DNA from: Buchnera aphidicola (Pemphigus populi)
GTDB lineage: Bacteria > Pseudomonadota > Gammaproteobacteria > Enterobacterales > Enterobacteriaceae
Direction of reading: 5' to 3'
Length of the DNA stretch: 64,000 nucleotides
Assembly: GCF_964058935.1 (NCBI RefSeq)
Contig: NZ_OZ060372.1
Span: 434,001-498,000, forward strand
The notes beneath the pieces are model-generated. The model did not search any database and was not told the origin of the DNA. It worked only from the letters and a program-made list of their open reading frames with translations. Positions 1-64,000 of the stretch are shown one piece after another. The translations under genes and the position numbers were made by a program. The stretch's first letter is position 1; the number at the start of each line of letters is the position of its first letter.

Positions 1-340
1 CTTGCCAAGCCGCTGATATCTTTGAACGAAATACATGTAAATTTAATTTTAATTTATCAGTTAATTGATCAATAAAAATATAAGTCTCAGGAAAAAGATA
101 TCCAGTATCAATTAAAATAACAGGGATATCAGGTTTTTGTTGGATAATAAGATGCAAACATACCGCTGACTGAATTCCAAAACTAGATGATAAAACAAAT
201 TCCGAACATAAATTTTCTATTGCCCAAGCAATACGTTTCTCTGCAGAAATATTTTTTAAAAATATATTTATCTGAGAAAAAAAGTTATATTGTTCTTCTT
301 TATTCAATGTATTAATTTCAAATAAATTCAAAGTAGACAT
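1..340 (-). CDS. cysH: Phosphoadenylyl-sulfate (PAPS) reductase, 5' part only
   Basis: Only the first 113 codons are present; the gene runs off the left edge of the window. The protein begins [10 protein letters not shown] at 340 and shows the PAPS reductase N-terminus: [10 protein letters not shown] (nucleotide-binding loop) at about residues 51-60, then [10 protein letters not shown]. The enzyme reduces PAPS to sulfite with thioredoxin, the step just before CysJI. It is the third gene of a minus-strand cysJ-cysI-cysH run, with its start 11 bases beyond the cysI stop, so one transcript is likely. The catalytic C-terminal cysteine motif lies outside the window and cannot be checked. Identification is firm from the close match to E. 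coli CysH as I remember it. Confidence 0.93.
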
Positions 341-351
341 AATAACCTCTT

Positions 352-2067
352 TTATTTTATCCAAAAATCAGTTTCTGAATTGATAACAGCTTTTACGATG
401 CCAAATCGAATAACAAAATCACCAAAATATTCTTTATAATCTCTTTTCTCAGACCAAATTTTTATTAACTCCTCTAAATGATCCAGTATTTCTTTTTCAG
501 TACAATTTTCAGCATATATCTTGGCAATGCGAGTACCGATATGATTACCACCTAAATATAAATTATAATGTCCAGGTGATTTTCCTATTAATCCAATTTC
601 AGCCAATAAAGATCTACCACAACCATTGGGACATCCTGTAATCCTAAATACTATCTTTTCTTTTTCCATATTGTATTTTAATAAAATTTTTTCTATTTGA
701 GTAATAAAAAAAGGTAATTTACGTTCTGCTTCTGCCATAGCTAAAGGACAAGTAGGAAAAGATACACAAGCCATAGAATTTTTTCTTAATTCAGTTATTT
801 TATTTAACATGCCATGTGCAAAAAAAATATTTTCGATTTCTTTTTTATCTTTTTGATCAACACCTGCTATGATAATATTTTGATTTGCTGTCAAACGAAA
901 ATCACCTTTATGTATTCTAGCTACTTGAGCCAAAGCTGATTTAATAGACTGATCTGAATTATCAATAATCCGTCCATTTGGAATAAACACAGTAAAATGC
1001 CACTTATTATCAATACCTTCAATCCATCCAAAACGATCACCTCTAGTAGTAAAATAATAAGGACGAATACTATCAAACGTTATATGAGCCCTTTTTTCAA
1101 CTTCTTTCTTAAACACATGAAATCCTACACGATGTAAAGTATATCTTGTTTTAGCATTTTTTCTATTAGTACGATTACCCCAATCACGTTGTGTTGTCAC
1201 TATTGATTCAGATACAGATAATACTTTGTTAATAGGAATAAAACCAAGAGGAATAGCACAAGATGGCCATGTATTTTTATTCCCATGTTCGATTGATAAA
1301 CCACCTCCAATTAATACGTTAAATCCTACTAATTTTCTTTTTTCTGCAATAGCTATAAAATTCATATCATTTGCATGTAAATCAACATCATTATGTGGAG
1401 GTATAACTATACTAGTTTTAAATTTTCTTGGTAAATATGTTTTACTGAGAATTGGTTCATGATCAGTGGTAGAAATCTTTTTTTTATCTAACCAAATTTC
1501 TGCATAAGCTTTAGTTTGTGGTAATAAGTGCTCAGATATTTTTTTCGCCCATTCATACACTTCATGATGCAATTCAGATTCAATAGGATTAGAAGTACAA
1601 ATGACATTTCTGTTTACATCGTTAGCTGTTCCTAACGAATCTAATCCAATACTATGTAACATCTTATGTACAGACTTTAAATCTTTTTTAAAAATACCAT
1701 GAAATTGAAATGTTTGACGATTTGTTAAACGAATAGTACGATATAAAGTTTTTTCAGTTGCAAATTTATCAATTTTTAACCATTGATTAGTAGTGATAAC
1801 TCCAGCTGGTAACCGACAACGTAACATGATAGCATAACGTGGTTCTAATTTTTGTTCAATTCTTTCTAATCGAATATCCCTATCATCTTGTTGATACATA
1901 CCATGGAAACGAATCAAAGAAAAATTATCACCATTAAATCCATTAGTAATACAATCTTTTAAATCTTCATTAATAGTTCCTCTTAAATAATTACTATTCA
2001 TTTTTATACGTTCAAAATCAGTTAACTTTCCTTCAATATATAATTTTTTATTTTTTTTTTCTTTCAT
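352..2067 (-). CDS. cysI: Sulfite reductase (NADPH) hemoprotein, beta subunit
   Basis: Reduces sulfite to sulfide with six electrons supplied by CysJ, in the cytoplasm, for cysteine synthesis. At 571 residues it is full length (about 570 in E. coli). Both halves of the cysteine signature that holds the coupled 4Fe-4S cluster and siroheme are present: CVSFPTC near residue 435 and TGCPNGCG near residue 480, so all four ligands are kept. The start codon overlaps the cysJ stop by one base (TAATG on the minus strand), which suggests translational coupling in a cysJIH operon. Frame is open throughout despite several long A runs. No odd features; it appears functional. Confidence 0.96.
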
Positions 2068-3869
2068 TAATAAAGATCTCTTTGGTAACGTTTGTCTTTC
2101 CGGAGATTATTTAAAAAATATTTAGCTTCATCTAAATTCATATTATTATATTGAATAAATATATCCAACAAAGCCAATTCTACACCTTTAGCCATATTGG
2201 ACGCATCTCCGCACACATAAATGTAAGCTCCGTCTTTAATCCAATTCCATATTTTACCACCTTTTTCTCTAATTTTATCTTGTACATAAATTTTATTTAT
2301 TTGATCTCTAGACCAGGCTAGATCAATATTAGTTAATAACCCTTTTTTAAAATATCTTTGCCATTCTATTTGATATAAAAAATCTTCAGTAAAAGACGGA
2401 TTGCCAAAAAATAACCAGTTCTTTCCATTTGCATTTTTACTATCTCTTTCTTGCATGAAAGAACGAAAAGGAGCAATTCCCGTTCCAGCGCCAATCATAA
2501 TGATTGGAATATTATGATCTTTAGGTAAACGAAAATGATCATTTTCAACAATAAAAACATTAATTATTCCATCTTCTTGCACACGATGAGTTAAATATCC
2601 AGAGGCTCCTCCCAAATATAACTTTCCTTGATCTAAATATTGTATTACCCTTACAGTAATATGTACTTCATTTTCCATTTCTGATTGAGACGAAGATATT
2701 GAATATAAACGAGGCTGCATGGGTCTTAAAATATCTAGAATACTTTGATTAAATGTATTAATAGGAGGAAATTGCCTTATCATATTAATGATAGATACAG
2801 TATTAGCATATATTCTTAATTTATCTTTATTCAAAACTATATCTTGTAATATCTTATTATTAGATAATTTAGCATATAAAGATACGACATTAATACTATT
2901 TACAGTAAGTTCAAAATTATTTTTTAATACATCATATATTATTTTTTTTTGCTTCTTTACCATTATTACAGTATTTTTTTTAATACTTAATAATTTTAAT
3001 AATTCTTTTACTAATACAGGATCATTTTCATACCAAACACCCAACACATCGCCAGGTCGATAAATTATACCAGAATTACTGATATCTATTTCAATATGAC
3101 GCACATCTCTTATGGAATTACGTCCAGTAATTTTTTTATTAACACATAATTTAGCTGAAAAAGGTTTTTCCTTCGTATAAGAAACAGAAGAAAAAATAGA
3201 TTCTTTTTCTGCCGAAAAACTAGTGTTAATTTTAATATTTATATTTTTTAATAATTCACTAATCTTTTTAACTATATCTTTAAACCATTTTTGAGCTATT
3301 TCAGTATATTCAATATCAGCATCCACACGATCAAACAACCGAATTCCACCCAATTCATGTAATTTTTTATCAAAATCTTTGCTAGATTGACAAAAAAAAT
3401 TATAAGAACTATCACCCAGTCCAAAAACACTATAATAAAAATTATTTAATTTAGGAGCCTTTTTTGACATCAAAAATCTATATAAATCCAAAGCTTCTTC
3501 TGGTGGTTCACCTTCTCCTTGAGTTGAAGTGATAATAATAAATATTTTTTCTTTATTAATTTTTTTAAATTTATAATCAAATGCATTTACTAATTTAGCT
3601 TTAATATCCTTTAATTTACATTCTTTATATAATAATTTAGATAATGCACGTGCGTTACCAGTTTGTGACGCAGATAATATCGTAACTATACATTCATTAG
3701 AAATAATGTTTTTTATGGGTAATGTATCTTTTTTTTGTTTAGATAATCCCCAAAAATAACCAGATAACCAAACTTGTTCTGTACTAGAAAAATTAGTACT
3801 TATCAACTCTAACATCGCTAATTTTTTTTTACTTAAAGGCAATAAATAATCTTGTTGAATATCTTCCAT
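2067..3869 (-). CDS. cysJ: Sulfite reductase (NADPH) flavoprotein, alpha subunit
   Basis: Transfers electrons from NADPH through FAD and FMN to CysI. The 600-residue length matches the family. Order of domains: an N-terminal flavodoxin-like FMN domain (ASQTGNA near residue 66, [17 protein letters not shown]), then the ferredoxin-NADP reductase-type part with FAD motif RLYSISSS and NADPH motif [12 protein letters not shown], and the typical C-terminus KRYQRDLY. First gene of the cysJIH run, so its promoter should lie in the 314-base gap up to mutS. Retention of this operon implies that the symbiont can make sulfide from sulfate for cysteine, if the upstream cysDN functions are present elsewhere. 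Confidence 0.96.
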
Positions 3870-4183
3870 TGTATTATTACCTATATATTATTTTTTACTA
3901 AAAAAATTGAAATATATTTCATATAAAATTGTTTATAAAAAATAAAAAACAAATTATATATATACATATAGATATATCTCTGTATTAAATAAAGTTATTC
4001 ATTGAATTAAAAAATTAATTCTTATAAAAAAACTAACATTATAATGTTAAATTAATATAATAATTTTGAATATCAATATATTATCTTGAACAAATATTAT
4101 ACTATGAAATAACTATATAATTATTTTTATAAAAAAATATATATTATGTATATAATACTCACCTTAAAAATATTAATATATAT
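3870..4183. other. Gene-free stretch between mutS and cysJ
   Basis: Both flanking genes are on the minus strand, so this holds the mutS 3' end and the region upstream of cysJ. It is almost pure A+T with many short palindromes. I see no recognisable gene remnant, CysB site or clear terminator. Promoter-like hexamers are too common at this composition to call one. Confidence 0.6.
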
Positions 4184-6721
4184 TTATATAATACTCTTCA
4201 AATAATAAATAATATCTAACGCTTGACGAGGAGATATTTTATTAGGATCCACCGTATTAATATATTCTAAAACAGAATTGTCTAATACTTTTTTAAGAAA
4301 ATATTTTTTACAATTATTTTTAGACGATTCTACTAATTCTTTGAACTTTATTTTTGCCTGATTAATAATTGTCTCTGGTATACCTGCTAAAGAAGCTACA
4401 GCTAATCCATAACTCTTTTCTGTGGAACCATCTTTTATAGTATGCGTAAATGAAATACTATTATCATATTCGATTACTTTACAATGAACATTTTTAATTT
4501 CTTTAAATTTTTTTTCTAAATAAGTTAATTCAAAATAATGTGTAGAAAATAATGTAATAGATTTTATATGAATTATTAAATATTCAGCACATGCTAATGA
4601 TAAAGATAAACCGTCATAAATCGAAGTTCCCCTCCCAATTTCATCTATTAAAACTAAACTATAACAACTAGCATTATTTAAAATGCTGGCCATTTCTGTC
4701 ATTTCCATCATAAAAGTTGATTGACCCATTGATAAATCATCAGCTGAACCTACTCGTATAAAAATTTTATCAAACATACCAATAACTGCTGTTTTAGCGG
4801 GAACGTAACTACCTATCCATGCCATAATAACAATTAATGCTATTTGTCTCATGTAAGTACTTTTTCCTCCCATATTGCTACCTGTAATAATAATCATTCT
4901 ATTATCTTTCGAAAGGAATACGGAATTAGGAATAAAAGGAGTATTTAATACTTCTTCAATTACAGGATGACGACTATCTAACAAAGAAATTATTGTTTTG
5001 TCTTTCACAATGGGACGTGTATAATTCATGGTAACAGAACGTTCTGCTAAATTAGTTAATACATCTATTTCTGCCAATGCCTGAGCACTAATTTGTAATT
5101 CATCTAAATAAGAAAATAAAATATCAAAAATTTCTTTATATAATATTTTTTCTAACTCTATACTTTTTTCCCCGGCAATGAAAATATTTTTTTCATAATT
5201 TTTTAATTCTTGTACAATATATCGTTCACAATTTTTTAATGTTTGACATTTTTGATAAAAATTAGGAATTAAATGACTGTGTCTTTTATTAACTTGAATA
5301 TAATATCCAATAATTCTATTATTTCCAATTTTTAATGATTCTATTCCTAGAACACGTCTTGTTTTTATTTCAAAATTCTTAAGATACTGTTGTGCATTAT
5401 TTTTTATCAATCTTAATTCATCTAATTCAATATTATATCCATTAGCTATTACGGAACCTTCACGAATTGATTTAGCAGGAGATGAAGATATAGCGCGGTT
5501 TAATAAATCTGACAAATTTATAAAATTTCCAATTAAATTAGATAAATATTGAATATGTCCCACATCAATGTTCATTAATATTTTTTTTATTTTAGGTAAT
5601 TTTAAAAAAGTATCTCTAATAGAGATTAGATCTTTTGGTGATGCTGTATGTAACGCTATACGAGAAGAAATACGTTCTAAATCACAGATTTGATATAACA
5701 TAGTTTTTAATTTATGATAAATATTTCGTAACGCTTGTATGCTATCTTGCCTATTTTTGATGATATCAACATTACGTCCAGGAGAATTTAACCAACGTTT
5801 TAACATTCTACTGCCCATAGACGTAGACGTGTGATCCAAGGTATGACACAAGGTGTTTTTATAACCTCCTGAAATGTTTTTAATGATTTCTAAATTTTTA
5901 CGAGTAGATGCATTGATAATAATATAATCTTTTATATTATGTATTTTAATTGATTTTATATGAGGTAACAAAGAATTTTGTGTATTTTTGACATATTGGA
6001 ATAAACAACCCGCTGCACATAAGGCTACACTCGCTATCTGTACACCGAAACCATTTAAAGTATTAGTACCAAATTGAAAATTTAATTGACGATGTGCAGT
6101 ATCTAATTTAAATTCTAATAAGGAACGTTTACGCAATCCACGATTTTTTTTAATAAAATCATAATATAAAAATTTTTCGGGATATAATAATTCTTCAGGA
6201 TCAGTCCGTTTTAATTCAGATAATAAATCTTCAGTACTACTGAATTCTGAAATAATAAATTCACCGGAACAAATATTTAAAGTAGCATAACCAAAAATAT
6301 TATTTTCCATAAAAATTGATGCTAATAAATTATCTTTATTATCTTTCAAAAAGATATCATCGGTAACAGTTCCAGGAGTAACAATTCTAACAATTTTACG
6401 TTTTAATAATTTTTTCCCAGAAGAGGAGTCTTCCATTTGTTCACAAATTGCTACCGATTCACCTAATTTTATTAATTTTAATAAATAGATCTCTGCTGAA
6501 TGATAAGGTATTCCAGACATAGGAATTTCTTTTCCTGCTGAATAGCCTCTTTTTGTTAAAGTAATATTTAATAGATTAGAAATTTTTTTAGCATCTTCAT
6601 AAAATAATTCATAAAAATCTCCTATTCTATAAAACAATAGCATATCTGGATAATTATATTTTAATTTAAGATATTGTTGAATCATAGGTGTATGATGATT
6701 GATTTGATATTTTTTATTCAT
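4184..6721 (-). CDS. mutS: DNA mismatch repair protein MutS
   Basis: Recognises mismatches and recruits MutL. Its 845 residues are close to the usual 853. The mismatch-reading Phe-x-Glu motif is present ([12 protein letters not shown] near residue 33), and the C-terminal ATPase keeps Walker A (GSNMGGKST; the usual first residues are GPN, so Pro is Ser here), Walker B ([12 protein letters not shown]), STHYFELT, and the helix at the end ([16 protein letters not shown]). The frame is open over the whole length. No mutL lies in the window, so whether methyl-directed repair works cannot be judged. mutS and polA are divergent across a gap of about 390 bases. Confidence 0.96.
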
Positions 6722-7115
6722 ATATTTCCTATAACGGTTTATTAAAATATAATTTGGTTATATAATTTAATTATTTTTTAATAAAAAATATATATCTTCT
6801 TGATTTATACATACATGAATTATTTGACATAATAAAATAAATTAATATATTTAAAAAATTATATCTAAAAAATAGAGTAAAAAATAAAATAATATTTTAT
6901 CGCAATGAAAGGATAAATAATATATTTTTAAAAATTAGTTGAAATGTTGCAATGTAAATCAATTAATTACATATTAAATAAAAATAGCATGTACTATGAA
7001 TGATACGTATGTATAAATAATATTTATCTGTTATAATCTCTATATAATTTTTATTATATATGCTATATTTTAACATTATAATTACGATTAGTATCGTATA
7101 TATTTAAGGATGTTC
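6722..7115. other. Divergent intergenic region mutS / polA
   Basis: Should carry the promoters for mutS (leftward) and polA (rightward). Very A+T-rich. A TTATAAT string near 7030 is a plausible -10 element for polA but lacks a convincing -35. No gene remnant or RNA gene was recognised. Confidence 0.5.
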
Positions 7116-8016
7116 ATGAATACTAAAATAAAAAAAAATATTAATTGTAGATGGTACATTTTATTTATATCGTGCTTACTATACTTTTCCATCTTTAACC
7201 AATAGATGGGGAGAACCGTCTGGAGCAATATACGGTGTAATTAGTATGTTGCGTAAATTATTAATACAATATAAAGAAAATCCAATTATAGTAGTATTTG
7301 ATTCACCTCATAAAAATTTTCGTCACATTCTATTTAAAAACTATAAAAAAAATAGACCAAATATGCCCACAAGTTTAAAAAATCAAATTCCAATGTTATA
7401 TAAAATAATAACATCAATTGGAATACCTATAATCACTGTACCATTAGTAGAAGCAGATGATATCATCGGCACTTTATCTTATTGTGCTGAAAAAGAAAAT
7501 TTCTCTGTATTAATTATGAGTAATGATAAAGATATGATGCAATTAGTAACTCAAAATATTAGAATTATTAATTCTACATATAATATTAAAATAGGACCTG
7601 ATGAAGTAAAAAAAAAATATGGCATACCACCAATACTAATAATTGATTTATTAGCATTAATGGGAGATACTTCTGATAATATACCAGGGGTACCAGGAAT
7701 AGGAGAAAAAACAGCTTTAATACTCTTAAGAAATTTTGGTTGTCTTGAAAAGATATATGAAAAAATAGAAAATATAATGATATTACCAATTCGTGGAAAA
7801 AAAAATATCATTATAAATATGAAAAAAAATAAAGAAATTGCTTTTCTTTCAAAAAAATTATCAACAATTCGATTAGATGTACCAATTAATATTAATTTCA
7901 AAGATTTAAAAATATCAAAATTAAAAAAACAAGAGCTATTATATTTTTTCCATTACTATAACTTTAAAAAATGGAATCAACAGGTAAAAAATGATTCATG
8001 GTTACCAATACAGTAA
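7116..8016 (+). CDS. polA: DNA polymerase I, 5'-3' exonuclease domain (separate reading frame; leader frameshift)
   Basis: Matches the N-terminal 5' nuclease domain of E. coli Pol I, which removes RNA primers and nicked flaps. The natural start is ATG 7116 (MNTKIKK), but the frame breaks in a run of nine A (7130-7138). Downstream of the run, the frame that reads LIVDGTFYLYRAYYTFPSLTN is the true one. One base fewer (or two more) in the run gives 299 codons. The next in-frame ATG (7246) would omit the conserved Asp of LIVDG, a metal ligand, so translation from there should be inactive. Other motifs are intact: EADDIIGTL, SNDKDMMQLV, GDTSDNIPGVPGIGEKTA. It ends with a stop at 8014-8016, at the linker to the polymerase domain. 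Confidence 0.85.
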
Positions 8017-9773
8017 TAACAAAATATACCGAAAATATAAAAAATATTGAATACAATATAATTTTAAAAAAAGAACAATTTGAAAAAATGTTAAAAATAA
8101 TAGAAAAATATAACAACTTTTCTTTTATAATTAAAACAAACTTACCAGATATACATACTAATAATATTACTGGATTTTCTTTTTCCGTTATTATTAATCA
8201 AGTATTTTACATACCCATAATTGATAAAAACATATTATCTTTAAAAATTAAGGATAAAAATAATATTTTAAAAAAAATAAAAAATTTATTTGAAAATCAC
8301 AATCAACTAAAAATAGGTCATAATATAAAAAACAATTATCATCTATTAAAAAAATATAATATTAAATTATCTGGTAATACATTTGATACCATGATTGCAT
8401 CATATGTATTAAATAATACACATAAAAACCATATAAAAATAGAAGAGTTAGAAAATCTATGGATTCAGAATAATAAAAAAAAAAATACTAATCGAGAAAA
8501 AAATATAGGTCAAGAATCTGAAATAAATTTAAAAATATACATAGTAATGCTTCTTTATTTAAATAAAGAAGAAAAAATTAAAAAAATAATAGAAAATATA
8601 GAAATTCCATTAGTAAAAATAATAGCTAATATTGAAGAAAATGGAATTTTAATAAATATTAAACAATTAAAAGAACAATCAAAAAAAATTACTACTCAAT
8701 TAGTTAAATTAAAACATGATGCTTATCAATTAACAGGTACATCATTTAATATACTTTCTTCGCAACAATTAAAGAAAAATCTACTCATAATTAAAAATAG
8801 AAAAAATAGTGTTACATCTAATATCAAAAAAAACGATATGCTACTTAATATTGTTAAAAATTACCGTAGTTTATATAAATTAAAATCAACATACATTGAT
8901 CCACTACCAAAAAGAATTAATAAAATAACAGGTAGAATACATACATGTTATTATCAAACAAATACTTTAACAGGTCGCTTATCATCTAAAAATCCTAATG
9001 TACAAAATATTCCATCTAAAACTAAAGAAGGTAAAGAAATCCGAAAAGCATTTATATCTGAAAAAAATTATTTCATCGTTTCTGCTGATTACTCTCAAAT
9101 TGAACTAAGAATTCTTGCATATGTATCAAAAGATAAAGAATTGATTAAAGCATTTTCTAACGATTCAGATATATATAAAATAACAGCATCTGAAATATTC
9201 AATATTCCCATAATAAATGTCACTGATGAACAAAGGCAGCATGCAAAAGTAATCAATTTTAGTTTAATTTATGGAATGGGACCCTTTGGTTTGTCAAATA
9301 AACTTAATATCAATATATTAACAGCAAAAGAATATATAAAAACATATTTTAAACGTTATAGAGGTATTAAAAAATATATAAAACATACTTATCAATTTGC
9401 ACTAAAAAAAGGATACGTACTGACATTGTATGGAAGAAAGATACATATTCCACATATTACTTCAAAAAACTTTTTAATACGTCAATCCGCAGAAAGAACA
9501 GCAGTAAATGCTGCTATTCAAGGAACGTCTTCTGATATAATCAAGTTGGCAATGGTTAAAATATATAATTTTTTTAAAACACAACATCATTTAAATGCAA
9601 AAATAATTATGCAAGTTCATGACGAATTAGTATTCGAAATAAAAAAAGAAAAAATAAATAGTATCTGTAAAGAAATACGTAATATTATGGAATCTAATAC
9701 CATATTAGATACCCCAATACCTGTAAGAATTAAAATAGGTCATAATTGGCAAGATACCATAAAAACTATCTAA
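7998..9773 (+). CDS. polA: DNA polymerase I, Klenow-like fragment (separate reading frame; proofreading site lost)
   Basis: 591 residues matching the Klenow part of Pol I. Polymerase motifs are intact: motif A SADYSQIELR (Asp about 364), motif B RQHAKVINFSLIYG, motif C QVHDELVFE (Asp about 542). The 3'-5' exonuclease domain is present in outline but its metal ligands are gone: the DTE triplet (E. coli D355/E357) aligns with IIK at residues 44-46, the KYD of D424 with KNN, and D501 with Ser. The frame overlaps the nuclease frame by 19 bases. A TGA at 7992-7994 closes this frame upstream and there is no A run at the junction, so this looks like a true gene split rather than slippage. ATG 7998 is the first usable start, with no good ribosome binding site; coupling to the upstream gene is plausible. 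Confidence 0.9.
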   Translation: MVTNTVITKYTENIKNIEYNIILKKEQFEKMLKIIEKYNNFSFIIKTNLPDIHTNNITGFSFSVIINQVFYIPIIDKNILSLKIKDKNNILKKIKNLFENHNQLKIGHNIKNNYHLLKKYNIKLSGNTFDTMIASYVLNNTHKNHIKIEELENLWIQNNKKKNTNREKNIGQESEINLKIYIVMLLYLNKEEKIKKIIENIEIPLVKIIANIEENGILINIKQLKEQSKKITTQLVKLKHDAYQLTGTSFNILSSQQLKKNLLIIKNRKNSVTSNIKKNDMLLNIVKNYRSLYKLKSTYIDPLPKRINKITGRIHTCYYQTNTLTGRLSSKNPNVQNIPSKTKEGKEIRKAFISEKNYFIVSADYSQIELRILAYVSKDKELIKAFSNDSDIYKITASEIFNIPIINVTDEQRQHAKVINFSLIYGMGPFGLSNKLNINILTAKEYIKTYFKRYRGIKKYIKHTYQFALKKGYVLTLYGRKIHIPHITSKNFLIRQSAERTAVNAAIQGTSSDIIKLAMVKIYNFFKTQHHLNAKIIMQVHDELVFEIKKEKINSICKEIRNIMESNTILDTPIPVRIKIGHNWQDTIKTI

Positions 9774-9839
9774 TCAATCTGTAATATTTTTTATAAAAAA
9801 ATAATTTGATATAAAAAATATATTAATATTTCATTCTTA

Positions 9840-10451
9840 TTAGCTATACCAATCGTCTAATTGTTTACGCAATACATCAACCCCTATTTTTTTAAAAGAA
9901 GAAAATAAACATACATTCAAAGATGTTAATAAAAATAGAGATAATTTTTCAGAAACCATTTTTAATTTTTGTCTTTGACTTTCAAATATAATTTTGTCTG
10001 ATTTTGTTAACAACACTAATATTGGAATATTAAATTTCTTAGAAATGATAATCATATTTTTATCAAATGGCTTCATAGGATGTCTAATATCCATAAATAA
10101 TACCAATCCTTTTAAGGATTTATTCATTTTTAAATATTTAATAATAATTTTTTCCCATTGTAGTTTTAATACTTTAGATGTTTTTGAATAACCATATCCA
10201 GGCATATCCACTAAATAACATTTTTTCGTCACAGAAAAAAAATTAATTAAATTTGTTCTACCTGGAGTTTTACTAATTCTGGCTAATTTTTTTTTATTTG
10301 TTAGCACATTAATAGCGCTAGATTTACCAGAATTGGAATAGCCAACGAATAAAACCTCGGATACATCAGAATTATTTTGTTTTTTTATATGTGCCATACT
10401 ACTTAAAAAGTACGTATTTTCATAATTATTTTTCAAAATATTATTTTCCAT
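9840..10451 (-). CDS. engB: Ribosome biogenesis GTPase EngB (YihA/YsxC)
   Basis: A small GTPase involved in assembly of the large ribosomal subunit. All G motifs are visible in 203 residues: G1 GYSNSGKSSA near residue 37, G2 region SKTPGRTNLINFF, G3 DMPGYGYS, G4 TKSDK. It is convergent with polA, 66 bases apart, the arrangement kept in E. coli (polA-yihA). The start at 10451 (MENNILKNNY) gives the usual length. The spf RNA gene found between these genes in enterobacteria is absent. Confidence 0.95.
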   Translation of the reverse strand: MENNILKNNYENTYFLSSMAHIKKQNNSDVSEVLFVGYSNSGKSSAINVLTNKKKLARISKTPGRTNLINFFSVTKKCYLVDMPGYGYSKTSKVLKLQWEKIIIKYLKMNKSLKGLVLFMDIRHPMKPFDKNMIIISKKFNIPILVLLTKSDKIIFESQRQKLKMVSEKLSLFLLTSLNVCLFSSFKKIGVDVLRKQLDDWYS

Positions 10452-10703
10452 TTTTTTAAATCAAAAAAATAAATACATACCTTTATATAAGATATAATTC
10501 AATTTAATGTTAATATATTCAAGAAATCATAAAATACATAAAAAAAATTAGTATGATTCACTTTTATATTTTATAATAATACAAGATCTAACTAATCTTA
10601 AATAAATAAAGATGGTATCGACATATTTTATATTTTTATCTGATATCAGTAATACTTAAATAATAATTGATATTATTATACCCTAATATTTTAAGGTAGT
10701 AAA

Positions 10704-12524
10704 ATGAACAAAAATTTAAGGAATATAGCTATAATAGCTCATGTCGATCACGGTAAAACAACATTAGTAGATAAATTACTACAACAATCAGGCACCTTTC
10801 AAGATCATGAAGAAACCACTGATAGAATCATGGACTCCAATGATCTAGAAAAAGAAAGAGGAATTACTATTTTATCTAAAAATACAGCCATTCAGTGGAA
10901 TCACTATCGTATCAATATTGTAGACACACCTGGTCATGCTGATTTCGGTGGTGAAGTAGAACGAGTAATGTCTATGGTTGATTCTGTATTATTGGTAGTA
11001 GATGCTCTTGATGGTCCTATGCCACAAACTAGATTTGTAACACAAAAAGCTTTTAATCATGGTATAAAACCAATTGTAGTAATTAATAAAATTGACAGAA
11101 AAAATTCTAGACCAAATTGGGTAGTAGATCAAGTATTTGATCTATTTGTAAACTTAAATGCAACAGATGAACAATTAGATTTCCCTATTATATATACTTC
11201 CGCATTACTTGGTATAGCAGGAACAGATTATATTAATATGAAAAAAGACATGAGTCCTCTCTATAAAGCTATAGTAAAATATGTTTCTCCACCATATGTT
11301 AATCCTAACGGTACTTTGCAAATGCAAATATCTCAGTTAGATTATAATAACTATCTTGGTATTATTGGTATAGGGAGAATTCAACAAGGTTCAATCTGTC
11401 CCAATCAACAAGTCACTATTATTAATAATAATGGCATAACACGTTCAGGTAAAATAGGAAAAGTATTGAATTATTTTGGATTAAAACGAATAGAAACGCC
11501 TATTGCCTACGCTGGAGATATTATTGCTTTAACTGGACTTAATGAATTAAATATCTCTGATACTATTTGTGATCCTAAAAAATTACAACCACTACCAAAT
11601 TTAAATATAGATAAACCTACAGTAAAAATGTTTTTTTGTGTAAATACATCACCTTTTTCTGGGAAAGAAGGTAAATATTTAACTTCTAGACAAATTTTTA
11701 AAAGATTAAAAAAAGAAGAAATCCATAATGTAGCTCTACTTATTGAAGAAACTACTGATGCAAATGTATTTTGTGTATCTGGAAGAGGAGAATTACATTT
11801 ATCTATATTAATTGAAAATATGAGAAGAGAAGGTTTTGAATTATCTGTATCTCGTCCTAAAGTAATTTTTCGTGAAAAAAAGAATGAGATCCAAGAACCT
11901 TTCGAAGATGTAACATTAGACATAGAAGAAAAACATCAAGGAGCAATCATGACAGTTATGGGTCATAAAAAAGGAGAAATAAAAAATATGATACCAGATA
12001 ATAAAGGAAGAGTTCGGTTAGACTATATATTGACTAGCAGATCTTTAATTGGATTTCGAGCAGAATTCATTAATATAACTTCTGGAACTGGATTATTTTA
12101 TTCATCCTTTAGTCATTACGGAAATATGCAATTCAATAATACGGGAAATAGAAGAAACGGCGTATTAATTTCTAACAATACAGGTATGGCTGTAGGATTT
12201 GCTCTTTACAACTTACAAGAAAGAGGTAAGTTATTTTTAGGTCACGGAACCCAGGTATACGAAGGACAAATTATTGGCATACATAATCGTTCTAATGATC
12301 TGACTGTCAATTGTCTAACAGGGAAAAAATTAACTAATATGCGTGCTTCAGGGACAGATGAAGCCATAGTATTAATTCCACCTATAAAAATTACACTTGA
12401 TAACGCTTTAAGTTTCATTAATGATGATGAATTGGTAGAAGTCACGCCAAAATCAATTAGATTGAGAAAAAGATATTTAACAGAAAATGAAAGAAAACGA
12501 GTATCTAGATCTAATAGAAATTAA
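10704..12524 (+). CDS. typA: Translational GTPase TypA/BipA
   Basis: An EF-G-like ribosome-binding GTPase linked to stress adaptation and ribosome assembly. Full length at 606 residues. GTPase motifs: [10 protein letters not shown] near residue 12, [12 protein letters not shown] near residue 73, NKIDR near residue 129; the later EF-G-like domains ([21 protein letters not shown]) and the TypA-specific C-terminal part follow. A ribosome binding site (AAGG) precedes ATG 10704. It is convergent with gmk, and a perfect 21-base inverted repeat sits just behind its stop. Confidence 0.96.
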
Positions 12525-12577
12525 ATATTTTTCTATGAAATAATTTTTTATTCGTTATTTTATTATATTCAAAATTA

Positions 12578-12665
12578 ATTGAACCTTGATTAGAATAAAT
12601 AACTTTATGAGTTAATCACATATTAATATCATTACTTATTCTAATCAAGGTTCAATACTTTTTTT
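12578..12665 (+). terminator. Long perfect hairpin between convergent typA and gmk
   Basis: The arms at 12578-12598 and 12636-12656 are perfect reverse complements over 21 bases, separated by 37 bases. The right arm is followed by a run of seven T (12659-12665). The position, 53 bases after the typA stop and about 40 before the gmk stop, fits a terminator for typA and perhaps a two-way barrier. The loop is much longer than in an ordinary intrinsic terminator and the arms are G+C-richer than their surroundings, so another role (RNA processing or recent duplication) is possible. Confidence 0.6.
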
Positions 12666-12698
12666 CTAAAAAATTAATAATATTAGACGTTAAAAAAT

Positions 12699-13325
12699 TC
12701 ATTCATAATTCAATAATTTTCTAATGATATGTATATTTCTATAATTTTGTCGTTTAACACAAAGATGTTCGGCATGAATAATCGATTTTAAATCAGATAC
12801 TGCTGTATTAAAATTATCATTAATGATTAAATAGTCATATTCTGAATAATGACTCATTTCTGTTTCCGCTTCTTTCATTCGCTTTAATATAACGATATTA
12901 CTATCTTGTCCACGTTCTTTAATTCTACGAAATAACTCGTCACTAGATGGAGGAAATATAAAAATACTTATAGATTCTGGAATTTTTTTACGAATTTTTT
13001 TAGCACCTTGCCAATCAATATTTAAAAAAACATCTATACCTCTTAATAAAATATTATTAATTTTTTTTTGTGAAGTACCGTAATAATGATTAAAAACTTT
13101 AGCATATTCTAAAAATTTTCTTGTATCAATCATATGTTTAAATTCTTTTTTTGATACAAAAAAATAATGCTTACCATGTATTTCCCCTGGTCTTCTCATA
13201 CGAGTAGTATACGATATCGAAACTTCTATTTTATAAAAATAAATAGTTTTTAAAATTTCTCGAATTAAACTGGATTTACCTGTACCACTCGGGGCAGAAA
13301 TAATAAAAATTATGCCTTTATTCAT
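12699..13325 (-). CDS. gmk: Guanylate kinase
   Basis: Phosphorylates GMP to GDP with ATP. 208 residues, the normal size. The P-loop SAPSGTGKSSLI lies near residue 9; the GMP-binding part shows SYTTRMRRPGEIHGKHYFF and the core FLNIDWQGAKKIR. The frame is intact and the protein appears fully functional. It stands alone on the minus strand, facing typA. Confidence 0.96.
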   Translation of the reverse strand: MNKGIIFIISAPSGTGKSSLIREILKTIYFYKIEVSISYTTRMRRPGEIHGKHYFFVSKKEFKHMIDTRKFLEYAKVFNHYYGTSQKKINNILLRGIDVFLNIDWQGAKKIRKKIPESISIFIFPPSSDELFRRIKERGQDSNIVILKRMKEAETEMSHYSEYDYLIINDNFNTAVSDLKSIIHAEHLCVKRQNYRNIHIIRKLLNYE

Positions 13326-13503
13326 GATTTTCGCAATACATTTTAAAAATCTTCACTCATGCAATTAATAGCAAATAAATTTAATAAAAAGAGATATATT
13401 TTATACATATTCTATATATGTAAATATATGAAAAATATTTTTAACAAAATTAAAATATATTATATCACTTAATAAGAAATACAACAAAAAATATCTAATA
13501 TTT

Positions 13504-14496
13504 TTATAAAAAATCAGTTTTTGCATAAAAAAAATTATTTTTTTCACCACATACGCGAAATTCACTTTTTTTTATTAAACCACTGTGTAGTACTGCTTGC
13601 ATCCAAATAGAACCATCATACATGATGACAGATACTAGTACATATCCTACTACATACCACTGTTTAAATTTTTTTAATTCTAATAATGAACCAATCTCAG
13701 GAAGATTCTGACTATGTGTAACACTTACTAACCAATATAACGAATACTTATTTATAGATCTAAATTTTATTTTAGCAATCACTTCTTGACCACAATAACA
13801 ACCTTTTTTAAAATCTATTCCATCTACTTTTTCTAAATTTAAAAACAAAGGAACAAATTTATTCATCATTTTTTTATTAATGATCGGAAAACCAGATTCA
13901 ATATCCAAAGATAACCACTGATTACTTTTAGCAACAATAATATTGCTTTTTTTTATATTATTTATTATTTTATGATCTTTAGGAATAATTAATAAAAAAC
14001 GTTCTTCTGGAACGCCAATCCATAATAAAGTTATATTTTTATCAGTTACTAGAGTATTATTCTTATCTGGAAGATTAATGAATAACCTAGACAACATTTC
14101 TCTAGCTTTGTATCCAGATCCAGCTACCCCAAATAATAAAAAATTATTTTCTTCATGAATAAAAACCCGTGAAAAAATAGAATATTTTTTTAATGCTCTA
14201 ATTTGGATGTTCACAACATCTTTTCTTTCAATATAAGCGTAATCGTTATTAAAAAAAAACAAACGTAATATACTCCATACTTTCCCATTGATATTACAAT
14301 GGGCACAAATAATATGTTTATTTGATTGTAATAAATCAACATTAATTGTAAGCTGGCTTTGTAAATACGTCCTACTATCGGTACCACTTACTCTAATTAA
14401 AGACCAATCATCTAATTCAATCAAACTTAAGGCTAGTTTCTTAGAAGGGTAAACCAATTTTTCAAAATTTATATTTTCCATTAAAACATTATCCAC
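13504..14496 (-). CDS. ygfZ: tRNA-modifying protein YgfZ (folate-dependent Fe-S maintenance factor)
   Basis: 330 residues of the YgfZ/GcvT-like family. The family signature K-G-C-Y-x-G-Q-E is present (KGCYCGQEVIAK near residue 226), with the reactive Cys. In E. coli YgfZ supports Fe-S enzymes including the tRNA methylthiotransferase MiaB. miaB is retained about 6 kb away, which suggests why this gene survives genome reduction. The start at 14496 is the first Met of the frame. The gene is divergent from prfB across about 165 bases without an obvious control element. Confidence 0.9.
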   Translation of the reverse strand: MDNVLMENINFEKLVYPSKKLALSLIELDDWSLIRVSGTDSRTYLQSQLTINVDLLQSNKHIICAHCNINGKVWSILRLFFFNNDYAYIERKDVVNIQIRALKKYSIFSRVFIHEENNFLLFGVAGSGYKAREMLSRLFINLPDKNNTLVTDKNITLLWIGVPEERFLLIIPKDHKIINNIKKSNIIVAKSNQWLSLDIESGFPIINKKMMNKFVPLFLNLEKVDGIDFKKGCYCGQEVIAKIKFRSINKYSLYWLVSVTHSQNLPEIGSLLELKKFKQWYVVGYVLVSVIMYDGSIWMQAVLHSGLIKKSEFRVCGEKNNFFYAKTDFL

Positions 14497-14660
14497 AATA
14501 TTTTTAATTAATATTTAAAAATAATTAATACTATATCATAGTAGTACTTATTAAAATTAATATATATTATTTTTTATAGTTATATGATAATGCATATCTC
14601 TGAAAAAATTATAATATTCTTAAATTATATTTAAACATATATAACAAGGGGTATATAAGC

Positions 14661-15758
14661 ATGTTTGAAATTAATTTAATAAAAAATAAGATAAAAAATC
14701 TAGATCAACGAATAAAAATATTAGAAACTGTTTTTGAATATAATAAAATAAAAGAACGTGTGATTGAAATAAATTCTGAACTAGAAAATCCTGAAATATG
14801 GAACAATTCACAACTAATAAAAAAAATTAATAAAGAATATCATCAATTAAAAAAAATAATAAATTCTATTAAAGAAATAAAAAAAAATATTGAAGATATT
14901 ATTTATCTTTCAAATCTTTCTGTATCAGAATCTAACAAAAATTTTTTATATGAAATAAAAAAAGAAATAGAAAAAATAGAAAACAAAATAAATAAACTAG
15001 AATTTTATCGTATGTTTTCTAAAAAAAACGATTATTTAGATTGTTATCTTGATTTGCAATCTGGATCTGGAGGAATAGAAGCTCAAGATTGGGCAAAAAT
15101 GTTACTGCGTATGTATTTAAAATGGAGTAATGAAAAAGGATTTAAAACAAATATCATAGAAGAATCAGAAGGAGATATAGCTGGAATTAAATCAGCTACA
15201 GTAAAAATTACTGGGGAATACGCTTTTGGATGGTTGCGTACAGAAAGTGGAATTCATCGTTTAGTCCGTAAAAGTCCTTTTAATGCGAATAATCGAAGAC
15301 ATACTTCATTTTGTTCTGCCTTTATATATCCTGATTTAGACGATAAAATATACATTAATGTTAATACTACAGATTTACGTATTGATGTTTATCGAGCATC
15401 AGGTGCAGGCGGTCAACACGTTAACAGAACGGAATCTGCTGTAAGAATTACTCATTTACCTTCTGGTATTATTACTCAATGTCAAAATGATCGATCTCAA
15501 CATAAAAATAAAGAACAAGCTATGAAACAAATGAGAGCAAAATTATACCAATTAGAAATCCAAAAAAAGAAAATAGAAAAAAAAGAACTAAATAGCAATA
15601 AATTGGATATAAGTTGGGGAAAACAAATACGCTCTTATGTATTAGATGATTCTAGAATAAAAGACATACGTACCGGAATGGAAACCCGTGATGTACAATC
15701 TGTACTAAATGGAAAAATAGACCAATTTATTACAACTAATTTAAAATTAGGATTTTAG
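14661..15758 (+). CDS. prfB: Peptide chain release factor 2, without the programmed frameshift
   Basis: Terminates translation at UAA and UGA. The 365 residues contain the stop-reading SPF tripeptide (RKSPFNANN) and the peptidyl-transfer GGQ motif ([14 protein letters not shown]). In most bacteria codon 26 is an in-frame UGA bypassed by +1 frameshifting, which makes RF2 regulate itself. Here codons 24-27 read GTT TTT GAA TAT (from 14730), a single continuous frame with no UGA, and no internal Shine-Dalgarno-like element precedes the site. RF2 should therefore be made constitutively. A ribosome binding site (AAGGGG) precedes ATG 14661. lysS follows 8 bases after the stop, as in E. coli. Confidence 0.96.
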
Positions 15759-15766
15759 GAAACACT

Positions 15767-17281
15767 ATGTTTAAAAGAAATATCAAAAACAATAAAACTC
15801 AAAAATCATTGAATCAAGAAGAAAAAATAAGAAAAAAAAAATTAATTGATATTCGTCAAGAAGGATTTAATTTTCCTAACAATTTCAGACCCACTACCAC
15901 TATAATTCAAATTCATGAGCTATATTTTCATAAAACTAATCAATATCTAAAAAAAGAAAAAATTGAAATTAGTATTGCTGGAAGAATGACGCAAAAAAGA
16001 ATTATGGGTAAAAGTTCTTTTTTTACATTACAAGATGCAGATGGGAAAATGCAAATTTATGTAACAAATAAAATTTTTCCTATAAACTTTTATTCTGAAC
16101 ATTTTAAAAAATGGAATTTAGGAGATATTATAGGGGTTACTGGTAATATATTTAAAACCAAAACTGGAGAATTAACAATTTATTCTAATACTCTACAATT
16201 ATTAACTAAAGCTCTCCGTCCCCTTCCAAATAAGTTTCATGGATTATCTGATCCAGAAATTAAATATAGAAAACGTTATTTAGATTTAATAAGCAATACT
16301 GAATCACTAAAAACATTTAAAAAACGTTCTATTATTTTAAATAATATTCGTACTTTTATGTTAGAAAAAAATTTTTTAGAAGTGGAAACACCAATGATGC
16401 ATAATATTCCAGGAGGAGCTACTGCACGTCCATTTATCACATATCATAATGCTCTTAATATAAATTTATACTTACGAGTAGCACCAGAATTATACTTGAA
16501 AAAATTAATTATTGGAGGTTTTAATCGTATATTTGAAATTAATCGAAATTTTAGAAATGAAGGATTATCAACACGACATAATCCTGAATTTACTATGATG
16601 GAAGTATACATAACCTATGCAAATTATGAAGATATGATGCAGTTTACAGAAAATTTATTAAAAACAGTATCCAAAAAAATAAACAATACTACAAAAATAT
16701 ATTATGGAAAATATATTTTTGACTTTTCTAAAAAATTTAAAAGATTAACTATGAAACAAGCAATTCTCTTATTTAACAAAAATATAACACCTTTCGATTT
16801 AGATAATATAGAAATATTAAAGAATATTACATTAGAACTGAAAATCAAAATTAATAAAAATTGGACAATAGGCCATTATATTACGCAAATATTTGAAAAA
16901 ACTGTAGAAAAGAAATTAATAGAACCTACATTTATTACAAATTATCCAATAGAAGTATCTCCTCTTGCAAAGAGAAACAACCTAAATAATAATATTGCTG
17001 ATCGATTTGAATTATTTATTGCTGGACATGAAATAGGCAATGGATTTTCTGAATTAAATGATGTCGAAGATCAAAAAAAAAGATTCGCTGAACAGATTTT
17101 AAATAAAGAATCTCAATATGATACTCAATATTCATATGATGAAGATTATATTACAGCTCTTGAATATGGATTACCTCCAACAGCTGGATTAGGAATTGGA
17201 TTAGATCGTTTGATTATGCTATTCACAAATCAACACAGTATTAAAGATGTGATCTTATTCCCTACACTTCGTCCTATATAA
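15767..17281 (+). CDS. lysS: Lysyl-tRNA synthetase (class II)
   Basis: Charges tRNA-Lys. At 504 residues it has the length of E. coli LysS. Parts in order: an N-terminal OB-fold anticodon-binding domain (ISIAGRMTQKRIMGKSSFF), then the class II core with motif 2 (FRNEGLSTRHNPEFTMME) and motif 3 (GLGIGLDRLIML) near the C-terminus. AGGAA lies just ahead of ATG 15767, immediately behind prfB, so the two are probably cotranscribed. Given the extreme lysine content of this proteome, the enzyme should be in heavy demand. Confidence 0.96.
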   Translation: MFKRNIKNNKTQKSLNQEEKIRKKKLIDIRQEGFNFPNNFRPTTTIIQIHELYFHKTNQYLKKEKIEISIAGRMTQKRIMGKSSFFTLQDADGKMQIYVTNKIFPINFYSEHFKKWNLGDIIGVTGNIFKTKTGELTIYSNTLQLLTKALRPLPNKFHGLSDPEIKYRKRYLDLISNTESLKTFKKRSIILNNIRTFMLEKNFLEVETPMMHNIPGGATARPFITYHNALNINLYLRVAPELYLKKLIIGGFNRIFEINRNFRNEGLSTRHNPEFTMMEVYITYANYEDMMQFTENLLKTVSKKINNTTKIYYGKYIFDFSKKFKRLTMKQAILLFNKNITPFDLDNIEILKNITLELKIKINKNWTIGHYITQIFEKTVEKKLIEPTFITNYPIEVSPLAKRNNLNNNIADRFELFIAGHEIGNGFSELNDVEDQKKRFAEQILNKESQYDTQYSYDEDYITALEYGLPPTAGLGIGLDRLIMLFTNQHSIKDVILFPTLRPI

Positions 17282-17398
17282 AAATACTAATATATTTAAT
17301 ACAATTGAATTAGTTTTATTTTTATATAAAAATGGTAAACAAAATAAAAATAAATATTTTTATTTAAAAAATCTATTTAATAACAGGATTAACATTAA

Positions 17399-18655
17399 AT
17401 GCTATTAAAAAATAAAAAAAAAATTATAAACATAAAAAATATTATATCATTAACAAAAAAAAACCATACTCCTATATGGATTTATGATGAAAAAAAAATA
17501 AAAAATAAAATACAAGAATTAAAAAAATTTGATGTCATTAGATACGCGCAAAAAGCATGCTCTAATATTCATATTTTAAAAATTATGCGCCAATCTAATG
17601 TAAAAATAGACGCTGTCTCAATAGGAGAAATAGAACGAGCCATAATTGCAGGATTTACACCAAAAAATAACGAAATAATTTTCACTGCAGACCTCTTTGA
17701 CAAAGAAACTTTGTTGAAAGTAATAGATTTAAATATTACTATTAATGCTGGTTCAATAGATATGTTAGAACAAATTGGAAAAATATCTCCTGGACATCAT
17801 GTTTGGTTAAGGATTAATCCTAAATTTGGACATGGTCATAATAAAAAAACCAATACAGGTGGTGAAAATAGTAAACACGGGATATGGGATACTTCTGCAG
17901 CTTTATCTATCATAAAAAAGCACAATCTAAAACTAATTGGTCTCCATATGCATATTGGATCAGGTTCTGATTATGAACATTTAAAACAAGTTTGCGATGC
18001 AATGGTCAACGAAGTTTTAAACTTAAATTATGATATTATATCTATATCGGCAGGAGGAGGATTACCTATTCCATATCATCCTAATGATGAAAAAATTAAC
18101 ACTCAAAATTATTTTACATTATGGGACAAGGCAAGAAAAAAAATTGCCAACTATTTAAAACATCCAATTCAACTAGAAATTGAACCCGGTCGTTTTTTAA
18201 TTGCTGAATCAGGAATTTTATTAACTGAAGTCAGAGCTGTAAAAAAAATGGGGAATAATCATTTTGTACTTGTTGATGCTGGTTTTAACGATCTTATGAG
18301 ACCAACTATGTACGGTAGTTACCACCATATATCAGCTTTTTCTAAACATGGTTATCTAATAGAGACAGAAAAAAAAATCAATACTATAGTAGGAGGACCA
18401 TTATGCGAATCAGGTGATATTTTTACACAAACAGAAATAGGAAACATAAAAACCAGAAAATTACCTATCGTAAACATAGGAGATTATCTCATATTCCACG
18501 ATACAGGAGCTTATGGCGCTTCCATGTCTTCTAATTATAATAGTCGACCTCTAATTTCTGAAATACTTTTTAAAAATAATAAATTTTATACAATAAGGAA
18601 ACGTCAAACTATATCAGATATGCTTAAATCAGAAACTGAATGCTACATTCCGTAA
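17399..18655 (+). CDS. lysA: Diaminopimelate decarboxylase
   Basis: The last step of lysine synthesis, meso-diaminopimelate to lysine, with pyridoxal phosphate. 418 residues. The PLP lysine is in RYAQKACSNIH near residue 54; HIGSG, the Gly-rich phosphate-binding SAGGGLPIPY, EPGRFLIAESG and the CESGD motif are also present. The C-terminus has DTGAYGASMSSNYNSRP. Together with asd in this window it supports lysine provision to the host. AGGAT about 10 bases before ATG 17399 supports the start. The first 30 residues are Lys/Asn/Ile-rich and poorly conserved. Confidence 0.96.
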   Translation: MLLKNKKKIINIKNIISLTKKNHTPIWIYDEKKIKNKIQELKKFDVIRYAQKACSNIHILKIMRQSNVKIDAVSIGEIERAIIAGFTPKNNEIIFTADLFDKETLLKVIDLNITINAGSIDMLEQIGKISPGHHVWLRINPKFGHGHNKKTNTGGENSKHGIWDTSAALSIIKKHNLKLIGLHMHIGSGSDYEHLKQVCDAMVNEVLNLNYDIISISAGGGLPIPYHPNDEKINTQNYFTLWDKARKKIANYLKHPIQLEIEPGRFLIAESGILLTEVRAVKKMGNNHFVLVDAGFNDLMRPTMYGSYHHISAFSKHGYLIETEKKINTIVGGPLCESGDIFTQTEIGNIKTRKLPIVNIGDYLIFHDTGAYGASMSSNYNSRPLISEILFKNNKFYTIRKRQTISDMLKSETECYIP

Positions 18656-18764
18656 AAATAATAAGAAAAATTTATAAAATATACAATATATCTATCTGGT
18701 ATATATCAAATATAAACATAAAATTTAATATTTATATATTAAACATATAATATATAGGAACTGT

Positions 18765-19617
18765 ATGAACAATACTTATATATCTTTTCCTCAGTTTAAC
18801 CCTATAGTTTTTTCTATAGGACCAATTACTTTGCATTGGTACGGAATTACGTATCTTTTAGGTTTCCTTTTTGCCCTATACATGGGAAAAAAAAAATAAA
18901 AAAAAATAATCAATGGACTCAAAAGGAAATAGAAGATCTTATCTTTAATGCTTTTTTTTCTCTTTTGATAGGTGGAAAATTAGGATATATTATTTTTTAT
19001 AATCCATTTTATTATTTCACTAATGCAACACATTTATTAAAAATATGGGAAGGAGGTATGTCTTTTCATGGAGGTTTCCTTGGAGTTTTAATATATGTAT
19101 TTTTTTTTCAAAAAAAACAAAAAAATCATTCCTACAAATAACAGATTTTATTGCTCCTTTAGTACCTTTTGGATTAGGAGCTGGACGTATTGGCAATTTT
19201 ATTAATGGTGAGTTATGGGGTAAAGTGGCTACTGATATGCCTTTATCAATTTTATTTCCGGGATCAAAAGAAACAGATTTAATACTTTCTACTTTTCATC
19301 CAGAACTACAAATTTTAATTAATAAATTTGGAGTTCTTCCAAGACATCCTTCTCAAATATACGAATTTTTTCTAGAAGGAATAATTCTATTTTTTATCTT
19401 ACATTTTTTTTCACGAATGGAAACAAAAAAAGGAACTGTATCAGCGATATTTCTTATTAGTTATGGGGTACTGCGAGTTATTGCTGAATTCTTTCGTGAA
19501 CCAGATCTACAAATTGGTTTATTATTTGGTATCATCAGTATGGGACAAATACTATCATTACCAATGATTACTATTGGAATAACTATAATGATTAAAAATA
19601 ATATTAAATATGTATAA
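18765..19617 (+). pseudogene. lgt: Prolipoprotein diacylglyceryl transferase, two frameshifts (pseudogene or slippage-rescued)
   Basis: The inner-membrane enzyme that attaches diacylglycerol to the lipobox Cys of lipoproteins. Three successive frames give a full Lgt: MNNTYISFPQFNPIVFS from ATG 18765, then WTQKEIEDL to [14 protein letters not shown], then [20 protein letters not shown] to the stop at 19617. The first break is in a run of ten A (18887-18896), followed by T and nine A. The second lies within T9-C-A8-C-A7 (19100-19125). One extra base at each restores a 284-residue protein (E. coli 291). The key motif [15 protein letters not shown] is intact, so selection seems recent or continuing. 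The stop is 20 bases before thyA, as in E. coli. Confidence 0.85.
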
Positions 19618-19637
19618 TGTTTATTATTAGGAAAATT

Positions 19638-20432
19638 ATGAAAGAATACTTAACTTTAGTAGAAAAAATTATTAAACAAGGAAAACCGAAAAAAGATCGT
19701 ACTGGAACAGGCACCTTATCAATTTTTGGTCATCATATTAGATTTAATTTAAAAGAAGGTTTTCCTTTAGTCACAACGAAAAAATGTCATATTCCATCTA
19801 TTATACATGAACTACTTTGGTTTCTTAGAGGAGATACTAATATTAAATATCTTAATGATAATCACGTATCAATCTGGAACCAATGGGCTAATAAAAATGG
19901 TGATCTTGGACCTATTTATGGGAAACAATGGAGAAACTGGAGTTCATACGATGATACGAATATTGATCAAATAAAAAATACATTAAAAATGTTAAAAAAA
20001 GAACCATCTTCTCGCCGAATTATTATTTCAAGTTGGAACGTAAGCGATATAAATAAAATGGCACTACCACCATGTCATGTTTTATTTCAATTTTATGTGA
20101 TAGAAAATACTTTAAGTTGTCAACTTTATCAAAGATCTTGTGATGTTTTTCTAGGACTTCCTTTTAATATAGCAAGTTATGCAATATTAATCCACATGAT
20201 AGCCCAACAATGTAATTTAAAAGTAGGAGATTTCTTATGGACAGGTGGAGATATTCACCTATATAATAACCATTTAACACAAGCAAAAAATCAAATCCTT
20301 AGAAAACCTAGAAAAAAACCCACTTTAATCATTAAAAATAAACCAAACTCATTATTTGAGTATCATATTAAAGATTTTCTTTTTATAGGATACAAACCTC
20401 TTTCGAAAATAAAAGCAGATATTTCGATATAG
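19638..20432 (+). CDS. thyA: Thymidylate synthase
   Basis: Makes dTMP from dUMP with methylene-tetrahydrofolate. Start chosen at ATG 19638 ([10 protein letters not shown]): it gives exactly 264 residues, the E. coli length, and AGGAA lies 5 bases upstream. A longer frame begins at 19617, inside the lgt stop, but lacks a binding site. Catalytic Cys is in [12 protein letters not shown] near residue 146; the phosphate-binding [21 protein letters not shown] and the [10 protein letters not shown] motif are present. Frame intact. Confidence 0.97.
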
Positions 20433-20647
20433 TAAAATATGCATATATTCTACATTAAATTCATTAGATAAATATAAAATATAGTAATGATATAAAAATA
20501 TCATAAATCAACTTAATTTTATAATAAAAATTTTATTAAATATTTAATATAGAGTAATATTATAAGTAGTGAGAAATACTATATTTTTCTATTTAAAAAA
20601 ATATTAATAATCCCTTTATTAGTAAAAGAATGAAAAGATAAATAAAA

Positions 20648-21976
20648 ATGAAAAAAAAAATGTATATTAAAACCTGGGGATGTCAAATGAATGAATATGA
20701 TTCATCAATGATTTCAGGAATACTCAAACAAAGAAAGCACTATGAAATTACTAATATACCTGAAAAAGCAGATATTTTAATCCTAAATACCTGTTCTATA
20801 AGAGAAAAGGCACAAGAAAAAGTATTTCATCAATTAGGAAGATGGAAATATCTAAAAAAACAAAAACCGGATTTAATTATTGCAGTTGGAGGATGCGTTG
20901 CCACACAAGAAGGAAAAGAAATAAAAAAACGTGCAAAATATGTTGATATTATATTTGGAACTCAAACTCTACATCGTTTGCCAAAAATGATAGATTTATC
21001 TCATAAAATAAAAAAAACCATAATAGACATTACATTTCCTAAAATAGAAAAATTTGATTATCTTCCAGAACCATATATTCCTAATATATCATCTTTTGTA
21101 TCTATTATGGAAGGATGTAACAAATATTGTTCTTTTTGTATAGTTCCATATACACGAGGAAAAGAAATAAGCAGACCTTGTGATGATATTATATTTGAAA
21201 TATCTCTTTTAGCTGAAAAAGGAGTAAGAGAAGTTAATTTATTAGGACAGAATGTTAATGCTTACAAAGGAAATACTTTTAATGGAAAAATATGTAAATT
21301 TTCAGAATTATTACGATTAATTGCAGAAATAGATGGAATTGATAGAATCCGTTTTACCACCAGTAATCCTATTGAATTTACAGATGATATTATTGACGTT
21401 TACCGTGATACACCAAAACTAGTTAGTTTTCTACATTTACCTGTACAAAGCGGTTCAGACAGAATTTTAAAATTAATGAAGAGATCTTACACTGTATCAG
21501 AATATAAAACTATTATTAATAAATTATTAAATGTAAGACCTAATATTCAAATTAGCTCTGATTTTATTGTCGGATTTCCAGGAGAAACAGAACAAGATTT
21601 TCAAGATACTTTAACATTAATTAATGATATTAAATTTGATATCAGTTATAGTTTTTTATATTCACCAAGACCAGGAACTCCAGCTGCTAGGTTAGCAGAT
21701 AATGTAACACAAAATAAGAAAAAACAAAGATTATATATCTTACAAAACCTAATTAACCAACAAACTACATACTGGAATAAAAAATTATTATACAGTACTC
21801 AATCGGTATTAGTAGAAGGTGTTTCTAAAAAAAATATTATGAAATTATCAGGAAGAACAGAAACAAATAGAATTATACATTTTACAGGATCACCTGATAT
21901 GATAGGAAAATTTATCAATTTAAAGATTACAGATTATTATAGAAATACTTTACAAGGCCATGTAATTGAATCATAA
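20648..21976 (+). CDS. miaB: tRNA-2-methylthio-N6-dimethylallyladenosine synthase
   Basis: A radical-SAM enzyme that adds a methylthio group to i6A37 of tRNAs reading U-starting codons. 442 residues. Cys ligands of the auxiliary cluster occur in [19 protein letters not shown] and [10 protein letters not shown]; the radical-SAM CxxxCxxC is in [17 protein letters not shown] near residue 155. A C-terminal TRAM domain follows. In E. coli miaB leads a run ybeZ-ybeY-ybeX-lnt; here ybeZ and lnt are gone while ybeY and ybeX remain. YgfZ, a factor supporting this enzyme in E. coli, is also kept in the window. Confidence 0.96.
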
Positions 21977-22043
21977 CTTATTATTTTATTTTAAATCAGT
22001 AAAAAATAAAAAAGTTAAAAAAATTAATTACGTAGATATACTA

Positions 22044-22501
22044 ATGACAAATATAATACTAGACATACAAAAATCCTATTCCAATAATATTTATATACCA
22101 AGAAAAAAAGATTTTAAAATATGGTTAAAAAAAATTTTAAAAAATAAAAAATTAACATATGAAATTACTATAAGAATAGTAGACAAAAAAGAAATAAAAG
22201 AAATAAATTTAAAATATAGAAAAAAAAACCAACCTACTAATATATTATCTTTTCCAAATTTAGACACTACAAAAAAAAAATAAAATTTTTAGGAGATTTA
22301 ATTATTTGTCACACAGTAGTACAAGAAGAAGCTAAGGCACAAAAAAAAACACTAGAATCTCATTGGGCCCATATGACCATACATGGTGCTCTTCATTTAT
22401 TAGGATATGATCATGTAAATAAAATTCAACAAAAAATAATGGAATCATTAGAAATAAATATAATGCTAGCATTAGGATATATAAATCCATACACATTTTA
22501 A
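22044..22501 (+). pseudogene. ybeY: Endoribonuclease YbeY, one poly(A) frameshift (pseudogene or slippage-rescued)
   Basis: A metal-dependent endoribonuclease for 16S rRNA maturation and ribosome quality control. The first frame from ATG 22044 (MTNIILDIQKSY) runs through PTNILSFPNLDTTKKK and stops at 22281 within a run of ten A (22271-22280). One extra A moves into the frame KFLGDLIICHTVV, then the zinc motif HGALHLLGYDH, ending YINPYTF at 22501. The repaired protein is 152 residues (E. coli 155), with the catalytic histidines intact. The first frame is open further upstream to 21966, overlapping miaB; homology favours 22044, although no good binding site precedes it. Confidence 0.85.
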
Positions 22502-22589
22502 AATCTTAATAATGCATTTTTATTAAAAATAACTTGTATTTAAAATCACATAATAAAAATATTTATCATTAAATATACATTAGAATACT

Positions 22590-23459
22590 ATGAATGATGC
22601 AAATACACAAAATAAAGAAAATCGGAAAGGTTTTTTTTCTATCTTATTAAACTATATTTTCCATGATGAACCTAAAAATAAAGAAGATTTATTAAATTTT
22701 ATAAGAGATTCAAAAAAAAATGAACTAATAGATCAAGATACACGAGATATGCTAGAAGGTGTGATTGATATCACTAAACAACGTGTACGTGAAATTATGA
22801 TTCCAAGATCACAAATGATTACATTAAAACTAAATTATAATATCAATAAATGTTTAAATGTGATCATTAAATCAGCTCATTCTCGATTTCCTGTAATGAG
22901 TAATGATACCAACTATGTTGAAGGTTTACTTATGGCTAAAGATTTATTATCTTTTATGAAACTCACAAAAGAAAAATTCTGTATTAAAAACATTTTACGT
23001 CCAGCCATAGTAGTTCCAGAAAGTAAGTATGTAAATCATATGTTAAAGGAATTCCGTTTAAAACGATATCACATGGCAATAGTAATAGATGAATTTGGAG
23101 CGGTGTCTGGTTTAGTGACCATAGAAGATATTTTAGAATTAATTGTTGGAAAAATAGAAGATGAATACGATAATATAACAAACTTAAATATTCGCCAATT
23201 AAATCAGCATACATTTACTATTAAAGCATTAACTCATATTAAAGAATTTAATGAAACCTTTAATACTCATTTTAGACATAAAGAAGTAGATACTGTTGGT
23301 GGACTTGTTATGCAAGAATGTGGTCATCTTCCAAGAAGAGGTGATATTATCAATATAAAAGGATATCAATTTACAATACACTCAACAAATAGCAGACGTA
23401 TCATACAGTTACATGTAAATATTCCAGAAAATATTAAAATTAAAAAAATAAAAAAATAA
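22590..23459 (+). CDS. ybeX: CBS-domain protein YbeX/CorC (putative Mg/Co homeostasis factor)
   Basis: 289 residues. Two CBS repeats span roughly residues 65-190 (VREIMIPRSQMITL; SRFPVMSNDTNYVEGLLMAKDLL; AIVIDEFGAVSGLVTIEDILELIVG), followed by the CorC/HlyC C-terminal domain (HKEVDTVGGLVMQECGHLPRRGD). The family is linked to magnesium and cobalt efflux in enterobacteria, and more recently to ribosome function together with YbeY, its neighbour here. The protein lacks the membrane part seen in longer CorC relatives. Confidence in the family is high, in the exact role moderate. Confidence 0.92.
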   Translation: MNDANTQNKENRKGFFSILLNYIFHDEPKNKEDLLNFIRDSKKNELIDQDTRDMLEGVIDITKQRVREIMIPRSQMITLKLNYNINKCLNVIIKSAHSRFPVMSNDTNYVEGLLMAKDLLSFMKLTKEKFCIKNILRPAIVVPESKYVNHMLKEFRLKRYHMAIVIDEFGAVSGLVTIEDILELIVGKIEDEYDNITNLNIRQLNQHTFTIKALTHIKEFNETFNTHFRHKEVDTVGGLVMQECGHLPRRGDIINIKGYQFTIHSTNSRRIIQLHVNIPENIKIKKIKK

Positions 23460-23761
23460 AATTTTTTATATCTATTCATTTAACTTATTTTTTTAATAAA
23501 AAAAATCCAGATTTAAATAAAATACTAAATTTTTTATATATTAAAATAATATTTAAACGAAACTAAACTAAATAAAATTATATATAAAATATATATCATG
23601 AATTATCAAGACAAAACATTAAATTATATATAAATTTATAATTTTTCATATACAATATTAAAAAAACACTTATTTATATTATTAAAAATAATAAAAAATA
23701 ATCATTTTTTATTCTATTTTTAGAATATAATTTTTAATTTAAATTCTTATTAAAGCATATT
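23460..23761. other. Gene-free stretch between ybeX and leuS
   Basis: In E. coli lnt and the glt transporter genes separate these two loci. Here about 300 bases of near-pure A+T remain. I recognise no remnant of lnt, no hairpin of note and no RNA gene. Confidence 0.55.
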
Positions 23762-26347
23762 ATGAAAGAAATATATCAACCTGAAGAAATAGAAAAATAC
23801 GTACAAAATATTTGGAATAAAAATAATACTTTTACCGTAACTGAAAATGATAAAAAAGAAAAGTACTATTGTTTAGCCATGTTGCCTTATCCTTCTGGAA
23901 ATTTACATATGGGTCATGTTAGAAATTATACGATAAGTGATGTTATTGCTCGTTATCAAAGAATGTTGGGAAAAAATGTTTTACAACCTATAGGTTGGGA
24001 TGCTTTTGGATTACCAGCAGAAGAAACTGCTATTAAAAATAATATATCTCCAAAATTATGGACTTATAGAAATATTAAAAAAATGAAAAAACAATTGAAA
24101 TCACTAGGATTTAGTTATGACTGGAGCCGAGAAATAACAACTTGTCATCCTAATTTTTATCATTGGGAACAATGGTTTTTTACTAAAATGTATGAAAAAA
24201 AACTTGTTTACAAAAAGTCTTCATCTGTAAATTGGTGCCCTGTAGACAAAACAGTATTAGCTAACGAACAAGTGATAAATGGTTGTTGTTGGCGTTGTAA
24301 TACAAAAATAATATTTAAACATATTCCGCAATGGTTCATAAAAACAACAAAATATGCTGAAGAATTACTCAATGATATTGAAAAATTAAAATACTGGCCT
24401 GAAAAAGTAAAAAAAATGCAGAAAAATTGGATAGGTCGTTCAGAAGGATTAAATATTACTTTCAATATCTTAAATAGCAAAAATAAAATAACAATATATA
24501 CTACTCAACCTAATTTAATTATGAAAGCAACATATATTGCTATATCTCCTTTTCATCTATTTTCACGAAAATTAGCAATTAAAAATAAAATAATAGCAAA
24601 ATTTATAAAAAAAACATATGAAATGATGGATTCACAATCTTGTATTGATTCTATAAAAAAATTAGGAAAAAATACAAAAAAATATGTTATTCATCCATTA
24701 ACTAATACTCTTTTGCCTATTTGGATAACCAACTACTTACTGGTGGAAAATATAACGGATGCAATAATTGCTATACCTGCTTATAACCAAAACGATATGA
24801 ATTTCGCTATTCAGTATAAATTAAAAAGTAAACCTACTATTAGCAACTTAAATAGCAACATATCCACACCCATAAATAATGTAATAAGAAAAAAAAGAAA
24901 ATTTTCTAATTATCAAAAATTTAATAAAATCAACGAGAAAGAAGTTTTTTCAGACATAAGTCGTTTGTTACTTGAAATGGGTATTGCAAAAAAAACAATA
25001 CATTATAAATTAAAAGATTGGACAGTTTCTAGACAAAGATACTGGGGTACACCTATTCCTATGGCAACAGATAAAAAAAATAGAATAATACCTATACCTG
25101 ATGATCAATTACCTATTATCTTGCCTGAAAAAAATACTGTACAAGAAATTCAAGATTTTTTAAAAAAAGGAAAAAAATCAAATCCAATTAATATCAATAA
25201 TCAATTAGCTTTTCAAGAAACTGATACATTTGACACCTTTATGGAATCTTCATGGTACTATATAAGATATACATCTCCAAATTTTAATAGCATGGTTAAT
25301 ACTGAAGCTGCTAATTATTGGCTACCTATAGATCAATATATAGGAGGAATTGAACATGCTACTATGCATTTAATATATATTCGACTCTATCATAAATTAT
25401 TACGAGATTTTGGATTAGTTAATACCGATGAACCAATAAAAAAATTATTATGTCAAGGCATGGTTCTTTCAGATGCGTTTTATTTTATCACGAATACCAA
25501 TCAACGGTATTGGGTTTCTCCCTCATTAGTCAATACAAAAAAAGACCAATATGGGAAAATTACACATACCTACAAAGAAAATGGAAAAAAATTAATTTAT
25601 GCTGGCATGATAAAAATGTCAAAATCAAAAAATAATGGTATTGAACCTGAATTAATTATTAAAAAATATGGAGCTGATACTGTTAGATTGTTTATTATGT
25701 TTGCAGCACCAATAGAATCCTCTCTTGAATGGAAAGAATCAGGTATAAAGGGAATCTATCGTTTTTTACAAAAACTATGGAAATTAATTTATCATCATAT
25801 AAATGAAAAAAACTATCATATTAATCTAGATACAACTGAATTAACTATTCAGCAAAAACAAATACGTTATAAATTACATAAAACAATTATAAAAGTTTCT
25901 GATGATATTAATCGACGTCAAACTTTTAATACCGCTATTTCAGCTATTATGGAATTAGTAAACTGTTTGATAAAGAAAAAAAAAGAAAATGAACAAGATT
26001 ATGCATTAATGCAAGAATCTTTAATGATTGTAATAAAAATGCTATATCCATTCACACCGCATTTTAGTTTTATTACTTTTCAAATATTAAATAAAAATCA
26101 CACTATAAAAGATGACATTTCTTGGCCTATTGCTGATCAAGAAGCAATATTAGAAACATCAAAAATTATTGCAATACAAATTAATGGTAAAACACGTTGT
26201 ACAATATCAATAAATATTAATCACTCTAAAGAAATGATTTTATCTCAAGCAAAAAAAGAACCATCGATAATTAAATTCATCGAAAATCGCATTATTAATA
26301 AAATTATTTATATACCTAAAAAAGTATTAAACTTTATCATATCTTAA
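23762..26347 (+). CDS. leuS: Leucyl-tRNA synthetase with degenerate editing pocket
   Basis: Class I synthetase for leucine, 861 residues (E. coli 860). The HIGH motif appears as PYPSGNLHMGH near residue 42, the zinc-type insert as WCPVDKTVL with CCWRC, and KMSKSKNNG near residue 620. The CP1 editing domain is present but altered: the threonine-rich TTRPDT of E. coli (247-252) reads TTQPNL at the same residue numbers, so the discriminating T252 is Leu; the GTG before the second editing motif reads ITD; D342 is Asn, while D345 is kept. A bulky side chain at 252 blocks hydrolytic editing in E. coli LeuRS, so post-transfer editing is probably impaired. Aminoacylation motifs look intact. Confidence 0.96.
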   Translation: MKEIYQPEEIEKYVQNIWNKNNTFTVTENDKKEKYYCLAMLPYPSGNLHMGHVRNYTISDVIARYQRMLGKNVLQPIGWDAFGLPAEETAIKNNISPKLWTYRNIKKMKKQLKSLGFSYDWSREITTCHPNFYHWEQWFFTKMYEKKLVYKKSSSVNWCPVDKTVLANEQVINGCCWRCNTKIIFKHIPQWFIKTTKYAEELLNDIEKLKYWPEKVKKMQKNWIGRSEGLNITFNILNSKNKITIYTTQPNLIMKATYIAISPFHLFSRKLAIKNKIIAKFIKKTYEMMDSQSCIDSIKKLGKNTKKYVIHPLTNTLLPIWITNYLLVENITDAIIAIPAYNQNDMNFAIQYKLKSKPTISNLNSNISTPINNVIRKKRKFSNYQKFNKINEKEVFSDISRLLLEMGIAKKTIHYKLKDWTVSRQRYWGTPIPMATDKKNRIIPIPDDQLPIILPEKNTVQEIQDFLKKGKKSNPININNQLAFQETDTFDTFMESSWYYIRYTSPNFNSMVNTEAANYWLPIDQYIGGIEHATMHLIYIRLYHKLLRDFGLVNTDEPIKKLLCQGMVLSDAFYFITNTNQRYWVSPSLVNTKKDQYGKITHTYKENGKKLIYAGMIKMSKSKNNGIEPELIIKKYGADTVRLFIMFAAPIESSLEWKESGIKGIYRFLQKLWKLIYHHINEKNYHINLDTTELTIQQKQIRYKLHKTIIKVSDDINRRQTFNTAISAIMELVNCLIKKKKENEQDYALMQESLMIVIKMLYPFTPHFSFITFQILNKNHTIKDDISWPIADQEAILETSKIIAIQINGKTRCTISININHSKEMILSQAKKEPSIIKFIENRIINKIIYIPKKVLNFIIS

Positions 26348-26430
26348 AATATAAGAATAATATTCTTATACTTTTTTTAAAATATCATATAAAATATAAA
26401 AATATAAAATCTATTCGAAAAAAGTTATTA

Positions 26431-27428
26431 ATGATTCTTAAAATTAATGCAGAAAATTTAGAAAATCAGTTACTGAAAGGATTAAATAATTCTTATTTTA
26501 TTATTGGAAAAGAAGAATTCTTTATTCAAGAAAGTAAAAAAATTTTATTAAAATTAGCAAAAAAAAAACAATATTTTGAAACAATTTCAGTATATATTAA
26601 ATCCAATACAGATTGGCAAAAAATAATGAATACGTATCAAGATCAGAGTATATTTTTTACAAAAAAAATTATTATTTTAATATATAAAAAAGATACATTA
26701 GATAATAATTTTTATAAAAATTTTAAAAAACTATCTTTCCTATTTAATAAAAATATTTTATTCATTATGCAATTTGAAAACACCAAAATTTATCATCAAA
26801 AAAAAAATTTTTTTGATCAATTACAAACCAAATCCACTATTATTTACTGTAATACGCTTAAATTGAATGATTGGTATAATTGGGTAGATAAAAAAATTTT
26901 AAAAATGAAACTAAATATCAATGATAATGTAAAAAAATTATTATATCAAAACTATGAAGGGAATCTCTTTGCATTATCAAATATATTAAATATATTTGCA
27001 TTGCTTTATCCATCTACTGAAATTACCTTACATCAATCAAAAAAAATAATAGAAGATTTATCACTGTTTACTCCTGTACAATGGATAAATGCCATATTTG
27101 AAAATAAAAAAAAAAGTCTCTTAAAATAATAGATAGATTGCATAAACAACAATATAATCCTACACTTTTAATCCGATTAATACAAAAAGATTTGCTAATA
27201 TTAATTCATATGAAAAGAAATCAAAAAATAAATTATCATCTATTTTTAAATGAAAAAAAAATTTGTCATAAACGAAATCTAATATTAATTAATGCTTGCA
27301 TAAATAGCAAAAACGAAAATTTATATAAAATGATAAAAATCATCACACATTTAGAATTAAAAATAAAAAAAAACCATAGTAATCAATCGTTATGGACACA
27401 ATTAAGATTACTATCTTTACAATTCTAA
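26431..27428 (+). pseudogene. holA: DNA polymerase III delta subunit, one poly(A) frameshift (pseudogene or slippage-rescued)
   Basis: Delta opens the beta clamp within the clamp loader. The frame from ATG 26431 (MILKINAENLENQL) runs 232 codons and stops at 27129 after passing a run of ten A (27106-27115). One extra A enters the frame SLKIIDRLHKQQYNPTLLIRLIQKDLL, which continues to 27428 (SLWTQLRLLSLQF). The repaired length is 332 residues against 343 in E. coli, and similarity to E. coli HolA runs across the junction. Delta is needed for replication, so a silent loss would be surprising; slippage rescue or sequencing error is more likely. It follows leuS, as in E. coli (lptE is missing between them). 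Confidence 0.85.
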
Positions 27429-27457
27429 TTATATAAAATATAAAATAAGGACAAATA

Positions 27458-27780
27458 ATATCATTATTATATGCAATACTTGGTAAAAATTTCAATTTGA
27501 TTCATTATTATGATGTCACTTACTCCTAATTTTTAACTAAATAAATGTCTTTAAAAATATTATTTTAACAACTAATTATATTTCATATAATTAGTTATAC
27601 CTATAATATATAAAAAATAAATATGATATATAGCCATAAAAATATTTATTTTAAAATCAATTTTGTAGAACTTAAAAAATTTTTATATGTAATCAATATA
27701 TTAAAAAACATATCAAAAAAAATATTAGATATAAAAATCAATTTTTTCTATTATTAGATAATAAAATTTAATATCAATTA
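27458..27780 (+). pseudogene. nadD: Remnant of nicotinate-nucleotide adenylyltransferase
   Basis: Directly behind holA, where E. coli has nadD, one frame reads SLLYAILGKNFNLIHYYDV from 27461. This resembles the NadD start (LFGGTFDPVHYGH), with the nucleotide-binding GGTFDP degraded to GKNFNL. The codon where the start should be (27458) is ATA, yet AAGGA at 27447-27451 is still correctly spaced. Stops and frame changes follow; a later piece (SHKNIYFKINFVELKKF) resembles the F-x-L-x-E-L-K-R part of NadD. A 12-base hairpin with a 3-base loop lies at 27570-27596. The 3' limit is approximate. From 27780 to 28112 I see nothing else. Confidence 0.5.
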
Positions 27781-28112
27781 ATCATTAAGAAAATTGAAAT
27801 TTTGACTAAATTTTTTTATTTATTAATTTTTAAACACAGTATGAACAAAATATATGATATGATCTCTATCATTAAAAACTAAATAAAAAATAAAATTAAA
27901 AATTATCGCCCACTATATTAATATAAATCAGATATTATTTTTTAACAATCTATATATTAATATTTAATCAATATATAAAAGTAATAATTATAAAATAGGA
28001 AAAACTCTACATTTTTATTACTAATATCAGCACGCTAATATATAAAAACTACATTTGTATGAATTTTATTTTCATATATTTAATAAATAAATTTAATAAT
28101 AAGACAAATTAT

Positions 28113-28343
28113 ATGTATACGGAAAAAGATTATATCTTAAATTTAATTAATTTACGTTGTCCCGATCCTATAATGAAATTAAGAGAAAAATTAAGAAAAA
28201 TAAAAAAAGATGAAGTAATACTCATTTTAGCAGATGATCCTTCTACTAAAAGAGAAATTCCTCAACTATGTTTTTTTATGGGACATGTATTATTATATAG
28301 TAATATTAATGAAATACCTTACCAATATCTATTAAAAAAGTGA
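28113..28343 (+). CDS. tusA: Sulfur carrier protein TusA
   Basis: Accepts sulfur from IscS and passes it along the Tus relay for 2-thiolation of tRNA wobble uridines. Start chosen at ATG 28113 ([10 protein letters not shown]), which gives 76 residues; a longer frame from 28059 adds 18 unconserved residues. The active Cys is in [15 protein letters not shown] near residue 15; [19 protein letters not shown] matches the rest of the family. tusE of the same relay is in this window too (52983). It is convergent with glpE, with 30 bases between the stops. Confidence 0.93.
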
Positions 28344-28373
28344 TATTATTATTTAATAAAAATTAATTTTATA

Positions 28374-28697
28374 TTAGTTATATTCTATTAACATGGGAAA
28401 TGCAACGCTCCATTCTTTGAATCCACCATTTACACTATAAACTTTTTTAAATCCTTGATTATTTAGATATGATGCAACATATTTACTTTTTATTCCATGA
28501 TAACAAATAACCATAATGGGTATCGATACACTTATTAATGTAGAAAAACTTTCTAACAAATACAATGGTACATGACTAGATCCATAAATATGAGATGATC
28601 TAAAACTATCATTATCTCTAATATCTAATAATATAATACTACCGTGTAATAACATGTTTACAGCATGAACGACATCAATACATATTGAATTTTCCAT
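28374..28697 (-). CDS. glpE: Single-domain rhodanese, GlpE-like thiosulfate sulfurtransferase
   Basis: 107 residues forming one rhodanese domain. LLDIRDNDSF near residue 23 and the active loop ICYHGIKSK with Cys near residue 64 match E. coli GlpE (MCYHGNSS); the C-terminal YSVNGGFKEW also fits. It transfers sulfane sulfur to cyanide or a protein acceptor; the physiological partner is unsettled even in E. coli. Its tail-to-tail position with tusA hints at a sulfur-handling pair, but this is inference. The glycerol genes normally next to glpE are absent. Confidence 0.88.
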   Translation of the reverse strand: MENSICIDVVHAVNMLLHGSIILLDIRDNDSFRSSHIYGSSHVPLYLLESFSTLISVSIPIMVICYHGIKSKYVASYLNNQGFKKVYSVNGGFKEWSVAFPMLIEYN

Positions 28698-28817
28698 TTT
28701 ACATTAATCCATATTGAATATTAATGAATCTAGCCATATAAATATATATTACTGATATAATGTTTTTAAAAAAAAATTATAAAAAGAAATTTTATCGTTT
28801 ATCAATATAAAAAATTT

Positions 28818-29930
28818 TTATGAAATTAATAATTTTAATATACGACGTAGTGGTTCAGCTGCCCCCCATAATAATTGATCCCCAACAGTAAAGGCGGATA
28901 AATATTTTTTACCCATACTTAATTTACGCAATCTTCCTACAGGAGTAATTAATTTACCTGTAACCGCAGTAGGTGTTAAACTGTGCACAGTTTGATACTG
29001 ATTATTAGGAATCACACATACCCATTTATTATGATTTGATAAAATTTGTTCAATTGCTAATACTGAAATATCTTTTTTCAATTTGATAGTAAAAGATTGA
29101 CTATGACAACGAAGCGATCCCACCCTGACACATATACCATCAATTAAAATTTTATTTTCCAAACCTAATATTTTATTAGTCTCTGCTTGCCCTTTCCACT
29201 CTTCTTTGCTCTGCCCGCTTTCCATCCATTTATCAATCCAAGGAATCACACTACCTGCTAAAGGAACAGAAAAATTTTTTTTTGGAAATTTATATGAACG
29301 AGCAATCTTGGTCACTTTTTCTTCAATATATAATGGAGATGCATTTATATTATTTAAGTCTTGAGATACTGATTGATATAAAACACCCATTTGATGCAGT
29401 AATTCCATCATGTGTTTCGCACCTGAACCAGATGCTGCTTGATAAGTAGAAACACTTATCCACTCTATTAAATTAGCAGCAAATAAACCACCTAAAGACA
29501 TCAACATTAGACTTACCGTACAGTTACCACCTATAAAATTTTTAATGCCACAATTAATTCCTTTTTCTATTATATTCTTATTAACTGGATCTAAAACTAT
29601 AATAGAATCTTTTTCCATTCTTAGCGTGGAGGCAGCATCTATCCAATAACCGTTCCATCCTGTTTTTCTCAGTTGATCAAAAACAGTATTGGTATATTCT
29701 CCACCTTGACAAGTAATAATTATGTCTAGTGATTTTAATACTTCAATACTATAGGCATTTTCTAATTTAGATGAAACAATACCTTCTATTTTAGGTCCCA
29801 TTTGACCTATTTGTGACGTAGAAAAAAAAATAGGAATTATTGAATCAAAATCATGTTCTATACACATTCTATTAAATAATACTGATCCTACCATTCCTCT
29901 CCAGCCAATAAAACCAACTTTTTTTTTCAT
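28818..29930 (-). CDS. asd: Aspartate-semialdehyde dehydrogenase
   Basis: Reduces aspartyl phosphate to aspartate semialdehyde, the branch point to lysine, diaminopimelate, threonine and methionine. 370 residues. The N-terminal NADP fold reads [13 protein letters not shown]; the catalytic Cys is in [11 protein letters not shown] near residue 135; the active-site His is in [13 protein letters not shown] near residue 274. The start at 29930 ([12 protein letters not shown]) aligns with E. coli. It is divergent from yhgN, an E. coli neighbour. It supplies the pathway completed by lysA at 17399. Confidence 0.97.
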
Positions 29931-30612
29931 TTTTTTTCTTAAAAAATATCAGATTAATCAAGATGAACTATAATATATAAGATATGTACTTTTATTAATA
30001 AAATATTATTAATGCATAAATTTATTAAAAAAACAGTATTATTTTTCTAAATTCTTTAATGATTTTAAATCAAAAATTACTTAATTTCATAATTTATTTT
30101 ATAAAAACAAATAATATAAATGTAATATACAAAATTTAATTCTAAATTAAAAAGCAAGTCTTTATGAAATTCATAATATAGTTTATTTTAGATATATTAT
30201 ACATAATATAAAAATATTTACTATCTAATAAAATAATAAATACACGATATATTATATCATATCATATCAGTTAATTATTTTATTTTTAATTTTTATTAAT
30301 AAAAACAATTAATTTTTATTAAAAATATTATTTATTTAAATAAAAAATAAATATAGATAAAAATTAATTATTTTATATGATTAATTTTTAATATACTATA
30401 TTAGATAAATATTAATATTTTAATATCTTTATTAAAAATAAAATTCTTTAATTACTGAATCATAAATAGAATATATTATTAAATAATTTATCTACAAATA
30501 TTATTTAGTATTTAATAAAACTAATCTTTAAAATATTTCTTCTATATATAAAAATAAATATTAAAGAATAATATATATATTCATTAAATATAAATAGGAT
30601 GCAATACTTAAA
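29931..30612. other. Long divergent intergenic region asd / yhgN
   Basis: About 680 bases upstream of both genes, so it must hold both promoters. Composition is almost only A and T, with overlapping imperfect palindromes. No open frame, gene remnant or RNA gene was recognised. It is much longer than needed for two promoters, which suggests a lost gene eroded beyond recognition. Confidence 0.5.
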
Positions 30613-31206
30613 ATGACTGAAATAATTTCTGCTACTATACTTTTAATATTAATAATGGATCCTCTTGGTAATTTACCAATTTTTATGTCAGTTCTGAAAA
30701 ATATTGAATCCAATCGACGTCGAATAGTGCTTATTAGAGAAATGATTATTTCTTTAATCATTATGCTGCTATTTCTATTTGCAGGTGAAAGAATATTATC
30801 TGCTCTTAATTTAAGAACAGAAACGGTATCTATATCTGGGGGTATTATTCTATTTTTGATTGCTGTTAAAATGATTTTTCCTTCTGAAGAAGAAACTAAT
30901 AATATCATTATTTCTGATGAAGAACCTTTTTTAGTGCCTTTAGCTATGCCACTCATTGCTGGACCTTCTTTATTAGCAACTCTAATACTATTATCCCATC
31001 AGTATCCAAATAAAATATTATACCTATCTGGAGCGTTAATTATTGCATGGAGTGTAACGGTAATAATATTACTTTCATCTGAATTATTTTTACGTTTATT
31101 TAGTAAAAAAGGCGTGAGTGCTTTAGAACGATTAATGGGATTAGTATTAATTATGTTATCAACTCAAATGTTTCTGGACGGAATTCAGTCTTGGTTTCAA
31201 CATTAA
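30613..31206 (+). CDS. yhgN: MarC-family inner-membrane protein YhgN
   Basis: 197 residues with about six hydrophobic helices, exactly the E. coli YhgN length. It opens with the family motif (ILIMDPLGNLPIFMSVL) near residue 14 and has a repeated half with the matching PLAMPLIAGPSLLATLI near residue 113. Function is unknown; family members are sometimes annotated as antibiotic transporters without good evidence. Retention in a reduced genome suggests a real transport or membrane role. The neighbourhood with asd is the same as in E. coli. Confidence 0.92.
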   Translation: MTEIISATILLILIMDPLGNLPIFMSVLKNIESNRRRIVLIREMIISLIIMLLFLFAGERILSALNLRTETVSISGGIILFLIAVKMIFPSEEETNNIIISDEEPFLVPLAMPLIAGPSLLATLILLSHQYPNKILYLSGALIIAWSVTVIILLSSELFLRLFSKKGVSALERLMGLVLIMLSTQMFLDGIQSWFQH

Positions 31207-31767
31207 ATTAATTTTTATACTTAAACAATAAATCTAATTCATTATATCTAATAAATATTTATATTATAAATCTGATATATTAATCATTTATAATATATTA
31301 TAACATTTCTAAAAATTTTATATATATAATATTTATATAAAAATAAATATTATATATAAATAAAGAAATTATATGTTAATAATATTATATATTATTTATT
31401 AAATATAATTTATTAATACATTTTTGTTTTTATTAAAAAATAAATTCTTTCTTAATATAACTATATTTAATACATTTATATAAAATAATGATATAACATA
31501 AATAAATTAAAATAAATATAAGTTAATATTCAATATATGCATACTATTTAGTTTCTATATTCATAGAAACACGAATATATTAAAGATACCAATAATCGAA
31601 TTATGATATACTTGATATTTCATTTTGTTATTTATATTAATTTTAATTAATATAAAAATATTACTTAAATAAAAAATTTAAAATATTATATAAAATAACT
31701 ATTTTAAAATCATTTATGCTAAATATTAACATTTAAATAACAGAAAACTACCACATAGAGAAAACAC
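31207..31767. other. Gene-free stretch between yhgN and pgk
   Basis: About 560 bases. Two hairpins are visible: a 15-base perfect stem, A and T only (31321-31335 with 31344-31358), and an 8-base stem GTTTCTAT/ATAGAAAC (31551-31570). E. coli has epd ahead of pgk; I see no trace of it. The pgk promoter should lie here, but I cannot place it with confidence. Confidence 0.5.
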
Positions 31768-32931
31768 ATGATTAATCTATTAGATTTAGATATTTCTAAT
31801 AAACGAGTTCTCATAAGATTAGATCTTAATGTTCCTATTAAAAATAATATCATAGAATCAGATGCTCGTATTTTAGCAACATTACCAACAATTAAATTAG
31901 CATTAAAAAAAAATGCAAAAGTTATGATTATGTCCCATTTAGGTAGACCACAAGACGAAACATATGACAAAAAATTATCTTTATTTCCAATTTATGAATA
32001 TCTTAAAAAAAAAATAAAAAATATTAAAATTCATTTTAGTAAAGATTATCTCAATGGCATTGATGTTAATTCAGGTGAACTATTTTTATTAGAAAATGTA
32101 AGATTTAATAAAGGAGAACAAGAAAATAATATTTCATTATCGAAAAAATATGCTGCTTTATGCGATATTTTCGTTATGGATGCTTTTGGAACAGCACACC
32201 GAATAGAATCATCTACCTACGGAGTAGCACAGTTCGCACCCATAGCGTGTGCGGGACCTTTATTACAATCAGAATTAACTGCTTTATCCAAAGCTTTAAA
32301 AAATCCTGATCGTCCCATGATAGCAATTGTCGGAGGATCTAAAATATCCACAAAATTTAATATATTAAATGCATTAGTAAACATAGCAGATAATATTATT
32401 GTAGGTGGTGGCATAGCAAATACTTTTATTTCCATTGATCATCCGGTAGGAAATTCCTTGCATGAACCAAAATTTATTAATCAAGCTAAAATTTTAAAAA
32501 AAAAGAATAATATCCTCATACCAGTTGATTCCAGAGTTGGAACTCATTTTAGTGAAAATAGCCCTGCCATAATAAAAAAAATCAATCAAATTAATAACAA
32601 TGAAGAAATTATGGATTTTGGAGATCAAACCATAAAAAATATGATTTATCTTTTAAATACAGCTAAAACTATTCTCTGGAATGGACCTGTAGGAGTATTT
32701 GAATTTCCAAATTTTAGAAAAGGAACTCAAAAATTAGCACAAACTATTGCAAATAGTGATGCTTTTTCTATAGCAGGAGGTGGAGATACATTGTCTGTAA
32801 TAGATATGTTTAAAATAAAAAAGAAAATTTCATATATTTCAACAGGAGGTGGTGCTTTTCTAAAATTTCTTGAAGGTAATACCTTACCTACTGTAAAAAT
32901 ATTACAACAAAGATCACTAAAAAAAATATAA
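31768..32931 (+). CDS. pgk: Phosphoglycerate kinase
   Basis: Glycolytic ATP-making step: 1,3-bisphosphoglycerate plus ADP to 3-phosphoglycerate plus ATP. 387 residues, the E. coli length. Substrate motifs [10 protein letters not shown] near residue 18, SHLGRP near residue 52, and DAFGTAHR; nucleotide motifs [18 protein letters not shown], and the C-terminal GGGDTL and [13 protein letters not shown]. Followed 57 bases later by fbaA, preserving the epd-pgk-fbaA order except for the missing epd. Frame intact. Confidence 0.97.
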
Positions 32932-32988
32932 AAAATTATTTTATGCATATATAAAAAATAAATAATTTTTTTAAATAGGAAAATAGCT

Positions 32989-34068
32989 ATGTTAAAAATA
33001 TTAAATTTCCTAAAACCAGGAGTTATTTTTGGTAATGATATTCAAAAGCTATTTCAATTAGCTAAAATAAAAAAATTTGCTATACCTGCAGTAAATTGTA
33101 TAGGAACGGATTCCATTAACTCTGTACTAGAAACAGCAGCTGAAATTCAAGGACCAGTAATTATACAATTCTCTCATGGTGGTTCATCTTTTATTTCTGG
33201 AAAAGGAATAAAAACAAAAAAAATGGAAGAAAAAGCTATAATAGGAGCTATTTCTGGAGCTCAACATGTACATTTAATGGCAAAGTATTACGGCATACCA
33301 GTTATTATACACACAGATCATTGTCATAAAGAAATATTACCGTGGATCAATGGTTTATTGAAATCAAGTAAAAGACATTTTAAAGAAACAGGAGTACCTC
33401 TTTTTTCATCTCATATGATCGATTTATCAAAAGAAAAAATAGAAACAAATTTAAATATATGTGCTAAATATCTAAAAATAATGAAAAAAATGAATATTTT
33501 TTTAGAAATAGAATTAGGTTGCACAGGAGGAGAAGAAGATGGAATTGATAATAGTCAACTACATAGTTCATCGTTATATACTCGTCCTGAAGAAGTTAAT
33601 TACGCTTACGAAATTTTACATTCTATCAGTCCAAATTTTACTATTGCAGCTTCTTTTGGAAATGTTCATGGTGTATACCAAACTGGAAATATTCAATTAA
33701 AACCCATTATTTTAAAAAAATCACAGGAATATATTAGTGAAAAACATCATTTACCACATAATTCCTTAAATTTTGTATTTCATGGTGGATCTGGATCATC
33801 TGAATTAGATATTAAACAATCTATCGAATATGGCGTAGTAAAAATGAATATTGATACTGATGTTCAATGGGCATCATGGAAAGGTATATTAGATTTTTAT
33901 AGAAAAAATCAAGGTTATTTACACAATCAATTGGGAAATCCTAACGGAAACAATAAACCAAACAAAAAATATTATGATCCACGAATCTGGATTAGAGAAT
34001 CTCAAATTTCTATGTCTAAATATTTAAAAAAAGTTTTCCAAAAGTTAAATGCCAGTTACACTTTATAA
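32989..34068 (+). CDS. fbaA: Fructose-bisphosphate aldolase, class II
   Basis: Zinc-dependent cleavage of fructose-1,6-bisphosphate in glycolysis. 359 residues as in E. coli. Zinc-ligand motifs: HTDHCHKEILPW near residue 108, ELGCTGGEEDG near residue 173, FGNVHGVY near residue 223, and VFHGGSGS near residue 263. The end (YLKKVFQKLNA) is typical. AGGAAA precedes ATG 32989. A compact terminator hairpin follows the stop. Confidence 0.97.
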   Translation: MLKILNFLKPGVIFGNDIQKLFQLAKIKKFAIPAVNCIGTDSINSVLETAAEIQGPVIIQFSHGGSSFISGKGIKTKKMEEKAIIGAISGAQHVHLMAKYYGIPVIIHTDHCHKEILPWINGLLKSSKRHFKETGVPLFSSHMIDLSKEKIETNLNICAKYLKIMKKMNIFLEIELGCTGGEEDGIDNSQLHSSSLYTRPEEVNYAYEILHSISPNFTIAASFGNVHGVYQTGNIQLKPIILKKSQEYISEKHHLPHNSLNFVFHGGSGSSELDIKQSIEYGVVKMNIDTDVQWASWKGILDFYRKNQGYLHNQLGNPNGNNKPNKKYYDPRIWIRESQISMSKYLKKVFQKLNASYTL

Positions 34069-34098
34069 CTATTTCCTAACTTAAAAAACAAAATTAGA

Positions 34099-34127
34099 GG
34101 AGAATAAATATATTCTCCCTGATTTTT
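34099..34127 (+). terminator. Rho-independent terminator behind fbaA
   Basis: An 8-base perfect stem (GGAGAATA at 34099-34106 with TATTCTCC at 34111-34118) and a 4-base loop, then five T at 34123-34127. It stands 30 bases after the fbaA stop and would end the pgk-fbaA transcript. Confidence 0.75.
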
Positions 34128-34179
34128 ATATTAATTAATAAAATTAATTAAATTTTTTACGTTATTTAAAAAATATTGA

Positions 34180-34208
34180 ATCACTTACAAGTGATATCCT
34201 ATATCACT
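34180..34208 (+). promoter_or_regulatory. Pair of mutually exclusive hairpins upstream of mscS
   Basis: Three related segments overlap: ATCACTT (34180-34186), AAGTGAT (34189-34195) and ATATCACT (34201-34208). The middle one can pair with either neighbour (7 pairs with a 2-base loop, or 8 pairs including flanking bases, 34190-34197, with a 3-base loop). This is attenuator-like in shape, but no leader peptide or T run follows directly. The rest of the fbaA-mscS gap, about 335 bases, shows nothing else. Confidence 0.3.
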
Positions 34209-34403
34209 AATATAGTATATACTTATATTCTTACTTTTTCTTGTTTTTTAAAAAAAAATAAAATATAATTTTTATTATAGTAAAAAATATTTAAAAATAT
34301 TTTAAATAATATTAAAAATATTCCGATATAAAAATATTATTCTATAATCTATATTATATATATACTGATATATTTAAAAAAAAGTAAACTAATAGGGATA
34401 AAG

Positions 34404-35270
34404 ATGGAAGACTTAAATGTAGTGAATGATATTAATCATGCTGGAAATTGGTTAATACAAAATCAGGAACTACTACTTGGATACATAATTAATCTTACTT
34501 CTGCTATTGTTATATTAATTGTAGGATTATTTGTGGCACGGATCATCGCTAATGGAGTTAATAAAGTTCTAATTACCCGAAATATTGACACAACTATTTC
34601 TGGTTTTCTTGCAGCCTTGGTCAGATATATTATAATGACATTCACCCTAATTGCAACATTAGGTTGTATCGGAGTACAAACTACATCAGTTATTGCTATA
34701 CTAGGTGCCGCAGGAATGGCTATAGGATTAGCTTTACAAGGATCTCTATCTAACTTTGCTGCAGGTGTTTTATTAGTAACGCTTAGGCCACTACGTACAG
34801 GAGAATACGTCGATTTAGGAAATGTGGCTGGGACAGTCACTAATGTACATATTTTTTACACTATGCTACGCACGCTAGATGGGAAAATAGCAGTTGTCCC
34901 AAATGGAAAAATTATATCTGGTAATATCATTAATTATTCCAGAGAACCTGCTAGAAGAAATGAATTTATTATTTTTGTCTCTTATGATTCTGATATTGAT
35001 TTAATCATCAAAATATTACATGAAGTTATTATTTCTGAAGATAGAGTATTAAAAGATCGAGGTATTGTTATTGGATTAAGCGAACTAGGACCTTCTTACC
35101 TTAAATTTATAGTAAGATGTTGGAGTAACACGGATGATTTAAATATAGTATATTGGGATTTAATGGCTCAATTTAAAAAGGCATTGGATAGTAATAATAT
35201 TACTGTACCATATCCTAAAATGGATATTCATGTTTACACAAAAACAAAATCTTTAAAAGTAAATTTTTAA
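34404..35270 (+). CDS. mscS: Small-conductance mechanosensitive channel
   Basis: A heptameric channel that opens under membrane tension and releases solutes on osmotic downshift. 288 residues (E. coli 286). The first two membrane helices lie at about residues 25-90; the pore helix TM3 is a Gly/Ala-rich stretch ([18 protein letters not shown]) near residue 98, followed by NFAAGVLLV; the cytoplasmic beta domain contains [16 protein letters not shown]. coli also has this gene behind fbaA. AGGGATAAAG precedes ATG 34404. Confidence 0.96.
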
Positions 35271-35364
35271 ATAATTATTCATCATTATATTACGCATTAC
35301 TAATCAATGTTAAAAAGAAAATAAAAATAATTTTTTAATTTAAAATTAACAAAATTGAGATATT

Positions 35365-38300
35365 ATGTTTTCAATATATAAATCTAATAGATTGGATATC
35401 CTGATCAATCAAGCATGTGATATTATTAAAAAGAACCCATTATCTGAACCTTTACAAAATGAAATTTTTTTGGTACAAAATATAGAAACTACCCAATGGA
35501 TTAAAATTTTTATAGCAAATAAATTAAAAATATCTGCTAATATTAAATTCTTTACAACATCGGATTTTATATGGAAATTATTTAAAATGATCGATCCAGA
35601 TGTTATATCTAAAAAAAAATATTACCACTCTAGTATTACATGGTACATAACAAAATTAATAGAAGAAAAAAAAATTACTGATTTTATTAATAAAAAAGAC
35701 TCTCAATTAAAAAAAATAATGTTTGCATCTTATTTATCTAAATTATTTAGAAAATATTTAGTTTACCGTCCCGATTTGATTAGTTCTTTAAGAAAAAAAA
35801 ATCAATATTTTAAAAAAAATAAAGAACAAACATGGCAAGAAAAATTATGGTATGAATTAATTCATAGTTACATTAAAAATTCAAAGTATTTTGATTTTTT
35901 AAATTTATCATCTATTTTGTTAAAAAAAATAGAAACTTCCAGAACTAAATTATCATTCATTCCATTCCGTTTTTTTATTTGTAATATCTCTGATATACCC
36001 ATATCTTATCTATCTTTATTATATTCTTTAAGTAAATATTATCAAATAAATTTATTAATGATCACCCCTTATATGAATCATGAATTTTTTATAAAAAAAG
36101 AAAAAAACAAAAAAAAGTCAAATATATATATAACTTCTAAAAAAAAATATTATAACTTATATGAACAATGTTATAAATTAAACATCATAGATCAAGTAAA
36201 TCCAATATTACTATCTTGCGGAGGTTATGGATATGAATATTCATATTTTTTACTTTCAATGCAAAATAAATATATTAATTGCTATACAAATACCTATAAA
36301 AATAACTTATTAAATTATATTCAAAAAAATATTTTACAGTCAATAAATAAAAAAAATAAAAATCAAGATAAAAATTTTACTAATAAAAAAATGATACTGA
36401 ATCCAAAAGATAATTCTATATCAATACATATTTGCTGTAATATACAAAGAGAAGTAGAAGTATTACACGATAATTTGTTAAGTCTATTTAATAAAAATTC
36501 TTCACTATTTCCAATAGATATTATTATTAAAACTTTTCGATTACCTTTATATGTTCCTTTTATTAAAAACGTATTTAATTCTGTACCTATTAAACACTAT
36601 ATTCCTTTTATCATTTTTAATGAAGTACCTGATCAGCACCATGAAATATTATCTATTTTAAAAAAACTATTTAATTTAGAAAAAAATAGACTATATAACA
36701 AAGAAATATTTGAGTTATTACAATCAAACATATTAGCAAAAAAATTCCATATTGATAAGAAAGATATTCCAATCTTATTCAATTTAATATATAAATCAGG
36801 AATTCGATGGGGTATAGATGAAGAACATATGAATAATCTATTATTACCAACCAATGTCCAACATACTTGGGAACATGGTATAAAAAGAATAATGTTAGGT
36901 TATGCAACTAATCACCAAGAATCATCTTGGAATGATACCGTGCCATATAATATAAATAATAAATCAAATATTAAAGTAATATGCAAAATTATATACTTAA
37001 TAAAAATACTACATAAATGGAAAAAAAAATTGTCAACATGTAAATTGCTTAAAACATGGTTACCTTTATGTCGTAAATTAATAGATGATTTCTTTTATAT
37101 AAATTCTGACACTGAAAATATATTAGATAAAATTGAGAAAATATGGGTAAAAATTATTCATACTGGAATGAAATCAAATTATAAAAAAAAATTCCTATTT
37201 CAGTATTGCGTAATAAACTTTTTTCTCATGAGTTTCATTTAAACAATAATTGTAAAAAATTATTTTCCGGACCAGTTATTTTCTCAAAATTTTCTGTATT
37301 ACCCACAATACCTTTTAAAGTTGTGTATATTCTTGGGTTTAATCATGATAATTTTCCAAAAAAAACAATATCACAAGAAATAAATTTAATACAAAAAAAA
37401 CCAAGAATATGTGATCCTAATATTCATAATCAAGACCGATATTTATTCTTAGAAATATTGCTATCTGTAAAAGAATATTTATATATTAGTTATATAGGAG
37501 ATACTATTGATTTTCCTTCAGTTAATTATCCATCTATTATATTAGATGAATTAATCAATTATATCACTCAAAATTTTTATGTCCCATCAAAAAAAAGTAA
37601 GAGTTCAGATAAAAACTCAAAAAATATCATTTCACATTTATGCTTCTTGCATACAAAAACAGCTTTTGACAGAAAAAATTTTATTAAAAATGATCGTTAT
37701 CAAAGCTTTGATACAGAATGGTTAAAAATAGCTAACTCAAAAAAAAATATATCATCGACATTTATACAACCGCTACTACCTAAAACAAAAAAAAATATAA
37801 ATTTTAAAGAACTTATATCCTTTTGGAAAAATCCCATTCATTATTTTTTTAAAAATAGATTAAACATTAATTTAAACTTGAAAAAATTAAAAATGACAGA
37901 AGATTTTATACCTAATTCTTTAAATCGTTATAAAATAAGATTACATATACTTAAAAAAATAATTAATAATGAAGACATTTCTAATATTTTTAAATATTTT
38001 ACTAATATTGGATTATTGCCATATAATAATTTTAGTTTAGCCTTTTTAGAACAGCAAAAAAAAGAAATTATACCTTTAGCAAAAAAGATATCTATAATCC
38101 ATCAATTATCTAGCATGAAAAAAAATTTTCATATTAAGATAAACGATTATTACCTAAAAGGTAGTCTACAAAATATTTATGAAATTGGATTATTGCGCTG
38201 GAAACCTAAAATTCTTAATTTCAATGATAGCATATTATTATGGTTAGAACACCTACTCTATTGTTTTCTAGGCGGAAAAGAAAAAAGTATAATGTTAGGT

Positions 38301-38669
38301 ATCAATAATAGTAAATGGAATTTTAATCCTCTAGATAAAGAAGAATCTTATCATTATATTAAAAAATATATATCTGGATACATACAGGGATTACAACAAC
38401 CTTTATTACTAATCACCTCAGGTATGAATTGGATAAATATAGTATATGACAAAATAAATAAAAAAATGACAACAAATGATATTATAAAAAATAAAGGATA
38501 TAAAAAATTACTCAGTACATGGCATGGTAATCAATATTATATTGGAGAAAAAAACGACCCCTATATAAAAAAAATAATTCCAGTACTAAATAAAAATTAT
38601 ATTGATAAAATATGCCGTACATCAAAATATTGGTTAACATCCATATTAAATCATCAATCAATTAACTAA
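35365..38669 (+). pseudogene. recC: Exodeoxyribonuclease V gamma chain, one poly(A) frameshift (pseudogene or slippage-rescued)
   Basis: RecC is the scaffold and Chi-reading subunit of RecBCD. The first frame (35365-37242) matches the N-terminal half; the frame break is in a run of nine A (37183-37191). One extra A leads into IPISVLRNKLFSHEF, which aligns with E. coli IPLSLLRDELAQRL, then PTIPFKVVYILGFNHDNFP and DRYLFLEILLSVKEYLYISYIGD, ending at 38669. The repaired length is 1101 residues (E. coli 1122). The C-terminal half is too well conserved for an old pseudogene. recB and recD follow in order; ptrA, between recC and recB in E. coli, is lost. Confidence 0.88.
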
Positions 38670-38742
38670 ATTTCAATACATCATACATAAAATATATGAA
38701 TATCATTCATATTTATTAATAAAAAAATTAATTAATTTTAAA

Positions 38743-41700
38743 ATGAATAACATAAAAAAAATAGACATATTTAATATATCTTTACATGGAAGAAAAATAA
38801 TCGAGGCTTCTGCAGGAACAGGTAAAACATTTACTATAATTATTTTATATCTAAGATTACTGTTAGGAATAGATAATAACCCACTATATACACGTACTTT
38901 CTCAGTAAAAGAAATTTTAATCGTAACATTTACAAAAACTATGCAATCAGAACTAAGAGAAAGAATAAAAAAAAATATTTACAATTTTCGTATAGATTGC
39001 ATAAAAGAACACAGTAAAGATCCTATCTTTAACATTCTTATATCTCAAATTACTAATTTAAAACATGCTATTCTATTATTATTACAAGCCGAAAATCAAA
39101 TAGATCAAGCATCTATTTTTACAATTCATGGTTTTTGTAACCATATTTTACATGTACATGAATATTGTTCTGATATTTTGCTAAAAAAAAATATTATAGA
39201 GGACATATATCCTTTATATTATCAAGTTACATGCGATTTTTGGAGAAAACAAAGTAATTTACTATCTAAACAAACTGCAAAAATTATTTTTCAGTATTGG
39301 AGTACTCCTGAATTACTATTAAAAGATATTTTTTCAATATTGCAACTTTCTCCTAAAATTATTAAACCCACATTAAGAAAAAAAATCAAAATTGACGAAT
39401 ATCATGAAGAATTAATAAAAATTATTAACACATTTAAACAAAAATGGTTGAAAAAAAAGGAAAATATTCCATATTTAATAAATAATTCTAATATTAATAA
39501 ACGAATATATCATAAAAATAATATATTCAGATGGATAAATAAAATCACTTTTTGGGCAAATAATAATACAGAAAATTACTTGGTACCAACTGAATTAAAA
39601 TACTTTAAACAAAGTTATTTATGTGAAAAAACAAAAACTGGAATAATTCCTAAAGATATTCTATTTAATAATATTGATACTTTTTTGAAAATTAAATTTT
39701 CACTTAAAGAAATTTTCTTATTTCATGCATTAAGTGATATTCCAAAAATGTTAAAAAAAGAGAAAAAAAAACAAGAATGTTTAGAATTTGACGATTTATT
39801 AAAATTACTTATAAATACATTAAAGATAAATAATTTATCTAAAAAAATATGTAAAAAATATCCAGTAGCACTAATAGATGAATTTCAAGATACCAATAAT
39901 CTACAATATGATATTTTTAAGAAAATTTATAAAACAAAATACAATAATAATCTATTAGTACTAATTGGAGATCCAAAACAATCTATTTATAGTTTTCGTG
40001 GAGCTAGTATATTTACTTATCTTAAAGCTAAAAATGATATTAAAGAACAGTACTTTCTTAATCAAAATTGGCGTGCTTCTCATGATATGAATCACAGCAT
40101 TAATTTGCTCTTCACTCAAAATAAAAATCCATTTTATTTACCTCAAATTAAATTTGAACCAACATATTCTAGTAATAAAAACATAAAATTTGAAATTAAT
40201 GGTAAAAATCAATCTGCATTACGATTTTTTTTAAAAAAAGGAGAAAATATATGTATTGATAAATATCAAAAATGGATTGCAAAACAATGTGCACAATCTA
40301 TAGCTTACTGGTTAGATAATGGACGTAAAGGTCAAGCAGTAATTAAAAAAGACAATAAAGTTGTTTCATTACAAGCTAAAGACATTACTATTCTTGTAAG
40401 GAATAAAAATGAATCAGAAATAATAAAAAAAGAATTAAAAAATGTAAATATTAATTCTTATTATTATTCTAATAAAACAAGTATCTTTCATACCATAGAA
40501 GCAAAAGAAGTACTGTGGATATTACAATCCATTTTGGATCCAAATAATGAAAAATTATTAAAAAAAGCCATGTCTACTAATATATTAGGATATAACATTA
40601 ATGATATCGATAATTTAAATAAAAAATATGAATATTGGGCTAAGTTAATAAAAGAATTTAATCAATACATAACAATTTGGCAAGAAAAAGGTATTTTTAA
40701 TATGATAAAAAATATTATCATTGATTACGATCATAAAAAAAAATATGATTTATATAAAAAAAATCAATATAATATTATTTTAATACTACAGTTATCTGAA
40801 TTACTACAAGAAAAATCTAGATCTATAACAACACTTCATGCGTTGGTTTTTTGGTTAGAAAATAAAATATTATATTCTGATGATCAATCAAAAAAAAATT
40901 ATACCAGATCATATTATGATCTAGATTCTATAAAAATTGTTACTTTTTATAAATCAAAAGGATTAGAATATAATATTACATGGATACCCTTTTCTACTTA
41001 TTTTTTAAAACCGAAATATTACTTATATCATAGTAAAGATAAATTAAAAACAATACTTAATTTCAATATAAATAGTCAAAAATTAAAAAAAGCACAAATA
41101 GAATATTTATCGGAAGATATAAGATTATTATACGTTGCACTAACTCGATCTATACTACACTGTAGTATAGGAATTGCTCAAATAAAAAAAAAAAATAACT
41201 TTACAGATTTACAAAATAGTGCACTAGAATATATTATTCAGTCAGGAAATCTATGTCATACTAAAAAATTAGAAACTTCGCTAAAAAAATTAAGTATAAA
41301 TAAATGCATAGAATTAATTCATAAAGATCAAGATAATAAAAAATTTACATTTGCGAAAAAAAAACATAAAAACATTTTTACTCTTCATATCAATAGAAAA
41401 ATAAATAATAATTGGTCAATTACCAGTTATTCTGCATTAAAAAAAATACAAATATCAAAAAAAGAAGATAAAATTTTACCTGAAAATTTTTTAATAAAAA
41501 AAAATGCGTTGCTTAATGAACCATTTTATACCACTCATAGTTTTCCTAAGGGAAAAAAGTACGGGATTTTTTTACATAATATTCTTAAAAAATGTAATTT
41601 TAAAAAAAATATAGATAAAATATGGTTAGATAAAGAACTAAATAAAATTAATTTAAGTAATAAATGGTTATTAATATTAGAAAAATGGATAATAAAAATT

Positions 41701-42228
41701 CTTAATACTCCATTAATTGATGATAAATGTAGTTTAGCTAAATTAAATATAAAAAAATATATTAAAGAACTAGAATTTTACCTATCAATTAAAAATACTA
41801 TTATAGATACTAAAATAAATTCACTGATAAAATACTATGATTCTATTTCCAACAAATCTCCCGCTTTACATTTTAATCCTATTACAGGTATGTTAACAGG
41901 ATCTATTGATTTAGTCTTTTATTGGAAAGGAAAATATTATTTTATAGATTATAAATCTAATTGGTTAGGTAATTCTAATCATTCTTATGATATAAAAAAA
42001 ATAAAATATCATATGATAAAAAATCGATATGACATACAATACCAATTGTATTGTTTAGCATTACATCGATACTTGCAACAAAAAATTAAACACTATCGAT
42101 ATGACTTACATTTTGGAGGAACATTTTTTTGGTTTTTACGAGCAATTGATAATCATAGTAAAAATAACGGAATATTTTTTACTCTTCCTAAAAAAAAACT
42201 TATTAAAAAATTAGACGAAATGTTTTAA
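38743..42228 (+). CDS. recB: Exodeoxyribonuclease V beta chain (helicase-nuclease)
   Basis: 1161 residues (E. coli 1180), uninterrupted. N-terminal SF1 helicase: Walker A EASAGTGKTFTI near residue 23, VTFTKTMQSELRERI, ALIDEFQDTNNLQYDIF near residue 380, GDPKQSIYSFRGA, and the later motif LLYVALTRS. The C-terminal nuclease keeps its metal ligands in TGSIDLVFYWKGKYYFIDYKSN (Asp, Asp, Lys). It carries a run of twelve A (41184-41195) that at present preserves the frame. In the absence of RecA, usual in Buchnera, RecBCD would act as a nuclease rather than in recombination; recA is not in this window. Confidence 0.95.
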   Translation: MNNIKKIDIFNISLHGRKIIEASAGTGKTFTIIILYLRLLLGIDNNPLYTRTFSVKEILIVTFTKTMQSELRERIKKNIYNFRIDCIKEHSKDPIFNILISQITNLKHAILLLLQAENQIDQASIFTIHGFCNHILHVHEYCSDILLKKNIIEDIYPLYYQVTCDFWRKQSNLLSKQTAKIIFQYWSTPELLLKDIFSILQLSPKIIKPTLRKKIKIDEYHEELIKIINTFKQKWLKKKENIPYLINNSNINKRIYHKNNIFRWINKITFWANNNTENYLVPTELKYFKQSYLCEKTKTGIIPKDILFNNIDTFLKIKFSLKEIFLFHALSDIPKMLKKEKKKQECLEFDDLLKLLINTLKINNLSKKICKKYPVALIDEFQDTNNLQYDIFKKIYKTKYNNNLLVLIGDPKQSIYSFRGASIFTYLKAKNDIKEQYFLNQNWRASHDMNHSINLLFTQNKNPFYLPQIKFEPTYSSNKNIKFEINGKNQSALRFFLKKGENICIDKYQKWIAKQCAQSIAYWLDNGRKGQAVIKKDNKVVSLQAKDITILVRNKNESEIIKKELKNVNINSYYYSNKTSIFHTIEAKEVLWILQSILDPNNEKLLKKAMSTNILGYNINDIDNLNKKYEYWAKLIKEFNQYITIWQEKGIFNMIKNIIIDYDHKKKYDLYKKNQYNIILILQLSELLQEKSRSITTLHALVFWLENKILYSDDQSKKNYTRSYYDLDSIKIVTFYKSKGLEYNITWIPFSTYFLKPKYYLYHSKDKLKTILNFNINSQKLKKAQIEYLSEDIRLLYVALTRSILHCSIGIAQIKKKNNFTDLQNSALEYIIQSGNLCHTKKLETSLKKLSINKCIELIHKDQDNKKFTFAKKKHKNIFTLHINRKINNNWSITSYSALKKIQISKKEDKILPENFLIKKNALLNEPFYTTHSFPKGKKYGIFLHNILKKCNFKKNIDKIWLDKELNKINLSNKWLLILEKWIIKILNTPLIDDKCSLAKLNIKKYIKELEFYLSIKNTIIDTKINSLIKYYDSISNKSPALHFNPITGMLTGSIDLVFYWKGKYYFIDYKSNWLGNSNHSYDIKKIKYHMIKNRYDIQYQLYCLALHRYLQQKIKHYRYDLHFGGTFFWFLRAIDNHSKNNGIFFTLPKKKLIKKLDEMF

Positions 42229-42255
42229 TAAATATGTATTAATAAAGAAATATTT

Positions 42256-44090
42256 ATGAAAATGATTACTTTACTAAAAAAAGCATTAAAAAAAAAATGA
42301 TTAATGATATTGATTTTTATTTTGGTACTTATATAGCCACTGAAAAAGAACCAACACTAATGTTAGTAGCCACTTGCGTTAGCTATAGCGTTGGTTGTGG
42401 TCATGTATGCTTACCAATATTAAATATTAAAAAAAAACTTGTATTCCCGAAAAAAGAAAAAAAACTAATAAATGAACTATGGAATTTAGCAGGAAACTTT
42501 AAAAACTTAACTAGTATATTGCTTAATAGCAATATAGTTGGTTACAATAATAATTTAAAACCTTTAGTTTTGTCTAAAAATAATTTATATTTAAATTATT
42601 TATGGCAAGCTGAAAAAAAAGTATTTGAGTTTATATCGAATAATAAAAAAGAAAAATTAAATATTATATTTTTAAAAAAAATATTGAAATCATTGTTCCA
42701 TAAAGATAATGATTATTATCAAAAAATTTCTGTAGCTATGACTATGATATGGAAAATAATTTTTATAATTGGAGGACCGGGAACAGGAAAAACCACTGTT
42801 ATTGCGAAAATACTATTAGCATTAATACGTATATCTGAAAAAAAAATCAAAATAAAACTTACGGCTCCAACAGGAAAAGCTGCATCACGCTTAACTGAGT
42901 CTTTAACATATGCTTTAAAAAAAATTCAATTAAATGAATTAGAAAAAAAAATATTACCAAAAGAAGCTATTACTTTACATTCTCTATTAGGTATTACAGA
43001 AAAAAATAAAAAACCATTTTTTAATATTAAAAACATGTTAAACATAGATGTATTAATTATAGATGAATCTTCTATGATAGATTTATTACTTATAGAAACA
43101 CTAATTAATGCATTACCTAAAAATACTAAAGTAATTTTTTTAGGAGATGTCAATCAACTACCTTCAATTGAACCTGGATGTTTTTTAAAAGACATATATT
43201 TTAATCATCATCATGCTTATAGCCACAGTACCGCAAAAATATTAACAAATATTACCGGATGTAAAATTAATACAATAAAATATCTATCAAATACTATTCT
43301 TAATGATAGTATCTGTATTTTAAAAAAAAAATATAGATTTCATGATAAATCAGATATTGCTCAATTAGAAGAAGATCTAAATACAAATCAATTAAATGTT
43401 ATTAAAAAAATATTTTTTAATCAGTACAAAAATATTACTCAGTATCAAATTAATAATAATGATGATTATCATCATATGATAATAAAAATTGTACAAGAAT
43501 ATAGTAAATATTTAAATTTAATAAAAAAAAACACACATCCGAAAAATATAATTAAAAAATTTAAAGAATATCGTGTGCTTTGCGCTATTAAAAATGGAAT
43601 ATATGGTATTAAAAAAATTAATACACACATAGAAAAAGAAATGGAAAAAATGAATCTCATTCAATCTTATCAAATTAATAATAATACTTGGTATATCGGA
43701 AAACCTATTATGATTACTAAAAATAACAAATCTTTAAAGTTATTAAATGGTGATATAGGTATAACTTTATTAGATAATAAAAAAAAATTAAAAATTTTTT
43801 TTCTATCTTCCTATAATATTATTAAAATAATACCTATTGAACTTATTTCTGAATATGAAACAACTTGGGCAATGACAATTCATAAAGCACAGGGATCTGA
43901 ATTTACACATACAGTATTAATTTTACCAAATAAAGATTATGCTATCTTAACAAAAGAATTACTCTATACAGCTATAACAAGAGCATGTAATAAATTAACT
44001 ATTTATGCTGAAAAAAAAATATTACTAAAAATAATGAAAAAAACAAATATAAGATATAGCGGATTAAATACTTATTTATCACCATTATAA
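42256..44090 (+). pseudogene. recD: Exodeoxyribonuclease V alpha chain, poly(A) frameshift in the leader
   Basis: The 5'-3' helicase subunit of RecBCD. The continuous frame starts at ATG 42297, but the family N-terminus lies upstream: ATG 42256 gives MKMITLLKKALKKK, which aligns with the E. coli start, and stops at 42300 behind a run of ten A (42288-42297). One extra A joins it to MINDIDFYFGTY for 611 residues (E. coli 608). The rest is intact: Walker A GGPGTGKTTVIAK, VLIIDESSMIDL, LGDVNQLPSIEPG, TWAMTIHKAQGSEF and LYTAITRA. Starting at 42297 would cost only 14 residues, so the protein may work without rescue. Confidence 0.88.
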
Positions 44091-44182
44091 AGATACATTT
44101 ATAAAATGATATATCTTAATTTATTTTATTTATTAAAAATAAATAAATATTTATTTTAAGTATTTTTGAAAAACGGAAAACA

Positions 44183-45357
44183 TCATACGTTTTTACTATG
44201 AGGATACCTACTTAAATTAAGTTTCTTAAAACCTTTTTCTTGAGAAGACAAAATACTTTCTACAGTCAAAAATATTTTTTAAATTATTTTTTATCTTTTA
44301 TTTTTATTTCTTTTAATAAAAATATCTGCTTAAGTAAATTTAAATAATTAGGATATACCACAAAAAAAAGCTATTTTATCCAATTTTTCTTTAAAAAGGT
44401 ATATAAATCAATGATTTAGTATCATTAAATCATCTTTTTAAAAGATTTTAAATATTTCTATTTTAATCTCTAATAGTTCTTGAAACCAGCGTATTAATAT
44501 TCCATTTTTCTCTAAAATAAGAATTAATTCTTAATTAACTCATACATCATATGTATATATTGCTATCTTATCTGATTTGCTAATTTAATTAACATTTTTA
44601 TATCTATCTCATCTTTTGAAAAATAATTCCTGTAATAAAAACCTATCTTTTTTATAACTAATGTAATAAACATAATATACCTATTTTAAAATACTTACAC
44701 GTCACATCAAAATAAGAAATATTGAAGAATAATAATGATTTAATCATGCTAGGGAATAAATTTTTCTTTCTATAAAATTAAAAAACATTATAAATATAAT
44801 ACCTTCATATTCATCCATTAAACCTTATTTTTTAGAAAAACCTATCATTTTTTCTATATTAAATTCCATTTACCACTGGATAGTATCTTTGTCTATTTTA
44901 TAAATAGAAGTACTAGATTAATAGTCTACACCATCATAGCAACAACAAAAAGTTGAAAATAATAAAATTTATATTAAAAATATGAATATTGGCTTCTTGA
45001 AGAGATGTATTACTTAAACTAATTGATAAAACCTATATGTAATATCTAACGGTAATTAACCAGCTTTTTTTAGCTATTTTAAAATTTTAATAATCTGTAA
45101 TCCATTTATTTTTATGATATTTTAGTTAAATATTTGATTTAAAAAAAATCTTATTAACTGGAGAACTTCCTCCATATAAAAATTAAACGAATCACTAAAT
45201 TTTATGAAACTCTATATCATTAATATATACCAAAAAAATTTATAAGCTCAATTATTTCTCTTCCTAAAACAATCGAAAATCTTTTACCAAGATGGGAATT
45301 AATATCAGGAATAATGTGAAACAACACTTAAACTCATTCAGTACCGATTTCTTGCAT
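44183..45357 (-). pseudogene. argA: Decayed N-acetylglutamate synthase gene
   Basis: On the minus strand behind recD (E. coli also has argA in opposite orientation beside recD). The start region, from about 45357 (MQEIGTE), continues after stops into FHIIPDINSHLGKRFSIVLG and REIIELINFFGIY, matching E. coli [30 protein letters not shown]. The end reads LTVESILSSQEKGFKKLNL and SRYPHSKNV with a stop at 44183, matching the acetyltransferase C-terminus. Many stops and frame changes lie between, so no long protein is possible. ArgA makes N-acetylglutamate, the first step of arginine synthesis. Limits are approximate. Confidence 0.8.
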
Positions 45358-45654
45358 ATAAAAATCTATTTTATTTTTTTAATCAATGATTCATTACCAA
45401 TTAATATATTTAAAAATAAATAGAATATTTATATCATATATAAATATAGTAAATTAATCTACATTGACATTAAAATAATGTATATTATATTATGAATATT
45501 TGTATATAAAAATAATTTTTTAAAATAAAAAAATAAGAAAAAATATTTTTATTTTTTAATAAAAATATTTTTTATATGATGAATAGTAAATAAATTAAGA
45601 AAAAATAAATTTATATATTAAACCTTTTACTAATTCTTAAAATTTGTTTGATAT

Positions 45655-45731
<77 letters not shown>

Positions 45732-45746
45732 TTCGTTAATATATTT

Positions 45747-45774
45747 ACTATACTCTTCTATAATTATCATGCAA
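45747..45774 (-). promoter_or_regulatory. Probable sigma-70 promoter of tRNA-fMet
   Basis: On the minus strand TTGCAT (45769-45774) and TATAGT (45747-45752) are 16 bases apart, and the -10 box ends 15 bases before the tRNA 5' end. The distance fits a short tRNA leader. Confidence 0.55.
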
Positions 45775-46759
45775 CCTTTTTTTTTAAAAATCATAAAATT
45801 ATTACTTAATCGTTTATTTTTTAATCAAAATATATATATTTTAAAAAAATAATTTTAATTAAAATTTTTTTTAATTATTAACTCATAAAATATTTTATGG
45901 GATGTTCACCCAAAAAAATATTTAAATAATATTTAAAATATAATATTTTTTAAAAAATTATACAAAAATATTAAAAATAACAAATACATTCATACTAAAT
46001 TGAAATATATATAAAATATACAATATTTTAAAAAATAAAATCTTCATAAATTAAAGATATTTTATATTTAGAATATAAAAAATTAAAGACAAAAATAAAA
46101 ATAAAAGATCATAGACTGAAATATAAATTTCATAAAAAACTTATAAATTATGAAAAAATAAAATATAATATTAAAGAATAACGCTAAAAATAATTTTTGT
46201 ATATCTGTATAACAATAATATTAACCAATAGAAACGAAATAAAAATAAATAATTAAAATATAAAGTATAGAATATTATAGATAATATCTATATATTTTAT
46301 GCTTTCAAAAAGTTAATAAATATTTTTATTAAGAATTGCTGTTCTTAAAAAATGTATATATCTGTCAATTATGCAATTCCATCATATCAAGATATCCTAT
46401 TAATAAAATATTTTCTCTAAATAAATCAAATTTTTCATGACCAATATTAACCATATTAATTAATAATACTCAATATTAATCAACATTTTAAAGAAAAGTA
46501 TATTAATCCAGAAATTGGAATAAGATCCTTTTAACCCACTAATCTTATAAAAATTATGAGTACATTTTAATATTCGAATTAAAATATTTATGAACTAAAA
46601 TGGTAGATACTAAGTTTAAAACTATTAATAATATTATTCAATTTTTAATATTAATTAATTAGTTTAAAGATCAGTAAGCAACAAATAAATATTTTGTAAA
46701 AATTTATGTTATTATATTACTCATTATTGATAAACCAATATTTTTTAATAAGGATAAAA
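45775..46759. other. Gene-free stretch between tRNA-fMet and ribH
   Basis: About 1 kb without an intact gene. On the minus strand near 46380-46450 a short open piece (NIGHEKFDLFRENILLIGYLD) faintly resembles part of the murein transglycosylase MltA, which is near argA and metZWV in E. coli, but its orientation is not the one expected, so I do not call it. Probably eroded coding DNA. Confidence 0.45.
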
Positions 46760-47236
46760 ATGATATTCATAGAAGAAGGAGTAGTTTCTCAAGATTCATT
46801 GATAAGTATCATAATCTCACGTTTCAATGAATTTATTAACCAAAATCTATTGAACGGAGCAATTAATACCCTAAAAAGAATAGGGCAAATAAAAGAAAAA
46901 AATATTTCTATCATAAAAGTACCCGGTGCTTATGAATTAACACTAATTGCAAAAAATATAGCTAATTTAAAAAAATATGATGCTATTATCGCATTAGGAA
47001 CTATAATAAAAGGTAATACTTCTCATTTCATGCATATAGCTCATGAAGTAAGTTCCGGTTTAGCAAGAATTAGTTTAGAAAATAACATTCCAATTTCTTT
47101 TGGTATTCTGACTACTGATAATATAGAACAAGCTATCGAAAGATCTGGAGCCAAAATGGGCAATAAAGGTATTGAAGCAGCATTATGTGCATTAGAAATG
47201 ATAAATATAATTCAAACTATTAAGAAAATAATTTAA
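46760..47236 (+). CDS. ribH: 6,7-dimethyl-8-ribityllumazine synthase
   Basis: The penultimate step of riboflavin synthesis; forms 60-subunit or smaller capsid-like assemblies in the family. Start chosen at ATG 46760 (MIFIEEGVVS), with AGGA 5 bases upstream and alignment to the E. coli start, giving 158 residues; a longer frame begins at 46706. Motifs: ISRFNEFINQNLLNGAI, VPGAYELTLIAKN near residue 58, ALGTIIKGNTSHFMHIA with the catalytic His near residue 89, and GILTTDNIEQAIERSG. Also named ribE in E. coli. It is separated from ribD by a thiL remnant. Confidence 0.95.
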   Translation: MIFIEEGVVSQDSLISIIISRFNEFINQNLLNGAINTLKRIGQIKEKNISIIKVPGAYELTLIAKNIANLKKYDAIIALGTIIKGNTSHFMHIAHEVSSGLARISLENNIPISFGILTTDNIEQAIERSGAKMGNKGIEAALCALEMINIIQTIKKII

Positions 47237-47388
47237 AAAAATCTATAACAAGTTATATTAAATATATATATTTTATTGGTATAAAAATAATATTTAAATA
47301 TTATAACTAAAATTTTTAAAAAATATTATTAATGTATTTAATTAATTATTTTACCTCTTAAAATTTTTTAAAATATATCTATAATACA

Positions 47389-48250
47389 TTGGAAATTATA
47401 AAAAATATTTTTATAAAAAATGTAATACCAGTAATTAAAGATAATTATGAAATTATTAAAATATCAAATAAAAAATAATTTATATTAGTACTAATACTCT
47501 TGTAGAAGTTATTTCTCTTTTACCTAATAATATTGCACCAAAATATTTAAGATATACAGCTATAGCTGTCAACCTTAGTGATTAATCTTCTACTGGTTCT
47601 CAATTTAAATAGATAACATTAAATTTAACCTTACTTAAAATTTGTACTATATGGTTAAAAAATTTTAATAATAGATTACCAGAAAATAATAAAAAATATA
47701 CTATAAAACGAATAAGAGAAGATGCTACTCAAGGAGTATTCAATATTATAATACGTATTCTTGGATATAAAATTGTAAAGAATAAATTTTTTATAATAGA
47801 GAAAAATTGAAAAATTAATATAAGTTAAAGTAAATTAAAAACCATTTCTGTAGATTATATTTTTACAAAAAACATTTATTAACATAAAATATATAAATAT
47901 TTAATAAAAAATGTTTGCATCATTATCCACGAATTTTATAAAGTATAGATTTAAAAACTATCGAAAACTCTGATATTGATATTTTTAATGCATTATTATG
48001 ATATTTAAACCATATTGAATATGCAAGTCGATGTACAACTGATTTTATTTTAAATAAAATACCTATTTCTAATATGTTAAAAAAATTTACATTTTAAAAA
48101 ATGTTCAAATTGGTCGTTAAAACAAGGGGGAAGAATTATGCTTTATAATACCTCAAAAAATATTTTCAATCGATGTTTTGGTAAAATAAAGTACCCTATA
48201 CTTTCATCAAAACAATTAAGAAAAATAAAAAAACTTAATATATTTTAAAA
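47389..48250 (+). pseudogene. thiL: Decayed thiamine-monophosphate kinase gene
   Basis: Pieces of ThiL appear in order but in shifting frames with stops: IIKNIFIKNVIPVIKDNYEI (47395 on), STNTLVEVISLLPNNIAP, YLRYTAIAVNLSD (E. coli YKALAVNLSD) near 47550, YLNHIEYASRCTTDFILNKI near 48010, and WSLKQGGRIMLYN near 48110, where the family has WALSGGEDYELC. The ATP-binding SGGEDYE is therefore also degraded. ThiL turns thiamine phosphate into the cofactor thiamine diphosphate. In E. coli the gene follows nusB; here it lies between ribH and ribD. Limits are approximate. Confidence 0.75.
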
Positions 48251-48406
48251 TTAAGAAAAATTAAATATTACTTTAATAAAGCATAATTACTTTAAAAAAA
48301 ATAAAAATTACATTAATAGTTTTATTCCATTATTATTTTTTATAAAAAATTTCAAATTACCATAAAAATAGTATCTCAATTTTTCTCATAGTATTAATAA
48401 GGAATT

Positions 48407-49510
48407 ATGCAAGATATTTTCTATATGAAAAAAGCTATAAATTTAGCTAAATTAGGAGAATTTACAACAGCACCTAATCCCAATGTTGGCTGTATTATCG
48501 TAAAAAATAATATTATTATTGGAACAGGATGGCATAAAAAACCAGGTGAATCTCATGCAGAAATACATGCTTTATCTATGGCAAAAGGAAAAACTAAAGG
48601 AGCTACTCTTTACGTAACTTTAGAACCTTGTAGTCATTTTGGACTGACGCCTCCTTGCTGTCTTTCACTAATTCAAGCAGGAATAATACGCGTAGTAATA
48701 GCCATTATAGATCCTAATCCAAAAGTATCTGGGAAAGGAATAAAATGGTTAAAAAAATCAGGAATATTAGTAAAAATAGGAGTTTTGTCCAAGGAAGCTA
48801 AAAATCTTAATCAAGGATTTCTTAAAAGAATGAAAACTGGATTACCATGGATTCAACTCAAATTAGGAGTTTCTCTTGATGGACGTTCTGCATTAAAAAA
48901 TGGAAATAGTAAATGGATCACTTCTGCTGAATCTCGTAGAGATGTACAATATTTTAGAAAAAAATCTGGAGTAATATTAAGCAGTAGTCAAACAATATTA
49001 ATTGATGATCCATTGTTAAATGTGCGAAATTGCACAACTAAAAATTTTTTTCTAAAACTTAACAAAAAAATAAAACAACCAATACGGGTTATTATAGATA
49101 GTAAAAACCAAGTGCAACCATTTCATAAATGCATCACCAGTATGGGAGAAATTTGGTTAGCTAGACTAAAAAAAGATAGAAAAATTTGGCCTGATAATGT
49201 ATCACAACTAGTAATGCCTAAATATAATAATCAAATCAATTTAATGAAGTTGTTTTCATATTTAGGAAAACATAATATTAATAATGTATGGATAGAATCT
49301 GGAGCTTCTCTATCTGGATCATTAATTAAATTAAATATAATAGATGAATTAATTATTTACATGGCACCTAAATTATTAGGTAATCATGCAAAACCATTAT
49401 GTCTATTAGAGAATTATTTAGATTTAAAAAAAGTACCAAAATTTATTTTTAAAGATGTGACTAAAATAGGCCCTGATATACGTTTTATTTTAAAAATGCA
49501 AAAAAAATAA
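48407..49510 (+). CDS. ribD: Bifunctional riboflavin-specific deaminase / 5-amino-6-(5-phosphoribosylamino)uracil reductase
   Basis: Two consecutive steps of riboflavin synthesis in one chain of 367 residues (E. coli 367). The N-terminal deaminase keeps its zinc site: HAEIHAL near residue 51 and EPCSHFGLTPPC near residue 74. The C-terminal reductase has LKLGVSLDGRSAL, SKWITS and ESGASLSGSLIK. Some Buchnera are reported to carry the two halves as separate genes; here they are fused. AGGAAT lies just before ATG 48407. nusB follows. Confidence 0.96.
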   Translation: MQDIFYMKKAINLAKLGEFTTAPNPNVGCIIVKNNIIIGTGWHKKPGESHAEIHALSMAKGKTKGATLYVTLEPCSHFGLTPPCCLSLIQAGIIRVVIAIIDPNPKVSGKGIKWLKKSGILVKIGVLSKEAKNLNQGFLKRMKTGLPWIQLKLGVSLDGRSALKNGNSKWITSAESRRDVQYFRKKSGVILSSSQTILIDDPLLNVRNCTTKNFFLKLNKKIKQPIRVIIDSKNQVQPFHKCITSMGEIWLARLKKDRKIWPDNVSQLVMPKYNNQINLMKLFSYLGKHNINNVWIESGASLSGSLIKLNIIDELIIYMAPKLLGNHAKPLCLLENYLDLKKVPKFIFKDVTKIGPDIRFILKMQKK

Positions 49511-49563
49511 TAAAAACAAAAATTGAATTTCATCAATAATATAAATTCCATTAGGGAATGAAT

Positions 49564-49986
49564 ATGAAACCAAATTCTCGTAGAAAAGCTCGTGAATGTA
49601 TCATACAAGCACTGTATTCTTGGCAAATATCTAAAAATAATATTCGCTATATTGTCTCTCAATTTTTAGAAGAAAAAAATATTAAAGAAATAGATATCAA
49701 TTATTTTCATGAATTAATTATGGGTATTGTAAATCACTGCCAAGTGATAGATGAATTAATAAGACCTTATTTGTCTCGCACATTAGAAGAAGTAGGACAA
49801 ATAGAAAAAGCTATTCTAAGATTATCTTTTTACGAATTATTAAAAAGATCAGATATTCCTTATAAAGTTTCTATTAATGAAAGTATAGAATTAGCTAAAT
49901 CTTTCGGAGCTGAAGATAGTCATAAATTTATTAATGGTGTGCTCGATAAAGCAGCATGGAAATTAAGAATTAACAAAAATAAATAG
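49564..49986 (+). CDS. nusB: Transcription antitermination protein NusB
   Basis: Binds boxA RNA with S10 in rRNA antitermination. Start chosen at ATG 49564 ([14 protein letters not shown]), because AGGGA at 49553-49557 is 6 bases upstream and the E. coli protein starts at the same place; the ATG at 49558 would overlap the binding site too closely. This gives 140 residues (E. coli 139). [17 protein letters not shown] near the N-terminus, [13 protein letters not shown], and [14 protein letters not shown] then FINGVLDK are typical. Confidence 0.95.
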
Positions 49987-51780
49987 ATTTCATTAAAAAA
50001 ATAATTTTTTAAAAAAAATAAATATGAAAATAAAATATTTACATATTTTTTATTGTATTAAGTAAAAATATTATTTTTATACCTTATATCTAACTAATTA
50101 TTTCTCTTAACTTTTCTTTTTACCTGAAAAAATAAATTAATTAATAAAATTATATTTTATATCAATTAAAATATAATAAGAAAAATTATCCTATTAATTT
50201 TACATATAAATTTTACTAATTTAATAAAAAACTAATAAAATATTGTTTTTTGAATTCAATCAATATAAATCAATCTGAATATTTAAAAATAATTATTCTT
50301 ACTCAAATTTTTTCGTAATGATATAATTTTAATTTATTTTAAACTTTTAATTCGTAAATAGTATACTAATTGAATCATAAAAAACATTGATAATTTTTTA
50401 TAAAAAAATTTACTAATGCAAAATTATAGCATTAACTTTATTACTAATAATTATAATACTTATATGAAATATATTGCAAAAATAAAAAATAATTTTATAT
50501 AAAAACATACTTATCTCTAATTTAACCATATTTTCATTAAAAAAATAAAAAACATGTAAAAATAAAAAATAATCTAAAAACTATATTTAATTAAATTAAT
50601 AATTAAGAGACATCAGTGTTTAAAATAGAATGCTATTCCCACTAATTTAATTAATTTTTATTAATATCATTATCCTTTAAGATAATACTATATCATCATA
50701 AAAAATTCTAAATTTTTTCTATTATAAAGAAATAAATCAAAATATTAATAATAATGACTAACATCAAATATGGAAAATAGAAACTTTAAAAAAATATATT
50801 AATAACTTAAAAAATTGTGATATATATATACTAATATATCATCATACTATATAATAATTATAATTATTGATATTGTTTTTAATATTGAGTATTTATTTAT
50901 GATCTAATAATATTTTATTAAATAAATTTTATTTTAAACTTTAATTAAAAAAATTAATATTATTTTTTACTATTATTTACGCGTTACTATTACCGTCAAC
51001 AGTACTATTTATAATTCTAAATTCTATAAAAAATATCATGTGCTTACTTTAAATAGAACTAATCCTCTTTACATTTTCCCTATTTTCAATAGTAATATTT
51101 TTTTCTGTACTAAAAATATTCAATTATCAATTAAAAACAAATTTTATCTAATACTAAATATGTAATATTTTACATGATAAAATTTAAATAAGATAAATTT
51201 TTATTTTTTAATATATTAAAAAATAAAGAAAAAATATTTTTTATATATAACATTATTATAATAGTAGTAAAATACCTATAAATCGAAGAAAACAGTCGTA
51301 TACTACATACTATTTAAAAAAATTAATAAGATTTACTAATAAATTGCAAAAAATTTTAAGAGAAAAAATTATTAATATATCAAATATGTATTAAATATAG
51401 AATTAATAAATTACCAAATTTTTATAACAAATATTTATCATTCATAATTATAAAATTATTCATTCTATCAATAACTCCGTATTAAAATATACCATTATTT
51501 TCATAATAAAAATATTTTTAATAAAAAAATATGAATATTTATTTTAGTTAATAAATATTCATATTTTTATCTAAAATCAATGAAATAAAAAATATAGCAT
51601 ATTTATTTAAAAAATTTTTTTAATTTTCCCTAAAAAACTGTATTTTCTATTTTTAAAAAATTATTTATTTTTATCGTGATCAATATATTTCTAATATTTA
51701 TTAATCTATCTTATTAAGATGTTTAATAAGTTGAACAAAAAATGAAATAATATTAAAAATATTCTATTTTTTAATTAACC
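49987..51780. other. Large gene-free stretch between nusB and yajR
   Basis: Nearly 1.8 kb, with no frame I can assign on either strand. In E. coli the interval holds thiL, pgpA, dxs, ispA, xseB, thiI and others. Short open pieces between 50700 and 51400 do not match any family I can name. The only clear structure is a 19-base hairpin near the right end (51525-51568). The stretch is most likely eroded coding DNA. Confidence 0.5.
51525..51568. terminator. Perfect 19-base hairpin, probably a two-way terminator for yajR and nusB
   Basis: Arms 51525-51543 and 51550-51568 are perfect complements with a 6-base loop (TTAGTT). The left arm begins with A5 and the right arm ends with T5, so a U run follows the stem core in either direction. 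It lies about 210 bases behind the yajR stop. Confidence 0.6.
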
Positions 51781-52938
51781 TTAATTCTTTATTCTACAGC
51801 TAACTAAAAACCATAATATAGAAATTATTAATCCACATATTAATAAACCTAATACATTAAATACGCTAAATATCCATCCACCTAATATTCCTCCAAAAGA
51901 TATACCTAAAAATTGTGCCGTGGAATACGTACCCATAGCTGTACCTTTGTATTTAAAAGAAGATTTTTTACCTACTAAAGATGGAATTAAAGATTCTAAA
52001 ATATTAAACGCTATGAAAAATATTTGAATACCAAATAAGAAAATATAAAATGAAGAAATAAAGTGATAACAAATAAGCTCTGATAAAATAAGTAAAATAT
52101 TTGATATTAATAATATTGGTATCGTCCATGATTTTATTATAGAACTTAAAAAAAATACCATAACAAACAGAAAAGAAATAAACATAATAATCAAATATAA
52201 TTTCCAATAATTTTCTAAAGTAAATTTTAAAAATTCTAATTGTATAGGTAACAAAATAAAATTAAACATCAGCAATATATGCAATATGAAAATACCAAAA
52301 TACAATTTCATTAAATCATGATTGTTTATTATACTAATAATACTATCTTTAAAACTATGTATGTTAAAATCATTAGATAATATACGAATATTCGGAATAA
52401 AAAAATAAGTTATTAAAATAGCTAAAAAAGATAAAAAACAAGTAATCCAAAATAAAGCATTAAAGTTAAATATACTAATAATCATCGGTCCAACAATAAT
52501 TGACAGTGCAAATGTTAATCCATAAGTAATACCAATTAAAGCCATTACTTTTGTAAGATGTAATTCTTCAACTAAATCAGATACAAAAGCCATACAAGTA
52601 GCAGAAATAGCACCTGATCCTTGTAATGCTCTACCTACTATTAAACCCCATATAGAATGAGTAATAGCAGAAACTAAACTTCCTAAAGAAAATAATATTA
52701 ATCCAAATAAAATAACTGATTTTCTGCCAATTTTATCTGAAAAAAAACCAAATGGAATCTGAAATAATAACTGTGTGATTCCATAAACACCAATGGCTAA
52801 ACCCACTAAAAATTTATTTCCATGTTCTAAAAATAAACCATAAGTACTAAGAACAGGAAGGATCATGAACACACCTAAAACACGTAAACTTAAAACAATA
52901 CATAATCCAATTACAGCTTGTAATTCTTTTTTTTTCAT
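51781..52938 (-). CDS. yajR: Major facilitator transporter, YajR type without the C-terminal domain
   Basis: 385 residues with about twelve membrane helices. MFS signature GFFSDKIGRKSVILFG near residue 63, and GRALQGSGAISATCMAF near residue 109, closely matching E. coli YajR (GRALQGSGAIAAAVMAL). The match continues to GTAMGTYSTAQFLGISFGG and stops at SCRIKN, so the soluble C-terminal YAM domain of about 65 residues in E. coli YajR is absent. The substrate is unknown. It is next to cyoE, as in E. coli. The frame ends cleanly with TAA. Confidence 0.88.
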   Translation of the reverse strand: MKKKELQAVIGLCIVLSLRVLGVFMILPVLSTYGLFLEHGNKFLVGLAIGVYGITQLLFQIPFGFFSDKIGRKSVILFGLILFSLGSLVSAITHSIWGLIVGRALQGSGAISATCMAFVSDLVEELHLTKVMALIGITYGLTFALSIIVGPMIISIFNFNALFWITCFLSFLAILITYFFIPNIRILSNDFNIHSFKDSIISIINNHDLMKLYFGIFILHILLMFNFILLPIQLEFLKFTLENYWKLYLIIMFISFLFVMVFFLSSIIKSWTIPILLISNILLILSELICYHFISSFYIFLFGIQIFFIAFNILESLIPSLVGKKSSFKYKGTAMGTYSTAQFLGISFGGILGGWIFSVFNVLGLLICGLIISILWFLVSCRIKN

Positions 52939-52982
52939 TTTATAATTTTTACATTTCTATTAATTAATATCTATAATATAAC

Positions 52983-53305
52983 ATGATACATACACATAAA
53001 AAAAAAATAAACACCATAGTAATAATAATGAAAAATATAAAACATGGAATAAATATATAGGTGAACAAATTGCAAAAAAAAAATTTATTAAAATGAGCCC
53101 CCAACATTGGGAAATTATATATATTGTACGAAAATTCTATGTAAAATTTAAGATAACACCATCAATGAGAATGTTATTAGCCTATATAGAAAAAAAAAAT
53201 AAAAAAAAAATAAATAGTCAATATTTATTTATACTTTTTTCTGATAACGCTATCGTTAAAATTAGTGCTATTGCTGGTGTTCCCAAACCAAAATCATGTT
53301 TATAA
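52983..53305 (+). CDS. tusE: Sulfur relay protein TusE, poly(A) frameshift in the leader
   Basis: The last carrier of the Tus relay, handing sulfur to MnmA for tRNA 2-thiouridine. The frame containing SPQHWEIIYIVRKFY, PSMRMLLAYI and the C-terminal KPKSCL (active Cys) is open upstream through KTWNKYIGEQIAKKKFIKM, which also aligns with TusE, but has no ATG before it closes. ATG 52983 (MIHTHKKK) joins it if one A is added to a run of ten (52998-53007), giving 107 residues (E. coli 109). The internal ATG 53093 would give 70 residues lacking the first third. A non-ATG start is the alternative. tusA is also in the window. Confidence 0.75.
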
Positions 53306-53411
53306 AACCATTATATCTTTTAAAGAAAGTCTATACTTTTATATAGAAAAATTTATTAACTAAAATTATTTAAAAAATATACGTTAGTAAAAATAAAAAA
53401 CTATTTATATA

Positions 53412-54278
53412 TTAAGGAATAAAATCTATAGATATCATAATACTTGTTATAAAAATTAAAATAATAGAAAAATAAAATAATTCACGAGCCCAAATAAAAT
53501 CATTTGTAATATACAAACCTTTTATTCCTAAATACAACCAAGCCAATCCTAATAACAGTAAACATAAAAAATATTTATAACCAGTATAACCCATGATGGT
53601 TAACATTAATGAAAGAACAATAAAACATAAAATATATAAAATAATGTAGTATTTAGCTACTAAGATACCTCGAGATATAGGTAGTACAGGTATATTTTCT
53701 TTTTTATAATCATTAAAATAGCAAATAGCGATAGCATAAGAATGAGGAATTTGCCAAAAAATAAACATTAAAAATAAAATAAAGGCACAAATATCAAAAT
53801 TATTAACAACAGAACAATATCCTACTACCGGAGGAATAGAACCTGATACACTACCTATAAAAGTAGAATAAATACTATTCCTCTTCATGTATATGCTATA
53901 CACAACCACATATATAAAAAAAGCCATTAAAATAAGTAACATCGATAAAATATTTACAAAAAAATAAAATATACACATTCCTATAATGAAAAGAAGTAAA
54001 GAAACATAGAAAACCATTTTTATTGAAAAAATATTTTTTACTAAAATTCTATTTTTAGTTCTTTGCATTCTTTTATCTATATCTCTATCTATGATATTAT
54101 TCATTATACAAGCTGATGCAATTATCAATGATGTCCCTATCATACTTGAAAGCAATAAACTAAAATTAACATCTCCTTTAGAAGCTAAAAAAAAAGCACC
54201 AATAAGAGAAATTAAATTACCAAATATAATTTTTGGTTTAATTAATTCTAAATAACGTAAGAAATATAATTGTATCAT
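53412..54278 (-). CDS. cyoE: Protoheme IX farnesyltransferase (heme O synthase)
   Basis: Attaches farnesyl to heme b to make heme O, the cofactor of CyoB. 288 residues (E. coli 296) with about nine membrane helices. UbiA-family Asp-rich motif NNIIDRDIDKRMQRTKNR near residue 60, and a second loop (YFNDYKKENIPVLP) near residue 188. Last gene of the cyoABCDE operon, 12 bases after cyoD. Convergent with tusE. Confidence 0.96.
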   Translation of the reverse strand: MIQLYFLRYLELIKPKIIFGNLISLIGAFFLASKGDVNFSLLLSSMIGTSLIIASACIMNNIIDRDIDKRMQRTKNRILVKNIFSIKMVFYVSLLLFIIGMCIFYFFVNILSMLLILMAFFIYVVVYSIYMKRNSIYSTFIGSVSGSIPPVVGYCSVVNNFDICAFILFLMFIFWQIPHSYAIAICYFNDYKKENIPVLPISRGILVAKYYIILYILCFIVLSLMLTIMGYTGYKYFLCLLLLGLAWLYLGIKGLYITNDFIWARELFYFSIILIFITSIMISIDFIP

Positions 54279-54290
54279 AAAAAATATAAT

Positions 54291-54605
54291 TTAATTTTTC
54301 ATTAAATGAGAATTCAAATTCGACATAATCCAACTTGAACCGAAAATAATAATAAAAATAATCACAGTAGAAAATAATACTGCTATAAGATTCCATCTAT
54401 TTTCAATGGAAGTATTTAAATGTAAAAAATACTTAAAATGAAGAACAATCTGCATTATAGCACAAAAGCTAATTATAAAATAAAGTTCCGATTTATCAAA
54501 ACAATTTGTTGAAACTAATAGAAATGGTAATACTGTTAAAATAAAAGAAAACATACATCCTAATACATAGTATTTAATTATATTTTTCATAGCAGACTTT
54601 TTCAT
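54291..54605 (-). CDS. cyoD: Cytochrome bo ubiquinol oxidase subunit IV
   Basis: A small subunit of 104 residues with three membrane helices (about 9-30, 37-60, 72-95), thought to help assemble the metal centre of CyoB. Includes FKYFLHLNTSIENRWN, the conserved loop between helices 2 and 3 (E. coli FVYFLHMNTKSDEGWN). Starts 9 bases after the cyoC stop. Confidence 0.93.
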   Translation of the reverse strand: MKKSAMKNIIKYYVLGCMFSFILTVLPFLLVSTNCFDKSELYFIISFCAIMQIVLHFKYFLHLNTSIENRWNLIAVLFSTVIIFIIIFGSSWIMSNLNSHLMKN

Positions 54606-54614
54606 TACCTAATA

Positions 54615-55232
54615 TTAGACAATACCGATTAAATATACAAAAGTAAATATACAAATCCATACTAAATCTAAAAAATGCCAAAACAAACCAAGACATGCGA
54701 TACGAATACATATTATTCGTGATAGACCAAATTTTATAATCTGAGATATCATAACTAAAATCCAAATAATACCAAAAAAGACATGTATGCCATGAAGTCC
54801 TATTAATGTAAAAAAAGCAGATAAAAATCCACTACGATTAGGACCGTAATCTTTCATAATTAAAGTATAAAATTCGAATAGTTCTAAAATAACAAAACCT
54901 AAACCAAAAACAGACGTAATAAATAAAGCAATAATACTATACATTAATTTTTTTTTATGTACTAAAATCTTTACCATTCCATAAAAAACAGTACTAAACA
55001 ATAACAACATAGTTTCTAAGACTAAAAAAGACAATTGAAAAATATCTTTTCCAATAGGACCATCTGATACATTATCAACCATAACAAAATAAACAGAAAA
55101 CATTGTTGCAAAAATAATACAATCACTAACTAAGTATAACCAAAAACCAAATATTTTTTTCAATCCTGTTGTATCATCCACATATTTTTTTTTCCTTATA
55201 CTAATAGTATTAATTGAATTATTGATTGTCAT
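54615..55232 (-). CDS. cyoC: Cytochrome bo ubiquinol oxidase subunit III
   Basis: 205 residues (E. coli 204), five membrane helices, heme-copper oxidase subunit III family. [17 protein letters not shown] near residue 30 and the helix with [18 protein letters not shown] near residue 140 are characteristic. The start overlaps the cyoB stop by 4 bases (ATGA), so translation is coupled. A Met-rich out-of-frame reading inside it is not a gene. Confidence 0.95.
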
Positions 55233-57211
55233 TTCAAACCTACTTTATTTAAATTTTTTAAACGTTCATTTTCAATTTTTTCGACTTGTTCTGCAGATAT
55301 TGTATAATGAATACCATGTTTAAAACTTTTTAAAATTAATAAATAAATAATAAATACCAGAGAAAAAAAAGATAACCACCACATATTCCAAACTACAGAA
55401 AATCCAAACAATAAAGAAAAAAAACTAATGAAGATACCAAAACCAGTATTTTTAGGCATTCTAATTTTAGAATAAATAATTTCTTCTAAATTATTTTTTT
55501 TTGATTTTTTCATCCTCCAAAATTCATCTCTACTATGTACTGTAGGAATTTTAGCAAAATTATATACAGGTGGTGGAGAAGATGTTGACCATTCTAATGT
55601 ACGTCCTTCCCATGGATCTCCTGTCAAGTCTAAATAATTTTGTGAATTACGAATAGAAGTATAGAACTGAAAAATTTGACAGATTATTCCTATCATAATC
55701 AAAAATACACCGAAAGCTGCTACAAGTAACATTAAATGAAATTCAGGATCAATATTTTGACTGATACGACGAGTCATACCCATAAAACCTAAAAAATATA
55801 GTGGCATAAAAGCTATAAAAAAACCTATAAACCAAAACCAAAATGCACGTTTACCCCAAATTTCATCTAAAGTAAATCCAAATAATTTTGGAAACCAATA
55901 TGTAATTCCAGCAAAACAACCAAAAACAACACCACCTATGATAACATTATGAAAATGGGCAACTAAAAATAAACTATTATGTAATACAAAATCTGCTGCC
56001 GGTAAGGACAGCAATACCCCTGTCATACCACCAATTGAAAAAGTAATCAAAAATCCCATAGTCCACATCATAGAGGAATGCATGTAAATACGACCTTCAT
56101 ACATAGTAAACAACCAATTAAATATTTTAACTCCTGTCGGTATGGCTATAATCATCGTTGTAATACCAAAAAATAAATTGACATTAGCACCTGCACCCAT
56201 AGTAAAAAAATGATGTAACCACACAATAAATGATAAGATTGTAATGACAATTGTTGCCCAAATAAGAGAATGATACCCAAATAAAGATTTTTTAGAAAAA
56301 GTAGATACAACTTCAGAAAATATACCAAATACCGGTAGCACTAAAATATATACTTCAGGATGACCCCAAATCCAAATTAAATTAATGTACATCATAACGT
56401 TACCACCTAGCTCATTAGTAAAAAAATGAAAACTTAGATAACGATCCAAAGCTAGTAAGAACAGGGTAAGAGTTAAAACTGGAAAAGATACAAGCATTAA
56501 TACATTGGTACATAAAGCTGTCCATGTAAAAACCGGCATCTTAAACATTGTCATTCCTGATGCTCTCATTTTTAATATTGTAACTAAAAAATTAATAGCA
56601 GTTAAAGTTGTTCCTATTCCAGAAATTTGTATACTCCAAATCCAATAATCAACACCAACACCTGGACTATATTGAATACCAGATAATGGTGGATATGCTA
56701 ACCAACCAGTTTGCGCAAATTCACCTATACCTAAAGATAAATTAATCAAAATAGCAGAGCTAGCAGTTAACCAAAAACTTAAATTATTAAGAAAAGGAAA
56801 TGCAACATCACGAGCTCCAATTTGTAAAGGAACTACTAAATTTATCAAACCTATAACTAACGGCATAGCTACAAAAAAAATCATAATTACACCATGTGCA
56901 GTAAAAATTTGATCATAATGATGTGGAGGCAAAAAACCAGCATGACCAGATGATGCCAAAACTTGTTGAATACGCATCATTACTGCATCAACAAAACCAC
57001 GAAATAACATAATAAATGAAAGAATAATATACATTACAGCGATTCTTTTATGATCAACAGAAGTTAACCATTCTAACCATAAGTATTTCCACTTTCTAAA
57101 ATAAGTTAATATAACTGAAATAAATAAAATAATGAAAATAATAATAGAATAAGTAACCATAATAATAGGTTCATTATATGGCACAGCATCTAATGTTAAT
57201 TTGCCAAACAT
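55229..57211 (-). CDS. cyoB: Cytochrome bo ubiquinol oxidase subunit I
   Basis: The catalytic subunit: oxidises ubiquinol, reduces oxygen and pumps protons. 660 residues (E. coli 663), about fifteen membrane helices. Heme and copper ligands are all visible: [10 protein letters not shown] (low-spin heme His), [12 protein letters not shown] (CuB His and the cross-linked Tyr), [10 protein letters not shown] (two CuB His), and [12 protein letters not shown] (His for high-spin and low-spin heme). The proton-channel Lys is in the helix of [13 protein letters not shown] and following. Intact and apparently functional. Confidence 0.97.
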
Positions 57212-57283
57212 ATTTTTTCCTTAAACTTAATATGTACCATTAATAATGGTATATTTTTAACTTTTAATTAATATAAAAAATAT

Positions 57284-58126
57284 TTATTTTTTAAATTGAC
57301 TCATAATTTGCAAGAATAAATTTCTATTCACATGAGAAAAATATTGAACAAAAACTTTATTTTTTGATTCAGCAACATAATGAAACATTTTCATAGTATT
57401 TAATGTATAAGGAGATTTTTTAATATTTTTTATCCATGTATTAAATAATTCTCTATTTTTGCTAGCTAAAACTGAAAATTTCATATCAGAGAAACCAGAT
57501 CCACTATAGTTAGCAGAAAATCCTTTATAACTACCCGATTCATTAGCTAATAAATATACCTTGGTTTGCATCCCTGCCATTGCATATATTTGACTTCCGA
57601 GAGCAGGAATAAAAAAAGAATTCATGACTGAATTTGAAGTCACTCGAAATATTATAGGTGTCTCAATAGGAAATGACACTTCATTAACAGTAGCAATATC
57701 ATATTCAGGATATATAAATAACCATTTCCAATCTAAGGCTACCACATCTATTTCTATTGGTTTTATTAAAGAATGTATGGGTTTACTCGGTTCTAGTTTA
57801 TAAGTAGATATCCAGGATAGGTAGGCAAGAAAGAAAATAATTAAAATAGGAATAGTCCAAATTAGAATTTCTATTCTATGAGATTTATCCCAATTTGGAC
57901 TATATTGTGCATTTATATTTGATGAACGATATTTCCATATGAAAAATAAAGTCATAAAAATTACTGGCACAATTATCAGTAACATCATAAAAAAAGAAGT
58001 TAAAATTAAGTAACTTTGTTCCGTTGATACATAACCTTTAGGATTCAATATAGAACTTTGACAACCACTTAAAAATAAAAAAGAACTAATTAATAATAAA
58101 ATCCAAAAAATTTTTTTTGTTTTCAT
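57284..58126 (-). CDS. cyoA: Cytochrome bo ubiquinol oxidase subunit II (lipoprotein)
   Basis: 280 residues (E. coli 315). It begins with a lipoprotein signal (positively charged MKTKK, hydrophobic core, lipobox LSGC with Cys at about 22), then two membrane helices (about 40-65 and 85-110) and a periplasmic cupredoxin-like domain (DVVALDWKWLFIYPE; SNSVMNSFFIPALGSQIYAM) that lacks CuA ligands, as usual for quinol oxidases. It would need Lgt for lipid attachment, yet lgt here has two frameshifts. First gene of the operon. Confidence 0.96.
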   Translation of the reverse strand: MKTKKIFWILLLISSFLFLSGCQSSILNPKGYVSTEQSYLILTSFFMMLLIIVPVIFMTLFFIWKYRSSNINAQYSPNWDKSHRIEILIWTIPILIIFFLAYLSWISTYKLEPSKPIHSLIKPIEIDVVALDWKWLFIYPEYDIATVNEVSFPIETPIIFRVTSNSVMNSFFIPALGSQIYAMAGMQTKVYLLANESGSYKGFSANYSGSGFSDMKFSVLASKNRELFNTWIKNIKKSPYTLNTMKMFHYVAESKNKVFVQYFSHVNRNLFLQIMSQFKK

Positions 58127-58187
58127 TACTGTTTATTTGAGAACCTCAATGAAAAATACTAGTATGTAAATTATATTTTTAAAAAAA

Positions 58188-58215
58188 ATAATAATATCTT
58201 ATAAAATATTGACAA
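58188..58215 (-). promoter_or_regulatory. Candidate promoter of the cyo operon
   Basis: On the minus strand, TTGTCA (58210-58215) and TATTAT (58188-58193), each one base from consensus, with a 16-base spacer, about 60 bases upstream of cyoA. On the plus strand the overlapping TTGACA (58209-58214) could serve bolA, with TATAAA 19 bases on. The rest of the cyoA-bolA gap (58127-58443) shows nothing else. Chance matches are common at this composition. Confidence 0.35.
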
Positions 58216-58443
58216 TTGCGATATCAATATTACTATAAAGTGTTTTCATATATTTTATGTATAAATAATATCTTAAAATATATACCATCCATTTAATACT
58301 CATAATAATTTCAATATAAAATTATAATTTTTAATTATCATTAAATATAATTATTTTTTATAAAATATGTTAGAAACAATAAATTAAAACTAACATACAC
58401 ATGTTAAACAACATAACTAATTAAAAAACAATAAGAAAAAAAT

Positions 58444-58770
58444 ATGATAAAGTATAAAATACTAAAAGAATTAAACAAGAGATTTGGTAAAAAAAATATT
58501 ATTATATATGATGAAAGTAAAAAACATAAATTTTTAAATAGACAATCAAGTCATTTTAATATTACAGTTATTAGCGATGAATTTACTGAGAAAAGTTTAA
58601 CCATTAGACATAAAATAATTTATAATTTATTATTAAATATAATTTATAAATACAATATTCATGCAATATCATTGCATACTTATACAAAATCTGAATTTTT
58701 AAATGTAAAAAATAATGATATTATATCGCCTAATTGTATAAAAAAAAGTAATATACATAAAGATCATTAG
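58444..58770 (+). CDS. bolA: BolA-family protein
   Basis: 108 residues (E. coli 105). BolA proteins pair with monothiol glutaredoxins to handle Fe-S clusters and also act as stationary-phase regulators in E. coli. Signature: DESKKHKFLN near residue 24, SSHFNITVISDEF, and the helix-turn part RHKIIYNLL with NIHAISLHTYTKSEF. The last six codons and the stop lie inside the left arm of a strong hairpin. It is divergent from cyoA and precedes clpP, as in E. coli, with tig missing between. Confidence 0.93.
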   Translation: MIKYKILKELNKRFGKKNIIIYDESKKHKFLNRQSSHFNITVISDEFTEKSLTIRHKIIYNLLLNIIYKYNIHAISLHTYTKSEFLNVKNNDIISPNCIKKSNIHKDH

Positions 58771-58789
58771 AATAATGATCTTTATGTAT
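58753..58789 (+). terminator. Hairpin overlapping the end of bolA
   Basis: A perfect 17-base stem (58753-58769 with 58773-58789) with loop GAA. The left arm includes the last codons and most of the TAG stop of bolA. The T run behind it is interrupted (TTCT), so termination may be partial; it may also protect the bolA mRNA end. Confidence 0.6.
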
Positions 58790-59552
58790 TTCTATTAATC
58801 TTCAAGTCATATTTTTCTTATTTATTATTTTTATTAATTTATTATTTTTTAATTAATATTAATTGACGATATAGGTATTTTAAAAATTAAAATATAAAAA
58901 AATAACATAAAAAATTATTAATTGATTTTAATATCATGACAATAATATTGATATTTATATAATGTTAAAATAATTTTTTTATAAAAACTAATTTTAAAAT
59001 GCCAAATCATAATACGTAAGATTTGATATATCTCATCCTATTGATTCTAATATTCATAAAAAAGAAAAAATATATTCAAATAAAATCCATAATATATGCC
59101 ATATAACATAAAAAATTAACACAATTTTATTCAACACTGAGTAATTCAGTTATCACTTCTTAATAAAGAAGTATATTAATAAAAATATTAGCACTACTGA
59201 TCATGTGTATTAAAATAGTATATCATCTTTTAAAAAATTTTTAACACATAAAATAATAAAAATATCAGTAATATCAAACTAAAAATTAACTGTAACCAAA
59301 ATTACTATAATGACGTATATAATTTTAATATTTATAAATAATTATATAAAAATATTTATGTATTAAAGTATCCTGCAAAAATTTAATAATGTTAGATACA
59401 TAAAACTTATATATAAAACTATATCCAATATTTGTTTTTATGTATCAAAAAATATATTTTTTTTTAAAAAATATATTCAATATAATAAATAAAAATTAAA
59501 ACTATTTAATATTCTGAAAGCTAATTTTAAAAAAATATTTTTGGAGCACATC
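58790..59552. other. Gene-free stretch between bolA and clpP (site of the missing tig)
   Basis: About 760 bases. E. coli has the trigger factor gene here. I find no recognisable piece of it on either strand, only A+T-rich DNA with small palindromes (for example ACTTCTT/AAGAAGT at 59155-59172). The clpP promoter should lie at its right end. Confidence 0.5.
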
Positions 59553-60164
59553 ATGTTTTACAAAAAAAATACAAATCATATGAATTTGATCCCTATTGTC
59601 GTAGAAAAAAATTCAAAAGGAGAGCGTGCCTATGATATCTATTCGCGTCTTTTAAAAGAAAGAATAATATTTATTACAGGAAATATTGAAGATCATGTCG
59701 CTAATCTTATTGTAGCACAAATGTTATTTTTAGAAGCTGATAATCCTGAAAAAGACATTAATTTATATATTAATTCTCCAGGTGGAGTTGTTACAGCAGG
59801 AATGTCTATTTATGATACTATGCAGTTTGTAAAACCTAATATCAGTACTATTTGTATGGGTCAAGCGTGTTCAATGGGTGCATTATTATTAGCAACCGGA
59901 GAAAAAGGAAAAAGATTTTGTTTACCTAATTCTAGAGTTATGATTCATCAACCCTTAGGGGGATATCAAGGACAGGCATCTGATATTATCATACATGCTC
60001 ATGAAATTATAAAAATAAAAAAAAGAATGAACGAAATTATCGCTTTACATACTGGAAATTCTATTAAAAAGATAAATAAAGATACTGAAAGGGATTATTT
60101 TCTTTCAGCATCAGAAGCAGTCAATTATGGTTTAGTTGATTCAATATTGACTCATCGAAAATAA
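59553..60164 (+). CDS. clpP: ATP-dependent Clp protease proteolytic subunit
   Basis: A serine protease forming the 14-subunit chamber used by ClpX. Start chosen at ATG 59553 (MFYKKNTNH), 6 bases after a GGAG binding site, giving 203 residues; an in-frame TTG at 59541 lies ahead of that site and is unlikely. The catalytic triad is complete: Ser in [12 protein letters not shown], His in VMIHQPLGG, Asp in KDTERDYF. The oligomer motif [12 protein letters not shown] is present. It precedes clpX by 114 bases. Confidence 0.97.
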
Positions 60165-60278
60165 AATATCTATTTCTATAATATAATTTATTTGTCAATA
60201 ACATTACATATTAAATATTAATTTAATCTATAATAGTTTTAAGTAAAAGAGTTAATAATATAAAAAAGAGATTAATTC

Positions 60279-61532
60279 ATGTCTGATAAAAGAAAAAACG
60301 ACACTGAAAAGCTACTATACTGTTCTTTTTGCGGGAAAGATCAAAAAAAAGTACTAAAACTAATCGCTGGACCTTCAGTATATATTTGTAATGAATGTAT
60401 TACATTATGTAATGATATTATCAAAGAAGAGATCAAAGATACATCCGCAAAAAATGATATCAAACCCTTACCTACTCCTCATATAATTAAAAAACACTTA
60501 GATAATTACGTAATTGGACAAAATAAAACAAAAAAAATATTATCAGTTTCCGTTTATAATCATTATAAAAAAATTAGTTATATTAACAATAATAATAATA
60601 TTGAATTAGGAAAAAGCAATATACTATTAATTGGTCCGACGGGTAGCGGAAAAACTTTGCTAGCAGAAACACTAGCGAAGTTACTAGATGTACCTTTTGC
60701 AATAGCTGATGCCACTACTTTAACAGAAGCTGGATATGTGGGAGAAGACGTAGAAAATATTATTCAAAAACTATTACAAAAGTGTAATTATAATATAAAA
60801 AAAGCTCAAATTGGTATCATTTACATAGATGAAATAGATAAAATATCAAGAAAATCAGATAATCCTTCTATTACTAGAGATGTATCTGGAGAAGGAGTAC
60901 AACAAGCTTTATTGAAATTAATAGAAGGAACTATAGCATCAATTCCACCTAAAGGTGGTAGGAAACATCCTCAGCAAGAATTTTTGCAAGTAGATACATC
61001 CAAAATACTATTTATTTGTGGAGGTACGTTTCCTGGTTTAGATAAAGTTATTTCCGAAAGAACAGAAATAGATATTGGTATTGGTTTTGGTGCAATTATA
61101 AAAAACCAATATAAAAAAAATCAAAATAAAAAATTATTAGAAAAAATAAAACCAGAAGACTTAATTAAATTTGGATTAATTCCAGAATTTATAGGACGAC
61201 TACCTATTATTAGTGTTCTAAATGAATTAAATCAAGAAGCACTGATTAAAATTCTAAAAGAACCTAAAAATGCTTTAATAAAACAATACCAAACTTTATT
61301 TAAACTAGAAGGAGTTGAATTAGAGTTTCATGACGAAGCAATTATAGCTATCGCAAAAAAAGCTAAAACTAGAAAAATAGGAGCTCGAGGTTTACGTTCA
61401 ATTATTGAAAATATTTTACTTGACACTATGTACGAATTACCTTCTATGAGAAATATAAAAAAAATAGTGATTAATAAATCAGTAGTACAAGGTATAACAT
61501 TACCATTACTGATAAATAATAATCATACATGA
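60279..61532 (+). CDS. clpX: ATP-dependent Clp protease ATP-binding subunit
   Basis: An AAA+ unfoldase feeding substrates to ClpP. 417 residues (E. coli 424). The N-terminal zinc domain has four Cys (CSFCGKDQ ... CNECITLC); Walker [15 protein letters not shown] near residue 117, Walker [11 protein letters not shown] near residue 180, the pore loop [10 protein letters not shown], sensor region [10 protein letters not shown], and the ClpP-docking loop IGIGFGAII with the IGF tripeptide. Intact. A compact terminator follows. Confidence 0.97.
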
Positions 61533-61580
61533 GAAAATACCTCATGAATCATAAATAAAAAATACCTAGTAATCTTATTA

Positions 61581-61607
61581 GAAAGGGGGAATACCCCTTT
61601 CATTTTT
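61581..61607 (+). terminator. Rho-independent terminator behind clpX
   Basis: GAAAGGGG (61581-61588) pairs with CCCCTTTC (61594-61601) around a 5-base loop, followed by ATTTTTT. The G+C content of this stem is exceptional for the window, which makes the call firm. It should separate clpPX from lon. Confidence 0.85.
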
Positions 61608-61729
61608 TCATTACGCATCATTGAATATCCAATATTTATTACTATATACTCACCATATACCATAAAATTTACATTCACCCATTATTAAATATAGCTCTAA
61701 AAGAAAAAATAAAACTCAGAGAAAAACTT

Positions 61730-64000
61730 ATGAATCGTACATCTTCCGAACAGATCGAAATTCCCGTATTACCATTACGCGATGTTGTAGTGTATCCGCA
61801 TATGGTCATTCCGCTATTTGTAGGTCGTGAAAAATCAATTAAATGTATCGAAGCATCTATGTCACAAGATAAAAAAATTATGCTGGTTTCACAAAAAGAA
61901 GCATCAATAGATGAACCACAAGTCGATGATTTATTCACCGTAGGAACTATTGCTTCTATTTTACAAATGTTAAAATTGCCAGATGGTACTATTAAAGTAC
62001 TAGTAGAAGGGTTACAACGTGCAAAAATAAATAAATTAACTAGTAATGAACATTACTTTATTTCAGAAATAGAATTAATTAATACTCCGAAAATCCATAA
62101 TAAAGAACAAAAAGTACTAGTACGAACAACTATTAATCAATTTGAATCATATATTCAACTTAATAAAAAAATCCCACCTGAAATATTAAATTCACTTAAT
62201 AATATCGATAATGCTGCCAGACTAGCAGACACAATGGCTGCACATATGCCTCTTAAATTATCTGATAAACAAGCAATATTAGAAATCCCTAACATTAATA
62301 AAAGATTAGAGTTTTTAATGGCTATTATGGAATCAGAAATAGATTTGTTGCAAGTGGAAAAAAAAATACGCAATCGCGTAAAAAAACAAATGGAGAAAAG
62401 TCAACGAGAATATTATCTCAACGAACAAATGAAAGCCATTCAAAAAGAACTAGGAGAAATGGATGAAACTCCTGACGAAAATGAAGTCTTAAAAAGGAAA
62501 ATTAATGCTGCAAAAATGCCAAAAGAAGCAAAAACAAAAACTAAATCTGAATTACAGAAATTGAGATTAATGTCACCTATGTCCGCAGAAGCTACTGTTA
62601 TTCGAAGCTATATAGATTGGATGATTCAAGTACCCTGGCATTTAAGAAGTAAAATTAAAAAAAACATTCAAATTGCTCAAGCAACACTAGATAAAGACCA
62701 TTTTGGATTAGAAAAAGTTAAAGAAAGAATTCTAGAATATTTAGCTGTACAAAATAGAATTAGCAAAATAAAAGGACCAATTTTATGTTTAGTAGGTCCT
62801 CCTGGAGTAGGTAAAACTTCTTTAGGAAAATCCATTGCTAAAGCAACAGGAAGGAAATATATTAGAATGGCTTTAGGTGGTATAAGAGATGAAGCTGAAA
62901 TAAGAGGTCATCGTCGCACATATATTGGATCTATGCCTGGAAAGATAATTCAAAAAATGGCTAAAATAGGAGTAAAAAATCCTCTTTTCTTGCTAGATGA
63001 AATAGACAAAATGTCCTGTGATATCAGAGTAGATCCTGCATCTGCTTTATTAGAAGTATTAGACCCAGAACAAAATATTGCCTTTAATGATCATTATTTA
63101 GAAATAGACTACGATCTTTCTGATGTGATGTTTGTAGCTACTTCTAATTCTATTAATATTCCTGCACCTTTACTTGATAGAATGGAAATAATTTATCTTT
63201 CTGGATACACAGAAAATGAAAAGTTAAATATAGCTAAGGCATATTTAAAACCAAAACAAATACAAGAAAATGCTTTGAATTCAAAAGAACTGAAAATATC
63301 AGATAATGCCATTATGAATATTATTCGTTATTATACGAGAGAAGCAGGAGTAAGAAATCTTGAAAGAGAGCTATCCAAAATATGTCGTAAAACGGTCAAA
63401 AATTTAGTACTTAATAAATCACTAAAAAAAGTTAAAGTCACCTGTAATAACCTAAAAAAATATCTTGGTGTTCAAAGATTTGACTATGGTAAGTCAGGAG
63501 ATAAAAATCAAATTGGACAAGTAATAGGGTTGGCTTGGACAGAAGCTGGTGGTGATTTACTTACAATCGAAACTACTTGCGTATCTGGAAAAGGAAAGCT
63601 TACCTATACTGGATCTCTAGGCGAGGTAATGAAGGAATCTATTCAAGCAGCTTTAACGGTAGTCAGAGCTCAGGCAAAAAAACTAGGAATAAAAAAAGAT
63701 TTTTACGAGAAACATGACATACACGTCCACGTTCCAGAAGGCGCTACTCCAAAAGATGGACCTAGTGCAGGCATAGCAATGTGTACAGCTATTGTTTCAT
63801 CTCTTACAAAAAATCCTGTTCGTGCTGATGTTGCGATGACCGGAGAAATTACTCTACGAGGTGAAGTACTAACCATAGGTGGACTGAAAGAAAAATTGTT
63901 AGCTGCTCATCGCGGCGGAGTAAAAAAAGTATTAATTCCTCATGAAAATAAGCGAGATTTAGAAGAAATACCAAAAAATATTATTTCAGGTTTATTAATA
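61730..64000 (+). CDS. lon: ATP-dependent protease Lon, 5' part (continues past the window)
   Basis: 757 codons in one open frame from ATG 61730 ([18 protein letters not shown]) to the window edge; E. coli Lon has 784, so only the last few dozen are missing. In order: the N-terminal substrate domain, the coiled-coil region ([20 protein letters not shown]), Walker [14 protein letters not shown], Walker [11 protein letters not shown], and the protease domain with the catalytic dyad Ser (DGPSAGIAM) and Lys ([12 protein letters not shown]). Unusually conserved and less A+T-biased than its neighbours. No heat-shock promoter could be identified upstream. Confidence 0.97.

Follow-up and report, generated by a model that had tools for sequence, protein, structure and literature searches.

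How can seven genes in one stretch of the genome of a gall aphid's endosymbiont change their reading frame at homopolymer runs and otherwise remain open? The window analysed here, 64,000 nt of Buchnera aphidicola (Pemphigus populi) (contig NZ_OZ060372.1 of GCF_964058935.1, positions 434,001-498,000 of the forward strand), contains such frame shifts at A9-A10 or T9/A8/A7 runs in polA, lgt (twice), ybeY, holA, recC, recD and tusE. We consider it probable (roughly 0.75) that these are real one-base changes in the A/T runs of functional genes and that expression restores the frame, with slippage of RNA polymerase as the most likely mechanism. The odds given below to other explanations are not exclusive, and causes may differ between breaks.

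Frame breaks in the window

All eight breaks that a preliminary description of this DNA had placed in seven genes are present in the sequence at the tracts it named, and the restored protein lengths it gave agree with coordinate arithmetic (Table 1). When the open proteins of relatives were aligned in two frames, five of the eight junctions were recovered by tblastn and all eight by a frame-change alignment, which detected no further tract-associated frame change in the seven genes. Each break is a single indel in an A/T run of about nine or more within an otherwise open gene, with two such breaks in lgt; the second lies in a cluster of runs, any of which may be the one affected.

Table 1 Features with frame breaks. 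Position 1 is the first letter of the 64-kb window.
Feature	Position	Strand	Break	Model matches	Restored length (aa)
polA leader	7116..7138	+	ATG 7116; A9 7130-7138, frame change after tract		
polA 5'-3' exonuclease part	7139..8016	+	downstream frame	ORF from 7246 matches DNA polymerase I models, N-terminal part	
lgt	18765..19617	+	A10 18887-18896; T9-C-A8-C-A7 19100-19125	TIGR00544 in both pieces	284
ybeY	22044..22501	+	A10 22271-22280	TIGR00043 in 5' piece	152
holA	26431..27428	+	A10 27106-27115	TIGR01128 in 5' piece	332
recC	35365..38669	+	A9 37183-37191	RecC models match both pieces	1101
recD	42256..44090	+	leader, A10 42288-42297	RecD models cover ORF from 42297	611
tusE	52983..53305	+	leader, A10 52998-53007		107

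Modulo three, seven of the eight breaks are one base short. The polA leader is the exception, as previously described, and a direct reading of the letters gives a register of one base extra or, equally, two short. The frame-change aligner had labelled this leader as short along a path with one stop, and the label was overruled by that reading. For comparison we used three genomes of the same genus (G001, G002 and G003) alongside the genome bearing the window (G000). The polA exonuclease part matched a 304-aa ORF of G002 at 60% in the frame-change alignment, and the tusE ORF of G003 belongs to the TusE/DsrC family. The 3' piece of holA on its own matched none of the profile models. Within the 64-kb window, the Rfam gathering score was reached by one tRNA only.

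Length and direction of the changes

The breaks are more than chance, as their frequency climbs with tract length: none of 247 A8 tracts is broken, compared to 3 of 128 A9 and 6 of 42 A10 tracts (A10 versus A9, Fisher p = 0.008; the T9-C-A8-C-A7 cluster of lgt is excluded from these counts). The window is rich in such tracts, with 76 A/T runs of at least nine, compared to 132 in 200 kb sampled elsewhere in the genome. That sample contained four further curated breaks (tilS, rsmD, a yigL-like gene and ruvX), which is a lower bound, since breaks near gene starts can escape the screen. The difference in broken long tracts (8/76 in the window, 4/132 elsewhere; p = 0.033) comes from an unfair comparison, as the window was picked for its breaks. 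Among the affected genes, lgt, holA, tilS and yqgF are essential in E. coli.

Under the proposed explanation, replication slippage in this A+T-rich genome would produce one-base changes, mostly losses, in long A/T runs. RNA polymerase slipping on the run, the likeliest route, would insert extra bases in a fraction of transcripts, and the corrected ones would allow full-length proteins still to be made. According to two reports, 12-50% of transcripts of frameshifted endosymbiont genes were corrected (PMC5009743), and 151 of 157 insertions in Buchnera transcription fell in homopolymer runs, with an exponential rise with run length (PMC5574713); the latter also states, however, that its data held no transcription error that restored a reading frame. 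Two further counterpoints are that lgt needs two corrections on one transcript and that the registers of the polA leader and of an A12 tract in rsmD are not corrected by a single inserted base.

When independent breaks were tallied by hand in genes that are otherwise open, 35 of 38 were one base short, although the tally includes low-identity alignments (recC of G264, G068, G071 and G177; 31-37%) and a few rows with one stop. Within the genus, 16 were short and one extra, and recC, recB and recD of other genomes contributed 19 short and two extra. A one-extra register is seen at rsmD A12 in two genomes and in the polA leader of G000. Dropped from the counts were tract-less frame changes at alignment ends (yigL, trkH, the lgt C-terminus and a second event in G351 recC), a change in G196 recC where the sequence reads as a stretch of N, which is why that gene had been labelled one extra, an antisense ORF opposite rbfA (L041/L046/L051; rbfA named from sequence), ORFs overlapping opposite-strand genes in G001 and G003, a recD 5' extension in G001, the rpsR/rplI boundary (L042, named from translation) and a second polA leader step in G000.

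Decayed genes served as control and showed 30 short and 10 extra changes (short:extra, G330 recB 9:0; G330 recD 5:0; G002 mutS 1:2; G002 truB, named from its sequence, 0:3; thiL 3:0 and 3:2; G196 mutS 9:3, a poor alignment). The difference from 35:3 had p-values of 0.067 with all decayed genes, 0.083 without G196 mutS, 0.004 without G330 and 0.002 without both G330 and G196 mutS. The one-short bias noted in the preliminary description is real (35/38), while the controls do not separate biased deletion from filtering by rescue or a combination of both; a filtering of retained breaks by insertion-biased RNA slippage is neither shown nor excluded by these tests.

Ribosomes that slip back by one base on A_AAA_AAA or U_UUU_UUU could restore the frame in place of RNA polymerase, and by our own reading all seven breaks of the window that are one base short have such a heptamer in the zero frame. 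A -1 slip would correct exactly the one-short class of the tally; it cannot, however, correct the one-extra cases, and we found no downstream RNA structure in a test of 100 bases per site that considered structures other than pseudoknots: z ranged from -1.32 to 1.12 at the eight break sites and from -2.10 to 0.78 at eight A10 control sites that are in frame. We regard ribosomal slippage as unlikely.

Sharing with relatives and selection after the break

For four of the eight breaks, those of recC, the second lgt site and the polA and tusE leaders, one or two of G001-G003 carry a break at the same tract. The recC A9 tract with its frame change is common to G000, G001 and G003 and occurs also in G049, whereas the tract of G002 is an in-frame A10. 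Run lengths of the lgt cluster are identical in G000, G001 and G003, and P0122, a further relative known as protein only, has a 190-aa lgt ORF broken alike. The A9 of the polA leader is out of frame in G000, G001 and G003 and the G002 leader is open; G001 and G003 are one base short at this tract, and in G000 the short run just before it has one A fewer, which gives the one-extra or two-short register. The A10 break of the tusE leader is shared by G000 and G001, with open leaders in G002 and G003.

Behind the remaining four breaks there may be either a recent lesion or an error. ybeY (as 152-aa ORFs) and holA are open in G001, G002 and G003, and the recD leader is open in G001 and G003, G002 recD being broken at a different A10, so that these three breaks are found in G000 only among the four genomes. 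At the first A-rich stretch of lgt, G002 and G003 are also broken, but in our reading of the alignment at the second A run, which leaves the G000 break at its own run. This restriction is also a counterpoint to rescue at expression. For ybeY, holA and recD the conservation is to open relatives only and does not date the break.

Selection could be measured between G001 and G003, which both carry the breaks. For recC, dN/dS was 0.18 after the break (448 codons) and 0.19 before it, compared to 0.19 for the intact recB; for lgt it was 0.22 after the second break (170 codons). Purifying selection thus continues beyond the break in both genes at a level like that on intact recB, and judged from these comparisons both genes seem to be translated over their whole length even now. 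From the recC tract to the following ATG in G001 and G003, 44 codons keep the downstream frame, with 5/5/18 differences at the three codon positions between G000 and G001 (12 synonymous and 12 non-synonymous codons).

A reading of the genes as recent or decaying pseudogenes is consistent with one Buchnera comparison in which most pseudogenes, 42 of 69, were single-genome homopolymer lesions (PMC3164680), and with thiL, which in the same window has truly decayed (five frame changes and nine stops by frame-change alignment). Decay of this kind, with several lesions and relaxed selection, was not observed for recC and lgt, and the seven genes lack further tract-associated frame changes, which makes the reading improbable. 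The earlier argument against old pseudogenes can be upheld for recC and lgt, where shared breaks and undiminished selection exclude them. Likewise, the rescue proposed in the preliminary description gains indirect support for recC and lgt from the same two observations. Rescue of the remaining genes, transcript slippage and its efficiency, and the full-length proteins are what we infer from the genome sequences.

Given the high ploidy of Buchnera and the frequent mutation of long A runs, tract length might vary among the genome copies of a cell, with in-frame minority copies supplying the protein. An unstable mixture would not easily keep a consensus A9 in recC of three related species, and we consider this quite improbable. 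The preliminary description had also raised a systematic base-calling error. A one-short bias is typical of homopolymer sequencing errors, and such errors from sequencing or assembly may account for the ybeY, holA, recD and first lgt breaks. As an explanation of the breaks overall they are very unlikely, as the same assembly has 165 coding A9-A12 tracts in frame and the recurrence in other assemblies argues against base-calling error for the four shared breaks. Internal re-initiation yielding two separate polypeptides, for which recC offers the ATG in G001 and G003 and a TTG at 37206 in G000, is hardly credible, as there is constraint on the downstream frame already in the codons before that ATG, the ATG is GTG in G000 and the lgt downstream ORF would start with out-of-frame sequence.

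Among 55 small symbiont genomes, at least 14 have a broken recC, three of them (G001, G003 and G049) at the tract of G000. The 55 were picked by size and genus, leaving out other small genomes, and may include symbionts other than Buchnera. Sequence was inspected for twelve recC loci with an apparent break, a set that excludes other loci with an internal stop (recC of G278 and G397; recB of G246 and G118). In the Buchnera MAG P0329, recC is apparently broken at the same tract, judged from the protein end only. It is doubtful that the out-of-frame A9 is kept because slippage usefully meters the RecBCD supply; if true, this would explain why recC breaks repeatedly across aphid symbionts, and at one tri-lysine tract in three of the four genomes of this genus, in G049 and apparently in P0329, under normal selection on the protein.

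Meaning and comparison with known systems

The comparison alone indicates that seemingly broken genes can evolve on as functional across species, and gene-loss counts in reduced genomes can therefore mislead. The recC A9, the lgt T9-C-A8-C-A7 cluster and the polA leader are named tracts at which slippage rescue could be checked in RNA of Pemphigus-type aphids, provided that it includes Buchnera reads; Illumina mRNA libraries are described for Pemphigus obesinymphae (PMC9116674). The word recC occurs in none of 12 papers listed by one literature search.

Programmed -1 ribosomal frameshifting of the dnaX type uses A_AAA_AAA runs. The breaks described here share these runs and the -1 direction, with the exception of the polA leader, which a -1 slip would not put in register; unlike dnaX, they show no downstream structure, and nothing points to a need for both products. 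Rescue at the transcript level was reportedly described for Buchnera and Blochmannia by Tamas et al. in 2008. It is also reported in PMC5009743, PMC3017870 and PMC3164680, and as there, long out-of-frame poly(A) tracts occur here in genes that stay conserved; the genes are others, lgt has two breaks, and the present case is known from genomes alone.

Degnan et al. 2011 (PMC3164680) found 1-18 homopolymeric frameshifts per Buchnera genome, with murF hit independently in several lineages. Our set has the same single A/T-run indels in otherwise intact genes but differs in comprising recC, lgt, the polA leader, tusE and others, in four breaks shared between species and in selection measured across two. 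For Blochmannia vafer, PMC3017870 describes eight frameshifted genes, of which dnaX was inferred to be common with B. floridanus and four vafer-only ones were not unusually fast-evolving; here symbiont and gene set differ, and the dN/dS values come from two genomes that have the break in common. The phenomenon is thus a known one in symbionts, while the genes are new here and their breaks are partly common to related species.

Frame breaks and their distribution among relatives

The genome holding the window (G000) comprises 618,636 bases in four contigs, and the window, with a G+C content of 23.5%, lies within the 610,921-base contig. The class II fructose-bisphosphate aldolase encoded here shares 81% identity with the counterpart in Buchnera aphidicola (Formosaphis micheliae), and RecC of G002, one of three same-genus genomes compared (G001-G003), is identical to the Formosaphis micheliae Buchnera RecC entry (P0241). 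The window thus belongs to the Buchnera of an aphid that forms galls. All eight frame breaks listed in the preliminary description (polA leader, lgt twice, ybeY, holA, recC, recD leader and tusE leader) are present in the sequence. Open proteins of G001, G002 and G003 align across the G000 breaks in two frames, and window pieces match family models for Lgt, YbeY, HolA, RecC, RecD and PolA. The 96-amino-acid 3' piece of holA on its own matched no family model, and for tusE it is the G003 open reading frame (ORF) that matches the family model.

Four of the eight breaks are shared with relatives at the same tract. The recC tract is an A9 that shifts the frame in G000, G001 and G003, but an in-frame A10 in G002. 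At the second lgt break (T9-C-A8-C-A7) the run lengths are identical in G000, G001 and G003, and G002 is open; at the protein level, the Lgt of one more relative, taken from a different sequence collection (P0122), likewise has the 190-amino-acid form, with 178 of the 190 residues as in G003 and 173 as in G001. The polA leader carries an A9 out of frame in the same three genomes and is open in G002; its register in G000 differs from that in G001 and G003 because a short run before the tract has one A fewer. The tusE leader is broken in G000 and G001 and open in G002 and G003. The first lgt break lies at an A10 in G000; G001 is open there, and the same A-rich stretch is also broken in G002 and G003 but, read by eye, at the next run. 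The ybeY, holA and recD breaks occur in G000 only among the four genomes; recD of G002 is broken at a different A10.

Features of the window
Feature	Position	Strand	Observation
A and T runs of at least 9	1-64000	+	62 A runs, 14 T runs; AT skew 0.105
mutS	4184-6721	-	open in G000, G001, G003; three frame changes in G002
polA, split	7246-9773		5'-3' exonuclease gene and, as a gene of its own, a Klenow-like part covering positions 288-887 of the PolA model
polA junction	7998-8016		19-base overlap of the two genes
recD break	42288
ORF-poor stretch	44090-46706		no ORF of at least 80 aa from ATG, GTG or TTG
tRNA-Met	45655-45731		sole RNA gene found in the two ORF-poor stretches
thiL (thiamine-phosphate kinase)	47487-48308		decayed in G000 (five frame changes, nine stops) and likewise decayed in G001; intact ORF of 326 aa in G003
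ORF-poor stretch	49986-51781		as for 44090-46706

The ATG at the polA junction is kept at the same place in all four same-genus genomes; the Klenow-like gene amounts to a natural Klenow fragment. In other genomes polA seems split (G010) or fused (G021), or its polymerase part is decayed (G013). Outside the window, G000 has further homopolymer breaks at L017:15335, L038:4487, L038:8787 and L042:9977, which affect tilS, rsmD, a yigL-like HAD phosphatase gene and ruvX/yqgF; the rsmD break (A12, one extra) is common to G000 and G001.

Direction of the breaks and tract length

Of 38 genes with a single, independent break, 35 were one base short when counted by hand. Decayed-gene controls gave a short-to-extra ratio of 30:10 but varied strongly by genome, with 14:0 in one (G330) and 16:10 in the remainder. 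The consistent direction described earlier holds as a bias. It could reflect deletion-biased mutation, selective retention of repairable breaks, or both; retained breaks would be those repairable by a one-base RNA insertion or a -1 ribosomal slip.

Tracts in 195,214 relative-supported coding bases from 264 kb of G000
Tract	Not broken	Broken	In lgt cluster, additional
A8	247	0	1
A9	125	3
A10	36	6
A11	3	0
A12	1	1
T8	52	0
T9	9	1	1
T10	4	0

The broken fraction was higher in A9-A12 plus T9 than in A8 (p = 7e-5) and higher in A10 than in A9 (p = 0.008). A systematic base-calling error that shortens runs, raised in the preliminary description, would have broken many of the in-frame tracts, which speaks against it in general; for breaks seen only in G000 it may still apply. 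No mutS match was found at E 1e-6 in 29 of 55 small symbiont genomes, and tracts could become less stable where mismatch repair has been lost.

Selection beyond the breaks and possible routes of frame restoration

If a gene had been unread since its break, dN/dS would be expected to drift towards 1. Between G001 and G003, each of which is broken in recC and at the second lgt site, dN/dS was 0.18 after the recC break (448 codons) and 0.19 before it, 0.22 after the lgt break (170 codons), and 0.19, 0.18, 0.29 and 0.33 in intact recB, recD, holA and ybeY, respectively. For recC and lgt, these low values bear out the earlier argument from conservation against old pseudogenes.

Among the routes by which the frame might be restored, RNA polymerase slippage is favoured because tract kind and length fit, insertions made during Buchnera transcription are nearly confined to homopolymers and become more frequent the longer the run (PMC5574713), and corrected transcripts have been published, at 12-50% for other endosymbiont genes (PMC5009743). 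The authors of PMC5574713, however, found no frame-restoring error in their data. The main rival is -1 slippage of the ribosome, but no stimulatory RNA structure was found at the break sites. Re-initiation as the source of the downstream part of RecC is unlikely, since the 44 codons that separate the tract from an internal ATG in G001 and G003 are constrained in the downstream frame (codon-position differences of 5, 5 and 18 between G000 and G001, with 12 codons changed synonymously and 12 non-synonymously). Moreover, this ATG is GTG in G000.

Recurrence and comparison with known systems

At least 14 of 55 small symbiont genomes selected from a larger list have a broken recC, namely G001, G003 and twelve others, whose tract-associated breaks are one short in eleven and one extra in one (G222); recC of G196 additionally contains a stretch of N. 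In G049 the break lies at the same tri-lysine A9, and RecC from a Buchnera metagenome-assembled genome (P0329) has, at the protein level only, the same terminal residues (KKKFLFQY). Across 38 genomes, this tract is an A9 out of frame in four (G000, G001, G003 and G049) and an A10 in frame in six, including G002. recB is broken in at least eight of the 55 genomes (six one short, G278 one extra, G330 decayed) and recD in at least four of 54 genomes with a match (G002, G205 and G264 one short, G330 decayed).

A 284-amino-acid Lgt entry is on file (P0121), which probably comes from the same genome as the window, with the lgt breaks bridged by the entry makers; among the best 120 matches, the RecC from the contig of that entry is given only in a 625-amino-acid form (P0243).

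The kind of phenomenon is already known, with precedents in Buchnera, for which 1-18 homopolymeric frameshifts per genome are given in PMC3164680, and in Blochmannia vafer, with eight frameshifted genes in the account of PMC3017870, where the dnaX frameshift is inferred to be common with another species. To these our analysis adds the gene set, the sharing within the genus, a measure of selection across two of the breaks, and the repeated breakage of recC.
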